Below are positions 1-64,000 of a DNA stretch of 64,000 nt, in pieces (within the stretch, counting starts at the first letter, position 1; each line of letters starts with the position of its first letter). The notes under the pieces were generated by a model. The model was not told the origin of the DNA. It did no database searches and was given only the letters and a program-made list of their open reading frames with translations. The DNA comes from Fermentimonas sp. (GTDB taxonomy: Bacteria; Bacteroidota; Bacteroidia; Bacteroidales; Dysgonomonadaceae): contig JADMKP010000007.1 in NCBI GenBank assembly GCA_015478775.1, positions 806,001 through 870,000 of the forward strand, given 5' to 3'. The position numbers and the translations under genes are program-made.

Positions 1-471
1 TTTTTAATTCTTGGTATACCTGTTATCTTAGGAATGTTTATAGGAATGAGATTTCCAAAATTCTCTAAAAGAATGGACAAGCCAATACAAGCTGCGTCAG
101 TTATTTTCTTTGTAGGTTTTATTGTGGCGGCGTTAGCGGGCAACTTCAGCATATTTTTGAAGTATATTCATCTTATATTTATTTTAGTGTTACTGCATAA
201 CGGAATGGCTTTTTTAAGTGGATATTCCTTGCCAAAGTTGTTTAAGATAAATGAAATAGACTGCAGAACTATTTCCATTGAAACAGGTATACAGAACTCG
301 GGATTAGGACTTGCACTTATATTTAATCCAAGAATATTTCCACCTGAACTGAATTTAGGAGGTATGGCTATGGTAGCTGCGTGGTGGGGAATTTGGCATA
401 TATTGGCAGGACTAATTCTTGCTACTTACTGGAGGAAACGTAAGGTTAAAGATATAGCAACTGCTAATTAA
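1..471 (+). CDS. Bile acid:sodium symporter (BASS) family transporter, C-terminal part
   Basis: The reading frame is open from base 1, so this is the 3' end of a longer gene; about 156 residues are visible. The segment is rich in hydrophobic helices and contains the run ETGIQNSGLGLAL, which matches the conserved E-x-G-x-Q-N helix region of the SBF/BASS family of sodium-coupled organic anion transporters in the inner membrane. It ends with a Lys/Arg-rich cytoplasmic tail (TYWRKRK). The substrate cannot be told from the sequence; bacterial members carry bile acids, pantoate or other organic anions. The acyltransferase gene 68 bases downstream has the same orientation but no obvious functional tie. 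Confidence 0.8.
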   Translation, partial: FLILGIPVILGMFIGMRFPKFSKRMDKPIQAASVIFFVGFIVAALAGNFSIFLKYIHLIFILVLLHNGMAFLSGYSLPKLFKINEIDCRTISIETGIQNSGLGLALIFNPRIFPPELNLGGMAMVAAWWGIWHILAGLILATYWRKRKVKDIATAN

Positions 472-539
472 TTTAGATATAATTAGCTGTTAAAAACATG
501 AGATTGATTTCTGTCTTCTGATAACTTACAAATTGAACT

Positions 540-1850
540 ATGCTTTATAACTACGACTTTCGAATTACATTGGTGAAAATTCCTATTAAATCAGCTTTAA
601 GACTTAACTTCAGGAAAATGGTCTTTACTGGTAGAAAAGAAAATGTATCTAAAAAAAAACCAATTATATTTGCCGCTAACCACAGAAATGCTTTACTGGA
701 TGCTCTTTTGCTTGTTTATGCAGGGTATCATTTTAAGCAGGTAGTATTTCTTGCACGTGCAGATATATTTAAGAAGAAGTTTGTTGCATGGATGCTTAAA
801 GGTATGCGCATTATCCCGGTTTTCAGAATTCGTGATGGAAAAGACAATCTTGATAAGAACAAAGATATATTTAGTAGTGCTGCCCGTATTCTTAAAAAAA
901 ACAACCCAATAGCCCTGTTTCCAGAGGCAAGGCATAACCCTAAACAATCGTTATTACCAATACAGAAGGCCGTACCTCGCATAGTATTGCCAACCGAGGC
1001 ATCGCTTAACTTCGAGCTAAATAGTCAGATAGTACCAGTATCTATATATTATCGCGATGTCTTTGGTTTCCTAACTGATGTATACATTACATTTGGCAAA
1101 CCCATAGAAGTTTCTAAATACAAAGAGGTGTATGCTGAGAATTCAAATCTTGCCACCAATCAGCTCCGTCTGGATTTAGAAACTAGTTTAAAGTCGTTGG
1201 TAGTGAACATCTGGAACGATGAGTTTTATGAGGAGTATAAAGATGCCATCGACTGGAATGGCGACCGACTAGCACTTGAGAAATTCTCTCACAGAAAGGA
1301 TGACTATCTGCAAGCATCACTAGAGATAGTGAGAAGTTTAGACAACCTTTATAAAAATAACCGCGAGGAGTTTAATGATAAAATTAATGACTTTCGTGAG
1401 GCTAAAACGATATTAAAGGAACATCTGCTTAGTACTAAAGACAAAGTTTGGAAACCGGCATCGAAAAGAAATATATATAGCCGATTTACAGGTTTAATCT
1501 TAACCGCACCAATAATGTTGTTCGGTTATCTCAATGCAATTTTTCCACTTCTAATCAATAAAAAACTGCTTAGTCTGTTTAAAGATAACCAGTTTATACC
1601 CTCTGTAAGATACGTATCTGGACTAATATTTATACCAATATTCGATCTTATACAATCGCTTATTATTGGCTCGGTGACTAAAAACTGGGAGGTTGCACTT
1701 AGCTATTTCTTTTTAATGCCAACAACATTCTACTTTGCCCTATACTGGCGCAAATGGTGGAATTCTGCAAATAGAGACTTAAAAGTAAGTAAGTTTAAGC
1801 AGGAGTTTAAAGCTAAATGGGAACGTTTAGTTCAGCTGATAAAACTATAA
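540..1850 (+). CDS. PlsC-like 1-acyl-glycerol-3-phosphate / glycerol-phosphate acyltransferase
   Basis: 436 residues. The N-terminal half is a PlsC-type acyltransferase domain: motif I is NHRNALLD (His48, Asp54), motif II contains the RIIPVFRIRDG region, and motif III is LFPEARHNP. The spacing in motif I is H-X5-D rather than the common H-X4-D, as in the yeast Gat1/Sct1 group. The C-terminal 130 residues contain at least two hydrophobic segments (around 315-345 and 360-405), giving a membrane-anchored enzyme. It should transfer acyl groups to a glycerophosphate in phospholipid synthesis; whether it acylates position 1 or 2 is not decidable. The gene stands alone between a transporter and a convergent GH92 gene. 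Confidence 0.8.
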   Translation: MLYNYDFRITLVKIPIKSALRLNFRKMVFTGRKENVSKKKPIIFAANHRNALLDALLLVYAGYHFKQVVFLARADIFKKKFVAWMLKGMRIIPVFRIRDGKDNLDKNKDIFSSAARILKKNNPIALFPEARHNPKQSLLPIQKAVPRIVLPTEASLNFELNSQIVPVSIYYRDVFGFLTDVYITFGKPIEVSKYKEVYAENSNLATNQLRLDLETSLKSLVVNIWNDEFYEEYKDAIDWNGDRLALEKFSHRKDDYLQASLEIVRSLDNLYKNNREEFNDKINDFREAKTILKEHLLSTKDKVWKPASKRNIYSRFTGLILTAPIMLFGYLNAIFPLLINKKLLSLFKDNQFIPSVRYVSGLIFIPIFDLIQSLIIGSVTKNWEVALSYFFLMPTTFYFALYWRKWWNSANRDLKVSKFKQEFKAKWERLVQLIKL

Positions 1851-1866
1851 ACAAAAACGTTTGTTT
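1849..1866 (+). terminator. Weak hairpin after the acyltransferase gene
   Basis: A 7-bp stem (AAACAAA / TTTGTTT) with a 4-base loop starts within the stop codon of the acyltransferase gene. It is AT-rich and lacks a clear T-tract, so it is a weak terminator candidate only. Confidence 0.25.
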
Positions 1867-1975
1867 CTGATTACATAACTCTTATAGCTATATCCCTAAA
1901 ACTCTAACTAATTTATAAAGTTTAATTAGTAGATGTAAAATAAATCATTTAAGATTTTAGATCTATTATAATAAT

Positions 1976-4228
1976 TTATCTCTTGTTCCTAAGATAGAAA
2001 GTAATTTTATTAGCCTTAATCAATTCCTCGTGGCTTATTCGATAACTCCTAAAGCGTTTACCATCTATCTCTATTTTATCAATATAAATAGCATTTGAGG
2101 ATGGGCGTATAGTCTCAATTTCAATTGTATGCGCATTATAATGGAAGTCATCCAGATTTAATGTAATCTTATCAAAAACAGGAGTAGTAAAAGTGTATGA
2201 CGCATCAGTTGCATTATCAGGATAAAAACCCATCATATTAAATACAGCCCACGTTGACATAGTGCCCGTATCATCGTTACCTGGAAGACCATCGGTAGAA
2301 TTCTTAAAGTGTTTTGCCAGCAACTCTTGAGTAGTCTTTTGAGTGCGCCATTCTTCACCTTTTACATAACTAAATAAGAAAGGGTAACCAATATTTGGCT
2401 CGTTGGTAGGGTCGTAGTGTTCATCATCAAAAACCTCCTGAAGCTTATTAATAAACTTTTTCTTACCTCCATGCATCTTAATCAATCCATAAACATCATG
2501 CGGAACCATAAATGAATAATTCCAAGAGCTCCCCTCATGAAAACCTGGCACATCCTCAAAGTTCTCTCCCTGCTTAGGATTAAATGGAAATAAAAACTCA
2601 CCATTGGGGAGAATTGGCCTAAAAACACCATACTCCGGAGAATAATATTTCTTATAATTCAGAGATTGATTATATAACCTGTGAGCATCATCATCTTTAC
2701 CAAGAGCTTGTGCAAATTGAGATAATGCATTATCTGCAATATAATATTCTAATGCATGAGACACCGAATTATCAAACTCAGTTTCCAGAGGAATGAAACC
2801 TCTGCTAAGATAATCATCAATATCGGGACGTAAGAAATTATCCTTCCCAGGAGTGGTGGCCGACTTATACATTGCCTCGAATGCTGTTTCAATATCAAAG
2901 TCGCGCAAACCTTTTTTCCAGCTATCTACTATAACTGGAATAGCAGGATCACCTTCCATTGTAAGTGTTTCGCGACTATAAAGCTCCCATTTTGGTAACC
3001 ATCCACCCTCTTTATACATATCCACCATAGAACGCACCATATTCAATTGCGTCTCAGGGTATAGAAGTGTCAGCATCTGATGTACATTTCTGTATGTATC
3101 CCAAAGTGAAAAAACTGTATATCGATTAGAGTTTGTCTTCCCAATTCCATCACTCTCCATCTCGGGATACTCCCCGTTAACATCATTAAGAATATTTGGG
3201 TGAATAAGAGCATGGTAAAGACCCGTATAAAAAACAGTCTGCTGGTCGTCTGTGCCACCTTGAACAATCGCTTTTGACAATGCCTCGTTCCATGCATTGC
3301 GAGCATCACTTTGCACTAATTCAAAATCAAAACCTTTCTGTTCAGCATCAAGATTCATACGCGCATTCTCAGTACTCACAAAGGATACACCAATTTGAAC
3401 CTCAACAGTCTCACCCTCTTCAAGATTGTAAGTAAAATATGTTCCAATATCATCACCTGCAATATCCCTGTTATAACGAGTATACAACTTTCTTACGCCG
3501 CTTGTCGAATCCCATTGAGCTTCAACACCCATTTGGCGTTGCATCTTCCAGTAACCAGTTGATTCAGGTGCTTTATTTACCCTAATCACAAAGTAGATAG
3601 GAAATACTGCTTCAGGATTATAGCAAAAAGTGCCCAATAACTTCATCCCCTCAACTTCAACATCACTTACACGGCGCATCCATGCACCCGACTCATTTGT
3701 GAGCCCTTCACCCAAATTCAGAAGTATATTTCCTTGCCCTTCGGGGAATGTAAATCGTGCTATACTTGTGCGAGTAGTAGCCGAAACCTCAGTTTTGATA
3801 TTATATTTTGAAAGAATATTTGAGTAGTATCCTGGAGTAGCAACTTCTTCAACATACTCACTGCCATAGTCTTCATAATTTACATTAAGCTCACCCGCAG
3901 TTGGCATCAATAGAAGAGATCCTAATTCAGGACACCCCACTCCACTTAAATTGACATGAGAAAAACCTGTAAAGAATTTATTATTATTTGAATAAGGAGT
4001 AGACCACCATTGCTTATCCTTGTCGAATCTGTTCAAATCCGACCCCATAACATTAAATGGAGAAACCGACATCATACCATTGGGTAAAACTGGTCCCGGA
4101 TTGGTTGTACCATAATTGGTTGTTCCAATAAACGGGTTCACTTTATCAGCAGGTTCATTTGAAAATGAACACACCCAAATAAAAGTAAATGCAACAATAG
4201 TTAATATCGATTTCCTGAAACAATTCAT
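1976..4228 (-). CDS. Secreted GH92 family alpha-mannosidase
   Basis: 750 residues with an N-terminal signal peptide (hydrophobic FRKSILTIVAFTFIWV); a Cys at the end of the hydrophobic stretch could make it a lipoprotein but the lipobox is poor. The mature N terminus has the GH92 start pattern DKVNPFIGT followed by GPVLPNGMMSVSPFN. The catalytic-domain hallmark GNDDTGTMSTWAVFNMMGFYP carries Asp652 and Asp653, matching the catalytic base region of GH92 exo-alpha-mannosidases. These are Ca2+-dependent inverting enzymes that remove alpha-linked mannose, usually from N-glycans or yeast mannan. The gene is not in a PUL; it lies 15 bases downstream of alaS on the same strand and may be read through from it. 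Linkage specificity is not predictable here. Confidence 0.93.
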   Translation of the reverse strand: MNCFRKSILTIVAFTFIWVCSFSNEPADKVNPFIGTTNYGTTNPGPVLPNGMMSVSPFNVMGSDLNRFDKDKQWWSTPYSNNNKFFTGFSHVNLSGVGCPELGSLLLMPTAGELNVNYEDYGSEYVEEVATPGYYSNILSKYNIKTEVSATTRTSIARFTFPEGQGNILLNLGEGLTNESGAWMRRVSDVEVEGMKLLGTFCYNPEAVFPIYFVIRVNKAPESTGYWKMQRQMGVEAQWDSTSGVRKLYTRYNRDIAGDDIGTYFTYNLEEGETVEVQIGVSFVSTENARMNLDAEQKGFDFELVQSDARNAWNEALSKAIVQGGTDDQQTVFYTGLYHALIHPNILNDVNGEYPEMESDGIGKTNSNRYTVFSLWDTYRNVHQMLTLLYPETQLNMVRSMVDMYKEGGWLPKWELYSRETLTMEGDPAIPVIVDSWKKGLRDFDIETAFEAMYKSATTPGKDNFLRPDIDDYLSRGFIPLETEFDNSVSHALEYYIADNALSQFAQALGKDDDAHRLYNQSLNYKKYYSPEYGVFRPILPNGEFLFPFNPKQGENFEDVPGFHEGSSWNYSFMVPHDVYGLIKMHGGKKKFINKLQEVFDDEHYDPTNEPNIGYPFLFSYVKGEEWRTQKTTQELLAKHFKNSTDGLPGNDDTGTMSTWAVFNMMGFYPDNATDASYTFTTPVFDKITLNLDDFHYNAHTIEIETIRPSSNAIYIDKIEIDGKRFRSYRISHEELIKANKITFYLRNKR

Positions 4229-4243
4229 AATAATGTCTAATCG

Positions 4244-6859
4244 TTACCCTTCAATTTTTTTAATCACCAAATCTACAGCAGCAGTCAATCCATCAGCATT
4301 CTTACCGCCTGCCGATGCAAAGTGAGGTTGACCACCTCCACCACCCTGAATTAGTTTAGCAGCTTCACGCACAATATTACCAGCATGCAAACCCTGAGCA
4401 ACCAGGTCATCGCTAATCATTACGGTGAGGTTAGGCTTACCATTTGCAGCCGTCGCACCCACAAACAACATCTTTTCTGGGAACTGACCTTTTAGCTGAA
4501 ATGCAATATCTTTTATTACTTCGGGTGAACCAAATGGAACAACCAGTTTAAAGACATCAACACCATTTATTTCTTTTTTCTTCTCAATAACCCTTAACTT
4601 CAGTTGTTCAGTTTTCTCCTTCACAAAACTCTGAAGTTCCTTTTTCATCTCATCATTATCTGCAATCAGACGATGAACTCCCTGCATAATATCAGGAACG
4701 TTGTTAAGCATATTTCTTATCTCAAGTATAGCATCTTCCTTAGCATACAGATAATCCTCGCAAACCTTGGCTGTAACTGCCTCTATACGGCGTACGCCTG
4801 CCGAAATTGCACCTTCACTTACGATACGGAAAGTACCAATTCTGCCAGTTGATGAAATATGAGTACCACCGCATAGTTCAATTGAAGAACCAAATCTAAC
4901 AGTACGAACATCATCACCATACTTCTCACCAAACAAAGCCATAGCACCTTGGGCTTTAGCCTCTTCTATAGCTACGTGACGATGCTCCTCAATGGGGAAA
5001 TTGGACCTTATCTTTTCAGTAACCATAACTTCAACTTCTCTAATCTCTTCTGGAGTCATCTTTTTGAAGTGAGAGAAGTCGAATCTCAACACCTCAGGCG
5101 ATACATACGATCCCTTTTGCTCTACATGACTTCCCAGAACTTCTCTAAGAGCCTCATGCATAAGGTGAGTAGCTGAGTGATTACACTCCGTAGCTGTTCT
5201 CTTTTCTGTATCTATTTTTGCAGTAAAAACACCCTCAAAATTTTGAGGAAGCTTTTTGGTTAGATGTACAGCAAGATTATTCTCACGTTTGGTATCAAAA
5301 ACTACAATCTTCTCGTCAGTTTCTGAAATCAACCAGCCACTATCACCAACCTGACCACCCATCTCGGCATAAAACGGAGAACGGGAAAGTACAATTTGAT
5401 AAAACTCTGTATTTTTTTGCTTTACAGCACGATAGCGAAGAATCTGAGTAGTACTTTCAGTTTCATCATAACCAACAAACTCAGCCTCACCATCAGCAAC
5501 CTTTGTCCAGTCGCCCGTCTCCACAGCTGCAGCATTACGAGCTCTGTCCTTTTGCTTCTGCATCTCAGCATTAAAACCATTTACATCGGCAGACATACCA
5601 TGTTCACGCAAAATCAGCTCTGTCAGGTCGAGCGGGAAACCGAAAGTATCATAAAGCTTAAAAGCAACTTCACCAGCAAGTACCCCACCCTCCTTCTCAG
5701 GAAGATTTCTTTCTAATAACTTAATACCCGTTTCAAGAGTACGAAGAAACGACTCCTCCTCTTCTTTCATAACCTTTTCGATAAGTCCTTTCTGCGCCTC
5801 AAGCTCAGGATAAGCATCGCCCATCACCTCAATGAGAGTAGGTATGAGTTTATACATAAACGACTCATGCATATTAAGAAAAGTATAGCCATAACGTACA
5901 GCACGACGCAAAATACGTCTTATTACATAACCTGCTTTGGCATTAGAAGGCAATTGTCCATCGGTTATAGAGAATGCAATAGTTCTAACATGATCTGCAA
6001 TAACTCGCATTGCAATATCAACCTTCTCATCATCGCTATATTTTTTACCGCTAACCTCTCCTATTTTCTTTATTATAGTCTGAAACAGGTCGGTGTCATA
6101 ATTAGACTGAGTACCCTGAACGGCCATACACAACCTTTCAAAACCCATACCGGTATCTATAACCTTTGCTGGAAGCTGCTCCAATGAACTATCTGCCTTA
6201 CGGTTGTACTGCATAAATACCAGGTTCCATATTTCAACAACCTGAGGATGATCTTGATTAACAAGCGTAACCCCGTCTACTTTTGCCCTATCGGCATCGG
6301 GTCTAATATCTATATGAATTTCGGAACATGGACCGCATGGACCGGTATCACCCATCTCCCAGAAATTATCTTTCTTGTTACCGTTTATTATTCTATCTTT
6401 TGGCAGATACATCTCCCAATATGAAGCTGCTTCATCATCCCTCTCCAGGTTTTCATCAGGAGCACCCTCAAAAACAGTAGCATAAAGTCTGTCTTTATCG
6501 AGTTTCAATACATAAGTCAAATACTCCCATGCCCACTCAATAGCCTCTTTCTTAAAATAATCGCCAAACGACCAGTTTCCAAGCATCTCAAACATGGTGT
6601 GGTGATAAGTATCGTGCCCCACCTCCTCAAGATCGTTGTGCTTACCACTCACCCTCAAACACTTTTGCGAATCGGCCACACGTGGATATTTAATTGGCGC
6701 ATTTCCCAGAATAATATCTTTAAACTGGTTCATGCCCGCATTTGTAAACATCAGTGTGGGGTCATCTTTAATAACCATGGGTGCAGAAGGCACAATGCGA
6801 TGTTCTTTCGACTGAAAAAAATCTTTATAAGACTGTCTAATCTCTTTGGAGGTCATCAT
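4244..6859 (-). CDS. alaS: Alanyl-tRNA synthetase
   Basis: 871 residues, full length for bacterial AlaRS. It attaches Ala to tRNA-Ala in the cytoplasm. The class II catalytic domain starts with [11 protein letters not shown] and includes the motif [13 protein letters not shown]; the editing domain carries the HXXXH zinc motif ([13 protein letters not shown]) and the distal CGGTH element; the C-terminal C-Ala domain has [14 protein letters not shown]. The start is supported by a Bacteroidota promoter (TTG-N20-TATTTTTG, minus strand) about 60 bases upstream. It is transcribed towards the GH92 gene with only 15 bases between them. Confidence 0.98.
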
Positions 6860-6919
6860 AAACTTTCAATTATTACTAATAAAGCTTCGGGATATGAGTA
6901 AATTACCCAAAACAGAGTA

Positions 6920-6950
6920 CAAAAATACAGCAAAAACTTCTTATCCCCAA
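6920..6950 (-). promoter_or_regulatory. Promoter of alaS
   Basis: On the minus strand, TTG (6948-6950), a 20-base spacer and TATTTTTG (6920-6927) match the Bacteroidota sigma-ABfr consensus TTG-N19/20-TAnnTTTG. A start near 6913 would give a leader of about 55 bases before alaS. Confidence 0.7.
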
Positions 6951-6998
6951 GTGAGTGAGTGAAAAGGGGAATAATTTGAGTTTTAATATTATGCATTT

Positions 6999-7027
6999 TT
7001 GCATAATTGAAAAAGTATCTATCTTTG
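6999..7027 (+). promoter_or_regulatory. Promoter of the 7042 lipoprotein gene
   Basis: TTG (6999-7001), 18 bases, TATCTTTG (7020-7027), the Bacteroidota pattern. Transcription from about 7033 would leave only some 9 bases before the ATG at 7042. This argues against the in-frame upstream ATG at 6955, which lies before the promoter. Confidence 0.55.
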
Positions 7028-7041
7028 AAATAAAAAAAGTT

Positions 7042-7623
7042 ATGAGACCCTTCACTTATTATATTTTAATATTCATAGCAATAATGCTACTTGGTTGTGA
7101 TTCCAATGTGAATTTATCAGATGAAGGTAAAGATTCAGTTGGACAGGTTTTATTACTACAGGTTGATTACACCACAAATGAATTTGAAGGAGGAAAAGAA
7201 CTCAGAATCCTTAAAAAAAGCAAAGAGTTAATTATTATCCATGAGTACATAGAGCCGAGTGATTTTGGAAGTATTAAACTTATGTATCTCAGTGAGCCTC
7301 TTTTCGAGGGTACAATACACTGGATGGGAACCGGAAAAATGACTTACCCCGAGAAACTGGAACCTGCAAGCTACTTCCATGTTGCCAACACATTTGACTA
7401 CATTTATCCTGTCAAAGGGTTTGAGCCAATTATTATTCCCGACATTTATAATTTTGAAGAGAAAGACTATTTAGAGGTATGGTCAAAAGTGCAACATTTA
7501 AAACTGACCAGAGAGTATCTAAAAGCTGATCCTAACCAAAAAGTAAATATTTTCCTTTACACTCCTAGTGTAGGAGCAGGCGATCAACTTACATGGAAAT
7601 GGATAATCTTCTTGAAGAAGTAA
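7042..7623 (+). CDS. Small lipoprotein of unknown function
   Basis: 193 residues from the ATG at 7042. This start is preferred over the in-frame ATG at 6955 because it begins a clean lipoprotein signal (MRPFTYYILIFIAIMLLGC, lipobox LLGC) and lies directly behind a TAnnTTTG promoter box. The mature protein is a mixed alpha/beta-looking sequence with no motif I recognise; it contains an aromatic-rich middle (HWMGTGKMTYPEK, FDYIYPVKGFEP) and a C-terminal WKWIIFLKK. It is probably anchored in the cell envelope. It sits divergently from alaS and upstream of a degraded toxin gene, and the neighbours suggest no role. Confidence 0.75.
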   Translation: MRPFTYYILIFIAIMLLGCDSNVNLSDEGKDSVGQVLLLQVDYTTNEFEGGKELRILKKSKELIIIHEYIEPSDFGSIKLMYLSEPLFEGTIHWMGTGKMTYPEKLEPASYFHVANTFDYIYPVKGFEPIIIPDIYNFEEKDYLEVWSKVQHLKLTREYLKADPNQKVNIFLYTPSVGAGDQLTWKWIIFLKK

Positions 7624-7844
7624 ATCCTTAAAACACATAATAAAAACAAGCAAATGTACTGTTCGTTTCATCATTAACCCTAAAATAGAATTTCCTATTA
7701 CAAGGTTCTTTGGATACTTACAATGAAATGATTAAGTATTTTGATATTCAAAAATTTTATTCTTACTGTTGTTCAACCATAAACCTCTACATATTTTGTA
7801 GACATTAAATATTTTAATTAACTTTACATCTTTAGATTACTAGA

Positions 7845-8126
7845 ATGGATATAATATTTGAAAAAAAGTATCTTAGGGAGCTGTACTGAACTTGGATTCA
7901 CAACAAACAAAAAGTACAGATTTCAGCCCGATGTTATTAAACGATATCAAGCTCGTATTGCCATACTTGAAAATGCAGATAAAATTGAAGATTTATATTC
8001 ATTAAACTCATTGCATTACAAGATCTTAAAAGGCGACAAAAAAGACATTTCTTCTATTCGTGTCAATAATCAATAGCAGAAGTAACAATTTGTAATATTT
8101 TAGAATTGTCTAATCATTATAAATAG
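7845..8126 (+). pseudogene. higB: Degraded HigB-like toxin gene
   Basis: The pieces of a Bacteroidota HigB-type (RelE/ParE superfamily) toxin are present in two frames. From the ATG at 7845 the frame reads MDIIFEKKYLRELY and then hits TGA; one extra base near 7887 moves the rest into another frame, which reads CTELGFTTNKKYRFQPDV and on to SIRVNNQ before a stop at 8074. The expected C-terminal end, VTICNILELSNHYK, is present at 8082-8126 but back in the first frame, and the residues normally linking SIRVND(Q/K)YR to VTIC are missing. A 72-residue open frame from a TTG at 7858 covers only the middle. The toxin fold lacks its last beta strands, so it is very likely inactive. The antitoxin gene follows 8 bases later. 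Confidence 0.75.
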
Positions 8127-8134
8127 AAATAATT

Positions 8135-8443
8135 ATGGAAAAATATAATAGTTCACGCCCCATCCACCCAGGTGAAATTTTGAAAGAAGAAATTGAAACT
8201 AGAGAATTATCACAAATAAAACTAGCTAATCAAATGGGTATATCATATAAAATGCTCAATCACATATTAAATGAAAGGCGACCTTTGACGCCTAATACAG
8301 CAATGCTTTTTGAAGCTGCATTGGGTGTAGATGCTGATTTACTCATGAGAATTCAACTAAAATATAATATGCGTATTGCAAAACAAGATAAAACGTTTTC
8401 TAAACGACTTGAAGAGATTAGAAAAACAGCCTCACTGTTATAA
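8135..8443 (+). CDS. higA: HigA-family antitoxin (XRE helix-turn-helix)
   Basis: 102 residues. It begins with the HigA-type signature RPIHPGEILKEEI and has an XRE helix-turn-helix at about residues 25-60 (SQIKLANQMGISYKMLNHILNERRPLTPNTA). HigA proteins bind and neutralise the RNA-cleaving HigB toxin and repress their own operon. This gene is intact, whereas the toxin gene immediately upstream is broken, so the protein may now act only as a DNA-binding regulator. The pair normally overlaps or is closely spaced, as here. Confidence 0.9.
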   Translation: MEKYNSSRPIHPGEILKEEIETRELSQIKLANQMGISYKMLNHILNERRPLTPNTAMLFEAALGVDADLLMRIQLKYNMRIAKQDKTFSKRLEEIRKTASLL

Positions 8444-8465
8444 TTCAAGTCAACTATTATAATTT

Positions 8466-9434
8466 ATGCCTATAATCAATATCACCAACTGCCCCATTTG
8501 CAGCAGCTCAAATACATCAAAAGCATTTGATGCTGTCGATCATTTCTCTACAAAAGAAACATTCCCTATTTGTGATTGTACTAGTTGCGGCTTTCGATTC
8601 ACAAACAACTTCCCTTCTGAAGATTCAATTGGTAGGTATTATGATTCGCCCGACTATATATCTCATTCCGACTCTAAAAGCGGACTTATAAACCGCTTGT
8701 ATCACTTTTTCAGAAAGCAGATGTTGAAGAAGAAGGTGAACTTGGTTTCAAAACAGGTGGGTCCTGAACAACAGCTTTCACAAAAAGCATTAGAGTCTAA
8801 ATATTCTAAAAAAACAAAATCAAAAGACAATATTCGTTTACTCGACATAGGGTCCGGTACAGGATATTTCCTTAACGCCGCAAAAGAAAGAGGTTACACG
8901 GTTACAGGGATAGAGAAAGATAGTAACGCCAGAGATTACGCAATCACCAATTTTGCATTAGATATTAAAGATGAACAAAGCTTATGGAGCATTGAAAATG
9001 ACTCATTTGATGTAATCACCCTTTGGCATGTACTTGAGCATATGGAGAACTTAAATGAGGTTGTTGCCAAGATAAATAGCATTTTAAAACCCGATGGTGT
9101 TGTGATTCTTGCACTCCCAAACCACAACTCTCATGATGCTAAGAAGTATAAGGGCTATTGGGCTGCACATGACGTTCCCAGACATCTTTGGCATTTCACT
9201 CCCGATACTGTAGAGAAACTGCTCGGTAAACATCTGTTTAATATTATTAAACAAAAAACAATGCCTCTGGATGCATTTTATATATCTATGCTTAGCGAGA
9301 AATACAGAGGTAGCGGTTCACTCACGCAATACATTAAGGCAATCGTTGTAGGTACAGTGGGCTACCTTCTTTCTCTTTCAGATATTAATAATTCTAGTTC
9401 TGTAATATATATTGCAAAGAAGGCACGCAAGTGA
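8466..9434 (+). CDS. Class I SAM-dependent methyltransferase with N-terminal zinc ribbon
   Basis: 322 residues. The first 45 residues hold a CxxC...CxCxxC cluster (NCPICSSSN, ICDCTSCGF), a likely zinc ribbon. The Rossmann-type SAM domain follows, with motif I LLDIGSGTGYF at about 125-135, the acidic end of strand 2 (GIEKD) and the post-motif FDVITLWHVLEHMENL. This arrangement is that of Methyltransf_23/12-type enzymes often acting on sugars or lipids in envelope biosynthesis; the substrate is unknown. A basic linker at 70-110 (KKK-rich) is low complexity. It begins 22 bases after higA and is followed by the MerR promoter. Confidence 0.82.
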   Translation: MPIINITNCPICSSSNTSKAFDAVDHFSTKETFPICDCTSCGFRFTNNFPSEDSIGRYYDSPDYISHSDSKSGLINRLYHFFRKQMLKKKVNLVSKQVGPEQQLSQKALESKYSKKTKSKDNIRLLDIGSGTGYFLNAAKERGYTVTGIEKDSNARDYAITNFALDIKDEQSLWSIENDSFDVITLWHVLEHMENLNEVVAKINSILKPDGVVILALPNHNSHDAKKYKGYWAAHDVPRHLWHFTPDTVEKLLGKHLFNIIKQKTMPLDAFYISMLSEKYRGSGSLTQYIKAIVVGTVGYLLSLSDINNSSSVIYIAKKARK

Positions 9435-9507
9435 AATTTAGATAGTTGTTTGAGCATAAAACAGAATAAGAACTTCGAATAGATTATTTGTTTATTTCAA
9501 AAAATAT

Positions 9508-9538
9508 TTGTCCTTTCTTACATAAAACAGTATTTTTG
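9508..9538 (+). promoter_or_regulatory. Promoter of the MerR-NamZ operon
   Basis: TTG (9508-9510), a 20-base spacer and TATTTTTG (9531-9538) form one of the best consensus matches in the window. The predicted start near 9545 gives a leader of about 22 bases before the ATG at 9567. Confidence 0.75.
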
Positions 9539-9566
9539 AGTACTCACTACTAATCAACCTCTTCGT

Positions 9567-9962
9567 ATGGGCAAAAGAAAAAAACCTATTCAGTTTAACG
9601 ATAAGCGCCTCTACTACTCCATTCAGGAAGTGGCAGATCATTTTGCAGTGAATGTATCATTGCTCCGTTTTTGGGAGAAGGAGTTCGAAAATATTAGGCC
9701 TAAGAAGACTGCAGGTGGCACACGTCAGTTTACCCGTGAAGATATTCTACAGGTAGAAGTTGTTTATCATCTCGTAAAGGAGAAGGGCATGACTCTTGAT
9801 GGTGCTCGCCAAACACTTAAAACAAAGAAAGATGATGAAACAAAACGAGTGGAAGCTATTGCAAGGCTAACGGAGATAAAAAAAGAACTACTACTACTTG
9901 AGGAGCAGTTCGATATACTGCATGAACAGCACAAATATTCATCCACTGAAACCGAAGAGTAA
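9567..9962 (+). CDS. MerR-family transcriptional regulator
   Basis: 131 residues. The winged helix-turn-helix at residues 13-80 shows YSIQEVADHFAVNVSLLRFWEKEFENIRPKKT and TRQFTREDILQVEVV, typical of the MerR family. The C-terminal part is a leucine/glutamate-rich coiled coil (LTEIKKELLLLEEQFDILHEQ) for dimerization. There is no Cys-rich metal-binding loop or ligand domain, so the effector is unknown. The stop codon overlaps the start of the NamZ-like gene by one base, so the two are translationally coupled. Such short MerR proteins are widespread in Bacteroidota. Confidence 0.9.
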   Translation: MGKRKKPIQFNDKRLYYSIQEVADHFAVNVSLLRFWEKEFENIRPKKTAGGTRQFTREDILQVEVVYHLVKEKGMTLDGARQTLKTKKDDETKRVEAIARLTEIKKELLLLEEQFDILHEQHKYSSTETEE

Positions 9963-11212
9963 TGAGAAAACTAATCACGCTTTTAATAGCTCTATCTTCA
10001 CTGTTATCTTGCGTACAGGGAGCGAATCGTAACAACAGATCAGGCGAAGTACAATCAATTGATGAATCTCAAAACACTGCCCAGAACACCGCCCATAACA
10101 GCATCCATAAAAGCATTAAAATGGGTGCCGAAATCACCAATGCCTATTTTCCTTTAATAGAAGGTAAGCGTGTTGCTGTAATGACAAATCAAACAGGCAT
10201 TGTTGGTGATGAACACCTTATAGATATGCTCGTTAGAGAAGGTAAGAATGTAGTGGGAATTTTTTCGCCCGAGCATGGATTCAGAGGTACAGCCGATGCA
10301 GGCGAGCATGTTGATAGCTCAATAGATGAAAAAACAGGTATCCCTATTTGGTCGTTGTATGGTAGTGGAAGCGGAAAACCTAATGCCGCCAAAATGAAGG
10401 AGTTTGATGTTCTCTTATTCGATTTACAGGATGTGGGACTCAGGTTCTATACATATTATGCAAGTATGGCACGCCTTATGGATGCTTGTGCCGAGCATGG
10501 CAAGAAGATGATTGTTTTAGACCGCCCTAATCCCAATGGTATGTATGTAGACGGACCAATACTCGACATGAAGCACAAATCGGGTGTAGGCTGGCTCCCT
10601 ATCCCTGTTGTGCACGGCATGACACTTGGCGAACTTGCTCTTATGATTAATGGCGAAAAATGGCTGCCTGAAGGTAGGGTATGCGACCTTACAGTTGTTT
10701 CGTGCGAGAACTATACTCATCAAACCCTTTATGATCTCCCAATTGCTCCTTCACCTAACCTGCCTAATATTCATTCAATATACCTCTACCCTTCAACTTG
10801 TCTTTTTGAAGGAACAGTTATGAGCCTGGGAAGAGGAACATCTTTTCCATTTGAAGTTTATGGCCACCCCGATTATAAAAACTCCGATTTCTCTTTCACG
10901 CCTCGTAGTGTTTCGGGTGCAAAAAACCCACCTCTTTTAAATAAGAAATGTTTTGGTGTAGATTTGCGTAATATTCCCAATGATGAGATAATTAATAACG
11001 GATTTGATATATCTTATGTTATCGATGCTTATAATAATCTTAACATAGGCAATAAGTTCTTCACCTCATTCTTCGAGAAACTTGTAGGTGTTGATTATAT
11101 CCGCATGGATATCATAGCAGGAAAATCTGCCAATGAGATTAAAGCTAAATGGGCTAACGATGTGGAAAGATTTAAGGTGCAGAGAAAACCATATTTGTTA
11201 TACCAAGAATAA
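9962..11212 (+). CDS. DUF1343 / NamZ-like exo-beta-N-acetylmuramidase lipoprotein (GH171)
   Basis: 416 residues with a lipoprotein signal (LITLLIALSSLLSC, Cys17) followed by a low-complexity Asn/His/Ser linker up to about residue 55. The rest is a DUF1343 domain: GKRVAVMTNQTGIVGDEHLIDML, IFSPEHGFRG, VLLFDLQDVGLRFYTYYASM, VLDRPNPNGM and GTSFPFEVYGHP. Characterised DUF1343 proteins (NamZ, GH171) release MurNAc from the non-reducing end of peptidoglycan fragments, so a role in wall recycling at the outer membrane or periplasm is likely. It is translated coupled to the MerR gene. The assignment to the family is firm; activity is inferred. Confidence 0.9.
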   Translation: MRKLITLLIALSSLLSCVQGANRNNRSGEVQSIDESQNTAQNTAHNSIHKSIKMGAEITNAYFPLIEGKRVAVMTNQTGIVGDEHLIDMLVREGKNVVGIFSPEHGFRGTADAGEHVDSSIDEKTGIPIWSLYGSGSGKPNAAKMKEFDVLLFDLQDVGLRFYTYYASMARLMDACAEHGKKMIVLDRPNPNGMYVDGPILDMKHKSGVGWLPIPVVHGMTLGELALMINGEKWLPEGRVCDLTVVSCENYTHQTLYDLPIAPSPNLPNIHSIYLYPSTCLFEGTVMSLGRGTSFPFEVYGHPDYKNSDFSFTPRSVSGAKNPPLLNKKCFGVDLRNIPNDEIINNGFDISYVIDAYNNLNIGNKFFTSFFEKLVGVDYIRMDIIAGKSANEIKAKWANDVERFKVQRKPYLLYQE

Positions 11213-11371
11213 ACAAACTCATATTGTTTGCACTGATTCTAAACCCAATTAAGTTCGTCCTTTACTCGGATCCTCCTCGAAAATTTCTATGAGAATCCAG
11301 GTAAAGTCCTAGCAATCTCAATCCTCTTATAGTTGAAGACCATCTTAACTTTATATACCAAATAGTTTTTG

Positions 11372-11379
11372 TATTTTTG
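11372..11379 (+). promoter_or_regulatory. Promoter -7 element of valS
   Basis: TATTTTTG matches TAnnTTTG; a TTT at 11350-11352, 19 bases upstream, is a weak -33 element. The implied start near 11386 leaves a leader of about 50 bases. No T-box-like structure was seen in the leader. Confidence 0.55.
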
Positions 11380-11436
11380 CACCTTGTTATTGATTAAGAG
11401 AAAGTTGTTCTCTAAGCTAAGAATAGTTATAATTAT

Positions 11437-14070
11437 ATGGAAATTGCAAGCAAATATAATCCTGCAGAAGTAGAGGATAAGTGGTATAAGTATTGGATGG
11501 ACAACAACTTGTTTCATTCCGAACCTGATGAACGTGAACCTTACACTATAGTTATTCCTCCACCCAATGTTACTGGTGTTTTGCATATGGGTCATATGCT
11601 AAATAATACTATTCAGGATGTTTTAGTAAGGCGTGCAAGAATGCAAGGCAAGAATGCTTGCTGGGTGCCGGGAACAGACCATGCGTCTATTGCTACAGAG
11701 GCTAAAGTGGTTAATAGGCTTGCATCGCAAGGAATAAAGAAGAACGATCTTTCGAGGGAAGAGTTTCTTGAACATGCGTGGGAATGGACTCATGAGCATG
11801 GTGGTATAATTTTGGAGCAGTTGAAGAAATTAGGTGCTTCATGCGACTGGGAACGAACAGCCTTTACAATGGATGAGGTTCGCTCTGAGAGCGTATTAAA
11901 AGTGTTTTGTGATCTTTACGAAAAAGGATTAATCTATCGTGGGGTTCGCATGGTAAATTGGGACCCAAAAGCTCTTACTGCGCTTTCTGATGAAGAGGTT
12001 ATACATAAGGAGGTTAATGGTAAACTCTATTACTTAAGATATAAAATTGAGGGCGACCCAGACCGCAAATATGCTGTGGTTGCCACAACTCGCCCCGAAA
12101 CCATAATGGGTGATACGGCTATGTGTATTAACCCAAACGACCCAAAGAATGCTCACTTAAAGGGCAAGAAAGTAATTGTTCCACTTGTTAACAGGGTAAT
12201 TCCTGTTATTGAGGACGATTATGTAGATGTTGAGTTTGGAACAGGCTGCCTTAAGGTTACTCCTGCTCATGATGTTAACGACTATATGCTGGGTGAGAAA
12301 TATAATCTGCCTTCTATCGATATATTTAACCCTGACGGTACTCTTAATGAGAACGGTATACAGTATACGGGTATGGATAGATTTGTAGTTCGTAAGCAGA
12401 TTGAGAAGGATCTGATTGAAGCAGATCTAATGGAGAAGTCTGAGCCATACACAAATAAGGTTGGTTACTCTGAACGTACAGATGAGGCTATTGAGCCTAA
12501 ACTGTCTATGCAGTGGTTTCTAAATATGGAGAATCTGGCTAAACCTGCAGCTGACGCAGTTGAAGATGACACAATTAAGTTTTATCCCGAGAAATACAAG
12601 AACACCTATCGTCACTGGATGGAAAACATTAAGGATTGGTGTATAAGTAGGCAACTTTGGTGGGGTCACCAGATTCCGGCGTATTTCCTGCCTAAAGGGG
12701 GATATGTTGTTGCTTTAAGCAAAGAAGATGCGCTGGAGAAGGCAAAACAGCAGGTTGATTATGAAATCTCTATTGACGACCTTAAGCAGGATGAAGATGT
12801 ATTGGATACATGGTTTTCATCGTGGTTATGGCCTATATCTGTGTTTGATGGTATTAATAATCCTGATAACAAGGATGTAAACTATTACTATCCAACGAGC
12901 GACTTGGTAACTGGTCCGGATATCATCTTTTTCTGGGTGGCCAGGATGATTATGTCGGGTTATGAGTATAGACAAGAGCCTTGTTTCAATAATGTTTATT
13001 TTACAGGAATTGTTAGAGATAAGCAGGGAAGAAAGATGTCTAAGCAGTTGGGCAACTCACCCGATCCTATTGAACTGATGAAAAAGTATGGTGCAGATGG
13101 TGTGCGCATGGGTATGCTTTTATCTTCTGCTGCGGGAAACGACTTGCTATTTGATGAAACTCTTTGTGAACAGGGCAGAAATTTCAACAATAAGATATGG
13201 AATGCATTCAGATTAATGAAGGGCTGGGAAACTAACAACGCTATTCCACAACCGGAAGCATCAAAAATTGCAATTGAGTGGTTCCGTAATAAGCTAGCGG
13301 AAACCATTACTGAGTTGGATGATTTGTTTTCTAAATATCGACTTTCAGAGGCTTTGATGTTGCTTTATAAATTATTCTGGGATGAGTTTTCATCGTGGTA
13401 CCTAGAGATTGTGAAGCCTGCATATCAGAAACCAATTGACAGTGCTACTTACAAGGCAACTTTAGGCTTCTTTGATGATTTGTTGCGATTATTGCATCCT
13501 TTTATGCCATTTATTACTGAAGAATTATGGCAAGCTCTATATAAGAGAGAGGAGAATGAAAGTATTATGGTTGCACTTCAACCTGCAGGAGAGAAGCTAT
13601 TAGATTCTCATCTTCTTAAAGATATTGAACAGGTGAAGCACATAATTTCTGGAATTAGAACTATAAGACTAGATAAAAATATACCAAACAAAGAGGAGTT
13701 GGTTCTTGAAATTGTTGGAGAATATAATAATAGCTTCAGCAGTGTTATTGCTAAAATGTGTAACTTGTCGGCTATCACTATTGTTAGTGAAAAACAGTCT
13801 GGTGCAGCCGGATTTTTAGTTGGTACAACTGAATTTACAATCCCCCTACAGGAGAACATTGATATTGAGTCTGAATTGATTAAGCTTGAAACTGAACTTA
13901 AATACACAGAAGGGTTTTTAAATTCGGTTTTGAAGAAATTAAGTAACGAGCGTTTTGTGCAGAATGCTAAGCCTGAAATTGTTGAAATTGAAAGAAACAA
14001 ACAAGCTGATGCAGAAAGCAAAATTGCTCTACTTAAAGAAAATATAGCTTCACTTAATAAAGAAAAATAG
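11437..14070 (+). CDS. valS: Valyl-tRNA synthetase
   Basis: 877 residues. Class I synthetase: the HIGH motif is HMGH (50-53) within [13 protein letters not shown], and the KMSKS motif is KMSKQ (533-537). The inserted editing domain is recognisable between about 190 and 340 ([21 protein letters not shown]). The anticodon-binding helices follow and the protein ends in the valine-specific C-terminal coiled coil (IELETELKY, LNKEK). It charges tRNA-Val in the cytoplasm. Full length and single copy in the window. Confidence 0.98.
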
Positions 14071-14102
14071 CAAATCAATATATGAAATAATTTAACCCTC
14101 TT

Positions 14103-14975
14103 ATGCTTACAAATTTAATACCAACGATATCACAAAAGATTGAAGAAGAAATTGTGTCTACCAAACCTTTATCGGGAGGCTCAATTTCTTCTGCATACTT
14201 AATTAAAACTGCCAAATCGAAATACTTTCTGAAAGTAAACAGTGCGTCAAATGCTTTGAAAATGTTCCACGAGGAACAAAGAGGCTTGAATGCTATTGAA
14301 TCTACCAAAACTATAGCTGTGCCACATGTATATTTTGTTGATATACACAACCAGAATGCATTTATTGTGATGGATTATATTGAGAGTAAACGCCCATCGC
14401 CTTCCGATTATAAAAGACTTGGAAATGAGCTGGCAAAATTGCATAAGGTCAGTTTCAATGAATTTGGATTCTCTTCTGATAATTTTATTGGTAGTTTACC
14501 ACAAAGCAATAAGAAGCATGATAGTTGGAGCGATTTTTATTGGAACGAAAGAATTTATCCTCAAATGCAACTTGCACTTAATGCTGGGTTGTTAAGCGTT
14601 GAAGAAGTGCCAAATGAAGATCAATTTATAAGCCTGTTTAACTCATTTATTGATGAATTTATACCTTCGCTACTGCATGGCGACCTTTGGGGTGGTAATT
14701 ATCTTATATCTGAGGATGGAACGCCATTTCTTATAGACCCTGCAATTTATATTGGGCATAACATGGTTGACATAGCTATGAGTCAATTATTTGGAAGCTT
14801 CGGTCCTGAATTTTATGACTCGTATCACAAAATAATAGATAGACCAAAATACTATAATGAACTTATTAATTTATATCAACTTTATTATCTATTAGTCCAT
14901 CTAAACCTATTTGGGAAGGGTTATTATTCTGGAGTATCCGCTATATTGAGTAGATATTTTCAGAATTCTAAATAA
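14103..14975 (+). CDS. Fructosamine/ketosamine-3-kinase family protein
   Basis: 290 residues. It has the APH-like kinase fold of the fructosamine kinase family: an N-terminal lobe with LSGGSISSAYLIKT and a KYFLKVN lysine region, then the catalytic loop LLHGDLWGGNYL (about 195-206) and the metal-binding FLIDPAIYIGHNMVDIAM. Members phosphorylate fructosamines or ribulosamines on proteins and small molecules, initiating deglycation. It starts 32 bases after valS and may be co-transcribed. Its last 16 bases overlap the convergent helix-hairpin-helix gene. A parS-like sequence lies inside the gene at 14263-14278. Confidence 0.9.
   Translation: MLTNLIPTISQKIEEEIVSTKPLSGGSISSAYLIKTAKSKYFLKVNSASNALKMFHEEQRGLNAIESTKTIAVPHVYFVDIHNQNAFIVMDYIESKRPSPSDYKRLGNELAKLHKVSFNEFGFSSDNFIGSLPQSNKKHDSWSDFYWNERIYPQMQLALNAGLLSVEEVPNEDQFISLFNSFIDEFIPSLLHGDLWGGNYLISEDGTPFLIDPAIYIGHNMVDIAMSQLFGSFGPEFYDSYHKIIDRPKYYNELINLYQLYYLLVHLNLFGKGYYSGVSAILSRYFQNSK
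14263..14278. other. parS-like imperfect palindrome
   Basis: The 16 bases TGTTCCACGAGGAACA differ by one central base from the core of the perfect palindrome at 20506-20523. It lies within the fructosamine kinase coding sequence (codons for FHEEQ), so it may be coincidence or a second, weaker ParB site. Confidence 0.3.
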
Positions 14976-15685
14976 GGTTGGAGTCGTGAAATATCATCTT
15001 TTGTGAATTCATCCAGCATAGACAATTCGTTTGTAGAAGATATATTGCCTTTTTTGTCTCTTAAATTTATTATTGCCTGTACTTGACCATAATTAAGATA
15101 TGGATGACGAAAAAGTTGATTAAATTCAAGTTCGTTGACTTTTATTTTAGTAAAGTTGGGGTCTTCCGTGATATATGGAGAAATACGTGAATACATTTCT
15201 GAGTCGATACCATAAACTTCAAGTAGTTGATTTTTGTTTATGAATCCACCTAACAGTGTTCTATATTTCACTATTCTTGTAGAATAAGAGCTCCCAATAC
15301 CAGGTATCTTTTTCCACTCAGTAGTGTCGGATGAATTAAGAGATATCGTTTCTCCAGGAGAAAGCTTTTCTATTCTTACATAATTATTATTAGTAAATCT
15401 TCTTTGATTTTCAACATTAGCATTAGTTGAAGGTTTGTTTACTGAAGAAGCACTATCTGGTCTTTGTTGTGAGTTAACGTAATTTCCTGAATGAGTAGTT
15501 CTCCGTTGAGCAGTTATTGACTTAAATTCATTTATTATAGAATCGTTATGCCGAAGTACAATTTCAGAAGAGTTGACACTGTAATTAAATGCATTAAAAA
15601 ATAAAGTTATCACGATTAATATTAAAAGGAGAGTTACAGCAACTTTTGATTCTCTTTGTAAATAAAAAAACTCTTTCCAGTTCAT
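14960..15685 (-). CDS. Membrane-anchored helix-hairpin-helix (ComEA-like) protein
   Basis: 241 residues. An N-terminal membrane segment (KVAVTLLLILIVITLFFNAF, about 15-34) is followed by a Ser/Asn-rich linker to about residue 105 and then HhH repeats: WKKIPGIGSSYSTRIVKYR, LLEVYGIDSEMYSRI, and a later half-motif around NYGQVQAIINLR. HhH domains bind DNA non-specifically; ComEA-type proteins take part in DNA uptake, but many Bacteroidota carry such proteins without a proven competence role. Transcription is convergent with the kinase gene, with a 16-base overlap of coding ends. Confidence 0.85.
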   Translation of the reverse strand: MNWKEFFYLQRESKVAVTLLLILIVITLFFNAFNYSVNSSEIVLRHNDSIINEFKSITAQRRTTHSGNYVNSQQRPDSASSVNKPSTNANVENQRRFTNNNYVRIEKLSPGETISLNSSDTTEWKKIPGIGSSYSTRIVKYRTLLGGFINKNQLLEVYGIDSEMYSRISPYITEDPNFTKIKVNELEFNQLFRHPYLNYGQVQAIINLRDKKGNISSTNELSMLDEFTKDDISRLQPYLEF

Positions 15686-15803
15686 TGCAAAAACATAAAT
15701 TTAATGTTAAAAATTAGTCTTGTATTTCATAAATTAGAACGATAAATCTTAAAGTTAGTACTTTTATACTCACATTCTCAAGTTTCATCAATAATTTCTT
15801 TTG

Positions 15804-15811
15804 TATCTTTG
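15804..15811 (+). promoter_or_regulatory. Promoter -7 element of the spmAB-like gene
   Basis: TATCTTTG matches TAnnTTTG about 30 bases before the ATG at 15842; the -33 region has only TTT at 15783-15785. Confidence 0.5.
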
Positions 15812-15841
15812 AAATACTTTATCATTTAGACAGAACACTGC

Positions 15842-17074
15842 ATGGTACTAAATTATATCTGGATAGCTTTTTTTCTTATTGCTTTTATAGTAGCTCTGGT
15901 AAAGCTTATTTTTTTAGGCGATGTAAATGTATTTACGGACATCATGAACTCTACCTACGATACTGCCAGAACTGGATTTGAAATTTCTCTGGGTCTAACT
16001 GGTATCTTATCGCTTTGGTTAGGTGTAATGAAAATTGGTGAAAGAGGTGGAATGATTGAGCTTTTCTCTAAGGCTGTAGCTCCCCTATTTTCTAAGTTAT
16101 TTCCAGATATACCAAAAAACCATCCTGCATCGGGGTCGATGCTTATGAATATTTCTGCAAATATGCTAGGTTTAGATAATGCAGCAACTCCGTTTGGATT
16201 AAAAGCCATGCAAGAGTTGCAAGAAATTAATACTACCAAAGACAGAGCCTCTGATCCTATGATAATGTTTCTTGTCCTTAATGCATCGGGACTCACTCTA
16301 ATACCGGTAACAATTATGGTTTACCGTGCACAGATGGGTGCAGCCAATCCAGCAGATGTATTTATTCCAATAATGATTACGACATTTGCAGCTACTCTTG
16401 TGGGAATAGTGGCAGTGTGTTTAAAGCAGAGAATAAATATATTATGCAAAGAGATTCTGGGGTTTTTGCTGGCTATGATTACCATAATTTCGGGTACTGT
16501 TTTTATTTTTCAGTCTATGCCACAAGAAAAGATAAATGTTGTTTCTAGTCTTGCAGCAAATATTATCCTCTTATCTATTATTGTAATATTTATTGTAAAA
16601 GGTATGAGGCGCAAAATAAATATATTCGATGCATTTATAGATGGCGCAAAAGACGGTTTTAAGACTGCTGTAACCATTATCCCATACCTGATAGCAATAC
16701 TTGTGGGCATTGGCGTATTTCGTGCGTCAGGAGCCATGGATTTTCTTATGGAGGGCGTTAGAAGTTTAGTGGCACTTTCCGGAACAGACACCCGCTGGGT
16801 TGATGGAATTCCAACAGCTCTTATGAAACCATTGAGTGGAAGTGGAGCAAGGGGCATGATGATTGATGCAATGCAAACATTTGGTGCTGATTCATTCGCG
16901 GGAAGATTATCTAGCGTTTTACAGGGAGCTACTGATACAACTTTCTATATTGTGGCTGTTTACTATGGTGCAGTGAACATTAAAAATTCTCGCTACACCG
17001 TTCCCTATGCGCTTTTGGCTGATTTAGCAGGTATAATTGCTGCTGTATTTGTGGCCTACCTCTTTTTTGGATAG
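15842..17074 (+). CDS. Fused SpmA-SpmB nucleoside-recognition (Gate domain) membrane protein
   Basis: 410 residues, strongly hydrophobic. The N-terminal half carries the SpmA-like segment LGLTGILSLWLGVMKIGERGG and NISANMLGLDNAATPFGLKAMQELQ; the C-terminal half has the SpmB-like segments AVTIIPYLIAILVGIGVFRASGAMDFL and LMKPLSGSGARGMMIDAM. In Bacillus these are two proteins involved in spore-core dehydration; in Bacteroidota the fused form is common, although the hosts do not form spores, so the role is presumably transport of an unknown small molecule. It precedes ybeY by 40 bases. Confidence 0.88.
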   Translation: MVLNYIWIAFFLIAFIVALVKLIFLGDVNVFTDIMNSTYDTARTGFEISLGLTGILSLWLGVMKIGERGGMIELFSKAVAPLFSKLFPDIPKNHPASGSMLMNISANMLGLDNAATPFGLKAMQELQEINTTKDRASDPMIMFLVLNASGLTLIPVTIMVYRAQMGAANPADVFIPIMITTFAATLVGIVAVCLKQRINILCKEILGFLLAMITIISGTVFIFQSMPQEKINVVSSLAANIILLSIIVIFIVKGMRRKINIFDAFIDGAKDGFKTAVTIIPYLIAILVGIGVFRASGAMDFLMEGVRSLVALSGTDTRWVDGIPTALMKPLSGSGARGMMIDAMQTFGADSFAGRLSSVLQGATDTTFYIVAVYYGAVNIKNSRYTVPYALLADLAGIIAAVFVAYLFFG

Positions 17075-17114
17075 TAAATAATGGATTCTCCAAGTTAATA
17101 AAAGTAAAATAAAT

Positions 17115-17540
17115 ATGGCTATAAGTTTTGATTCAGAAAATATTGATTTCCCAGATATTAAGAAAAGGGAAACTTCTGCATGGATAAAAAAAACAGCAGA
17201 CAGATACAATAAAAAAATTGGTGACGTTGCTTACAATTTTTGTAATGATGAAAAAATATTAGAGATAAACAGAAAGTATTTGGATCATGATTTTTATACA
17301 GATATAATTTCGTTTGACTATAGCGAAGGTGATATTATATCGGGAGATATATTTATAAGCTTAGATACTGTAAGATCAAATTCACAAAAGTATAACACTG
17401 ATTATAAAGAAGAATTGTATAGAGTAATTATACATGGTGTGTTGCATCTGTGTGGGCTAGACGATAAATTGGAGGAGGATGCTATTCGTATGAGAGAAGC
17501 TGAAAATAGTGCTTTGAAACAACTATATAGTAATGAGTAA
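17115..17540 (+). CDS. ybeY: Endoribonuclease YbeY (rRNA maturation)
   Basis: 141 residues. YbeY processes the 3' end of 16S rRNA and acts in ribosome quality control in the cytoplasm. The sequence has TDIISFDY (the family's TDVLSF motif, about 62-69) and the metal motif HGVLHLCGLDD. The canonical motif is HGxLHLxGxDH, so His107 and His111 are kept but the third zinc ligand position is Asp117 rather than His. The GxxDK form appears common in Bacteroidota members, so this need not mean loss of function. It lies in the conserved neighbourhood just upstream of mnmG, with one gene inserted between. Confidence 0.9.
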   Translation: MAISFDSENIDFPDIKKRETSAWIKKTADRYNKKIGDVAYNFCNDEKILEINRKYLDHDFYTDIISFDYSEGDIISGDIFISLDTVRSNSQKYNTDYKEELYRVIIHGVLHLCGLDDKLEEDAIRMREAENSALKQLYSNE

Positions 17541-17571
17541 TTTACATTTGTAAACTGATAATATACAAGTT

Positions 17572-18522
17572 ATGCTAACTCCTTTTTCTTTTATGTTTTA
17601 CAATACTGAGAATTTCTACGATACTGTTGATGATCCATTAACCTTAGATGACGATTATACACCTGAAGGGTTTAGAGAATGGACCGTAGAACGGTTTGAC
17701 AATAAAGTAATGAAACTTACTAAAGTGATTAAAGATATTGTTAAACCGGAATTGCCAGACGTAATTGGCTTGGCAGAGATAGAAAATAAATCTGTAATGA
17801 TGAGCATTATTGATGACCTTCGCCAGAATGGAATGAAACACTACAGTTTTATACACTATGATAGTCCCGACGAAAGAGGATCTGACGTTGCATTGATCTA
17901 TAATAAGGAAGCTTTTACTATATTAAACTCGGCGCCTATATTAGTACGGTTGCCCGGTATTGAAGATCGTACACGAGATATTCTGTATGTTAAGGGTGAA
18001 ACAAAAACTGGAGAGGTGATTCATCTTTTTGTTACACATTTCCCATCAAGAGGTGAAGGCACAGAAAGATCAGAGAGAAGACGATATTTTGTAGCGAGCG
18101 AATTAAGGCATGAAGTTTATAAAATATTAAGTGAAAATCCTTCTCAAAATATTGTTATAATGGGCGACTTCAATGATACACCTGACGATAATAGTATTGA
18201 CGAGGTATTGGGTGCAAAGAAAAAATTTGATAAGATAGAGCCATTAAAACTATACAATTTACTTTATCCAAGATATCAAAATGGTATCGGGACAACCTAC
18301 CATGAGGGGTGGTTGTTATTTGATCAATTTATAGTTTCCGGCCATATGCTTCTATCTGAAAAATTAAATTGCTTGCCTGAATATGCAGACGTATTTAACC
18401 CTAAATATTTATTGCATTATGACAGTAATAACCGTCCTAAGCCTAATAGAACTTACAGTGGTAAATATACAGGAGGTTATAGTGATCATTTACCCATTTA
18501 CATGCGTATATACCTGAGATAA
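17572..18522 (+). CDS. Endonuclease/exonuclease/phosphatase (EEP) family protein
   Basis: 316 residues without a signal peptide. EEP-fold motifs are present: the N-terminal YNTENFYDT (metal-binding Asn/Glu), DVIGLAEIENK (catalytic Glu), FVTHFPSR, the IVIMGDFNDTPDD motif (about 196-208) and the C-terminal YSDHLPIYM with the catalytic Asp-His pair. The fold covers DNases, sphingomyelinases and phosphodiesterases; the substrate is unknown. It is cytoplasmic as judged from the start used (17572); a second in-frame ATG at 17596 is possible. It lies between ybeY and mnmG. Confidence 0.85.
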   Translation: MLTPFSFMFYNTENFYDTVDDPLTLDDDYTPEGFREWTVERFDNKVMKLTKVIKDIVKPELPDVIGLAEIENKSVMMSIIDDLRQNGMKHYSFIHYDSPDERGSDVALIYNKEAFTILNSAPILVRLPGIEDRTRDILYVKGETKTGEVIHLFVTHFPSRGEGTERSERRRYFVASELRHEVYKILSENPSQNIVIMGDFNDTPDDNSIDEVLGAKKKFDKIEPLKLYNLLYPRYQNGIGTTYHEGWLLFDQFIVSGHMLLSEKLNCLPEYADVFNPKYLLHYDSNNRPKPNRTYSGKYTGGYSDHLPIYMRIYLR

Positions 18523-18586
18523 AGACGATTTCCGCATTCTTATTTGTAATTAACATCAACCTTAATTATAACATTTTCTTTTTTAG

Positions 18587-18594
18587 TATCTTTG
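18587..18594 (+). promoter_or_regulatory. Promoter -7 element of the mnmG operon
   Basis: TATCTTTG matches TAnnTTTG, 31 bases before the mnmG ATG; no clear -33 TTG. It would drive mnmG-apt-uvrC-dtd-mazG-deoC. Confidence 0.5.
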
Positions 18595-18613
18595 CGACTG
18601 ATTAACTGAGCGT

Positions 18614-18620
18614 AAGGAGA
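18614..18620 (+). promoter_or_regulatory. Strong Shine-Dalgarno of mnmG
   Basis: AAGGAGA five bases before the ATG at 18626. Most starts in this window lack such a purine-rich site, so it stands out and fixes the mnmG start. Confidence 0.7.
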
Positions 18621-18625
18621 TATAA

Positions 18626-20500
18626 ATGAATTTTAATTACGACATAATAGTGGTTGGTGCCGGACATGCAGGATGTGAAGCTGCAACGGCAGCAGCCAAC
18701 ATGGGTTCGAAGACATTGTTGATAACAATGGACATGAACAAGATTGCCCAAATGAGCTGTAATCCTGCCGTAGGTGGTATTGCAAAGGGGCAGATTGTGC
18801 GTGAAATTGATGCTTTGGGTGGTCAGATGGGAATTGTGAGCGATAAGACAGCTATACAGTTTCGTATGCTGAACCGCTCTAAAGGACCTGCCATGTGGAG
18901 CCCAAGAGTACAAAGCGACAGGGTGAAGTTTATTGAAACCTGGCGTGATATTATAGAGAATACAAACAATCTTAATATGTGGCAAGACATGGTGTCGGAG
19001 CTACTTTTTGACGGTGCTGTTGTTACAGGTGTTAAAACACGTATGGGGGTTGAATTTAAAGCTAAATCTGTAATACTTACTAATGGTACATTCTTGAATG
19101 GACTTATTCATGTGGGTAAAGTACAAATTGGTGGTGGTAGACTAGGTGAGCCTGCATCTTATGGAATGTCGGAACAACTGAGAGACTTTGGGTTTAAAAC
19201 CGACCGTATGAAGACTGGTACTCCTGTGCGTATTGACGGCAGGAGCGTAGACTTTTCTCTACTTGAAGAGCAAAAAGGTGATGACGATTTCCATAAGTTT
19301 TCCTATTTACCCAATGTAAACCGTACTTTAGAGCAACGCAGCTGTTGGATTACATACACATCAGAAGAAGTTCATGATGCACTTAGAGAAGGGCTAAACG
19401 ACTCGCCATTATATAATGGACAGATACAAAGTATTGGTCCTCGTTATTGCCCTAGTATAGAAACAAAGATTGTTACTTTCTCTGATAAAACAAGTCACCA
19501 ACTCTTTCTAGAGCCAGAAGGTGTAAATACACACGAGTATTATCTTAATGGATTCTCCTCTTCCCTACCCTTGAAGAATCAGATTAAAGCGCTGCAATTA
19601 GTTCCCGCTTTTAAGAATGTACATATTTTCCGTCCTGGTTATGCTATAGAATATGACTTTTTTGACCCTACACAGTTGCTCCCAACTTTAGAGACAAAGA
19701 TGGTAAAGAATTTGTTTTTTGCCGGTCAAATTAATGGTACAACTGGCTATGAAGAAGCAGGTGGGCAAGGTTTAATTGCAGGGATAAATGCACATATAAA
19801 TTGTCATGGGGGTGAAGCATTCACTCTTAAAAGGGATGAGGCTTATATAGGTGTTTTAATCGACGATTTGATAACAAAAGGTGTTGATGAACCATACAGA
19901 ATGTTTACATCTCGTGCCGAATATAGAATTCTTTTACGTCAGGATAATGCTGATGAGCGATTAACTAGACGTGGTTATGATCTTGGATTGGCCTCGAGAG
20001 ATAGATTGGATTTTCTTATTGAGAAAGAAGGAGAAGTAAATAAATTAATAGATTTTGTTTCTAATTTTTCTATTAAACCCGACAGAATCAACCCGTTCTT
20101 GGAGAGCATAAACACTGCCCCACTAAGACATGGCGTAAAACTTCTAGACCTTATCACAAGACCTCATATCGACCTTAATCTTATGGCTACTGAAGTTGCT
20201 GCTCTTAACGACGCATTATATTCAATAAAGGATAGAAGAGCCGAGATTATTGAGTCCGCTGATATAAAAATTAAATATGGTGGCTATATTAAGAGAGAAC
20301 GAATGATGGCCGATAAGCTAACTCGACTTGAAGATATTAAGATTAGAGACAAATTTAATTATAAAGAAATACAATCAATTTCAACTGAAGGACGACAGAA
20401 ACTTACAAGTATTAATCCTGAAACTATTGCTCAGGCAAGTAGGATACCAGGAGTTTCACCTAATGACATTTCAGTACTACTTATACTTTTGGGAAGATAA
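18626..20500 (+). CDS. mnmG: tRNA uridine-5-carboxymethylaminomethyl modification enzyme MnmG (GidA)
   Basis: 624 residues, normal length. MnmG with MnmE installs the cmnm5 group on wobble uridine 34 of several tRNAs, using FAD and methylene-THF. The N terminus has the dinucleotide-binding motif IVVGAGHAGCEAA; the family signatures CNPAVGGIAKGQIVREIDALGG and the conserved Cys region around RYCPSIETKI are present; the FAD-domain TTGYEEAGGQGLIAGINA and the MnmE-binding helical C terminus follow. It heads a conserved Bacteroidota gene run apt-uvrC-dtd-mazG-deoC. A parS-like palindrome begins 6 bases after the stop. Confidence 0.98.
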   Translation: MNFNYDIIVVGAGHAGCEAATAAANMGSKTLLITMDMNKIAQMSCNPAVGGIAKGQIVREIDALGGQMGIVSDKTAIQFRMLNRSKGPAMWSPRVQSDRVKFIETWRDIIENTNNLNMWQDMVSELLFDGAVVTGVKTRMGVEFKAKSVILTNGTFLNGLIHVGKVQIGGGRLGEPASYGMSEQLRDFGFKTDRMKTGTPVRIDGRSVDFSLLEEQKGDDDFHKFSYLPNVNRTLEQRSCWITYTSEEVHDALREGLNDSPLYNGQIQSIGPRYCPSIETKIVTFSDKTSHQLFLEPEGVNTHEYYLNGFSSSLPLKNQIKALQLVPAFKNVHIFRPGYAIEYDFFDPTQLLPTLETKMVKNLFFAGQINGTTGYEEAGGQGLIAGINAHINCHGGEAFTLKRDEAYIGVLIDDLITKGVDEPYRMFTSRAEYRILLRQDNADERLTRRGYDLGLASRDRLDFLIEKEGEVNKLIDFVSNFSIKPDRINPFLESINTAPLRHGVKLLDLITRPHIDLNLMATEVAALNDALYSIKDRRAEIIESADIKIKYGGYIKRERMMADKLTRLEDIKIRDKFNYKEIQSISTEGRQKLTSINPETIAQASRIPGVSPNDISVLLILLGR

Positions 20501-20505
20501 AAAAG

Positions 20506-20523
20506 TTGTTCCACGTGGAACAA
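20506..20523. other. Perfect 18-bp palindrome, probable parS (ParB-binding) site
   Basis: TTGTTCCACGTGGAACAA is a perfect inverted repeat. Its core agrees with the widely conserved parS consensus TGTTNCACGTGNAACA, bound by the chromosome-partition protein ParB. It lies in the 56-base gap between mnmG and apt, not in coding sequence. Genome-wide, parS sites cluster near oriC. The ParB gene itself is not in the window. Confidence 0.75.
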
Positions 20524-20556
20524 TACAATATAATATTAATCAATAGAGTTATAATA

Positions 20557-21081
20557 ATGAGCATAGAAAGACTAACTTCTGCTGTTAGAAACATTTCTGA
20601 TTTCCCTATACCGGGAATCCAATTTAAAGATATCACTACCCTATTTCAATCGCCAGAACATTTAAAAGATTTGTCGGATACAATATATGATTTGTATAAA
20701 GACAGAGGAATAACCAAAGTAGTTGGGATTGAATCACGAGGTTTTTTTATGGGCCCGGCAGTAGCAATTAGACTTGAAGCAGGGTTTGTTCCAATTAGAA
20801 AACCAGGTAAGCTACCTTATAAAGTAATTGAAGAAAAGTATACAAAGGAGTACGGAGAAGATGCTATACAGATTCATGAAGATGCCTTGAATGAAAATGA
20901 CGTAGTATTGCTACATGATGACTTATTGGCTACAGGAGGAACAATGGTAGCAGCATACAATCTGGTAAGAAAACTAGGCGTAAAACATATTTACATTAAT
21001 TTTCTAATTGAACTAGAAGAATTGGAAGGAAGAAAACATTTTCCAGACGAGGTTGAACTGATATCTATTATAAAATTCTAA
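20557..21081 (+). CDS. apt: Adenine phosphoribosyltransferase
   Basis: 174 residues from the ATG at 20557. The open frame extends up to 20506 but that part is the parS-like palindrome and has no ATG. Apt salvages adenine with PRPP to AMP. Motifs: GIQFKDITTLF near the N terminus, GIESRGFFMGPAVA, the flexible-loop region FVPIRKPGKLPY, and the PRPP-binding VVLLHDDLLATGGTMVAA. Length agrees with the family (170-180). Second gene of the mnmG operon. Confidence 0.97.
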   Translation: MSIERLTSAVRNISDFPIPGIQFKDITTLFQSPEHLKDLSDTIYDLYKDRGITKVVGIESRGFFMGPAVAIRLEAGFVPIRKPGKLPYKVIEEKYTKEYGEDAIQIHEDALNENDVVLLHDDLLATGGTMVAAYNLVRKLGVKHIYINFLIELEELEGRKHFPDEVELISIIKF

Positions 21082-21099
21082 TATATTAGATTAAAGTTT

Positions 21100-22914
21100 A
21101 TGCTATTTAATAATAGTATGACCGATGAAATTAAAAATACACTGGCAATTTTACCTGATCAACCTGGATGTTACCAGTTTGTTGATGAGAAAGGGACGGT
21201 TATATATGTAGGTAAAGCAAAAAACTTAAAACGACGGGTGTCATCATACTTTAATAAAAACCATGAACATCCTAAGACTCGAATTTTAGTTCGAAAAATA
21301 AAGAATATAAAATATATTGTGGTCAACTCCGAAGAAGACACATTGCTTTTGGAGAATAATTTGATTAAGAAATTAAGGCCACGATATAATGTATTACTAA
21401 AAGACGATAAGTCCTACCCTTCTATTGTAATAAAAAATGAATACTTTCCTCGTATATTTAAAACTAGAAACATTGTAAAAGATGGTTCAAAATATTACGG
21501 CCCTTACACCTCTATTCAGTCTGTAAACGCACTACTAGAAATTGTAAGAAAAGTTTATAAAATTAGAACATGTAGATTAAATCTTGCTCCTGAGAAAATA
21601 GCTGAAGGAAAATATAATGTTTGTTTAGAATATCATATCAATAGATGTAAGGGTCCATGTGAAGGTCTTCAAACCTTAGACGATTATAATAAAAACGTTA
21701 ATGAAATAAATGAAATTTTAAAGGGTAACGTTGGGATTATTGAAAAGAGAATTCGTGAAAAAATGCTTACTCTTTCTGAGGAATTAAAATTTGAAGAAGC
21801 GAATGAGTTAAAAGAAAAACTCGGGCTTATTCAAAACTTTAGAGAGAAATCTCAGGTGGTTAGTAATGTTAATTATAATATTGATGTTTTTTCAATTGCC
21901 GAAGATGAAAATTCTGCATTTATCAATTATCTACATGTAGTTAATGGAGGGGTTAATCAAGCTTACACTTTTGAATATAAGAAAAAGCTCGACGAGAGTA
22001 AAGAAGAATTATTAGGATTAGGAATTGTTGAAATGAGGCAACGATTTAATAGTAAGTCTAAAGAAATAATAGTTCCATTTTTACCTGATATCACACTTAA
22101 AGATGCGGAATTTACGATCCCAAAGATTGGTGATAAAAAGATGCTACTCTCTTTTTCTGAAAAAAATGTTAAACAGTATAAGTTTGATAAATTGAAGAAA
22201 TCTGAGATGCTTAATCCAGATCAAAGAGCAACGAGAATATTGAGTCGCGTAAAAAAAGATTTACAGCTTAAAGAAATACCATGGCATATTGAATGCTTTG
22301 ACAATTCAAATATTCAAGGAACAAACCCGGTAGCTGCATGCGTAGTTTTCAAAAAAGCAAAACCCTCTAAAAAAGATTACCGACATTTCAATATAAAGAG
22401 TGTTGTAGGTTCCGATGATTACGCATCGATGCGTGAAGTAGTGGAAAGACGTTACTCACGTTTACTTAATGAAGGCGAAAAACTGCCGCAACTAATTGTG
22501 GTTGACGGAGGTAAAGGTCAATTACATGCTGCGGCGGATTCATTACGGAAAATTGGACTTTACGGGAAAATGGGATTAATAGGTATTGCTGAACGTTTAG
22601 AAGAAATTTATTTTCCCGAAGATCCCATTCCACTCTACATTGATAAAAATTCTGAAACATTAAAAATAATTCAACAACTGCGTGATGAAGCTCACAGATT
22701 TGGATTAACACATCATAGGCAAAAAAGAAGTAAAGCGCAAATAACATCAGAACTAGATGCCATTAAAGGGATAGGTGATATTACCAAGAAAAAACTGCTT
22801 TCATCTTTTAAAAGTATTAAAAGATTAAAGGCCGCGAATTATATAGAAATTGAAAATGTAGTGGGAAAAAGTAAAGCTGATATTATTGTAGAGTGGATTA
22901 ATAAAGAGAAATAA
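21100..22914 (+). CDS. uvrC: Excinuclease ABC subunit C
   Basis: 604 residues. UvrC makes both incisions in nucleotide excision repair. The N-terminal GIY-YIG domain is LPDQPGCYQFVDEKGTVIYVGKAKNLKRRVSSYF; a UvrB-interacting UVR region lies at about 200-240 (EELKFEEANELKEKLGLI); the RNase H-like C-terminal nuclease begins with IECFDNSNIQGTNPVAACVVF (catalytic Asp) and has IVVDGGKGQL and FGLTHHRQKR; a terminal HhH pair follows (IKGIGDITKKKLLSSF). An ATG at 21118 (MTDEIKNTL) is an equally good start. Operon gene 3. Confidence 0.97.
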   Translation: MLFNNSMTDEIKNTLAILPDQPGCYQFVDEKGTVIYVGKAKNLKRRVSSYFNKNHEHPKTRILVRKIKNIKYIVVNSEEDTLLLENNLIKKLRPRYNVLLKDDKSYPSIVIKNEYFPRIFKTRNIVKDGSKYYGPYTSIQSVNALLEIVRKVYKIRTCRLNLAPEKIAEGKYNVCLEYHINRCKGPCEGLQTLDDYNKNVNEINEILKGNVGIIEKRIREKMLTLSEELKFEEANELKEKLGLIQNFREKSQVVSNVNYNIDVFSIAEDENSAFINYLHVVNGGVNQAYTFEYKKKLDESKEELLGLGIVEMRQRFNSKSKEIIVPFLPDITLKDAEFTIPKIGDKKMLLSFSEKNVKQYKFDKLKKSEMLNPDQRATRILSRVKKDLQLKEIPWHIECFDNSNIQGTNPVAACVVFKKAKPSKKDYRHFNIKSVVGSDDYASMREVVERRYSRLLNEGEKLPQLIVVDGGKGQLHAAADSLRKIGLYGKMGLIGIAERLEEIYFPEDPIPLYIDKNSETLKIIQQLRDEAHRFGLTHHRQKRSKAQITSELDAIKGIGDITKKKLLSSFKSIKRLKAANYIEIENVVGKSKADIIVEWINKEK

Positions 22915-22935
22915 CCATATATTTTAATATATAAC

Positions 22936-23388
22936 ATGCGATTGTTAATACAAAGAGTAAATGAAGCTTCTGTAACTATAGAAAATAAAATAAAAGGTGC
23001 AATAAAACAAGGTTTATTAATCTTCATAGGAATAATAAAAGAAGATTCTAAAGATGATATAGAATACTTGGTAAATAAAACAGTTAATTTGCGTATATTT
23101 GATGACGAGAATGGAGTTATGAATAAATCAGTAATGGAAATTGGTGGAGAAGTATTGGTAGTATCACAATTTACGCTCCATGCTAGTACGAAAAAAGGTA
23201 ATCGCCCTTCATATATACGTGCAGCAAAACCAGATATCTCTATCCCACTCTATGAAGAATTTTGTATCTCTTTATCAAAACAATTAAATAAAGAATTACA
23301 AACAGGTGAATTTGGGGCCGACATGAAAGTGAAACTGATTAATGATGGTCCTGTTACAATAGCGATAGATTCTAAAAACAGAGAATAA
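22936..23388 (+). CDS. dtd: D-aminoacyl-tRNA deacylase
   Basis: 150 residues, normal length. Dtd hydrolyses D-amino acids (and glycine on tRNA-Ala) from tRNA. The active-site strands are visible: MRLLIQRVNEASVTIE at the N terminus, LVVSQFTLHASTKKGNRPSY (SQFTL motif) and NDGPVTIAIDS (the GPVT/cross-subunit Gly-Pro motif) near the end. The stop overlaps the start of the MazG-like gene by one base. Confidence 0.97.
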   Translation: MRLLIQRVNEASVTIENKIKGAIKQGLLIFIGIIKEDSKDDIEYLVNKTVNLRIFDDENGVMNKSVMEIGGEVLVVSQFTLHASTKKGNRPSYIRAAKPDISIPLYEEFCISLSKQLNKELQTGEFGADMKVKLINDGPVTIAIDSKNRE

Positions 23389-23723
23389 TGACTTTAAGCG
23401 AATCTCAAATTAAAGTTGATGATTGGATTAAGAAGTATGGGGTTCGTTATTTTAGTGAACTCACCAATATGGCTATTCTAACTGAAGAAGTTGGTGAGCT
23501 TGCACGTATTATTTCTAGAACTTATGGTGACCAATCATTTAAAGAAAGCGATTTAAAGAAAAATATATCGGATGAACTTGCGGATATACTTTGGGTAGTG
23601 ATTTGTATTGCAAATCAAACCGGGGTAGATCTTGAAGATGCATTTTTAAAGAATATTGAAAAAAAGACCACTAGAGACTCAACTAGACACATAGAGAATA
23701 ATAAGTTACAAGATAATCCCTAA
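23388..23723 (+). CDS. MazG-like nucleotide pyrophosphohydrolase
   Basis: 111 residues, a single MazG/all-alpha NTP pyrophosphatase domain. The metal-binding motif TEEVGELARIISR supplies the E-E-x-x-E cluster and DELADILWVVICIA the E-x-x-D. Such enzymes hydrolyse (d)NTPs, often non-canonical ones, to monophosphates. It is translated coupled to dtd and followed by deoC after 10 bases, which fits house-cleaning of nucleotides. Confidence 0.92.
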   Translation: MTLSESQIKVDDWIKKYGVRYFSELTNMAILTEEVGELARIISRTYGDQSFKESDLKKNISDELADILWVVICIANQTGVDLEDAFLKNIEKKTTRDSTRHIENNKLQDNP

Positions 23724-23733
23724 AAAATATAAT

Positions 23734-24603
23734 ATGGAATCTAATAAATATACTGATGCATTAAAAAAACATCGGTTTAAATTAACTGAACAAGAAGTTT
23801 CTAAAGAACTAGAAAATATTGTAGCTGAAATTTTTGATGCAAATAACAATAAGGAAACTTATAAAAAGATTTATAACTGTATAGACTTAACTAGTTTAAA
23901 CAGTACCGATTCTAAAGAGTCGATATGGAACTTCACTCAAAAAGTAAATGATTTAGAAGGTTTAGATCCTGAACTTGAAAATGTTGCTGCAATTTGTGTA
24001 TTCCCAAATTTAGTTCATACGGTGAAAGAAGCACTAACAGCAGATGTTAAAATTGCTGCCGTATCTGCTGGTTTCCCCTCTTCTCAGACATTTATTGAAA
24101 TTAAAATAGCAGAAACCTCACTTGCGATAGCCGATGGAGCCGACGAGATAGATATCGTAATAAACCTCGGACAATTTCTAGATAAAGAATACCAGGAAAT
24201 GTGTGAGGAGATTATGGAAATAAAGGAAGTATGCAGAGATAAATCATTAAAAGTAATACTTGAAACCGGAGCACTTTTGAATTCTGAAAATATTCATAAA
24301 GCATCAGTACTCTCGATGTATTCTGGAGCTGATTTTATTAAAACATCTACCGGTAAAGGCTATCCTGGTGCAACTCCTGAAGCTTTTTTTGTAATGTGTA
24401 TGGCAATAAAATCATATTATAAAGCTACCAATAAAAAAATTGGTATTAAAGTCTCCGGTGGAGTTTCGACAATCAAAGATTCGGTGATTTATTATTCTAT
24501 ACTTAAGCATGTTTTAGGAGATGAATGGTGTAATAATAAACTTTTTAGAATCGGAACAAGTCGACTAGCAAATACTTTGATGGATGAAATAAGAAAAATA
24601 TAA
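23734..24603 (+). CDS. deoC: Deoxyribose-phosphate aldolase
   Basis: 289 residues. DeoC cleaves 2-deoxyribose-5-phosphate into glyceraldehyde-3-phosphate and acetaldehyde. The Schiff-base lysine lies in GADFIKTSTGKGYPGATPEA; other family segments are AAICVFPNLV, IAAVSAGFPSSQT, DGADEIDIVINLG, LKVILETGALL and IGIKVSGGVST. The N-terminal 70 residues are an extension seen in the long DeoC form. Last gene of the mnmG operon; the GH2 gene 40 bases later may be read through. Confidence 0.96.
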   Translation: MESNKYTDALKKHRFKLTEQEVSKELENIVAEIFDANNNKETYKKIYNCIDLTSLNSTDSKESIWNFTQKVNDLEGLDPELENVAAICVFPNLVHTVKEALTADVKIAAVSAGFPSSQTFIEIKIAETSLAIADGADEIDIVINLGQFLDKEYQEMCEEIMEIKEVCRDKSLKVILETGALLNSENIHKASVLSMYSGADFIKTSTGKGYPGATPEAFFVMCMAIKSYYKATNKKIGIKVSGGVSTIKDSVIYYSILKHVLGDEWCNNKLFRIGTSRLANTLMDEIRKI

Positions 24604-24607
24604 CTAA

Positions 24608-28039
<3,432 letters not shown>

Positions 28040-28078
28040 TTTAGAAAGAGAGAATTTAATCTATATTTCATTTTAATA

Positions 28079-28115
28079 AATCCTTCCGTGTTTAAATATA
28101 CGGAGGGATTTTTTT
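28079..28115 (+). terminator. Rho-independent terminator after the GH2 gene
   Basis: An 11-bp stem (AATCCTTCCGT / ACGGAGGGATT, one G-U pair) with a 10-base loop is followed by a run of seven T. Confidence 0.88.
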
Positions 28116-28152
28116 ATTATCTTCGGACTATTTGTCATACTATCTCTCTATA

Positions 28153-28164
28153 ATTGTATACAAT
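28153..28164. promoter_or_regulatory. Palindrome upstream of hsp20
   Basis: ATTGTATACAAT is a perfect 12-bp inverted repeat about 130 bases before the hsp20 start. It is not a CIRCE element; a regulator-binding role is only a possibility. Confidence 0.25.
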
Positions 28165-28293
28165 CTCAATTAAAATTGCCATATTGTCACATTCACGAAA
28201 ATACTTTTTGTTTTTCTCTATCGGTATATTATTTGCAATCTTAATAATGAAATAGAAATAATAAATAAAAACTTAAACATAAAAAAAAATATT

Positions 28294-28716
28294 ATGGCAA
28301 TAATTAGAAGAACAAGCAATTGGTTACCAGGCGTATTTAATGATTTTTTTGGTAATGAATGGATGGAAAACAGTGTAAAATCATCTCCTGCAATAAATAT
28401 TCAACAAAATGATAAAGGATTTAAAGTTGAAGTAGCTGCACCAGGAATGACAAAAGAAGATTGTGTTGTTAGATTGGACGAGAATAACAACTTGGTAATC
28501 TCATTTGAAAAGAAAACTGAAGCTGAAAATAATACAAATGGAGCATATCTGCGTCGAGAATTCTCTTATTCGCAGTTTCAGAGAACAATGTTACTTCCTG
28601 ATAATATCGATAAAGAAAATATTTCGGCAGAAGTAAAAGATGGAGTTTTAAGTGTTTTAATTCCGACAATTGATGAAACTGAAAAAGTTTCTGAAAAATT
28701 GATTGAAATTAAATAA
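28294..28716 (+). CDS. Hsp20/alpha-crystallin small heat-shock protein
   Basis: 140 residues. The alpha-crystallin domain spans about 33-140: SPAINIQQNDKGFKVEVAAPGMTKED, LRREFSYSQFQRTMLLPDNID, AEVKDGVLSVLIP. The GVL motif is present and the protein ends without the usual I-x-I tail beyond LIEIK. It acts as an ATP-independent holdase in the cytoplasm. Single gene with its own 254-base upstream region and a terminator behind it. Confidence 0.95.
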   Translation: MAIIRRTSNWLPGVFNDFFGNEWMENSVKSSPAINIQQNDKGFKVEVAAPGMTKEDCVVRLDENNNLVISFEKKTEAENNTNGAYLRREFSYSQFQRTMLLPDNIDKENISAEVKDGVLSVLIPTIDETEKVSEKLIEIK

Positions 28717-28731
28717 CTGGCTAGTCCTAAT

Positions 28732-28766
28732 AAAAAGGGTGATACATTTACGAATCACCCTTTTTT
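28732..28766. terminator. Bidirectional terminator between hsp20 and the prenyl synthase gene
   Basis: AAAAGGGTGAT / ATCACCCTTTT form an 11-bp stem flanked by A-rich and T-rich sides, so it can stop transcripts from both convergent genes. Confidence 0.85.
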
Positions 28767-28780
28767 ATTTAATATATTTT

Positions 28781-29755
28781 TTAGTACGACCTGTCTTTCA
28801 AATACTTAAGAAACAACGTCATATATAATTTAATTTCTGAATCAAACGTGAAACCCGAAACTATTTCTTCAGCCTCCTCAAGCATAGTATCCATTACTTT
28901 ATAAGAATATTCGACACCTTTATATTCTATAGCAAAATTAAGAAGTTTAGAAATATTTTCTTCTATGTAGTCTCGTGATCTGATTATATGCAAAATTTCT
29001 GCAGATAACTCTTCAGGAGAATTTTTTAATGCATGAATTAGCGGAAGAGTGATTTTACCTTCTTTAATGTCGTTACCTGTAGGCTTACCAACATCAAAGG
29101 AATAGTAGTCGAATATATCATCTTTTATCTGATAACAAAGACCTAATATAGTACCTATTTTTACAAATTTAGATACTAACTCTTCGTCGGCACCACCAGT
29201 TATTGCGCCAATAGCAAGACTGGCGCGAAGAAGTGATGCAGTTTTTTTGTCTATAACATTAAAATAATCTTTTTCACTAATTATAATATCTTTTGCAAGG
29301 TTGAATTGAGATAATTCACCTTCTGCTAAATTTTGCCCAAGCTCTGATATTATTTTTACTATATTAAGATTTTTAGTCTTTACGCTTTCAGCGAGTGAAG
29401 TTGAAAGTAAGTAGTCACCTATTAGAACAGCCTGTGTGTTATCATGCAAAGCATTTAGAGATTGTTTGCCTCTACGAAAATCAGATTTATCTATAACATC
29501 ATCGTGTACAAGTGTTGCAGTATGTAATAACTCAACTGTAACAGCACCATGATATGTTTCGGGAATGATTTTGCCACACGCTTTAGCCGTAAGCAATACA
29601 AGAGTAGGCCTCAAACGTTTACCATTGGAATTTAATACATAAGAAGTTAATTCGATAAGTAGTGGATTATCGCTATTCACCGAATCTCTTAAATATTTAT
29701 CAAAAATAAGCAATTCCTCCTGTAGGAATCCTTTTATCAGCTGACTTTGATCCAT
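28781..29755 (-). CDS. Trans-polyprenyl diphosphate synthase
   Basis: 324 residues from the ATG at 29755. A longer frame to 29782 would run into the promoter, so the shorter start is chosen. First Asp-rich motif LVHDDVID with FRRGK downstream, second motif QIKDDIFDYY, and the KPTGNDIKEGKITLPLIHAL region are those of long-chain (octaprenyl-type) synthases that build the side chain of menaquinone or the undecaprenyl-type carrier. Acts in the cytoplasm on FPP and IPP. Divergent from polA. Confidence 0.93.
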   Translation of the reverse strand: MDQSQLIKGFLQEELLIFDKYLRDSVNSDNPLLIELTSYVLNSNGKRLRPTLVLLTAKACGKIIPETYHGAVTVELLHTATLVHDDVIDKSDFRRGKQSLNALHDNTQAVLIGDYLLSTSLAESVKTKNLNIVKIISELGQNLAEGELSQFNLAKDIIISEKDYFNVIDKKTASLLRASLAIGAITGGADEELVSKFVKIGTILGLCYQIKDDIFDYYSFDVGKPTGNDIKEGKITLPLIHALKNSPEELSAEILHIIRSRDYIEENISKLLNFAIEYKGVEYSYKVMDTMLEEAEEIVSGFTFDSEIKLYMTLFLKYLKDRSY

Positions 29756-29779
29756 CGCACACAAAAAGTTTGTTGTACA

Positions 29780-29809
29780 CAAAAGTAAAGATAATTCTCC
29801 TCATAGCAA
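29780..29809 (-). promoter_or_regulatory. Promoter of the polyprenyl synthase gene
   Basis: Minus strand TTG (29807-29809), 19 bases, TACTTTTG (29780-29787). Transcription from about 29773 gives a leader of about 18 bases before the ATG at 29755. Confidence 0.7.
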
Positions 29810-29859
29810 CAAATATTTGTAACTTTACCTTTCTAAACTCAATATTAGACTATAAAATT

Positions 29860-32649
29860 ATGATAAAAAACAGACTTTTCCTTCTTGATGCTTACGCACT
29901 AATATATAGAGCCTATTATGCTTTTATCAGATTTCCAAGAATAGATTCCAAAGGAAGGAATACATCAGCAATATTTGGGTTTGTAAATACTCTGGAGGAT
30001 GTTTTGCGGAATGCTAATCCAACACATATTGCAGTAGGCTTTGATCCTGCTGGCCCCACTTTCAGGCATGATGAATATAAAGATTATAAAGCACAGCGTG
30101 AAGCAACACCCGAGGTTATTAAAGCATCCATTCCAATTATTAAAGAAATTATAAATGCATACAATATACCTATTTTGGAAGTCCCAGGATTTGAGGCAGA
30201 CGATGTTATAGGCACTTTGGCAAAGAAAATGGATAGAGAGAGGTTTGATGTTTATATGATGACTTCAGATAAGGATTATGGTCAACTTACAGAACCCTCT
30301 ATCTACATTTACCGCCCAAAATATGGTGGAAACGACTATGAAATTCTGAATGATAAAAATGTAATTAAGAAATATGGGATAAATGAACCAAGTCAAGTAA
30401 TTGATTTACTTGGTTTGATGGGCGATAGTTCTGATAACATACCAGGTTGTCCGGGTGTAGGAGAAAAAACAGCTATAAAACTACTGAATCAGTTTGGAAC
30501 TATAGAGAAACTGCTTGAAAACACTGATAAGCTAAAAGGTGCTCAAAAAATAAATGTAGAACAGAATAGAGAGCAAATTTTATTTTCAAAATACTTGGCT
30601 ACAATAAGAACTGATGTTCCTATTGATATTAATGAAAATGAATTAATTTTGAAGGAAAAAAATGAAGATGATATAAAAAGAATATTTGAAGATTTAGAGT
30701 TCAAAACTTTACTTGTTCGTATTTTTAAACAAGACACTACCCCTACCCCATCTAATACACCAATTCAAGGCAATTTATTTGCTGATGATACAATTGATGA
30801 GTCTCCCCAATCAGCTGAATTGGAGCTATCCTACGATTATACTGATATTCGTACTACTCCTCATACTTATAAAATTTGCAAAACTGATGAAGAAATGAAT
30901 GCCCTTAGTATAGAACTATTAAAACAGAAATCGGTCTGTTTTGATACTGAAACTACAGGCATGGATCCACTTCATTGTGAATTAGTTGGAATTTCTTTTG
31001 CATATAAAGAAAGTGAAGCATATTATATTCCAATATCTGAAAACCAGGAAGAAGCTTTAAGACAGGTAAATATTTTCAAGTCATTTTTTGAAAGTGAAAA
31101 TATAGAGAAATCGGGTCAAAATATAAAATATGACATCCTAGTACTCCGTAATTATGGAATAAAGGTTAAAGGCCCATTATTTGATACAATGGTTGCTCAC
31201 TATCTACTGAATCCCGAATTAAGACATGGAATGGATTATATGGCTGATATTTATCTAAAATACCAAACTATACACATTGAAAGTTTAATTGGTCCGAAAG
31301 GTAAAAATCAATTAAGTATGCGTGATGTAGATACAAAAATTGTAGCCGAATATGCAGCTGAGGATGCTGATGTTACCCTTAAATTAAAAAATATATTAGA
31401 AAAAGACATACATAGAAACGGATTTGACAAATTGTTTTATGAAATAGAAGCACCTCTTATTTATGTACTAGCTGATATGGAGTGGACTGGTGTAAGACTA
31501 GATTTAAAGGCCTTAAAAGACCTGTCTGAACTTTACACAGATGAATTAAAGGAAGTAGAGAAAGAGATAATTGATATGGCAGGAATTGAATTTAATGTCA
31601 ACTCACCAAAACAAACTGGTGAAATTCTTTTTGATCGACTTAAGATTATTGAAAAAGCTAAGAAAACTAAAACCGGTCAGTATAAAACAGGAGAAGAAGA
31701 GCTTGAAAAGATAAGGTCTAAACATCCAATTATCGGTATGATATTGGAACAGAGAGGACTTAAAAAACTATTAAGCACATATATTGATTCCTTCCCTTTA
31801 CTTATTAATAAAAAAACAGGCAAAATACATACTTCTTTTAATCAAACTGTAGCGGCTACCGGAAGACTGAGCAGTACAAACCCCAACCTGCAGAATATTC
31901 CTATACGTGATGCACGTGGCAGAGAACTTAGAAGAGTTTTTATACCAGATGGAGGTGATATTTTTATGTCTTCGGATTATTCTCAGATAGAACTTCGAAT
32001 TATGGCTCACTTGAGCGAAGATATAAATATGCTTGAAGCTTTTAATAAAGGACAAGATATACATACTGCAACAGCTTCGAAGATATTTAAAACAACTATT
32101 GAAGAAGTTGATGCAGATATGCGCAGAAAAGCAAAAACAGCTAACTTTGGCATTATATATGGAATCTCGCCTTTTGGATTGTCAGAAAGGTTAACAATAC
32201 CAAGATCTGAAGCAAAAAATCTTATTGATGATTATTTTGCTACATTTTCGGGTGTAAAAAAATATATGGATGAAAGTATTGAAAAAGGAAAAACTAATGG
32301 ATATGTAGAGACTATTTATGGCCGAAAAAGATTTCTTCCCGATATTTCATCTCGTAATGCAACAGTGAGAGGATTTGCGGAAAGAAATGCAATAAACGCA
32401 CCAATTCAAGGTAGCGCAGCCGATATTATAAAAGTAGCGATGGTACGAATCTATGAGAGGCTTCAAAAAGAAAATAAAAAGTCGAAAATGATACTGCAAG
32501 TGCATGATGAGTTAAACTTTAATGTTGTACCTGATGAATTAGAGTACATGAAAAAAATGGTTGTTGAAGAGATGGAAAATGCTGCTAAATTAACTGTTTC
32601 TTTAAAAACAGAAATTGGTGTTGGTGAAAACTGGCTTGTTGCGCATTAA
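29860..32649 (+). CDS. polA: DNA polymerase I
   Basis: 929 residues from the ATG at 29860 (MIKNRLFLLDAYALIYRAYYAF); the open frame extends upstream to 29770 but that part overlaps the divergent promoter. Three domains: 5'-3' exonuclease (1-290, with EADDVIGTLA and GDSSDNIPGCPGVGEKTA), 3'-5' exonuclease (about 330-520, with the intact DxE motif CFDTETTGMDP, so proofreading is likely retained) and polymerase (about 560-929, with LSSTNPNLQNIPIR, the DYSQIELRIMAHLS motif A, RRKAKTANFGIIYG motif B and QVHDELNF motif C). Used in repair and Okazaki-fragment processing. Confidence 0.98.
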   Translation: MIKNRLFLLDAYALIYRAYYAFIRFPRIDSKGRNTSAIFGFVNTLEDVLRNANPTHIAVGFDPAGPTFRHDEYKDYKAQREATPEVIKASIPIIKEIINAYNIPILEVPGFEADDVIGTLAKKMDRERFDVYMMTSDKDYGQLTEPSIYIYRPKYGGNDYEILNDKNVIKKYGINEPSQVIDLLGLMGDSSDNIPGCPGVGEKTAIKLLNQFGTIEKLLENTDKLKGAQKINVEQNREQILFSKYLATIRTDVPIDINENELILKEKNEDDIKRIFEDLEFKTLLVRIFKQDTTPTPSNTPIQGNLFADDTIDESPQSAELELSYDYTDIRTTPHTYKICKTDEEMNALSIELLKQKSVCFDTETTGMDPLHCELVGISFAYKESEAYYIPISENQEEALRQVNIFKSFFESENIEKSGQNIKYDILVLRNYGIKVKGPLFDTMVAHYLLNPELRHGMDYMADIYLKYQTIHIESLIGPKGKNQLSMRDVDTKIVAEYAAEDADVTLKLKNILEKDIHRNGFDKLFYEIEAPLIYVLADMEWTGVRLDLKALKDLSELYTDELKEVEKEIIDMAGIEFNVNSPKQTGEILFDRLKIIEKAKKTKTGQYKTGEEELEKIRSKHPIIGMILEQRGLKKLLSTYIDSFPLLINKKTGKIHTSFNQTVAATGRLSSTNPNLQNIPIRDARGRELRRVFIPDGGDIFMSSDYSQIELRIMAHLSEDINMLEAFNKGQDIHTATASKIFKTTIEEVDADMRRKAKTANFGIIYGISPFGLSERLTIPRSEAKNLIDDYFATFSGVKKYMDESIEKGKTNGYVETIYGRKRFLPDISSRNATVRGFAERNAINAPIQGSAADIIKVAMVRIYERLQKENKKSKMILQVHDELNFNVVPDELEYMKKMVVEEMENAAKLTVSLKTEIGVGENWLVAH

Positions 32650-32703
32650 TTTCACTTGATATTATTTGAATGTTAGTGAGAAACTATTCAATAAAATTAA
32701 TAA

Positions 32704-33156
32704 ATGCTTGACGGATTTGCAGAATATGGATATTGGGGTTTATTAGTTGCATCCTTTTTAGCTGCAACAATACTCCCATTTAGCTCTGAAGTGGTATTTG
32801 CTGCTTTAATAGCTGCAGGATTAGATATATGGTCGTTAATAATATTTGCAACAATTGGTAACTCTTTGGGAGGTGCATCTTGCTATTATTTAGGTAGATT
32901 GGGTAAAATTGAATGGTTAAAAAAATGGTTTAGAATAAGCGAAGATAATATTACTAAAACAACAAACAGACTCCAGGGAAAGGGATCTCTTATGGGTTTT
33001 TTCGGGTTCCTACCTGCTGTAGGCGACATAATTCTAGTTGCTTTGGGCTTTATGCGTGCAAATGAAACATTAGTTATGATTAGCATGGTAATAGGTAAGT
33101 TTGCGAGATATTTTGTTATTGGGTACGGAGCTGAAAAAATCTTTTCTTTGATCTAA
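32704..33156 (+). CDS. YqaA-family (VTT/DedA-like) inner-membrane protein
   Basis: 150 residues. Hydrophobic helices surround the pattern FLAATILPFSSEVVFAALIAAG, followed by TIGNSLGGASCYYLGRLG and FFGFLPAVGDIILVALGFMR, which matches the YqaA/SNARE-associated (VTT) family. These small membrane proteins are related to DedA lipid scramblase/transport proteins; the exact function is unknown. It starts 54 bases after polA on the same strand. Confidence 0.85.
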   Translation: MLDGFAEYGYWGLLVASFLAATILPFSSEVVFAALIAAGLDIWSLIIFATIGNSLGGASCYYLGRLGKIEWLKKWFRISEDNITKTTNRLQGKGSLMGFFGFLPAVGDIILVALGFMRANETLVMISMVIGKFARYFVIGYGAEKIFSLI

Positions 33157-33209
33157 AATTCTTTGTACTTCAAACTTTAAGAATAAAAATAATAATAGAA
33201 ATAATAGTT

Positions 33210-33989
33210 ATGTCAACTATACTATTCAGCGAAATAGTCTTCGGCCCTATTCAAAGCCGACGTTTAGGAACATCTTTGGGTATAAATCTTTTACCTTATG
33301 ATGGTAAATTGTGTTCTTTCGACTGCATATATTGTGAATGTGGTTTAAATAAAGATTTTCGAACTAAAACAAAATTACCCGATAGAAAAAATGTTCAATC
33401 CGCACTCAAAGATAAACTTGTTACTCTCAAAAAGGAAGGTGTTATAATTGATGTAATAACATTTGCAGGAAATGGAGAACCCACTATGCATCCTGATTTT
33501 AACGAAATCATTGATGATACAATAACTCTGAGAAATATTTATTATCCAAATAGCAAAATAAGCGTTCTATCTAATGGGATGCACTTAGATAAACCAAAAG
33601 TTGTAGAAGCGTTAAAGAAGACAGATAACCCCATATTAAAATTAGATTCGGCAATTGAAGAAACAATAAAAATATTAGACCGACCTAATTCACCTTCATT
33701 CACAGTTGCACGCCAAGTTGAACGATTTAAACAGTTTGGTAGTAATTTTATTCTCCAAACCATGTTCTTAAAAGGGGAGTTTGAAGGAAACAAAATAGAT
33801 AACACTACAGAAGAAGAACTTTCCGCTTGGTTAGAGCTAGTTTCTGACCTTAACCCAAGAGAAGTGATGATCTACACTATTGACAGGGAAACGGCTGTTA
33901 AAGGGCTCGAAAAGATCTCGATAGAAGACCTACAAAAAATTGCGGGGAAGGTAGTGCAACTAGGTATAAAAACTAATGTGGCCGGATAA
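33210..33989 (+). CDS. Radical SAM protein
   Basis: 259 residues. The cluster-binding motif is CSFDCIYC (C-x3-C-x2-C), preceded by RRLGTSLGINLLPYDGKL. The SAM-binding GNGEPTMHPDF (GGE-type motif) follows. This arrangement is that of the COG0731-type group, which contains wybutosine-related enzymes, but bacterial members are uncharacterised. A partner or substrate cannot be inferred from the neighbours (yqaA-like gene upstream, convergent transporter downstream). Confidence 0.88.
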   Translation: MSTILFSEIVFGPIQSRRLGTSLGINLLPYDGKLCSFDCIYCECGLNKDFRTKTKLPDRKNVQSALKDKLVTLKKEGVIIDVITFAGNGEPTMHPDFNEIIDDTITLRNIYYPNSKISVLSNGMHLDKPKVVEALKKTDNPILKLDSAIEETIKILDRPNSPSFTVARQVERFKQFGSNFILQTMFLKGEFEGNKIDNTTEEELSAWLELVSDLNPREVMIYTIDRETAVKGLEKISIEDLQKIAGKVVQLGIKTNVAG

Positions 33990-34021
33990 ATTAGGTACCA
34001 TTAGTTCTATTTACTAAAATT

Positions 34022-34039
34022 GCACTGCAGAATCAGTGC
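34022..34039. terminator. Small hairpin between convergent genes
   Basis: GCACTG / CAGTGC form a 6-bp stem with a 6-base loop in the gap between the radical SAM gene and the fucP-like gene. There is no T-tract, so termination is uncertain. Confidence 0.3.
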
Positions 34040-34097
34040 CATAATCAATTCCTATAACAAGTTTTCCATTTAAAATGAGTTTATTGTTTAAAATCTA

Positions 34098-35549
34098 TTA
34101 CTCGAATATTTGAGGTTCAATCTCAACCTTTCTCGCAACAGTTAAACTATAGATTGCAATTACTATAAAAGCAACTGTAGGTACCCAGTAAGCAAGCGAA
34201 ATCCCACTTGTTTGATCTGAAACTATTCCCTGTATTTGTGTAAGCAAAGCTGCTCCTGCAATTGCCATTACCATTCCTGAGCCAGCTATTTTTGTGTCCT
34301 CTCCCAAGTTCCTCATACCTAAACCATAAATAGTGGGGAACATGGCAGACATAAACACAGATATCGAAACTAATGCATAGACTCCAATAAACCCTTCTCC
34401 ATATATAGTTAATAGGGATGCAATTATAGCAAGTAAACTTAAACCCGATAAAATATTAACCGGTTTTGTATATTTCATTAGCCAAGTACAAACAAATCTT
34501 CCTATTACAAAAAGTAACAATGATAAAATATAATACGTTGCACCTGCTTGTTCAGCTGTACGAGGCAGCAGTACATCAAGCCCTAATCGTTCTGCAAAAT
34601 TATAAAAACCTCCTGCAATCGGTTCAACCCCTCTTAAAGTTTCTATAATAAGTTCTTGCGATGGGTTTGCTCCTAACCCGGCTATAACAGAGTCTAAAGA
34701 TAGTGACTGCATAACATATCTGATTATAAAAGACCAAACGGCTATCTGAGCTCCAACGTAGAAGAATTGAGCTACAACACCCCAAACATAGTTTTTATTC
34801 TTTTTTAATCTCCGAAAGGTTGCTTTTAAATTGAGATTCTTTTCCTCATCCTGTGTTTTAGGCATTTTAGTTAAAAATATCATTATAAAAATCAATAGCA
34901 TAATTATTCCTAAAATCAGGTATGCTGTTGTTATTGCATTTAATTCTCCTAATTGGATAGAATTGAGTTCTGTAGGAGTTAGTATAGCTCTCTCGTTTGC
35001 AGTCATAGTATTTAGTTGCGATAAAACGAATATCTGACTTGCCAGAACTCCTGTAACCGCTCCAAAAGGATTAAACGACTGTGAGAAATTTAACCTGCGA
35101 GTTGCTGTATTAGGATCTCCAAGAGTATAAACATATGCATTGGTTGAAGTTTCCAGAACCGATAGTCCTGCAAACAATACAAAAATAGCAAATAGGTAAG
35201 TTGCAAAACTTAAAGGAGAACTTAAAGTATTAACTAGCATTGCCGGATAAAAAAGAAAAGTGCCTAAAACACATAAACCTAACCCTAAAAGCACTCCCGA
35301 CTTATATGTGTGTTTTTTTATAAATATTGCCCCTGGCAGCGCAATAAAACCATACCCTAAAAGATAACAAACCACCTGAATCCATGCAGTTTGGCTGTCG
35401 GTTAGACTCATTATTCGTTTAAATGCTGCTAACATAGTGTCTGTCATATTATTTGGAATTGCCCAAATAAAAAACAGTGATGTAAGTATAATAAATGGTA
35501 ATACAATACCACTAGGTACAAGCCGATGTTTTTCTTTGTTAATGCTCAT
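34098..35549 (-). CDS. fucP: FucP-type MFS sugar:H+ symporter
   Basis: 483 residues, 12-helix MFS architecture. It resembles the L-fucose permease FucP: the first helix has FFIWAIPNNMTDTML (Asp37, equivalent to the substrate/proton Asp of FucP) and the fourth helix LSVLETSTNAYVYTLGDP (Glu133, equivalent to the proton-coupling Glu). L-fucose and D-arabinose share stereochemistry at C2-C4, and FucP-type carriers can take both. As the last gene of the arabinan locus it most likely brings released D-arabinose into the cytoplasm for the FucI enzyme encoded at 43861-45636. Other FucP-like carriers take glucose/galactose or GlcNAc, so the substrate is inferred. Confidence 0.85.
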   Translation of the reverse strand: MSINKEKHRLVPSGIVLPFIILTSLFFIWAIPNNMTDTMLAAFKRIMSLTDSQTAWIQVVCYLLGYGFIALPGAIFIKKHTYKSGVLLGLGLCVLGTFLFYPAMLVNTLSSPLSFATYLFAIFVLFAGLSVLETSTNAYVYTLGDPNTATRRLNFSQSFNPFGAVTGVLASQIFVLSQLNTMTANERAILTPTELNSIQLGELNAITTAYLILGIIMLLIFIMIFLTKMPKTQDEEKNLNLKATFRRLKKNKNYVWGVVAQFFYVGAQIAVWSFIIRYVMQSLSLDSVIAGLGANPSQELIIETLRGVEPIAGGFYNFAERLGLDVLLPRTAEQAGATYYILSLLLFVIGRFVCTWLMKYTKPVNILSGLSLLAIIASLLTIYGEGFIGVYALVSISVFMSAMFPTIYGLGMRNLGEDTKIAGSGMVMAIAGAALLTQIQGIVSDQTSGISLAYWVPTVAFIVIAIYSLTVARKVEIEPQIFE

Positions 35550-35623
35550 GTTTGTTATTTCTAGATTTATTTATGTTTATCGTAGATTTATTGCAGAATA
35601 TAAACAGTTTTTTCTAATATAAT

Positions 35624-36871
35624 TCAGAAAACAGTTTTCACTTTTTGCAAACTTACACCCAATAATTTTTCTGCAATAGGTGAGAGAGCTGCTTCTTCTC
35701 CCACAAAATGAAATATATTATGGCTATGCGACAATGATTGATTGGGATCTAAAAACGCTGCCGGTGAGCTACTTTCAAGCTCCAGGAAAGGTCCCATGAT
35801 ACTTCCATCTTCTAAAGGACCATCATTGTAGGCGTTTAGTGCATCTCCAACCAAAGGAGCACTTTCAGGATTCCATTCTTGATTTAGGTAAACTGCATCT
35901 GGGTGTACATCAAATGTTACAATTGTAAGTCTTTTAGAAATGGGATCATAGTTACCTGCTAATCCTTTTGTTCTGAGAGCATTCATACCAAGTTTACCTC
36001 TTGAGTTTCCATCTGTTTTAAAGTATAAAATACCTTTATCGTCAATTAGTCTTTCTTCTGGTATCTCTCCAAAATAATCAGATTTAACAATATCTCCCAG
36101 TTCCTCTATATCACCTTCGTTATAAGGAATTACTGTAACTGCTGAATCTGAAGGATTATACATATCAAGCATCCATATACAAACAGTGCCTGTTTCAGAG
36201 TTCCATTTAAAATCATTATTGTTGGTAATTATATTAAGAGTTGAGTATGCGACAGTTGAGACACCATTGGGAAGATTTATATTTAGCTTGTTTTTTATAT
36301 CATCTTCTTCTAGTAGAGTTATAGTACGCTCTACCGATAAATCTAAATGTGTTCCTATATAGTTATCTAATACCACATCCTTGGTAAAAGTTGCTTCTTT
36401 ATTAGTTGCACTTTTAACAGCCCATTCTTCTATATCTATAGCTTTTGGAGTATGCCAATTATCATATATCTGCTCTGTCTCTGGTTTAAAATAAATAGAA
36501 TAACCTCCACCTTCAGGACCTAACCAAAAACGATTTTCACCACCAAAACCATTCATATGTTCGTCTACAACTCCTGCATCGAAGAAGTTATAGTTAACAA
36601 ATCCGTGACTATTCCCCTCTAATCCTTTTGCAGTGGATGTAAACACTTTTGCCTGATATTTAGCAGAAAGTATAATCTGAGATTGCTCATTATCTGATTT
36701 GAGTAATATAATACTATCTTTTTCTGATAGATAATTCACATCATATCCGAATGTTCCTTTTTCATAGTTATTTCTCATTGTTTCTGATGTTTTTCTATTG
36801 CCGGTACAAGATATCATAAAGACACCAATTATTACGGCAGCAATTATACAATAAAAATTTCTTGTTTTCAT
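35624..36871 (-). CDS. Lipoprotein of the DUF6786-like type
   Basis: 415 residues with a lipoprotein signal (IGVFMISC, lipobox Cys22). The mature protein has short beta-rich segments (SQIILSAKYQAKVFTSTAKG, GFGGENRFWLGPEGGGYSIYF, SFDVHPDAVYLNQEW-like region) resembling DUF6786 proteins, which have a galactose-mutarotase-like look; I assign this by memory of the pattern, not by a search. It ends with a His-containing SLSHSHNIFHFVGEE segment. Given its position between the sugar transporter and the unknown enzyme it may be an aldose epimerase or glycan-binding protein of the locus, but no function is established. Confidence 0.6.
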   Translation of the reverse strand: MKTRNFYCIIAAVIIGVFMISCTGNRKTSETMRNNYEKGTFGYDVNYLSEKDSIILLKSDNEQSQIILSAKYQAKVFTSTAKGLEGNSHGFVNYNFFDAGVVDEHMNGFGGENRFWLGPEGGGYSIYFKPETEQIYDNWHTPKAIDIEEWAVKSATNKEATFTKDVVLDNYIGTHLDLSVERTITLLEEDDIKNKLNINLPNGVSTVAYSTLNIITNNNDFKWNSETGTVCIWMLDMYNPSDSAVTVIPYNEGDIEELGDIVKSDYFGEIPEERLIDDKGILYFKTDGNSRGKLGMNALRTKGLAGNYDPISKRLTIVTFDVHPDAVYLNQEWNPESAPLVGDALNAYNDGPLEDGSIMGPFLELESSSPAAFLDPNQSLSHSHNIFHFVGEEAALSPIAEKLLGVSLQKVKTVF

Positions 36872-36879
36872 ATCACTAT

Positions 36880-39000
36880 TTATTTTAGTTTTCCAAACTT
36901 ATCAAGTATTCTGTTATAGGCCTCAGCAGCTGCCCCATTACCCCAGTCGTAGATAGTAAACTCACCCATTCCTTCACCTTCTGGACTAGTTCTACCTCCA
37001 TGTCCATAATTTTCCATCATAAAACCATAATCTTCTTTGTCGAAGAAAGGATAAACTTTCTCCCACAGCTCCTTTGTTCCAGGATTATCTGGACTATACA
37101 TCATAACAAAAGATGCTTTAAGAGCAGCATGTCCTCTTTCATAATATTCTCTCATATCTAGCATCTTACCATATTGAAGTATAAGTTCAGAAAATAAACT
37201 TTGCCTAGAATCATTCCATTCCGCATCAGCGTTTAGTACACCAAATCCTCCAAGAACATTAACATACATATAGGGAGGTTGCCACGATGCCTGGGTCATC
37301 AACATCTCATCTAAAGTTCTCTGTCCAAATTTTAAATATTTCTCTTCGCCTGTAAGTTTATAACTCTCGAAAAGAGCCTCTGCTGTCCAGAACATAGAGA
37401 AGTTGTTATGCTTATACATATTGTTCCTATTTACTTTTTTTCCGACTAAAAAGTCCGATCCGTAACGAGAGCAAGACCAATATGTTTCGAAATCTTCCCA
37501 GCGACCTGTGGGTATAATCTCTTTTATAACTACATCCATTGCTTTTATGGCTGAGTTACGATACTTCTTCTCTTTTGTAAGCTCGTAAAGCTTTAAGAGT
37601 AAAGTAACCGACATAGAAGTTTCTGGAGATCTGTTTAAATGATCCATAGGCTGTAATGTACTAACATCCAACCACCCAGGAAAAAAGCCCTCATCAGACT
37701 GCATCTCTATAAGTGAGTTTGCATATTCTTTTACATACTCAATTAATCTTTCATCTTTCTCCAACTCATCATACCATCTAAGCATAAGAAGACCTGTCCA
37801 ACTCATATCTAGTAAATGAAAAGGAGATTCTGCAGGATTCCACGTATAAGGATTACGGTTAGAATTACCCCAGTAATGAGTATCCCATCCGCTACTTCTG
37901 TTATATTTTACACCATCAACCTCAACTTGATGCATTTCTGTTCCAATAAGCCCATAAAAGAAACCATTCTTTTTGGGATAAGACAATGCAAGCTCTTTAG
38001 TAAGAATTGCTTTTTGCAAAAGATTGTCATTTCCGGTACGTCTTGCATAACGAAACAACCCACTAGCTGAACGAAGTGAACTAAACCAAGCTTGATTCCA
38101 GACAGATCTGAATTCACGCTCATTTATTTCTCCCGGATAGTTAGGACTTTGTGTGACATTGACTATAAAAACGGGAGATCCAACCTTTTTTCCGTTCAAC
38201 TCAAACTCCTGCCAAACACTTTCAGACCAGCTATTAAATGCCCAATTATAAGTATGCTCAACATATCTCTCTAAATCTTCGTCAAGAGGATTTCCAGACT
38301 TATACAAGTCGTGACCCCAATTGTTCCAAAGAAAACTTAATGCATTTCTAAATGGATTATTTATTGATTCTTCATCATTAAATTTTAGTAAATAAAAGCC
38401 TATTTCAATTTCTCCTTCAGGATAAACGGCATCATGTTCGCGTTTAAAAAGTATATGATTGTCAACGCTACTATTACTCATTCCGAGTACAAGTTTATTA
38501 ATTTCAGCATCCATATCCATATACCATCTTACCGGAGTATCATTTCCAAGTATATCAAGATCAGGTATTAACATAAACATCTTACTATTATCTGAAACTA
38601 TCAATGCGGGAGAACGAAATACATGTTGATCTATAATATGATTATCTGTTGGAGTTAAATGAGGTGCCCAATGATAATTTGGTGTGAAGTTGGGCGTAAC
38701 TACAACTTGCCAATCGTCTTGTATTACTTCTTTTTTAAGAGAAAAAGTAATCTTTACATGAATTGTATTAGCATCAACCACCGTTACAGAACTTACCCCC
38801 CTACTCTCTCCTAAAAAATCATATTGAATTTGCTGCACAACATTATCAAATGAAGTGGGCACATCAATATTTTGCGTGACCTCATTTGATATATTTTTGT
38901 AATTAATAGCAAATAATGGAGTGTTTAACGCACATAATGCAATTAAAATTGCACCATGAAAAATCAGAATATTTAGTTTTGTATGTTTGTATTCGTTCAT
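36880..39000 (-). CDS. Large secreted protein of unknown family, probable alpha/alpha-barrel enzyme
   Basis: 706 residues from the ATG at 39000; an in-frame ATG at 39039 would add 13 residues in front of the signal peptide and is less likely. After the signal (LNILIFHGAILIALCALNTPLFA) comes a beta-rich domain of about 200 residues. The rest is repeated helical hairpins rich in W, Y and acidic residues (SLRSASGLFRYARRTGNDNLLQKA, SWTGLLMLRWYDELEKDERLI, SMSVTLLLKLYELTKEKKYR, WTAEALFESYKLTGEEKYLKF), typical of (alpha/alpha)6 toroid glycosidases or lyases. I cannot name the family. Its place in the PUL suggests a glycan-active enzyme acting in the periplasm. Confidence 0.7.
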   Translation of the reverse strand: MNEYKHTKLNILIFHGAILIALCALNTPLFAINYKNISNEVTQNIDVPTSFDNVVQQIQYDFLGESRGVSSVTVVDANTIHVKITFSLKKEVIQDDWQVVVTPNFTPNYHWAPHLTPTDNHIIDQHVFRSPALIVSDNSKMFMLIPDLDILGNDTPVRWYMDMDAEINKLVLGMSNSSVDNHILFKREHDAVYPEGEIEIGFYLLKFNDEESINNPFRNALSFLWNNWGHDLYKSGNPLDEDLERYVEHTYNWAFNSWSESVWQEFELNGKKVGSPVFIVNVTQSPNYPGEINEREFRSVWNQAWFSSLRSASGLFRYARRTGNDNLLQKAILTKELALSYPKKNGFFYGLIGTEMHQVEVDGVKYNRSSGWDTHYWGNSNRNPYTWNPAESPFHLLDMSWTGLLMLRWYDELEKDERLIEYVKEYANSLIEMQSDEGFFPGWLDVSTLQPMDHLNRSPETSMSVTLLLKLYELTKEKKYRNSAIKAMDVVIKEIIPTGRWEDFETYWSCSRYGSDFLVGKKVNRNNMYKHNNFSMFWTAEALFESYKLTGEEKYLKFGQRTLDEMLMTQASWQPPYMYVNVLGGFGVLNADAEWNDSRQSLFSELILQYGKMLDMREYYERGHAALKASFVMMYSPDNPGTKELWEKVYPFFDKEDYGFMMENYGHGGRTSPEGEGMGEFTIYDWGNGAAAEAYNRILDKFGKLK

Positions 39001-39060
39001 AATACTGGAGCTAGATAATCTAATATCGTTAAAAAACAATCTAATCCTTAGAAATCAATT

Positions 39061-41001
39061 CTATTCAATTCTTTCTAATGTGATCAATGTGAGCTCAAAG
39101 AGGGTTGCATCTCCATTATCTTGAACATGAATTGTTATTGAATTTGTTTGTGATGTTAATTGAATATCACCCACATATACATTTTCTGTGTAGGAATCTT
39201 TACTTGCTTTAGTAGATATCCAATCTGTTAGTCTGTTTTGTCTTTGCCAAATTTGAAAATCAGCTCCTTTAGGTGTTTCATGGTAATTCAACATTACCTT
39301 ATACTTACCTTCCGGAACATCATTCAGCATAATCCTTACTGCTCCTTTACCAAAGGAGGTCATAGCTAAACCTCTTCCAAAAATTACCTGTATACCTCTC
39401 TCTAGAGTGATTTCCATTAATTGAGGGAAGAATGTATGTCGTTTGGGCAAATAAACCTCTCTGAGATCTTCTGTTGGCTCCATACGACCTTTTAAAGGCT
39501 CGGATCCGTAGTAAAATGCAACGGTAGCATAATCAACAGGAAAATCATTCCCTACTTCACCATGCTCCATCCCATGATAAATCTCTTTTTCAAATGGCAT
39601 TTTATCAGACAAGAAAAAACGATATGCACCGGTGCGTCCCATAGGAAGTGAATAATCTAGAGAGCCATGTATAGGCATACTAATTCCTCTGTCCCAACGA
39701 TCAAGTATAGCATACCATCCGCCATTGTAATAATCCTCAGAACCAGTACCATGAAGAAGCATTTTTCCATCAACATAAGTTGTATCATCTCCTTCCCAAA
39801 ATAGAGTCATTCCGGGGCGTAAGCCTTGTGCATGATGTACAGTTCCTACAAAGTGCCCTTTTCCTTTTGTATCTAGAAAAGTATAAAACTCACCAATTTC
39901 AGGTATTTCACGTCTCCAAACTGTATAAAGCTTTCCTTCATCTGTTGCATTGCGGCTATTATTGTTATAATAAACCTTTGTTGTTACTGTTATGGGATTC
40001 TGCTGAACTCCTTCACGCTTTTTATAGATAAGCTTCATTTCTGCAGATCTATCGTATGGCATAGGAAGATAACTATAATTAATTGTGCCATGACGACCCA
40101 TCACTATACTTCGCATTGCAGGCTTTCCAAATGCATATCCGAAGAAATCAGCTACCGGAGAATAGATTGCCTCTACATCTTCATTGTCCCATATCGCAGA
40201 TAATATTACGTCTTTATTTAACCCCTCAAATGATGTGCCTCCATCAATATCAAAGCCTACTATGCGACCTCCTTGAGCTGATTCGAAGAATGTGACCTCC
40301 TCTCCAGGCTGAATTAAAAAAGTCTTTTCCTGGTTCTTTATATCTGAAGAAATTCCGCTTGTATAATTATTTACAGTTGGAGAAATATCAGACCATAAAA
40401 CATTAACTTCAGACAGCAACTGTTTATCTAGTTCATTAAACTGGCCAGTCCAGCTTTCAACGTTAACTCCTGGCATATAACGATACTGTATTTGATGAAA
40501 CATTACATGTTCTCCTTCAAATACTATTTTTAACGATTTCTTAAATGGAATTGGAATATATGAATAATAACCCCCTATCTCGTTACCTACTACAGGCTTT
40601 GTAAATGGATAAACCTCACCAGAAAATAGATCCATAAATTTAATTCTCAATCTCGGTGTATTTTCTCCATCGAAATAGAATGCAAGTGTATCTTCAGTTG
40701 GTGTGGGGGTCCAAAATCTGTTAAGCACTCCAGGGCCTTCAAACTCAGCTAATACCAGATGACCATCTTCTTTCCTTATATATGAGTATTCTCCAGAAAA
40801 TCCATCATCATTACCGTGTGTTCTGTCCCAGCTAGACTCCTGTTCAATTAATTGATTATGCCTGTACATGGGTAATTGATCAACTCTTTTTAACTGCTCT
40901 ACCTCATCGGCCCAGCGATAAATATCTGATTGACTTTTTGCCTGAAAAAGAGTAAAAAATAATATCGTCACTAATAAAAATCTCACTGAAATACTTTTCA
41001 T
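39061..41001 (-). CDS. GH172 (DUF2961) glycoside hydrolase, long form
   Basis: 646 residues with a signal peptide ending in FQAKSQ. The N-terminal domain has the DUF2961 signature EFEGPGVLNRFWTPTPTEDTLAFYFDGENTPRLRI. The C-terminal jelly-roll part carries the paired glutamates of GH172: Glu403 in FWEGDDTTYVDG and Glu422 in HGTGSEDYYNGGWY. Characterised GH172 enzymes act on alpha-D-fructofuranosides or alpha-D-arabinofuranosides, which are sterically similar; D-arabinofuranosidase activity is known from Dysgonomonas and actinobacterial members. It is about 250 residues longer than the other two copies here and only distantly similar, so it may use a different linkage. Confidence 0.88.
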   Translation of the reverse strand: MKSISVRFLLVTILFFTLFQAKSQSDIYRWADEVEQLKRVDQLPMYRHNQLIEQESSWDRTHGNDDGFSGEYSYIRKEDGHLVLAEFEGPGVLNRFWTPTPTEDTLAFYFDGENTPRLRIKFMDLFSGEVYPFTKPVVGNEIGGYYSYIPIPFKKSLKIVFEGEHVMFHQIQYRYMPGVNVESWTGQFNELDKQLLSEVNVLWSDISPTVNNYTSGISSDIKNQEKTFLIQPGEEVTFFESAQGGRIVGFDIDGGTSFEGLNKDVILSAIWDNEDVEAIYSPVADFFGYAFGKPAMRSIVMGRHGTINYSYLPMPYDRSAEMKLIYKKREGVQQNPITVTTKVYYNNNSRNATDEGKLYTVWRREIPEIGEFYTFLDTKGKGHFVGTVHHAQGLRPGMTLFWEGDDTTYVDGKMLLHGTGSEDYYNGGWYAILDRWDRGISMPIHGSLDYSLPMGRTGAYRFFLSDKMPFEKEIYHGMEHGEVGNDFPVDYATVAFYYGSEPLKGRMEPTEDLREVYLPKRHTFFPQLMEITLERGIQVIFGRGLAMTSFGKGAVRIMLNDVPEGKYKVMLNYHETPKGADFQIWQRQNRLTDWISTKASKDSYTENVYVGDIQLTSQTNSITIHVQDNGDATLFELTLITLERIE

Positions 41002-41189
41002 ACTTTACATTCTTTTCGTTTATAAACAGTTACACTTCTATATTACAAACTTAACTAATAAATATTTAGTGTTACTTAAAATTATAAAATTTCTCTTTTA
41101 ATTGTTTCTCATGGTATAGATTGATAAACACTATAACTTATCTTTCAGATATGTTTTTAAATACTTATTCCTGAAAAATGACAATCAAA

Positions 41190-42356
41190 TTAATTCATTT
41201 CTAAATCTTCCCATGATGGAAATGTTGGGAATTTTGCGTGTGGCTCTGATTGATACCAAAAAACTACTGAAGATATATCAGACTGTTGTGGTAAATACCT
41301 GTGCCCATGACGCCATCCTAAATCTTGAATTGTAACTCTAAGATCTTTTTTAAATCTGATAGGATCCATCACATGCCATCGATACATACCAAATCTCTGT
41401 CCGGCTTTATATGTTTGCTCTGGTGGTAATACCTGCACTAAGCCTGCATAGGGAGTTGTGAATGTTACATATTTGCCGTTCCTGTCGAAATTATATGAGC
41501 CTAGAAAATAATCTTCAGTTCCTGTTCCAATTATTGTAGGAAACTGTTTATCTCCATCCATAAAAAACTTTATTTCTCCTTCGCCCCACCAGCCATTATT
41601 GTTTACTTGCCAAGCCATATATACTCCTACATATTGACCTTCTCCTTTTATGCCATCAACAATAGTATAATCAGAGGTTTCATTAACTTTTTTACGACGA
41701 TATTGTGCATGAAAATAAGCTGCATCATCTGGTACATCAGTTAAAGTATAATCTACTTGGTAATATAGATTCATTGACTCAGAATCGTTTATATTTGTCA
41801 TAGTTATACGCGCCTTCTTCCTGAAAGGCATTACCCAATAGCTGTTGAATGCACTACCGGGATTTACTGTTACAGGTAGTGAGTTAAGATGTGAATACTC
41901 ATTCCAACCCATACCAAAGAAATGTCCCACTGGTGCTTCAACAGACGGCTCAGTTTCATCATCCCAATAAATTCTTATTATTGAGAATCGCCAGTTTCCA
42001 GTGGGTGTCATCCAAATGTGCTGAATAGCTCCAGGACCATCAATTTCTGCTATGGTAAAGGTCTCACCAGGCTCAATTGTTACAAACGGGTTTACTTTCC
42101 ATCCCTGACCTAGATCACGAGAAGGAACAGTTGCATTAGCTGTGTTTCTTGAAGCATTTGCATCAGGAATTGCCATTCCTCCTTTACCCTTTTCGCCTGT
42201 AAAGTTCTCTGGGCTAATTGACCTTGTTTCTGCATTTGATAAACGATGCAGATTACCCATATTCATCTCTAATCCAGAAAATGATTGATTCTGAGAAATA
42301 GCTCCAAAAGAAAAAATAACGATCAATGCCGTAAATAAGCCTGATTTTAATCTCAT
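41190..42356 (-). CDS. GH172 (DUF2961) glycoside hydrolase, short form
   Basis: 388 residues with signal peptide (FTALIVIFSFGAISQ). DUF2961 landmarks: IAEIDGPGAIQHIWMTP, IIRIYWDDETEPSVEAPVGHFFGMGWNEY, the FRKKARITMTN strand, Glu259 in WWGEGEIKFFMDGD and Glu281 in IIGTGTEDYFLGSYNF. The two Glu are the probable nucleophile and acid/base. Expected role: exo-cleavage of D-arabinofuranosyl residues in the periplasm. It is 52 bases downstream of the DUF4185 gene, on the same strand, and a 188-base gap separates it from the next GH172 gene. Confidence 0.9.
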   Translation of the reverse strand: MRLKSGLFTALIVIFSFGAISQNQSFSGLEMNMGNLHRLSNAETRSISPENFTGEKGKGGMAIPDANASRNTANATVPSRDLGQGWKVNPFVTIEPGETFTIAEIDGPGAIQHIWMTPTGNWRFSIIRIYWDDETEPSVEAPVGHFFGMGWNEYSHLNSLPVTVNPGSAFNSYWVMPFRKKARITMTNINDSESMNLYYQVDYTLTDVPDDAAYFHAQYRRKKVNETSDYTIVDGIKGEGQYVGVYMAWQVNNNGWWGEGEIKFFMDGDKQFPTIIGTGTEDYFLGSYNFDRNGKYVTFTTPYAGLVQVLPPEQTYKAGQRFGMYRWHVMDPIRFKKDLRVTIQDLGWRHGHRYLPQQSDISSVVFWYQSEPHAKFPTFPSWEDLEMN

Positions 42357-42407
42357 AATTTCTTAATTTTAATTTATAGTTATTATTAGCTTTACTTTTA
42401 TTTGATT

Positions 42408-43823
42408 TTACCTGATATTTGCAACTACTAGTTTCATTAAATACACATTATATGGCATCCACATAGACATAGTAAAATATAGTGTTTCACTATCTGCAGA
42501 TAATGGATGAAAATAAGAGCCATAAAGTTGTGCATACTCCCCTCCTGATGCTATTTCATATGGTTGACTCCAAGGACCTGTAATATCTTCACTAGTACGT
42601 AATGTGATATTATATCTTGGTCCGTTGAAATATGCAATAATCCAAAGATCAAGCTTGGTGTTATAAATAAACGAAAGTTCTCCTACCTCGTCGTCAATTA
42701 TTACTGTTGCACTATTTTCATTTCCTTTATTCCAAGTTTTAGTCTGTTCGTTCCAATAATCATACTGATTTCTGTTTTCTATATCTACTTCACGAAATCT
42801 GGCCAATGACGCTTTGCTAGATCGCCCTGTTTGGGTACCAATCATATACACATAGCCATCTTTCTTAAAGTAACCAGCTTGTCCGAATGGACTATCCGAA
42901 GTGAATCTTACATGATCAAGCTTTGACCAGTTGCTCCCATTATCAGTTGATTTATACATTCCCGAATAATTTGTTGTCCAGGTATCCCAATTCATCATAT
43001 TAAAATAGTGCACATAATCTGCACCGTTAGCTCTAATTGCAGCAGTGGGTATAGAAGTAATGTTTGTAGCTGTTTTAGGACTATAAATTATCTCTCTTGC
43101 ATTGCCATTAGCATCTTCTAACATGCTATTTATTTTTAACCCATCCTCCAGATTAGTATCATTTGAGAACGCAAGCACATTACTCCTCCAACTACCTCCG
43201 TTTGGCCCCGGATTTGATGGATTTGGTCTAAAATCACTACCGAACGTGTCTCCAAAAAATATACCGTAATTACCTGGTTCCATTTCCCATATAACCCCTA
43301 AATCAGTACCTCCCACATTCCAATCTCTGGCTGTGTTATTGGGATTATAGAAATTTTCACCTGAAATTGGTACACCAGTCACCCTTGCTATGCGGCTAAT
43401 ACTACGAATGTGAAAACCCTTTTTATAGTCAATATTCAGGTATAGATCTCTTGAAACATTTCCATCTAAGTAAACCGCTCTAAGTATTAGTGTAAATGAT
43501 TCTGGATCATTTTGTCTAAGGGTATACTTAAAAAGATATGTTGAAGAGAGTTGACTCCTGTCTATCTTTTCGGAATAAACTGAGCTGCTGGACATTGTAA
43601 CCAATAGATAGTCAATATTTTCGAGATTTTTAAACTTCAGAGTTGTAGAAACAGTTTTTGTATCACTATCAGGAAAAAGGACAGTTTCTGTTGCTAAAAT
43701 TTCATCAATGGGTATATAGGGTTCTCCATTATCTTCTTTACTACAAGAAATTAAAATTATTGAAGCAAAAATGATAAAAAAAATATATTGGTCTGATGTT
43801 CTCGAAAGTATTGATAACTTCAT
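42408..43823 (-). CDS. DUF4185 / GH183-like endo-D-arabinanase lipoprotein
   Basis: 471 residues with lipoprotein signal IIFASIILISC (Cys27), so probably on the outer-membrane surface. Residues 30-140 look like an Ig-type spacer. The C-terminal part is a five-bladed beta-propeller-like DUF4185 domain: WNVGGTDLGVIWE, YGIFFGDTFG, GGSWRSNVLAFS, FGQAGYFKKDGYVYMIGTQTG, ELSFIYNTKLDLWIIAYF. DUF4185 founded family GH183, whose characterised members are endo-alpha-D-arabinanases. Asp174 and Asp192 are candidate active-site acids. In this locus it would make the first surface cut into D-arabinan before SusCD import. Confidence 0.8.
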   Translation of the reverse strand: MKLSILSRTSDQYIFFIIFASIILISCSKEDNGEPYIPIDEILATETVLFPDSDTKTVSTTLKFKNLENIDYLLVTMSSSSVYSEKIDRSQLSSTYLFKYTLRQNDPESFTLILRAVYLDGNVSRDLYLNIDYKKGFHIRSISRIARVTGVPISGENFYNPNNTARDWNVGGTDLGVIWEMEPGNYGIFFGDTFGSDFRPNPSNPGPNGGSWRSNVLAFSNDTNLEDGLKINSMLEDANGNAREIIYSPKTATNITSIPTAAIRANGADYVHYFNMMNWDTWTTNYSGMYKSTDNGSNWSKLDHVRFTSDSPFGQAGYFKKDGYVYMIGTQTGRSSKASLARFREVDIENRNQYDYWNEQTKTWNKGNENSATVIIDDEVGELSFIYNTKLDLWIIAYFNGPRYNITLRTSEDITGPWSQPYEIASGGEYAQLYGSYFHPLSADSETLYFTMSMWMPYNVYLMKLVVANIR

Positions 43824-43860
43824 TATATTAATAACGTTAAAATACTAATTATTTATTCAT

Positions 43861-45636
43861 CTATTTGTATAAAGGTCCGTAATTTTTACATGCTCTGTAA
43901 TCTGAACCTTCGCTGTCAGTGCCAAAAGCCGACCAAGCATCGGGACGGAATATTTTGTCTTCATCCACATTATGCATATTAACAGGTATTGATAGTGCCG
44001 ATGCCAAAGTTATTAAATCTGCACCAATATGACCATAACTAATGGCTCCATGATTTGCACCCCAATAGTTCATTACTGAATAGACATCCTTAAATCTGCC
44101 ATTACCTGTTAAACGAGGCACAAAAAACGTTGATGGCCAGATTTTATCTGTTCTTCCGTCAATTAATTTAAAGACCTCATTGGGTAATGTAGCTGTCCAC
44201 CCTTCTGCAATCTGAAGTACAGGTCCTAAGCCCTTTACAAGGTTAATTCTGCACATTGTTACCGGCATTCCCTCCCGTGTGAGAAACTGCGAAGAGAAGC
44301 CTCCTCCACGCATATACTCAAGTGCTGATGGATACCAAGTTGTAGCATCCAGCATTTTTTCTACTTCTTCCTCTGATATTTCCCAGAATGGTTTCATAAT
44401 GGGGTTATCTTCTGAATTAGACTGCTGACCAGTTCCATCGAGTGTGCAAGATCCTGAGTTTTTAAGGAATATTGCTCCATTACTAAGGATACCATCTGGT
44501 TTCCATCCACTAACTCGCTCAATTGCCTCGGCACTCCAATACGTTCTCACATCTGCAAAAATTTGAGCTGTATTAGTCAACAGTTTATTAAATAACATGC
44601 TAATACCGTTGAGATGATCATCCTCTGTAGCAAAAACAAAAGGTTCTCTAATTCCATTCCAATCGAATGATGAGTTTAATATTGCTTCAGAAAAATCGCC
44701 ATCAGGCAGAAAATCAGTCCATTGTCTCTGTCCTTGAAAACCACCAGATATTGCATTATGACCCAATGCCTCTTCACCAAAACCAATTTTGTTTAACTCA
44801 GGATTACCTATCATTAAATCTCTGAATATAAGAGTCATTTTAACAACAAACTCCCAGTCCTTATCCTTCTGCTCGCGATCATGTTTAAGGTCCTCGGGAT
44901 TGAAATCTTCGCCCTCACGAACTATGCAGTTCTCCTTTGTCCATTTAAGAGCTTTTTCGTATTCTTCTTTATCATAAATGCCAAGCTGAATACGTCGAAG
45001 TATCTCTGAGGCATCAACATATTCTGTTCTCATACCCAAATATTCTTGAAGGAAATCAGGATCAGTCATAGAACCTCCTATTCCCATAGAAACAGAACCG
45101 ATTGACAAATATGATTTTCCTCTCATAATTGCCACTGCCATACCCGCCTTTGCAAACCTAAGTAGCTTCTCCCGTACATCATCAGGTATAGAAAAATCTC
45201 CTGCATCTTGTACTTCTTTACCATAAATGCCAAAAGCAGGTAATCCTTTCTGATTATGAACTGCAAGAGCTGCACTCAGATAAACTGCTCCGGGACGCTC
45301 ACTACCATTAAATCCCCATATCGCTTTTGGAATATTTGGGTTCATATCAATTGTTTCGGATCCATAGCACCAGCATGGCGTAACTGAAAGCGAAAGCCCT
45401 ACATTTTCTCTTTCAAACTTTTCTGCACACATTGCAGCTTCTTTTACACCACCAATACAGGTGTCGGCTATAACACATTCGACGGGAGAACCATCAGGAT
45501 ATTTTAAGTTATCACTATATAGCTTAGCGGCACTTTTTGCCAAATTCATAGTAGTATCTTCTAGCGATTCTCTGATACCTCCGCGACGTCCATCAATGAT
45601 TGGACGGATACCTATTTTTGGGTAAGATTGTTTCAT
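43861..45636 (-). CDS. fucI: L-fucose isomerase / D-arabinose isomerase
   Basis: 591 residues, the same length as E. coli FucI. The Mn2+ ligands are in place: Glu338 ([10 protein letters not shown]), Asp362 ([10 protein letters not shown]) and His529 ([14 protein letters not shown]), each one residue beyond the E. coli positions 337, 361 and 528. FucI converts L-fucose to L-fuculose and also D-arabinose to D-ribulose; the PUL context favours D-arabinose. The enzyme is cytoplasmic. Kinase and aldolase (fucK/fucA) or a ribulokinase are absent from the window and must be elsewhere. Confidence 0.95.
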
Positions 45637-45655
45637 ATTTTTATTTTTTTAATAG

Positions 45656-45808
45656 TTAGTCTAAATTATAACGTGTCCACATTGGTATAGGTATACTATC
45701 TGATATTGGTCTGACCCATTTACTGATATTTTGGCCTGTAACAGTATTTATATATAAAAACAATAAAGTTATCAGAACAGTGAATATCAATTTTGTTTTA
45801 TTAATCAT
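45656..45808 (-). CDS. Possible short exported peptide upstream of fucI
   Basis: A 50-residue frame from the ATG at 45808: basic start, hydrophobic core LIFTVLITLLFLYINTVTG and a short tail NISKWVRPISDSIPIPMWTRYNLD. It looks like a signal peptide followed by 24 residues. The open frame continues upstream to 45880 but with less likely starts. It ends 19 bases before fucI. It could be a small secreted peptide, a remnant of a truncated gene, or noise; I know no family for it. Confidence 0.35.
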   Translation of the reverse strand: MINKTKLIFTVLITLLFLYINTVTGQNISKWVRPISDSIPIPMWTRYNLD

Positions 45809-45932
45809 CTGTATATTTTTAAACCAAATAAATAAAATCAATAAAAAGGGAGAGTATTTCAGAATATTAATCACACACAAATAAAAAAACCAAATATCTC
45901 TCCTTTATAGTTGGGATATGAGTCTAACCTCA

Positions 45933-45992
45933 GTCTTATCTAAGTCTTGCCAAGCTCCTTAATAAAAGAGCGAGATAAGAGTGAGATAAGAC
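45933..45992. repeat. Inverted and direct repeats in the gap upstream of fucI
   Basis: GTCTTATCT (45933-45941) is the reverse complement of AGATAAGAC (45984-45992). In addition GAGATAAGA occurs twice, at 45972 and 45983, 11 bases apart. The stretch lies in the non-coding gap between the small lipoprotein gene and fucI. It could form a long-loop hairpin or hold tandem protein sites. Confidence 0.4.
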
Positions 45993-46036
45993 GTAAGTAA
46001 GAATCATATATTGATTAAAACAAGAGAAATCATAAT

Positions 46037-46444
46037 TTAGAGTTCAATTATAACCCCCTCTGAAAAAACTCTATCTGTAAATCCATCCTCTTTTGCATCA
46101 GGAGTCAGAAACCCGAGTAATTTAACTATAAACTTATATTCTTTTGCAGGGTCAATTTCAATTTCTCTACTTGTTGCTTCATCAAAAACAGCAATGTTTT
46201 GTCTGTATATATCATCTTCAACCACTTGAATTGACACTTCAATAGGACGTCTGAAACTATCTGATATGTCGGATGGAATTTGCCATGTTATAGTTGCAAT
46301 GTTGTTTTGCTGACTTACAGATAAATTTGTAACAATTGGTAAAGAATGATTGAAGTCTTTTCTATCAATTATATCTCTATCATAGCACCCTGTTAGAATT
46401 ACAATAGAAAGCGTTACAATAAAAAGTTTTACTATATATTTCAT
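46037..46444 (-). CDS. Small Fn3-like PUL lipoprotein (DUF4945-like)
   Basis: 135 residues with lipoprotein signal VTLSIVILTGC (Cys20) followed by YDRDIIDRKDF. The rest reads as one Ig/Fn3-type beta sandwich: VTNLSVSQQNNIATITWQIPSD, RPIEVSIQVVEDD and IDPAKEYKFIVKLLG. The start of the mature chain and the domain type match what I recall of DUF4945 proteins encoded behind susD genes. Likely a surface-exposed accessory glycan-binding or spacer protein of the SusCD complex. It is 21 bases behind susD. Confidence 0.65.
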   Translation of the reverse strand: MKYIVKLFIVTLSIVILTGCYDRDIIDRKDFNHSLPIVTNLSVSQQNNIATITWQIPSDISDSFRRPIEVSIQVVEDDIYRQNIAVFDEATSREIEIDPAKEYKFIVKLLGFLTPDAKEDGFTDRVFSEGVIIEL

Positions 46445-46465
46445 ATTAATATTTTTAATTGATTA

Positions 46466-48274
46466 TTAATATCCGGGATTTTGAGTATAATTACCTTTAG
46501 CCCAATTGATTTGGGGTTGAGGAATTGGAAAAAACTCATCCCTTCCTTCTGTAAAACGAGCGTTCGCCATCCATGTGAATCTTTCTCTTTCAACAGAAAA
46601 ATAATAGTTCATTGTCTCTTCAAGTGTTCCCCATCTTTGAAGATCAAAAAATCTTCGGCCTTCTCCTGCCATTTCGAGTCTATTTTCCCATTCCATTGCT
46701 TTCCAAGCAAAATCTTTATCCCATACACAGTTTTCACCTGGTTTATAAAGCTCTACATGATAATTCATAATGGGTGAACCATCTGGCATAATTAGAAGTT
46801 CATCGCTATTTGCAGCTCTTCCTCTTACTTTATTTATAGGTTCCAAAGCTTCGTCCCAACGATCTAGCTGAATTAATACTTCGGCTTTCCATAACAAAAC
46901 CTCATCGTAACGTATCAACCTTTTATTCATAGAGTTAAATTGCCATCCGTCGTAAAGAAGACAATCACAACCAGGGTGGGGAAGTTCTTTTACAGATTTG
47001 AAGTAACCATATTCATCACCATTTCTTATTCCTTGTCTTTGAAAAATAAGATCAGGATCATACTTCCAAGGATGACCTGGCAGGCCTATAGTATGACTAA
47101 ACCGTGGATCCCAGTTATAGGCGTCGAAATAGTCGGGGTTACCCGCATCAATTAAACTAAAATCAACCATACCAGAACTATTTGTTATATAATCTCCATA
47201 ATCGTCATCGTTATATGTGTCAAAAAGAGGTAATCCGTCAGGCCCAGTTTTAAAAGCATTTGCCATACTATAACTGATTTGATGAAATCCACAACAGATA
47301 AATCCGCCCCAATTCCATGGATGGTTTAATCCTTCGCTTCTATTAATCTTACCTCCAGTACTACTTCCATCACTAATTGAGTACTGTATTTCCCAGATTG
47401 ATTCTTGGGTATTATTATCTGAAGAGTGAACGAAATTTGTTCCAAAGTCAGGAGTCAAATCAAGTTTTGCACCTTCTTGACTAGTTAACTTATTGAGATA
47501 TACTAGAGCTTCAGTAAGTCTCTCTTTATTAATATTTACAACCTGATGCCTGTCGTTTTGTTCGTAAGCCATAAACATTAAAACTCTTGCAACCATGGCT
47601 GTTGCTGCATTTTTATCTACTCTTCCCTTTTCAGGTTGAACATCGGGTAGACTCTCTTCTGCATCTTTAAAATCTTGCAATATACGCTCCCATAGATATT
47701 GATCATTAGGAAACTCATCATCTCTGTTTGGTATTGCTTCAAACTCAGTCGATGTCCCAACTACGTTATCATCTATGTAGGGTATATATTTAAAAAACTG
47801 TTTAAGTCTGAAGTGTACAAAACCTCTGATAAATTTCATTTCTCCAATTCTTACATCCTTCAAAGGAAATTCCTCTTCTGGGATTATATTTAGCTTTTGA
47901 ATTGCAGTATTTGTTCTTTGAATAATCTGATATGAAACATACCACGGAAAATCAATAGGCCAACCATTTGGGGTAAGATTTACAAAGGTTTCCATAAAAC
48001 CCCAACCATCTCCACCATCCCAAGTACCACCTCCGCCTTTATAGGAGTCGTCGGATCGCAAAGAGCCTGTCCACCAAGGAGAAAAAGGTGAGTCCCAAGA
48101 TGGAATATCTGTTATTCTAGCATATGCTGCGGTAACAAAGCCCTCCATATCCTCAGGTGAGGTTAGAAGTCCATCATCTAATACTTGCTTTGGATTCACT
48201 TCAAGAAATTCAGTGCAATTGCTAACAGTGAATAAAAAAGCTATTGTAAAAAAGAGATATTTTATTTTTTTCAT
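46466..48274 (-). CDS. SusD/RagB-family glycan-binding lipoprotein
   Basis: 602 residues. Lipoprotein signal FLFTVSNC (Cys20) followed by the SusD-type TEFLEVNPKQVLDDGLLTSPEDMEGFVTAAYARI. The C-terminal part has the family segment FAWKAMEWENRLEMAGEGRRFFDLQRWGT and ends with FFPIPQPQINWAKGNYTQNPGY. TPR-like helices lie between. It forms the lid of the SusC channel and binds oligosaccharide at the cell surface. It directly follows susC (11-base gap). Confidence 0.96.
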   Translation of the reverse strand: MKKIKYLFFTIAFLFTVSNCTEFLEVNPKQVLDDGLLTSPEDMEGFVTAAYARITDIPSWDSPFSPWWTGSLRSDDSYKGGGGTWDGGDGWGFMETFVNLTPNGWPIDFPWYVSYQIIQRTNTAIQKLNIIPEEEFPLKDVRIGEMKFIRGFVHFRLKQFFKYIPYIDDNVVGTSTEFEAIPNRDDEFPNDQYLWERILQDFKDAEESLPDVQPEKGRVDKNAATAMVARVLMFMAYEQNDRHQVVNINKERLTEALVYLNKLTSQEGAKLDLTPDFGTNFVHSSDNNTQESIWEIQYSISDGSSTGGKINRSEGLNHPWNWGGFICCGFHQISYSMANAFKTGPDGLPLFDTYNDDDYGDYITNSSGMVDFSLIDAGNPDYFDAYNWDPRFSHTIGLPGHPWKYDPDLIFQRQGIRNGDEYGYFKSVKELPHPGCDCLLYDGWQFNSMNKRLIRYDEVLLWKAEVLIQLDRWDEALEPINKVRGRAANSDELLIMPDGSPIMNYHVELYKPGENCVWDKDFAWKAMEWENRLEMAGEGRRFFDLQRWGTLEETMNYYFSVERERFTWMANARFTEGRDEFFPIPQPQINWAKGNYTQNPGY

Positions 48275-48285
48275 AATTCAACATT

Positions 48286-51200
48286 TTAAAACGTTACATT
48301 AAGTCCAAAAGCCATAGTAAAAGGTGTTAAATAACCATATCCGGCCATTTCAGGATCAAAACTTGTATATTTATCACTGCCCCATCCTTTTGTCAAAGTA
48401 AAAATATTTCTGGCCGATGTATATATTCTAATATTATTTGGAAATGTATATCCAAGTTCGATGTTCCTAAGTTTTAGGTAAGATCCGTCTTCTACATAAT
48501 ATGAAGAAAATCGTTGTTCTGCGTTTTGGTTTATATTAGTTATTGCCGGGATATCAGAATCTACATTATCGAAGTACCATGCATCAAGTATTCTATTCTC
48601 ATGATTTTTACCTGCAGGAACCGAAATATTCCATAAATCACTTTCTCTTTTCCATTCGTTGTTCACTTTATTTCCGTAAACACCCTGGAAAAATACATTT
48701 AAATCGAAATTCTTATAATTCAAGTCGAGAGTTAAACCACCAAAGAAATCGGGGTCGGTTATTCCAATATAAGTTCTGTCGTAAAGCTCATCAATAACAC
48801 CATTCCCATCTAAATCTTTAAAACGGATACGTCCAATTGCTTTACCTGCCTGCTCAACATGATTATCTACCTCTTCTTGAGTTCTAAAAATTCCATCAGC
48901 AACTAGTCCGTAGAGAATATGAGGAGTTCTGCCCAATACCAGATCATTCATACCATCTCCCGGATATCTGTTAATGACATTTTCGGGTAGCTCAACAAGT
49001 TTAGTTCTGTAACTACCAAAGTTTAAAGATATTGAATAGTTAAAATCATTAATAGGATTGCTTCTATAAGTAATTTCAAATTCAACACCCTGATTGTTCA
49101 TATTTGCTCCATTGATCCAGGGCTCACCACCTTCTCCCATTGCAGCGATGTATGGTACTTGCACTAAAACATCTCTGGTTTTTTTGAAATAATAGCCTAA
49201 TGAACCTGTTATTCTCTGATTCATAAATCCATAATCTATACCAAAATCAGCTTGAGTTGTTGTTTCCCATTTTAGATCAGGATTACCTAACCATGTTCTT
49301 CTATATCCTGAGTATAGTTGACCGGTTTCGTTTCCCTCAATGGGATATGATGTTTCAAAATAGTTGGTTGTAAACGGTGTTGTAGTAAAACCACGAGGTA
49401 ATCCTTGCACACTACCGTTAGCTCCCCATCCTGCTCTTAATTTTAAATCAGAAACAGGATCAACATCTTCCATAAATGCCTCATCGCTTAACCTCCAACC
49501 TACAGAAAATGCCGGAAATACTCCAAATCTGTTATTAGATCCAAAAAGAGAAGAGCCATCACGTCTGATAGTTGCAGAAAATAAATACTTAGAGTTATAG
49601 GCATAATTAGCTTTTGCGAATAATGAAAAGTATGCATACTCGTCTGCCGAACTTCCTAATGAATATTTCTCACCTGTTGTAACACCAATATGTGCAAAAT
49701 CACGATCTTCTAAATAAACACCTTCACGTCTTGCATTAAACCCCTCTTGAACAAATCTTGTAAACTCAGTTCCGATTACAGCATCAAAAGTATGCTTTCC
49801 TGTTGATAAGTTATAAGAAAGGGTGTTTGTCCATACATAACTCAGGGGATGAGACTGAGAGCTAGATACATAATTCTCTCCGTCGCTACTTCTTCCACCA
49901 GTCTCAGACCATAAACCATCTACATTTCTGTTATATGCATTACCATAATCGACACCAAACTGAGTTCTGGCAGAAACACCGTTCCATATATGCAGGTCTG
50001 CAAAAATATTACCTATTATCTTCACATAATTGCTAATGTTGTCTTTATACATAGATAAAACACGAACCGGATTAGTAAAGTCATCAAATCCCGGTGCGCC
50101 CGCCCAATTACCATTTATATCATAAACAGGTCCTGCTGGCGGATTTATCATTGCCCATCTTGTTTCATTTGCTGATCTATATTGAAGATAAGAAAGAGCA
50201 ATATTTTCTCCTACCTTTAATCTTTTATTTAAAAGGTCATACTCTGTATTAACTCGTAAAGAATATTGTCTAAAAAAAGTATTAATCTGAGTACCTTCAT
50301 TATCATAATATCCTAGTGAAAAAAGACTTTTAGAATGTTCAGTTCCACTTGAAACGGTAACTTGATGATTTGTCATTAATGCTGTTCTGAAAATCTCATC
50401 CATCCAATCAGTATCTGACCCTCTTACTGTTTGTTCTGAATTTAACCATTCTTTAGGCTTAGCACTTTCTAGAATAGGAAAACCATCTGCTCCTCTTTGC
50501 CAAACATAATCATAAGTTGAAGGGAGTACCATAGGAACACCATATACTTTTTCATCATAAGCAGCTGCCCTGAATGCAGCGATTCCGTACTGTTCTGCAT
50601 TCATCAGTTTTGGTCTGTTTACAACACTACTAAATGACACACTACCTCTATAGTCTACACTAACTTTGCCTGCTTGTCCTTTTTTAGTCTGAATTAAAAT
50701 AACACCCCCAGATGCTCTTGCACCATATATACTGGCTGAGGCAGCATCTTTAAGTATCTGTATGGATTCTATATCACCTGTGTTAATATCCCTTAGGTTC
50801 AGATTTTGTGTAGGCATACCATCTAATACTATCAATGGTTGTACATTACCCGATAATGATGACAAACCTCTTACCTGAATATTTACAGACTCTGCGGGAT
50901 CACCACCATTAGTAGTAATGTGTACACCTGCCATTTTACCTTGCAATGCTTTCATCGCATTGGCGGAAGGGTTTTTCACCAAATCAGAACTAGAAGCAAC
51001 AGATATAGAACCGGTAAGATCAGCTTTTCGCTGTGACATATAACCCGTAAAAACAATTTCATCTAGTAATGTAGCATCATCTAACATGCTAATATCTATA
51101 ACCGATACTCCTCTTACAGGTCGTCTTTCAGTTGTTTTGCCCATAAATGAGAAAACTAAAACAGCATCTTCTGATGGAACATTAAACTCATACTCTCCAT

Positions 51201-51411
51201 TTGCATCAGTTACAGTACCAATACTAGTTCCTTCTATATATACACTAACTCCCGGAAGGGGTTCATTTGTACTCTGCTCTAAAACTACACCTCTAATTAC
51301 TCTTGCCTGTTGAATATCAGTAGGCAAGTCTGAAGCTATAGTTAAAATTGAGAGAGACAAAAACAGACAAATCAAAAATAATTTGTCAATTGTTCGTTTA
51401 AAATAATTCAT
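48286..51411 (-). CDS. SusC/RagA-family TonB-dependent outer-membrane transporter
   Basis: 1041 residues. Signal peptide, then a carboxypeptidase-D-like regulatory domain (about 38-115: IRGVVLEQSTNEPLPGVSVYIEGTSIGTVTDANGEYEF), the TonB plug (about 125-235: ALQGKMAGVHITTNGGDPAESVNIQVRG, SIQILKDAASASIYGARASGGVILIQTKKG) and a 22-strand barrel ending in a terminal Phe (GLNVTF). It imports oligosaccharides with its SusD partner, driven by TonB. Second gene of the operon after the GH172 gene. Confidence 0.97.
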   Translation of the reverse strand: MNYFKRTIDKLFLICLFLSLSILTIASDLPTDIQQARVIRGVVLEQSTNEPLPGVSVYIEGTSIGTVTDANGEYEFNVPSEDAVLVFSFMGKTTERRPVRGVSVIDISMLDDATLLDEIVFTGYMSQRKADLTGSISVASSSDLVKNPSANAMKALQGKMAGVHITTNGGDPAESVNIQVRGLSSLSGNVQPLIVLDGMPTQNLNLRDINTGDIESIQILKDAASASIYGARASGGVILIQTKKGQAGKVSVDYRGSVSFSSVVNRPKLMNAEQYGIAAFRAAAYDEKVYGVPMVLPSTYDYVWQRGADGFPILESAKPKEWLNSEQTVRGSDTDWMDEIFRTALMTNHQVTVSSGTEHSKSLFSLGYYDNEGTQINTFFRQYSLRVNTEYDLLNKRLKVGENIALSYLQYRSANETRWAMINPPAGPVYDINGNWAGAPGFDDFTNPVRVLSMYKDNISNYVKIIGNIFADLHIWNGVSARTQFGVDYGNAYNRNVDGLWSETGGRSSDGENYVSSSQSHPLSYVWTNTLSYNLSTGKHTFDAVIGTEFTRFVQEGFNARREGVYLEDRDFAHIGVTTGEKYSLGSSADEYAYFSLFAKANYAYNSKYLFSATIRRDGSSLFGSNNRFGVFPAFSVGWRLSDEAFMEDVDPVSDLKLRAGWGANGSVQGLPRGFTTTPFTTNYFETSYPIEGNETGQLYSGYRRTWLGNPDLKWETTTQADFGIDYGFMNQRITGSLGYYFKKTRDVLVQVPYIAAMGEGGEPWINGANMNNQGVEFEITYRSNPINDFNYSISLNFGSYRTKLVELPENVINRYPGDGMNDLVLGRTPHILYGLVADGIFRTQEEVDNHVEQAGKAIGRIRFKDLDGNGVIDELYDRTYIGITDPDFFGGLTLDLNYKNFDLNVFFQGVYGNKVNNEWKRESDLWNISVPAGKNHENRILDAWYFDNVDSDIPAITNINQNAEQRFSSYYVEDGSYLKLRNIELGYTFPNNIRIYTSARNIFTLTKGWGSDKYTSFDPEMAGYGYLTPFTMAFGLNVTF

Positions 51412-51432
51412 ATTATTAAAGTTAAATCATTA

Positions 51433-52638
51433 TTAATTTTTTAACTCATTACCCCATAACTGAGGATCATTACCATTAGCTTTCCTCCAGGCATCTCTCC
51501 ACCTGTGCATATCCATGTGATTTATAAATGGTTTTGGTTGTCTTTGCTCTTTAGTAGGAGCATTGGGAAGCATTACTGCAGAGTCCTGATACCAATAAGC
51601 TACAGTAGACAAATCTAGAGTAAGGTTATTATTATGTCCGGTTTCGATTGTACCTTTTACCTCTGTTTCAAAAAATATTGGATCATTTATAAAAAACCTA
51701 TAAACATGTGTTCTTCCCAACCAACCTATATCACTATTTACACGCGGGTAACCAAAATGTGGATGAGAAAATGGCTCTTTAGGACACCACGAAGTATTAA
51801 AAAAGTCTTCTGTTCCGGTTCCAATTAACGAAGGAGTAGTTTCTCCATCTATAAACCACATATCATCACCTTCTCCGTACCACATTGGAGTGGGAGAGTG
51901 AACGTAATAATTAATACCTACAAAATGACCTTTTCCTTTAGTGTTAATAAAGGTATAGTTTCTATCGGTTTGAGTATTTGGTTTCCATTCACCTGTAAGT
52001 GCCCATTCGGTTTCTCCTTCGGGTAATGCTTCTGACAAAGTATGATTATACCATGCATGAAAACGACCCATCTCTTCAGGCAACTCTGCCATTTCTAAAT
52101 AATCTACATAAAAATAAAAAGCATTGATTGTTTTGTCGGTCTGATTTTCTATTTCTATTCTAGCTCCTTTTTCGAAGGGCATTGCAAAATAACTGCTTAA
52201 TCCGGTTCCCTCCTCAGGACCTGCCGATAAAGTCAGTGATGCGTAGTTATACCGTTCATTCCATCCTTGACCGAAGAAAGGACCAATAGGAGATTCGACC
52301 GACGGATATTCATTTCCGTCCCAATACATTCTAATAATTATATCATTTCTGCTTAACTCTCCAGGTGGTGGTGCAATTGTTATCCATATGTGGTTTATCA
52401 CACCAGTACCATTAATATTAGCAATTGTTCTTTTTTCACCTGGTGAAAAAGGTTCAAGATGATCTCTATTTCCAACTGTAGGGTCGGTGCTCGAAATTCT
52501 CTTGTTCTTTAACCCAGATTTCATTTTTGCTAATTCAAACATTTCACCTAACGACTCATTTTGCGGGTAAACTGAAAATGATATCAGCAGGCTTAAAACA
52601 AAGAAGCTAAATTTCAGATACTTAAATTCAATTTTCAT
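51433..52638 (-). CDS. GH172 (DUF2961) glycoside hydrolase heading the SusCD operon
   Basis: 401 residues with a signal peptide (FSFFVLSLLISFSVYPQ). Landmarks: INGTGVINHIWITI, IIRMYWDGNEYPSVESPIGPFFGQGWNERY, FEKGARIEIENQTD, Glu256 in WYGEGDDMWFIDGE and Glu277 in LIGTGTEDFFNTSW; the 21-residue spacing equals that of the catalytic pair I recall for the Bifidobacterium GH172 enzyme. Expected to remove D-arabinofuranosyl (or alpha-fructofuranosyl) residues. It lies 21 bases upstream of susC, and a LacI-type operator candidate lies 81 bases before its start. Confidence 0.9.
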   Translation of the reverse strand: MKIEFKYLKFSFFVLSLLISFSVYPQNESLGEMFELAKMKSGLKNKRISSTDPTVGNRDHLEPFSPGEKRTIANINGTGVINHIWITIAPPPGELSRNDIIIRMYWDGNEYPSVESPIGPFFGQGWNERYNYASLTLSAGPEEGTGLSSYFAMPFEKGARIEIENQTDKTINAFYFYVDYLEMAELPEEMGRFHAWYNHTLSEALPEGETEWALTGEWKPNTQTDRNYTFINTKGKGHFVGINYYVHSPTPMWYGEGDDMWFIDGETTPSLIGTGTEDFFNTSWCPKEPFSHPHFGYPRVNSDIGWLGRTHVYRFFINDPIFFETEVKGTIETGHNNNLTLDLSTVAYWYQDSAVMLPNAPTKEQRQPKPFINHMDMHRWRDAWRKANGNDPQLWGNELKN

Positions 52639-52718
52639 AATGTTAATAAATAATTGGATTTGAAATAATTTTTAAAATAAATTATCAATAAGATTAGGTT
52701 TAAATTTACTTATTTAGA

Positions 52719-52730
52719 TTAATCGTTTAA
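52719..52730. promoter_or_regulatory. LacI-type operator candidate before the GH172-susCD operon
   Basis: TTAATCGTTTAA, an imperfect palindrome with the central CG typical of LacI-family operators. The identical 12-mer occurs at 53871-53882 upstream of the lacI gene. A TAAATTTA -7-like sequence lies at 52701-52708 on the operon side. Confidence 0.55.
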
Positions 52731-52797
52731 CTAAAAAGTAAAAAAAATACATCACACGCAATATTAAAGAATTATTTATATAAAATAATTTGGTAAA

Positions 52798-53817
52798 TCA
52801 TTGATGAACTCTGGTTTCATTAAGTACCAACTCTGCCTTAAGTACAATATTTTTTGATTCATCAATACTCTTAGATTCAATTTGCTCAATCAGCAATTCA
52901 ATTGCATTCTTTGCAATTTCCTTAATTGGCTGTTTTATAAACGGTACTGTGTAGGGTAGAATATAAAAAGCGTCATTTTCATCAAAGCACATTATTTGAA
53001 TATCCTTTTGAATATTTATTTTATTCTTAATAAGTGCTTTAACTCCATTAATTGATATAGAGTTGGTAGTAAAAAATATACCATCAATTTTTGGATTTCT
53101 TTTTAATAATTTTTCGATGGAAAATGTAATATCATCTTTTAAATTGTGATAACTAACTTCTTCTACATTGTTCTCATCATTAATTCCTGAATTCTTTAAT
53201 GCATCAATTGCACCATTTCTTCGTTCGTTTATATGATAATGATCTTGTCTATAGGTGACTATGGCTATATTCTTGCAACCTTTATTTATAAGTTCCTCTG
53301 TAGATTGATAAGATATATCGTAGTTATTTATCATGACAGAGTTTACTTCCATATCCGGAAAACACCTATCCACAAGTACAAGAGGTACATTGTTCTTTTT
53401 TAAATTATTTAAAAGATGTTGACTATTTTCAGTGGGAGTTATAATTAATCCATCTACCTGGCGTGCATATAAAAATTTTATCATATGCTCCATCTCGTTA
53501 ATATTTTCATTGGTATTACCAATCAAAACAGTATAACCATTTGCGTGTGCATAATTTTGAATATGAAGGGCTAAAGCACCAAAAAAAAGGTTAGAAACAT
53601 CAGCAATTATTAAACCAATAGATTTTGACTTACCAACTTTTAATCCCTTTGCAAGTGTATTAGGAACATAATTAAGTTCGGTAGCTTTATCCAATATTTT
53701 TTTGGACATCTCATTGCTTACTCTCCCGTTTATATTCTTACCATTGAGAACAAGAGAAACTGTGGCTGAAGAAACGCCTAACTCATTTGCTATGGTTTTA
53801 AGAGATACTCTTTTCAT
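52798..53817 (-). CDS. LacI-family transcriptional regulator
   Basis: 339 residues. The DNA-binding headpiece is at residues 1-60: VSLKTIANELGVSSATVSLVLNGKNINGRVSNEMSKKI and the hinge LNYVPNTLAKGLK. A periplasmic-binding-protein-like sensor follows (KSIGLIIADVSNLFFGALALHI, DGLIITPTEN, PLVLVDRCFPD, ENDAFYILPYTVPFIKQPIKEIA). It probably represses the arabinan locus until a breakdown product, perhaps free D-arabinose or D-ribulose, binds. LacI-type control is unusual for PULs, which mostly use hybrid two-component or SusR-type sensors. Its own promoter spans an operator candidate, suggesting autoregulation. Confidence 0.93.
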   Translation of the reverse strand: MKRVSLKTIANELGVSSATVSLVLNGKNINGRVSNEMSKKILDKATELNYVPNTLAKGLKVGKSKSIGLIIADVSNLFFGALALHIQNYAHANGYTVLIGNTNENINEMEHMIKFLYARQVDGLIITPTENSQHLLNNLKKNNVPLVLVDRCFPDMEVNSVMINNYDISYQSTEELINKGCKNIAIVTYRQDHYHINERRNGAIDALKNSGINDENNVEEVSYHNLKDDITFSIEKLLKRNPKIDGIFFTTNSISINGVKALIKNKINIQKDIQIMCFDENDAFYILPYTVPFIKQPIKEIAKNAIELLIEQIESKSIDESKNIVLKAELVLNETRVHQ

Positions 53818-53857
53818 ACTCTTATGAAACTACGCTACATTATAACACTTATTAATG

Positions 53858-53888
53858 CAAAAGAAATATGTTAATCGTTTAATTGCAA
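53858..53888 (-). promoter_or_regulatory. Promoter of lacI with embedded operator
   Basis: Minus strand TTG (53886-53888), 20-base spacer, TTCTTTTG (53858-53865; one mismatch from TAnnTTTG). The 12-mer operator at 53871-53882 lies wholly inside the spacer. Confidence 0.5.
53871..53882. promoter_or_regulatory. LacI-type operator candidate before lacI
   Basis: TTAATCGTTTAA, identical to 52719-52730, placed between the -33 and -7 elements of the lacI promoter, 54 bases before the start codon. Confidence 0.55.
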
Positions 53889-54018
53889 ATTTTTATTTAT
53901 GTTATATAACATAAAAACAGAATAAAATTATACTATTTAATACAACTATAAATAGAATATTGATGAGTTTGATGTTGGTATTAGAAATATTTGAAGTAAT
54001 AAAACTTAAAGAAAAAAA

Positions 54019-55122
54019 TTAAACATTGAATCTAAAATGCATTATATCTCCATCCTGAACGATATACTCTTTACCTTCAACACTCATTTTTCCTGCTTCT
54101 TTAACTGCATTTTCTGAACCATAATTAATAAAGTCTTCATATTTTATTACTTCGGCACGTATGAATCCTTTTTCAAAATCTGTATGAATTACACCTGCAC
54201 ATTGTGGAGCTTTCCATCCTTTAATGAATGTCCATGCACGTACTTCCTGAATACCTGAAGTAATATAGGTTTGTAAATGCAATAATTTATAAGCCATTTT
54301 AATTAATCTATTAACACCAGATTCTTCAAGACCTATTTCATTTAGAAACATCTTTCTCTCTTCGTAAATATCAAATTCTGCTATTTCCGATTCAATTTTT
54401 GCAGCAACAATAAGTATCTCTGCATTCTCATTTTTAACAGATTCTTTTACTGAATCAACATATTTATTACCATTTACAGCACTTGCTTCGTCAACATTGC
54501 AAACATACAAAACCGGCTTTGATGTTAACAGATAAAGCTCATTAGCAGCTTTTATTTCATCTTTTGTATCAAAAGTTACAGTTCTAGCAGATTCACCACG
54601 CAAAAGTGCTTCTCTTATCTTAGAATAAACTTCAAAAGCTAATTTAGCTTCTTTATCTCCTCCCGTTTTAGATTGTTTTTCTACTTTACTAATTCTTGCT
54701 TCAACTGTTTCAATATCTTTTAATTGAAGCTCAGCATCAATTATTTCTTTATCCCTTATAGGATTTATATCACCATCTACGTGTGTAACATTTTCGTCAT
54801 CAAAGCAGCGTAGAACGTGCAAAATAGCATCTGTCTCTCTTATATTTGCAAGAAACTTATTTCCTAGTCCTTCTCCTTTACTGGCTCCTTTTACTAATCC
54901 TGCAATATCTACAATTTCAACTGTTGTAGGGACTATTCTGTTAGGCTTTACCAGTTCGGCAAGTTTAGTCAATCTTTCATCAGGAACTGTTATTACACCG
55001 ACGTTAGGTTCAATGGTACAAAAAGGAAAATTTGCAGCCTGAGCTTTAGCATTTGATAAACAATTAAAAAGAGTTGATTTTCCTACATTAGGTAATCCCA
55101 CAATACCACATTGAAGAGCCAT
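54019..55122 (-). CDS. ychF: Redox-regulated ATPase YchF
   Basis: 367 residues, normal length. Obg-family P-loop protein: G1 GLPNVGKSTLF, G3 DIAGLVKGASKGEGLGNKFL, and a G4-position NVDE in place of NKxD, which explains the preference of YchF for ATP over GTP. A coiled coil (about 130-160) and the C-terminal TGS domain (AWTFIKGWKAPQCAGVIHTDFEKGFIRAEV) follow. It associates with ribosomes and affects stress tolerance. Confidence 0.97.
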   Translation of the reverse strand: MALQCGIVGLPNVGKSTLFNCLSNAKAQAANFPFCTIEPNVGVITVPDERLTKLAELVKPNRIVPTTVEIVDIAGLVKGASKGEGLGNKFLANIRETDAILHVLRCFDDENVTHVDGDINPIRDKEIIDAELQLKDIETVEARISKVEKQSKTGGDKEAKLAFEVYSKIREALLRGESARTVTFDTKDEIKAANELYLLTSKPVLYVCNVDEASAVNGNKYVDSVKESVKNENAEILIVAAKIESEIAEFDIYEERKMFLNEIGLEESGVNRLIKMAYKLLHLQTYITSGIQEVRAWTFIKGWKAPQCAGVIHTDFEKGFIRAEVIKYEDFINYGSENAVKEAGKMSVEGKEYIVQDGDIMHFRFNV

Positions 55123-55202
55123 TATAATATAACTTTAGAGTGCTTTGTAATAATAACCTAATATACAAAGCAATAATTTGTAATTGATTTTTTTTGCGAG
55201 TG

Positions 55203-55210
55203 CAAAGGTA
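55203..55210 (-). promoter_or_regulatory. Promoter -7 element of ychF
   Basis: On the minus strand TACCTTTG matches TAnnTTTG; leader of about 75 bases. The -33 element is weak. Confidence 0.45.
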
Positions 55211-55239
55211 CTAAAATTATTTTTGTTTAAATAGTTACT

Positions 55240-56184
55240 TTATAAACCATGTTTAGCTGAAATTTCTAACATTCTCTCAATTGGTTTTACAGCTTTAATT
55301 CTTATATTTTCATCAACTAATATTTCAGGTCTTTCATTTTTCAAACATAAGTAAAGCTTTTCTAAAGTATTCATTTTCATATAAAAACACTCATTACATG
55401 CACATGTTGAGTCCTCCGGTGGAGCTGGAATAAATTCCTTATCAGGATTCTCTTTCTTCATTTGATGTATTATACCAGCTTCAGTTGCAACTATAAATTG
55501 TTTTTTATCTGAATTAGTAGCAAATTTTAAAATCGAAGAAGTTGATCCTACATGATCTGCAACTTCTAGAAGGTACTTTGGACATTCTGGATGAGCTAAA
55601 ATTAAAGCATCGGGATGATTTTCTTTTAATTCTAATATTTTTATTAATGAGAATTGTTCATGTACATGACATACTCCCTGCCATAATAACATATTTCTGC
55701 CTGTTAGTTTATTTATATAGTCACCTAAATTTTTGTCCGGGCCAAATATAATTTTTTCATCTATTGGAAGTGAGTCAACAATTTGTTTTGCATTAGTTGA
55801 CGTTACAACTATATCTGTTAATGCTTTAACAGCAGCTGTTGTATTAACATAGGATAAAACTATATGATTAGGATGTTCATTTATAAACTTTTCAAATTCG
55901 TCTGCCGGACAACTATCTGCGAGTGAACAACCAGCCTTCATATCTGGAATAAATACACGTTTAGATGGGCTTAAAATTTTAGCTGTTTCACCCATAAAAT
56001 GCACACCACATAAAACTATAATGTCTGCAGTAGTTTTTGCAGCCCACTTAGCAAGTGCTAAGCTATCGCCAACAAAATCTGCAATATCCTGAATTTCTGT
56101 ATCTTGATAGTAATGTGCAAGTATAATTGCATTTTTCTCTTTTCTTAGAGATCTTATATTTTGAATAATTTCTTCTTTAGTCAT
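55240..56184 (-). CDS. nadA: Quinolinate synthase A
   Basis: 314 residues. NadA condenses iminoaspartate and dihydroxyacetone phosphate to quinolinate for NAD synthesis and carries a 4Fe-4S cluster. Signatures: NAIILAHYYQDTEIQDIADFVGDSLALAKWA, the CGVHFMGETAKILSP segment (first cluster Cys), WQGVCHVHEQF and the C-terminal CACNECFYMKMNTLEKLYLCL. Three cluster Cys positions are therefore present. Partner genes nadB and nadC are not in the window. It is transcribed away from the large non-coding gap. Confidence 0.97.
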   Translation of the reverse strand: MTKEEIIQNIRSLRKEKNAIILAHYYQDTEIQDIADFVGDSLALAKWAAKTTADIIVLCGVHFMGETAKILSPSKRVFIPDMKAGCSLADSCPADEFEKFINEHPNHIVLSYVNTTAAVKALTDIVVTSTNAKQIVDSLPIDEKIIFGPDKNLGDYINKLTGRNMLLWQGVCHVHEQFSLIKILELKENHPDALILAHPECPKYLLEVADHVGSTSSILKFATNSDKKQFIVATEAGIIHQMKKENPDKEFIPAPPEDSTCACNECFYMKMNTLEKLYLCLKNERPEILVDENIRIKAVKPIERMLEISAKHGL

Positions 56185-56718
56185 AAACTACTTATTATAT
56201 TATATAGTTATAAAATTTAAAAAGATATATGATGATAATGATTGCCTGTTGATACTTATGATAATTATTTCCTAAAAAAATTATCATATCGAGTTATCTA
56301 AAATATATCTCTACTTATCTACAATCTAATTTTCACTTTATAACTGTAATAGTGGTAATTACAAATGTTATCATAAGCTGTTGATAAAAGGCAAAGTTAA
56401 TAAATAATTTCTTTTCTGTTACATTTAATTGTTGAAAAGACAGTGAAACAAATTCGTCAAAATTCAGTAATTAATGTAGCATTCATCAAAAATTATATTA
56501 GACAATTCTATATTTTAAAATGCAAATTTGTTTATCAATTTCTTTGCACATTTAATACACAAGTTATCAACAATTTTATGAACAGTTAAAGAATACACTT
56601 AATGATCTAATAGATATATCATTAAAAAGAAAAATGATTAACTATATATTGTTAATAGAACATATTACTAATTATTTTAGAACAATCTTTTTACTACATT
56701 TGTTTGTAATTAATATAC
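56185..56718. other. 534-bp AT-rich non-coding gap with DnaA-box-like 9-mers
   Basis: This is the longest gene-free stretch of the window and lies between the divergent nadA and phosphatase-like genes. It holds three 9-mers one base from TTATCCACA: TTATCTACA (56315-56323, plus), TTATCAACA (56379-56387, minus) and TTATCAACA (56564-56572, plus), and looser ones at 56247-56255 and 56294-56302. Small palindromes TTATGATAA (56256) and TTATCATAA (56368) are also present. A replication origin is one reading; a plain promoter region is the other. Confidence 0.4.
56695..56702 (+). promoter_or_regulatory. Promoter -7 element of the phosphatase-like gene
   Basis: TACATTTG matches TAnnTTTG, 16 bases before the ATG at 56719, implying a very short leader. 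Confidence 0.45.
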
Positions 56719-57789
56719 ATGGTGAAGAAGCTGTATTCCATATATGTTTTGTTTTCAGTAATTATTGTGGCAAACTCTTGTATGTCAACAGTAAAGATAA
56801 CATCTGTAGTAGAGAAAGATCCTAGAGGAGATTTTCTGCTAAAGTGGGAAGTTAGTCCCGATCAAGAAGGAAATATAGATATTTATTCCTCTCTTACAGA
56901 TAGTTCTCTTACAACATTTACACCAGTGACCACAACAAAAATTACTGATCAGGTACTTCGTCTGAATCCAACAGGATCTGGATTGAGAGAATATTTTATT
57001 CTCCGCACTTCAGGAGTTAATTCGGGAATAGTAGCTAACCGTGTTATAGATATGAATAACATTAAGAATTTCAGAGATATTGGAGGATATTTTACTTCTG
57101 ATGAAAAACAAATAAAATGGGGCCAAATATATCGTTCTGGAAATATAAGTAATGCTACTCTATACGATCAAGAAAAAATTAGAAGATTAAACATCAAAAC
57201 CGTAATTGATTTTAGATCAGAAAAAACAATAACAACTTATCCTATTTTACTACATCCTTCAATTCATAAGATATCAATTCCTTTAACTCCCATGGATGCT
57301 GAAAAACTAGACGATCAACTACTAAAAACTAATTTTAGCAGAAGTGATGCTATTCTTTACGTTCAAGAAGCTTATGTAGATATTGTAGAAAAACATAAAG
57401 AGCAGTTTGGTGAAATGTTTGATATACTAACAAACGATGCAAATTATCCTTTACTGCTTTCAGGTTCTCTGGGTAAAGATGGGGTAGGGCTAGCCACTTT
57501 TTTTATTTTATATTCACTGGGTGTTCCTCAATCTTTCTTAGAGCAAGATTACATGTTATCAAATCAACTTATAGATCCTGCAAATTCTCGAATTGATGCA
57601 AAACACCTACCAGAGTCAATACAAGAAGCAATAACTGCAATGCTAACCGTAAACAAATCATATCTTAATTATGTAATTGAACATATCAATAATAAATATG
57701 GTTCGGTAGATAATTACCTGGAAAAAGAACTTAGAGTAACTAGCGGTAAAAAAAGTTTATTAAGAAAATACCTTCTTTATAAATATTAG
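56719..57789 (+). CDS. Secreted tyrosine-phosphatase-fold lipoprotein lacking the catalytic Cys and Arg
   Basis: 356 residues. Probable lipoprotein signal (YVLFSVIIVANSC, Cys21), then an Ig-like stretch to about residue 105. The rest matches the Y_phosphatase3 family: NIKNFRDIGGYFTSDEKQIKWGQIYRSGNIS, IKTVIDFRSEKT, and the helical end. The P-loop, normally HCxxGKDRTG, reads SGSLGKDGVG (248-257), so His, the nucleophilic Cys and the phosphate-binding Arg are Ser248, Gly249 and Gly255. It cannot work by the usual cysteine-phosphate mechanism and is likely a binding or scaffold protein in the envelope. Downstream helices appear intact. Confidence 0.82.
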   Translation: MVKKLYSIYVLFSVIIVANSCMSTVKITSVVEKDPRGDFLLKWEVSPDQEGNIDIYSSLTDSSLTTFTPVTTTKITDQVLRLNPTGSGLREYFILRTSGVNSGIVANRVIDMNNIKNFRDIGGYFTSDEKQIKWGQIYRSGNISNATLYDQEKIRRLNIKTVIDFRSEKTITTYPILLHPSIHKISIPLTPMDAEKLDDQLLKTNFSRSDAILYVQEAYVDIVEKHKEQFGEMFDILTNDANYPLLLSGSLGKDGVGLATFFILYSLGVPQSFLEQDYMLSNQLIDPANSRIDAKHLPESIQEAITAMLTVNKSYLNYVIEHINNKYGSVDNYLEKELRVTSGKKSLLRKYLLYKY

Positions 57790-57813
57790 TATAAGATATC
57801 CATTTTATTTTCA

Positions 57814-57821
57814 TACCTTTG
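57814..57821 (+). promoter_or_regulatory. Distal promoter -7 element of the DEAD-box helicase gene
   Basis: TACCTTTG matches TAnnTTTG. A start near 57828 would create a 5' leader of about 225 bases. No convincing -33 element. Confidence 0.4.
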
Positions 57822-57926
57822 CGCCCGATTTTTATTGGGATGTGTAAATTGTATTTTAAGCATAGGTTATCATCTTCTAAAACATCCTCAATAAACATAA
57901 ATTGTAATTGTGTTTTCTCTCATCTT

Positions 57927-57934
57927 TATATTTG
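57927..57934 (+). promoter_or_regulatory. Proximal promoter -7 element of the DEAD-box helicase gene
   Basis: TATATTTG matches TAnnTTTG; TTG triplets at 57902 and 57908 are imperfectly spaced. It would give a leader of about 110 bases containing the short frame at 57955. Confidence 0.4.
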
Positions 57935-57954
57935 GTCATAAAAGAATATTTGCA

Positions 57955-58041
57955 ATGAATTCAAAACTTCTCCTTTTTGTAAATATTGCTATGTTGGTTG
58001 CGTGGGGTATAGAGGAAGACTATTACTTACACGTAAATTAA
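57955..58041 (+). CDS. Possible leader peptide (uORF) before the DEAD-box helicase
   Basis: A 28-codon frame beginning with ATG (MNSKLLLFVNIAMLVAWGIEEDYY...) and stopping 10 bases before the helicase ATG, in a different frame. Its close position could couple translation to the helicase gene. It may also be chance. Confidence 0.3.
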   Translation: MNSKLLLFVNIAMLVAWGIEEDYYLHVN

Positions 58042-58051
58042 AATTATAAAA

Positions 58052-59779
58052 ATGAGAACATTTGATGAATTAGGGGTTGCTCCTGTTATCCAACAGGCCC
58101 TTGTAGAGTTGGGATTTGAAATGCCAATGCCTGTACAGGCAGAGGTAATACCACAGCTACTAGAGCAAACAAAAAATATTATAGCCCTTGCACAGACGGG
58201 GACAGGAAAAACCGCTGCATTTGGTATTCCTATTATTCAGAAAACCAAACTAAAGGAATTATCTCCACAAACGCTTATTCTTTGTCCAACACGAGAATTA
58301 TGCTTACAGATTTCAGGAGATCTTTCCGACTTTTCTAAATATGTAGAAGATATAAAAATATTACCTGTGTATGGTGGATCAAGTATCGATAGTCAAATAA
58401 GATCACTAAAACGTGGTGTTCATATTATCGTAGCTACACCCGGTAGACTTCTCGACTTAATTAAGCGCAAAACCGTTTCACTTGATAATGTACACACAGT
58501 TGTTCTTGATGAAGCAGATGAAATGCTTAATATGGGTTTTACAGAAGACCTTGATGAAATACTTTCATATGTACCTACTAATCGTAGCATGTTGCTATTT
58601 TCAGCAACTATGCCCAAAGGAATTGAAAGAATTACCCGCAAGTATATGAAAGATCCAATGGAAATTACCATTGGAAGAAAAAATGAGGGAGCTCTTAATG
58701 TACGTCATATCTATTATGTTGTACATGCAAAGGATAAATATCTGGCATTGAAAAGAATAGTTGATTTTTATCCTAATATATACGGAATTATTTTTTGTAG
58801 AACCAGAAGAGAAACACAAGAAATTGCCGACAAGTTAATGCAAGATGGTTACGATGCAGATTCATTGCATGGCGATCTTTCACAAGCTCAACGTGATTTA
58901 GTGATGAGTAAATACAGAAATCACAGTTTACAGTTATTAGTAGCAACAGATGTTGCTTCTAGAGGACTCGACGTTGATGATGTATCTCATATTATTAATT
59001 ATGGTTTACCCGATGATACAGAAAGTTATACTCACAGAAGTGGTAGAACTGGTCGTGCAGGTAAAACCGGTACATCAATCTCAATTACTCACATAAAAGA
59101 AAAGAGTAGAATTGCTGAGATAGAAAAGCAGATAAACAAAAAGTTCGAGAAACAAGAAATCCCTCAAGGAGATGTAATATGCGAAAAACAACTATTTAAT
59201 TTAGTTGATAAAATTGAAAAAGTTAAGGTCAATGAAGAAGAAATTGAACGTCTACTACCATCAATATTTCGCAAATTAGAATGGCTTGATAAAGAGGATA
59301 TTATTAAAAGAATTGTGTCTCTCGAATTCAATCGTTTGATTGAGTATTATCAGGTAGCAGAAGAGATTTTTGAACCTACCGAGGGATCTTCAAGAAGGAA
59401 AAAGGGTGAAGCACGCACAAATCAATACGACAGAAATGACGGGGGATCTCGTCAAGCCGAAAAAGGATATTCGCGTCTTTTTATTAATGTTGGCAAGATA
59501 GATGGAATAAATCCGGCTGTATTAATGGGCTTTATTAATGATAATGTAAAAAGTAAAGTTCCAATTGGAAAGATTGATCTTATGAGAAACTTTTCCTTTT
59601 TTGAAGTTCCAGAAGAACATGCATCTAAGGTAATAAGTACATTTAAGGGTATGCACCTCGAAGATAGAAAATTATTGGTTCAACTTGCACAAGATGCTGA
59701 TAACACGAGAGGTGGAAAACCAAAAAAAGAATTCTTTGGAAACAAGAGGACTAAAAGTGGTAAAAAACAAAGATATTAA
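58052..59779 (+). CDS. DEAD-box ATP-dependent RNA helicase (DeaD/CsdA type)
   Basis: 575 residues. Q motif FDELGVAPVIQQALVELGFEMPMPVQ, motif I AQTGTGKTAAFG, Ia PTRELCLQ, II DEAD, III SAT, IV GIIFCRTRRETQE, V ATDVASRGLDVDD and VI HRSGRTGRAG are all intact. The tail (about 465-550) is a DbpA-type RNA-binding domain (YSRLFINVGKIDGINPAVLMGFINDN) and the end is Lys/Gly/Arg-rich. Such proteins unwind rRNA and mRNA in ribosome assembly and at low temperature. The leader is unusually long for this genome. A hairpin terminator follows. Confidence 0.95.
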   Translation: MRTFDELGVAPVIQQALVELGFEMPMPVQAEVIPQLLEQTKNIIALAQTGTGKTAAFGIPIIQKTKLKELSPQTLILCPTRELCLQISGDLSDFSKYVEDIKILPVYGGSSIDSQIRSLKRGVHIIVATPGRLLDLIKRKTVSLDNVHTVVLDEADEMLNMGFTEDLDEILSYVPTNRSMLLFSATMPKGIERITRKYMKDPMEITIGRKNEGALNVRHIYYVVHAKDKYLALKRIVDFYPNIYGIIFCRTRRETQEIADKLMQDGYDADSLHGDLSQAQRDLVMSKYRNHSLQLLVATDVASRGLDVDDVSHIINYGLPDDTESYTHRSGRTGRAGKTGTSISITHIKEKSRIAEIEKQINKKFEKQEIPQGDVICEKQLFNLVDKIEKVKVNEEEIERLLPSIFRKLEWLDKEDIIKRIVSLEFNRLIEYYQVAEEIFEPTEGSSRRKKGEARTNQYDRNDGGSRQAEKGYSRLFINVGKIDGINPAVLMGFINDNVKSKVPIGKIDLMRNFSFFEVPEEHASKVISTFKGMHLEDRKLLVQLAQDADNTRGGKPKKEFFGNKRTKSGKKQRY

Positions 59780-59803
59780 TATATACTTAATGTTTATAGC
59801 AAG

Positions 59804-59829
59804 AAAACGAGGCATATGTCTCGTTTTTT
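59804..59829 (+). terminator. Rho-independent terminator after the helicase gene
   Basis: AAAACGAG / CTCGTTTT, 8-bp stem with an 8-base loop, running into a T-tract. Confidence 0.85.
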
Positions 59830-59923
59830 TTGTTTAAAAACTTAACATTATCGTAACTGCACCTTAACTGCTCTGTAACATTTATAATAGACCTTTGTGC
59901 CGTAAAATTAAAAAAATATTTAC

Positions 59924-62638
59924 GTGACGCATAAATTTCAATTGTCAATAAAGCTATCCATATTTTTTATTTCACTCATTGCCTTTTCGTTTACTGCACA
60001 AGCACAAACAGGCACAATAAGAGGAGTGATTTCGGACGCAAAAACCAGTGAACCATTAATCGGTGCATCTGTGTTGGTTAAAGAAACATCTAATGGAGCA
60101 GCGGCAGATCTAGATGGTAATTATATTATTAAGAATTTGCCTGCTGGCACTTATACACTCATAGTTTCTTATGTTTCATATAATGAAATAACTCAACCAG
60201 GAGTAGTAATAGATATCAATAAAGAAACTGTAGTGGATTTTGATTTGATGTCAGATGATATCAATCTTCAGGAAGTAGAGATTGTCGCTCGCATAAATCG
60301 AGAAAGTGAGAATATACTTTTGATGGAGCAGCGACAGGCTTTAATAGCTACGCAATCTGTTGGTGCTCGTGAGCTATCCAGAAAAGGAATAGGAAATGCA
60401 CAGGCTGCCGTCTCTCAAGTATCAGGAATATCACGTCAAGAAGGCATTAAAAACGTATTTGTGCGAGGTTTAGGTGATAGATACAATACTACTCTTTTAA
60501 ATGGATTTCCAATACCTTCAGAAGATCCGGAATACAAAAATATATCTTTAGAGTTTTTTGGAACTGATATAATTCAGAATATCGGTGTAAACAAAGTATT
60601 TAGCGGAAATAGCTATTCTGATGTTGGAGGCGCTGTAATAGATATCTCTTCAAAAGAGTTATTAAATGACTACGAACTGGTTCTTGAGCTTTCGGGAGGT
60701 TTAAATAGTGCTGCCGTAACCCAGAATTTTCAACGTCAGGATGGTTCTGGATATTTAGGATTTGCAAATAACAACAGACCCCTGAGCAATCAATATGATT
60801 TTCCAAATAGCCTTGATCCAAAACCGGTTTCTCTTCCTATGAATCATAGTTTTGGTTTAACAGGAGGTAAATCCTTCAAATTGGGTAAAAGAAATAATCC
60901 TCTTTCGTTTTATGGCGTAGCTTCTCATAGTACAGACTACTCTTATACAGAGGAAAATGTACGCAATGCTAACACAATTGGGAATATCTGGCAAGATCAA
61001 AATGGAGATAAGTATTCCCAGAATACAAATCAACTCCTTTTGGGTAATTTGATGTTTGGCATAAATAAAAAGCACAATCTTCATTATAATTTTATGCTGA
61101 TTCATGCAAATGACCAGTCAGTAAGTAAATACAGTGGACTCAACGCAGAGCGCCATCAGGGAGCTCTTAACGACATGGGTATTGCAATAAGGCAGCAGAC
61201 CAACGATAACCTCCTTATCGTAAATCAACTTTTTACAGATTGGCTTTTAACAAATTCGCTTAGACTGGATGCCGGAATTTCTTATAATACAGTAAAAGGA
61301 CTTGAGCCTGACCGTCGTGAAAACTATTTTTCGCTTGCAGAAGGTAATACTTATAACCTTACAAGAAGTAACAGGAACAAAAGATTCTTTTCAGAGCTAA
61401 AAAACAGAGATATTAATCCAAAAGTTGCATTAACATATAGTCTGGTCGACCGTTTTGGTTCTGAAAATTCTAATATTTCTATTGGTTATACTGCCCGTTT
61501 CGTTAATGACGACTTTGAAGCTGTAGAATATAATTTCAGTCCTCTTGGCATGCCTGCATTTTCGTTGGATGGTCTTTATCTTGACGATTTGTATGAAAGT
61601 AGCCTCAAAGATGGCACACTTAGTATGACTACCGGAAGAACTAACTCTTACTATGTATCAAAAAAGATCCATTCAGTTTATGGAGATGCTTCTTATCAGC
61701 TTGCACAAAACCTGACAGCCAACATTGGTCTAAGAATGGATAAGGTAGATCTATCTGTAGCTTATGATGTTGCTCATACTACTCCCGGAGAAGTAACAAT
61801 CAATACTGACTACTTCCTCCCAAACATAAACCTTAAATATGACTTGAACGATAAAAACAGTTTGCGCCTGGGTGCAAGTAAAACATATACTTTGCCACAA
61901 TCAAAAGAGATTTCTCCATATCAGTATGTAAATATATCGTTTGCCAGCCAGGGTAACCCAAATATTAAACCATCAGACAATTATAATATTGATCTTAAGT
62001 GGGATTACTATTTGAGTCCTGGTGAACTACTCTCCGTTACCGGATTCTATAAATATATAGAACGACCTATTGGACGAGTAGATCAGGCAAATTCAGCTGG
62101 ATTACTAACTTATGACAATATCAGCGATCATGCGGTTGTAGGAGGAATTGAATTCGAATTAAGAAAGAATATTTTCAACCGTTATGATACTCAACGCGAA
62201 CGCATGAACAGGCTATCGGTTGGTTTGAATGCATCATATATTCATACAGATGTGCTGCTTGATATACTTAATACTGAACCAAGGAACAGTGCACTTGAAG
62301 GTGCATCTCCTATTCTTGCAAATACTGATATTTCTTATCACTACACTCAAGGAGAGAAAAGCTTTGTTGCATCACTGATCTTCAATTATTTCAGTGATCG
62401 CATCCATACAGTTGGTGCAGCAGGTTTTAAAGATATTGTTGAAGAGGGCATTCCAACAATGAATTTTGCTGCTACCTATAGTTTAAACAGACAGCTATCC
62501 CTTAAGTTTAGCGCATCTAATCTGTTGAATTCACCTTACAGATTATCAAGGGAAAGCAGTATTTCCAGCTATAAAGTAATTCTTAATGAATTCAAGAAAG
62601 GTCAAAATATCAGCCTTGGAATCAGTTACGAATTTTAA
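59924..62638 (+). CDS. TonB-dependent receptor with carboxypeptidase-like N-terminal domain
   Basis: 904 residues. No ATG fits; the likely start is the GTG at 59924 (a TTG at 59942 is the alternative), followed by signal peptide LSIFFISLIAFSFTAQAQ. Then a CarboxypepD_reg-like domain (about 30-115: GTIRGVISDAKTSEPLIGASVLVKE), the plug (about 145-245: GNAQAAVSQVSGISRQEGIKNVFVRGLGDRYNTTLLNG, FFGTDIIQNIGVNKVFSGNSYSDVGGAVIDI) and a beta barrel ending in ISLGISYEF. It lacks a SusD partner, so it is not SusC-like in use; the ligand is unknown. The beta-helix-like lipoprotein gene follows after 48 bases. Confidence 0.93.
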   Translation: MTHKFQLSIKLSIFFISLIAFSFTAQAQTGTIRGVISDAKTSEPLIGASVLVKETSNGAAADLDGNYIIKNLPAGTYTLIVSYVSYNEITQPGVVIDINKETVVDFDLMSDDINLQEVEIVARINRESENILLMEQRQALIATQSVGARELSRKGIGNAQAAVSQVSGISRQEGIKNVFVRGLGDRYNTTLLNGFPIPSEDPEYKNISLEFFGTDIIQNIGVNKVFSGNSYSDVGGAVIDISSKELLNDYELVLELSGGLNSAAVTQNFQRQDGSGYLGFANNNRPLSNQYDFPNSLDPKPVSLPMNHSFGLTGGKSFKLGKRNNPLSFYGVASHSTDYSYTEENVRNANTIGNIWQDQNGDKYSQNTNQLLLGNLMFGINKKHNLHYNFMLIHANDQSVSKYSGLNAERHQGALNDMGIAIRQQTNDNLLIVNQLFTDWLLTNSLRLDAGISYNTVKGLEPDRRENYFSLAEGNTYNLTRSNRNKRFFSELKNRDINPKVALTYSLVDRFGSENSNISIGYTARFVNDDFEAVEYNFSPLGMPAFSLDGLYLDDLYESSLKDGTLSMTTGRTNSYYVSKKIHSVYGDASYQLAQNLTANIGLRMDKVDLSVAYDVAHTTPGEVTINTDYFLPNINLKYDLNDKNSLRLGASKTYTLPQSKEISPYQYVNISFASQGNPNIKPSDNYNIDLKWDYYLSPGELLSVTGFYKYIERPIGRVDQANSAGLLTYDNISDHAVVGGIEFELRKNIFNRYDTQRERMNRLSVGLNASYIHTDVLLDILNTEPRNSALEGASPILANTDISYHYTQGEKSFVASLIFNYFSDRIHTVGAAGFKDIVEEGIPTMNFAATYSLNRQLSLKFSASNLLNSPYRLSRESSISSYKVILNEFKKGQNISLGISYEF

Positions 62639-62686
62639 TAATACAGAAAGAAAATAATACTAATTATTCAATTAATTATCAACAAG

Positions 62687-63838
62687 ATGAAAAAAATTTT
62701 ATTTGGTTTTTTAATGTTTGCATTGATGATGACACCACTTGTGTTTACGTCATGTGATGACAGTACTGATGAAGAAAATGTTCCTAAAGAAGGGGATAAA
62801 GAATTAATGGGTACAATCGCAGATGTTAAAAATCTTGATGCAACTGTTGAATATTTATTAACCGGACCGGTTATCGTTGCTGATGGTGGTAAATTAAATA
62901 TTCCTGCTGGTACAGTAATAAAGGCAGAACAAGGATTTGACAAGTATATTCTTGTACTTAGAGGTGGAAAAATTAATATTAATGGTACTGCAGCTGCTCC
63001 TGTTACTATTACAGCTAATAAAGAAAATGCTGTACAAGGTCACTGGGGTGGACTTATCATTAATGGTAAAGCACCACTGTCGGGTGGAACAGAAGGGACC
63101 ACTGAAATTAATGCTGATTACAAATATGGTGGAACCAACGTTAGTGACAACTCAGGTTCAATTACTTACCTAATACTTGAATATACGGGTGCACGCTCTG
63201 ACGCTGATGTAGAGCATAATGGTCTTACTCTTAACGGTGTAGGTAACGGCACAAAAATTGAGAATATTTTTATACCTTATGGTGCAGATGATGCAATAGA
63301 ATTATTTGGTGGTACAGTAAATGTGAAGAATCTACTTGCTGTTGATCCCGATGATGATATGTTCGATTTTTCACAAGGTTACACTGGTACTCTTGATAAT
63401 GCATATGGTATTTGGCAATCAGGTTATGTAAGTTCAGAATCAGATCCTCGCGGAATTGAGGCAGATGGAAACCTAGATGGTAATAATCCTGATCAAACAG
63501 GACAGTCAGACTTCACTGTTAAAAATATGACAATTGATCTTCGTCTTGTCGCAAGCAATGCAGAAGGTTATTATATGCATGATGTTATTAAAGTGCGCCG
63601 CGGTGCAAAAGCAGTTATTGATAATGCACTGGTAATTGGCCAGGGGCAGGCTAAGGATCTTGTTGATGTTAATGATGGTAAAGGAGCAGGAGATCCCTCA
63701 ACAACTATCAGCATTACTAGTAAACTTACTACTCCTTTAATCGGTCTAACATTAAATGGTGCTGCAATTCTAACTGAAGAGGAAGCAAACACAGGTTGTC
63801 CAACGGATATATTCAGCTGGACAAACTACGAATTCTAA
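62687..63838 (+). CDS. Lipoprotein with parallel beta-helix-like repeats
   Basis: 383 residues with lipoprotein signal MMTPLVFTSC (Cys23) and an acidic linker (DDSTDEENVPKEGDKE). The mature protein shows short Gly/Asn/Val strands with turns (GPVIVADGGKLNIPAGTVI, LRGGKININGTAAAPVTITANK, HWGGLIINGKAPLSGG, GLTLNGVGNGTKIENIFI, ELFGGTVNVKNLLA), the pattern of a right-handed beta helix. Asp-rich turns (DPDDDMFDF, DGNLDGNNPDQ) may bind Ca2+. It is probably the surface partner of the TonB receptor just upstream; function is not known. A strong terminator closes the unit. Confidence 0.8.
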   Translation: MKKILFGFLMFALMMTPLVFTSCDDSTDEENVPKEGDKELMGTIADVKNLDATVEYLLTGPVIVADGGKLNIPAGTVIKAEQGFDKYILVLRGGKININGTAAAPVTITANKENAVQGHWGGLIINGKAPLSGGTEGTTEINADYKYGGTNVSDNSGSITYLILEYTGARSDADVEHNGLTLNGVGNGTKIENIFIPYGADDAIELFGGTVNVKNLLAVDPDDDMFDFSQGYTGTLDNAYGIWQSGYVSSESDPRGIEADGNLDGNNPDQTGQSDFTVKNMTIDLRLVASNAEGYYMHDVIKVRRGAKAVIDNALVIGQGQAKDLVDVNDGKGAGDPSTTISITSKLTTPLIGLTLNGAAILTEEEANTGCPTDIFSWTNYEF

Positions 63839-63867
63839 TTTTATTCACCAGTACTAAATATTATTTC

Positions 63868-63904
63868 AAAAAAGTGTCCAGATTATATATTCGGACACTT
63901 TTTT
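63868..63904 (+). terminator. Rho-independent terminator after the beta-helix lipoprotein gene
   Basis: AAAAAAGTGTCC / GGACACTTTTTT, 12-bp perfect stem with a 13-base loop, ending in T's. Confidence 0.9.
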
Positions 63905-63905
63905 A

Positions 63906-63913
63906 TATTTTTG
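63906..63913 (+). promoter_or_regulatory. Promoter -7 element of the last gene
   Basis: TATTTTTG matches TAnnTTTG, 32 bases before the ATG at 63946; it overlaps the end of the preceding terminator region. Confidence 0.4.
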
Positions 63914-63945
63914 TTTTTGTACGTTTAATTTTAATTGATGATTTT

Positions 63946-64000
63946 ATGAACAAGAAATTGAGTACAATAATTTTTCTGCTCTCAGCGGTATTCATATTAT
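63946..64000 (+). CDS. Start of an exported protein, cut by the window end
   Basis: Only 18 codons are visible from the ATG at 63946: a basic start (MNKKLS) and a hydrophobic stretch (TIIFLLSAVFIL) typical of a signal peptide. It follows a terminator and its own promoter box, so it is a new transcription unit. Function cannot be judged. Confidence 0.55.
   Translation, partial: MNKKLSTIIFLLSAVFIL

Follow-up and report, generated by a model that had tools for sequence, protein, structure and literature searches.

A probable D-arabinan utilization locus in Fermentimonas sp. and two conserved uncharacterised proteins beside its known enzymes

Gene content and setting of the locus

Mycobacterial-type cell walls have D-arabinan as a hallmark sugar polymer. 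Reports of genes whose products cleave it are recent, dating from 2023 as far as the accessible text of two papers indicates (PMC10115798, PMC10509167). A cluster of 12 minus-strand genes at 34098-53817 of a 64-kb stretch of Fermentimonas sp. contig JADMKP010000007.1 (hereafter the window) raises the question of which polymer it serves and whether its gene set covers the whole route. The cluster encodes a LacI-family regulator (52798-53817; Pfam LacI and Peripla_BP_1), three DUF2961/GH172 proteins, a SusC-type outer-membrane transporter (48286-51411) and a SusD-type glycan-binding lipoprotein (46466-48274), both by family match, a small DUF4945 lipoprotein (46037-46444; Pfam E = 2.2e-43), a FucI-type isomerase (43861-45636; family match of 1048 bits), a DUF4185/GH183 lipoprotein (42408-43823), an unnamed secreted protein of 706 aa that we call AA6 (36880-39039), a DUF6786 lipoprotein (35624-36871) and a FucP-type sugar symporter of the MFS (34098-35549; 400 bits to equivalog TIGR00885, whose cut-off is 280). 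All twelve reading frames are open, and every gene named by the original prediction is present and intact on the minus strand at these coordinates, DUF4945 being an additional recognition; possibly it is a surface glycan-binding protein, and it is present in 9 of 11 relative stretches (absent from G007 and G015). Housekeeping genes flank the locus, YchF and NadA upstream and a radical-SAM protein, a VTT-domain protein and DNA polymerase I downstream. No Rfam family reached its gathering score in the 64-kb window, and a tRNA search of it found none.

Predicted D-arabinan enzymes

Profile searches for DUF2961 and DUF4185, which the original prediction had equated with GH172 and GH183, matched three genes and one gene, respectively. 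Among 296 sampled genomes of the phylum, source genome included, DUF4185 was matched in 16 (14 over cut-off) and DUF2961 in 26, so sparse a distribution that their co-occurrence in one locus is not chance. The GH172 protein at 51433-52638 (Pfam E = 1.7e-79; signal-like N-terminus) is the DgGH172c counterpart, with 748.8 bits to the uncharacterised structure 4kq7 and 623.8 bits to 8ah3 (DG02479, DgGH172c); it keeps the catalytic Glu 256 and Glu 277 at a spacing of 21 and is a predicted exo-alpha-D-arabinofuranosidase. The second (41190-42356; DUF2961 match) is a counterpart of ExoMA1 (378.7 bits to 8ic8) and probably of DgGH172a. The third (39061-41001) has about 1.5 DUF2961 domains, seen as two matched stretches, and is the DgGH172b counterpart, sharing 51% identity with the protein at the DgGH172b position in genome G010. 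The GH183 lipoprotein (DUF4185 E = 6e-92) keeps the catalytic Asp 174 and Asp 192 at a spacing of 18; both are aligned in its match to 8hhv (189 bits), and the alignment to EndoMA1 also covers both, the second being Asn in the deposited 8ic1. It is a predicted endo-D-arabinanase.

The closest characterised solved relatives of these GH172 and GH183 proteins are D-arabinofuranosidases and endo-D-arabinanases. Because the catalytic residues are kept, the D-arabinan-active solved relatives are the closest and a separate fucose-type cluster lies elsewhere in the genome, D-arabinan is well supported as the predicted substrate. The features of a PUL42-type locus, named after the D-arabinan locus of Dysgonomonas gadei, are present, that is, GH183 with both Asp, GH172 with the Glu pair, and SusC/SusD and FucI in one locus; GH116 exo-beta-D-arabinofuranosidase, perhaps not a defining feature, is absent. 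The locus is very probably a D-arabinan polysaccharide utilization locus, a slimmed-down counterpart of PUL42.

GH172 also includes the alpha-fructosidase alphaFFase1 (7v1v), which scores 167, 147 and 60 bits against the three GH172 of the locus and to which DgGH172c is described as highly similar in the available portion of one report (PMC10509167), so the locus might instead serve alpha-D-fructans or difructose anhydrides with GH172 as alpha-D-fructofuranosidases. We consider this very improbable, as all three GH172 match a D-arabinofuranosidase better, and neither GH183 nor FucI is known to take part in the use of fructans.

Predicted sugar uptake and isomerization

FucI and FucP bear L-fucose names, which would fit a locus for L-fucose glycans, but the twelve genes include no fucosidase family, and a second FucI, 69% identical to the first, is followed on contig C12 by an L-fucose mutarotase (FucU) and an 826-aa GH95 gene. 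This second cluster leaves the FucI of the locus free for D-arabinose, and an L-fucose function is scarcely credible. Among solved structures, the locus FucI matches a D-arabinose isomerase best, at 963 bits, and the top L-fucose isomerase at 892 bits; we read the locus FucI as a predicted cytoplasmic D-arabinose isomerase. According to the accessible part of the D. gadei study, FucI is the most abundant carbohydrate enzyme of that organism on D-arabinan and maps to PUL42 (PMC10115798). No L-fuculokinase was found over cut-off in the genome, a point against the D-arabinan reading, and the sole ribulokinase found sits in an araBAD-type operon outside the locus. The originally proposed D-arabinan assignment and FucI route via D-ribulose thus gain support from enzyme likeness, the D-arabinose isomerase relative and the second FucI cluster.

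Genes missing relative to close relatives

Compared with close relatives, the locus lacks GH116, a 350-aa gene and a ribulokinase. The known exo-beta-D-arabinofuranosidase belongs to GH116, the family known to deal with beta-D-arabinofuranose caps. A family search of the genome gave no GH116 match, whereas among 14 control genomes the same search gave a match in 3, over cut-off in 2 of them; a second GH116 search, run without a positive control, likewise gave no match. Complete digestion of mycobacterial arabinan is therefore doubtful, and the 'complete route' of the original prediction does not hold as worded, since relatives carry GH116 and ribulokinase in the locus and both are missing here. 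Nor was any galactan or mannan enzyme recognised in the locus that would tie it to the proposed source polymers, actinobacterial arabinogalactan or lipoarabinomannan.

These losses could mean that the locus is decaying or scavenging, using short alpha-linked chains of D-arabinofuranose of the pilin or lipopolysaccharide type rather than whole arabinogalactan. A 400-base gap before FucI (45637-46036, minus strand) holds a 50-aa ORF with likeness to the N terminus of the 350-aa gene; against five 350-aa reference sequences, 0, 1, 3, 4 and 4 of 500 shuffles reached its score, a weak indication that it may be a remnant of that gene. Against decay, the twelve remaining genes are open, GH183 is retained, AA6 could cover the missing step, and another Fermentimonas locus (L054) is likewise compact with open genes. 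We regard decay or scavenging as unlikely, though deserving some weight, and a slimmed-down D-arabinan locus remains our preferred reading.

Regulation

Two likely LacI operators lie at the head of the locus, one at 53870-53883, whose minus-strand core TTAAACGATTAA differs from GTTAAACGWTTAAT at one position and which precedes lacI by 52 bases, and one on the minus strand between lacI and the first enzyme gene (52718-52731; GTTAAACGATTAAT). With up to one mismatch, the core occurs at 2 sites in the window against 0.15 expected. Genome-wide it occurs at 8 places, 2 of them at the locus and 4 of the remaining 6 inside listed open reading frames, and the reversed pattern used as a control was matched 3 times, against 11. 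The palindrome is conserved in relatives, where LacI heads the locus in the same position, and is likely to be the LacI operator.

AA6 and DUF6786

AA6 and DUF6786 have no match to characterised enzymes, and AA6 lies beside D-arabinan genes in many microbes. For AA6, an ATG at 39000 is a likelier start than the listed TTG, and in searches of Pfam and NCBIfam it exceeded the cut-off of no family. Its acidic residues Glu 502, Asp 503, Glu 505, Asp 592, Glu 594 and Asp 597 are invariant. Its Pfam scores for GH88 (23.7 bits against a cut-off of 26.6) and GH127 (20.8 against 24.9) fall below and were not accepted, and Pfam, NCBIfam and PDB comparisons gave no over-cut-off sequence match to GH88, GH127, GH116 or PL27. 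The confidently predicted fold is a beta-sandwich plus an (alpha/alpha)6 barrel, and structure matches are at fold level only (TM of about 0.3 to 0.4 by query). A single-sequence PDB search returned 5no8 (E = 0.0022), the PL27 lyase BACCELL_00875, which has the same two-part architecture with 11% identity in the fold match and acts on rhamnose-capped plant arabinogalactan. When the PDB was searched with a profile of 71 AA6 sequences, no match was credible and 5no8 was not recovered, so the likeness to 5no8 is one of fold only.

Of 80 named loci, which span Bacteroidota to Bacillota, 61 have GH172, GH183 or GH116 within 10 kb of AA6; with the loci grouped by hand (22 Dysgonomonadaceae-like, 16 Bacillota), this holds for 41/58 outside the Dysgonomonadaceae-like group and 10/16 in Bacillota. 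These counts are lower bounds, because L107, L110 and L112 were counted as marker-free; there the greedy ORF pick kept a longer overlapping frame in place of AA6. The three markers are missing from the other 19 loci. Neighbour typing scanned 53 of 72 listed proteins from 14 loci, 11 of them among these 19 (L092 and L094, with known genes, and L107 and L112, for which a frame on the opposite strand had been picked, were omitted; L110 was retained even though its AA6 frame had been missed too), and the neighbours in the 11 ranged widely, with sulfatases and a GH92 among them and no common theme. In the unbiased sample of 296 genomes, full-length AA6 occurs in 3, source genome included, with GH172 within 14 kb in all three. 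Partial or weak matches occur in 9 further genomes; GH172 is present in only 3 of these and always more than 40 kb away, so distant AA6 relatives need not act on D-arabinan. A hydrophobic N terminus is present in 57/63 AA6 outside Bacillota and missing from 13/14 in Bacillota, where GH172 likewise lacks it (6/6) and GH183 retains it in 4/6.

AA6 is thus a candidate for an undescribed glycosidase acting on imported D-arabino-oligosaccharides. It is not a simple swap for GH116, since 22 of the 80 AA6 loci hold GH116 as well, though AA6 could make up for the loss here. DUF6786 has a galactose-mutarotase-like fold (3q1n, E = 1.3e-10; 2cir, E = 1.2e-7), and all 25 sequences compared share His 382, His 388, Glu 364 and Glu 366. 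Tentatively, and thinking it somewhat likelier to be wrong than right, we read the two together. AA6 would represent a new GH family that cuts a D-arabinofuranosyl linkage, a branch or a beta cap, outside the scope of GH172, GH183 and GH116; it would be common to D-arabinan users from Bacteroidota to Bacillota, perhaps also Acidobacteriota and Asgard archaea, and replace the missing GH116 here, with DUF6786 as a periplasmic D-arabinose mutarotase. If so, the known D-arabinan enzyme set is incomplete, and AA6 would be a missing tool for dismantling mycobacterial-type walls and mapping their branches.

Proposed route

The gene content, the catalytic residues, the resemblance to known enzymes, the conservation of the operator and the lack of a GH116 match come directly from sequence. 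Which substrate is used, where each step takes place, what AA6 and DUF6786 do and which kinase acts are inferred, as follows. The surface GH183 lipoprotein would cleave D-arabinan, and SusC/SusD, with DUF4945, would take up the pieces. In the periplasm, the three GH172 would release alpha-D-arabinofuranose, AA6 would cleave a linkage beyond the reach of GH172 and GH183, and DUF6786 may equilibrate the released D-arabinose. FucP would import D-arabinose for conversion to D-ribulose by FucI, followed by phosphorylation, probably by the ribulokinase of the L-arabinose operon. LacI would repress the operon via TTAAACG(A/T)TTAA sites.

Comparison with known D-arabinan loci

The original prediction had called such loci rarely described and this one unusually self-contained. 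The available text of two reports runs counter to both descriptions, since D. gadei PUL42, published in 2023, already has the same design with FucI, and in Microbacterium arabinogalactanolyticum a putative isomerase and kinase are part of the locus (PMC10115798, PMC10509167). PUL42 shares the three GH172 (one of about 1.5 domains), GH183 and FucI with the Fermentimonas locus and, as described there, differs in holding two GH183 and a GH116 (PMC10115798), and in gene order. Counting of locus tags on a Dysgonomonas relative, Dysgonomonas sp. UBA7710, whose gene order agrees with 6/6 published PUL42 tags, adds SusC/SusD, DUF4945, DUF6786 and AA6 to the shared set; the Dysgonomonas stretch also has an extra SusC-type gene and a ribulokinase, whereas the Fermentimonas locus has no kinase. 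The M. arabinogalactanolyticum locus is alike in GH183, GH172 and isomerase but is of a Gram-positive type with an ABC transporter, GH116 and a kinase, and the accessible part of its description names no AA6 or DUF6786 counterpart (PMC10509167).

In loci of Proteiniphilum, Petrimonas and Seramator, the genes of the present locus have counterparts at about 60-89% identity, and several of these loci lie at the same site beside YchF/NadA (by ORF length; L054 by sequence). Proteiniphilum acetatigenes is a culturable carrier of the locus. Unlike in the present locus, LacI is followed by FucI in all seven stretches with both at the locus head. A GH116-sized gene occurs with the 350-aa gene in 7 of 8 such relative genomes (not G064), and ribulokinase is recurrent. 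The Fermentimonas locus is one more example of already known D-arabinan loci; the new part is the comparison of AA6 and DUF6786, which highlights two conserved uncharacterised proteins beside known enzymes across distant lineages.

Locus content and catalytic residues

All twelve minus-strand genes at window 34098-53817 lie where the original prediction placed them, with open reading frames; the genome is 99.6% complete and comprises 2.9 Mb in 13 contigs. In transcription order they are lacI, a GH172 gene (51433-52638), susC, susD, a DUF4945 gene, fucI, a GH183 gene (42408-43823), two further GH172 genes (41190-42356 and 39061-41001), the gene for an unnamed secreted protein labelled AA6 (36880-39039), a DUF6786 gene (35624-36871) and fucP. 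The GH172 at 51433 scores 748.8 bits against 4kq7, a hypothetical protein according to its deposition, and 623.8 bits against 8ah3, deposited as DG02479 (DgGH172c), and the GH172 at 41190 scores 378.7 bits against the exo-alpha-D-arabinofuranosidase ExoMA1 (8ic8). In the GH172 at 39061, DUF2961 matches two stretches, about 1.5 domains, and the best solved match is 8ah3 (82.5 bits); DgGH172b is likewise described with '1.5 DUF2961 domains' (PMC10115798). By motif, the active-site glutamate pair is retained in all three window GH172 proteins at spacings of 21, 22 and 19, the spacing in DgGH172c being 21 by the numbering of its paper. In a 308-residue alignment of GH183 with EndoMA1 (8hhv), both catalytic aspartates lie opposite aspartate in the window protein; the second catalytic position is Asn, not Asp, in 8ic1. 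The GH183 N-terminus carries a lipobox followed by SKEDN, which resembles the signal for surface export known from Bacteroidota lipoproteins. With GH172 and GH183 matching solved D-arabinan enzymes and the catalytic residues retained, the proposed D-arabinan utilization locus is borne out as real; its sequence indicates an ordinary design with reduced content.

Elsewhere, the window encodes a NamZ-type exo-beta-N-acetylmuramidase (9962-11212), its second cell-wall sugar enzyme, and two glycosidases beyond the locus, of families GH92 and GH2 (1976-4228 and 24644-28039). A fourth GH172 lies on contig C4 of the same genome (L136:6783-18999) with GH127, glutaminase A-type, GH2-type and SusC/SusD-like genes.

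D-arabinose or L-fucose as the FucI substrate

Among solved relatives the window FucI comes closest to a D-arabinose isomerase (963 bits); the top L-fucose isomerase scores 892. Another FucI, encoded on contig C12 of the window genome and 69% identical to this one, has a GntR regulator ahead of it and an L-fucose mutarotase (over its cut-off) directly after, followed by an 826-aa frame of which the last 244 residues match GH95; rhamnose and xylose genes surround this group. No L-fuculokinase match in the window genome reached the cut-off, and the three matches below it are a rhamnulokinase, a xylulokinase-like protein and the ribulokinase of contig C8. No fucosidase families were found among the twelve locus genes. 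As a phenotypic hint, Fermentimonas caenicola SIT8 is recorded on API strips as fermenting D-arabinose and not L-arabinose (PMC5896035). The genome G052, which falls into one genus group with the window genome, carries a counterpart of the locus.

A putative LacI operator

Intervals between lacI and fucI were examined in five relatives (G052, G054, G064, G049 and G087). The perfect palindrome TTAAACGTTTAA occurs in two copies per interval in the first four; in G087 the form TTAAACGATTAA is present twice. In the window, exact GTTAAACGATTAAT occurs once, between lacI and GH172, and a second site with one mismatch lies 52 bases before lacI; 0.15 sites with up to one mismatch are expected, and 0 of 100 shuffles gave two. 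The core occurs at eight places in the window genome, two of them at this locus, and four of the other six fall inside open frames, so the motif by itself lacks specificity. Together these sites are good evidence, short of proof, for a LacI operator.

Genes missing relative to related loci

Eleven relatives, with stretches of 20 to 47 kb each, were compared. AA6 and DUF6786 are present in nine, and the other two stretches (G007 and G050) stop short of that place. A GH116 gene also occurs in nine, recognized by Pfam in G054 and G015, by profile on named records in G051, G049, G087, G092 and G010, by position and length in G050, and as two split frames in G052; it was not found in 30 kb of G064, and the G007 stretch is cut. 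The split gene of G052 (L034:15591-18625) may mean that GH116 is breaking elsewhere too, or may be an assembly error. The relatives' loci also repeatedly contain a ribulokinase, assigned by Pfam and NCBIfam in examples, and a 350-aa gene that has no Pfam family.

The window locus contains no GH116, 350-aa gene or ribulokinase; GH183 and the next GH172 are 51 bases apart, and fucP and a radical-SAM gene 108. The position of fucI differs from that in relatives carrying these genes, and a 50-aa ORF in the gap ahead of it weakly resembles the beginning of the 350-aa gene. Neither a family search, which matched in 3 of 14 control genomes, nor a protein search, run without a positive control, found GH116 in the window genome. 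With the relatives' protein as query, the sole ribulokinase found is on contig C8 (56% identical), adjoining araA, araD and alpha-L-arabinofuranosidase-type, GH127 and GH43 domain genes. The complete route originally proposed does not hold, since GH116 and ribulokinase of the relatives' loci are missing from the window locus.

Two variants were seen among related loci. In G092 (19907-21148 of joined L047 and L046), a 414-aa transposase-like protein lies between DUF4945 and GH183. A compact version in a Fermentimonas MAG (L054:3839-16550) encodes LacI, FucI, two GH172, AA6, DUF6786, a FucP-type MFS protein and ribulokinase, with no SusC/SusD, GH183 or GH116 within 22 kb.

Two conserved uncharacterized proteins

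The locus is useful in that comparison brings out two conserved uncharacterized proteins, AA6 and DUF6786. AA6 has no Pfam match over cut-off, no NCBIfam match and no credible solved relative in a profile search of the PDB. Scanning the species-genome collection yielded 258 AA6 relatives among 328 stretches, and locus counts were taken on the best 80 of these 258, which come from Bacteroidota groups, Paenibacillus, Cohnella, other Bacillota, Acidobacteria, Aminicenantes and Lokiarchaeota MAGs. Within 10 kb, iterated profiles placed GH172 in 50 of the 80, ribulokinase in 31, DUF6786 in 26, GH116 in 22, GH183 in 17 and FucI in 16, including a few weak GH183 and FucI matches. At least one of GH172, GH183 and GH116 accompanies AA6 in 61 of the best 80, including 41/58 outside the Dysgonomonadaceae-like group and 10/16 Bacillota loci. 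Among 296 sampled genomes of the phylum, any GH172 occurs in 26 and any GH183 in 16, and we estimate the chance of such a neighbour within 22 kb at well under 1%. Full-length AA6 is found in three of the 296 genomes of this unbiased sample, the window genome included, each with GH172 within 14 kb. Counted against a link with D-arabinan are the 19 of the best 80 loci that lack all three markers (neighbours mixed in the 11 typed) and nine more of the 296 genomes with partial or weak AA6 matches, three of which have GH172, none within 40 kb.

The best independent case for AA6 in putative D-arabinan loci comes from Paenibacillus rhizosphaerae (L120), where the order is the end of a FucI gene, ribulokinase, GH172, GH183 starting with a lipobox-like stretch, parts of an ABC transporter, a DUF6259 protein, AA6 and a LacI-like regulator. 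The DUF6259 protein, of about 743 aa, lies near AA6 both here (L120:7666-9894) and in Cohnella (L128:4858-7083), and is another candidate D-arabinan enzyme; GH116 was not seen in these two D-arabinan-type loci. AA6 relatives of 59-60% identity also occur on Lokiarchaeota MAG contigs (L127 and L133), possibly through binning error, with no marker genes seen nearby.

The AlphaFold2 model of AA6 (71 sequences; mean pLDDT 94.0, pTM 0.91) is read as a beta-sandwich followed by an (alpha/alpha)6 barrel, with PL27, GH52, GH63, AGE-type epimerases and GH76 as best fold matches. Such folds serve hydrolysis, lysis or epimerisation, so the fold does not fix the chemistry. Hydrophobic N-terminal runs, scored by a crude hydropathy rule, occur outside and within Bacillota, respectively, in 57/63 and 1/14 AA6, 40/44 and 0/6 GH172, and 11/11 and 4/6 GH183 proteins; GH116 (7/21 and 0/1) follows no clean rule. 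Because the runs of AA6 track those of GH172, AA6 is predicted to share the compartment of this exo-enzyme, which would fit work on imported oligosaccharides. DUF6786 has a lipoprotein-like N-terminus and a modelled galactose-mutarotase-like fold (pLDDT 89.0, pTM 0.87), for which a D-arabinose mutarotase would be the simplest guess and a binding protein a possible alternative. DUF6786 was not found by name in the literature searched, whose coverage leaves out most subscription papers.

Comparison with PUL42 of Dysgonomonas gadei

Two studies of enzymes from D-arabinan loci turned up in the literature searched (PMC10115798 and PMC10509167). The published counterpart is PUL42, the D-arabinan locus of D. 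gadei, to which maps the most abundant carbohydrate-active enzyme on D-arabinan, a fucose isomerase (PMC10115798). PUL42 has three DUF2961 genes (02467, 02471 and 02479) and two DUF4185 genes (02480 and 02481; PMC10115798), and 02468 is a putative GH116 (PMC10509167). In Dysgonomonas sp. UBA7710 (G010:C44, L073), the order is GH172, GH116, DUF6786, AA6, GH172b, FucI, SusC, SusD, DUF4945, three further genes, GH172y (893.8 bits against 8ah3), GH183, GH183 and ribulokinase. By counting, all six published tags fit this order, so by analogy with this relative AA6 and DUF6786 very probably correspond to D. gadei 02470 and 02469, tags not found in the literature searched (most subscription papers outside coverage). 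PUL42 has two GH183 genes and a GH116, whereas the window locus has one GH183 and no GH116. Since this counterpart is published, the window locus is a further example of an already described kind, that of the PUL42 design.
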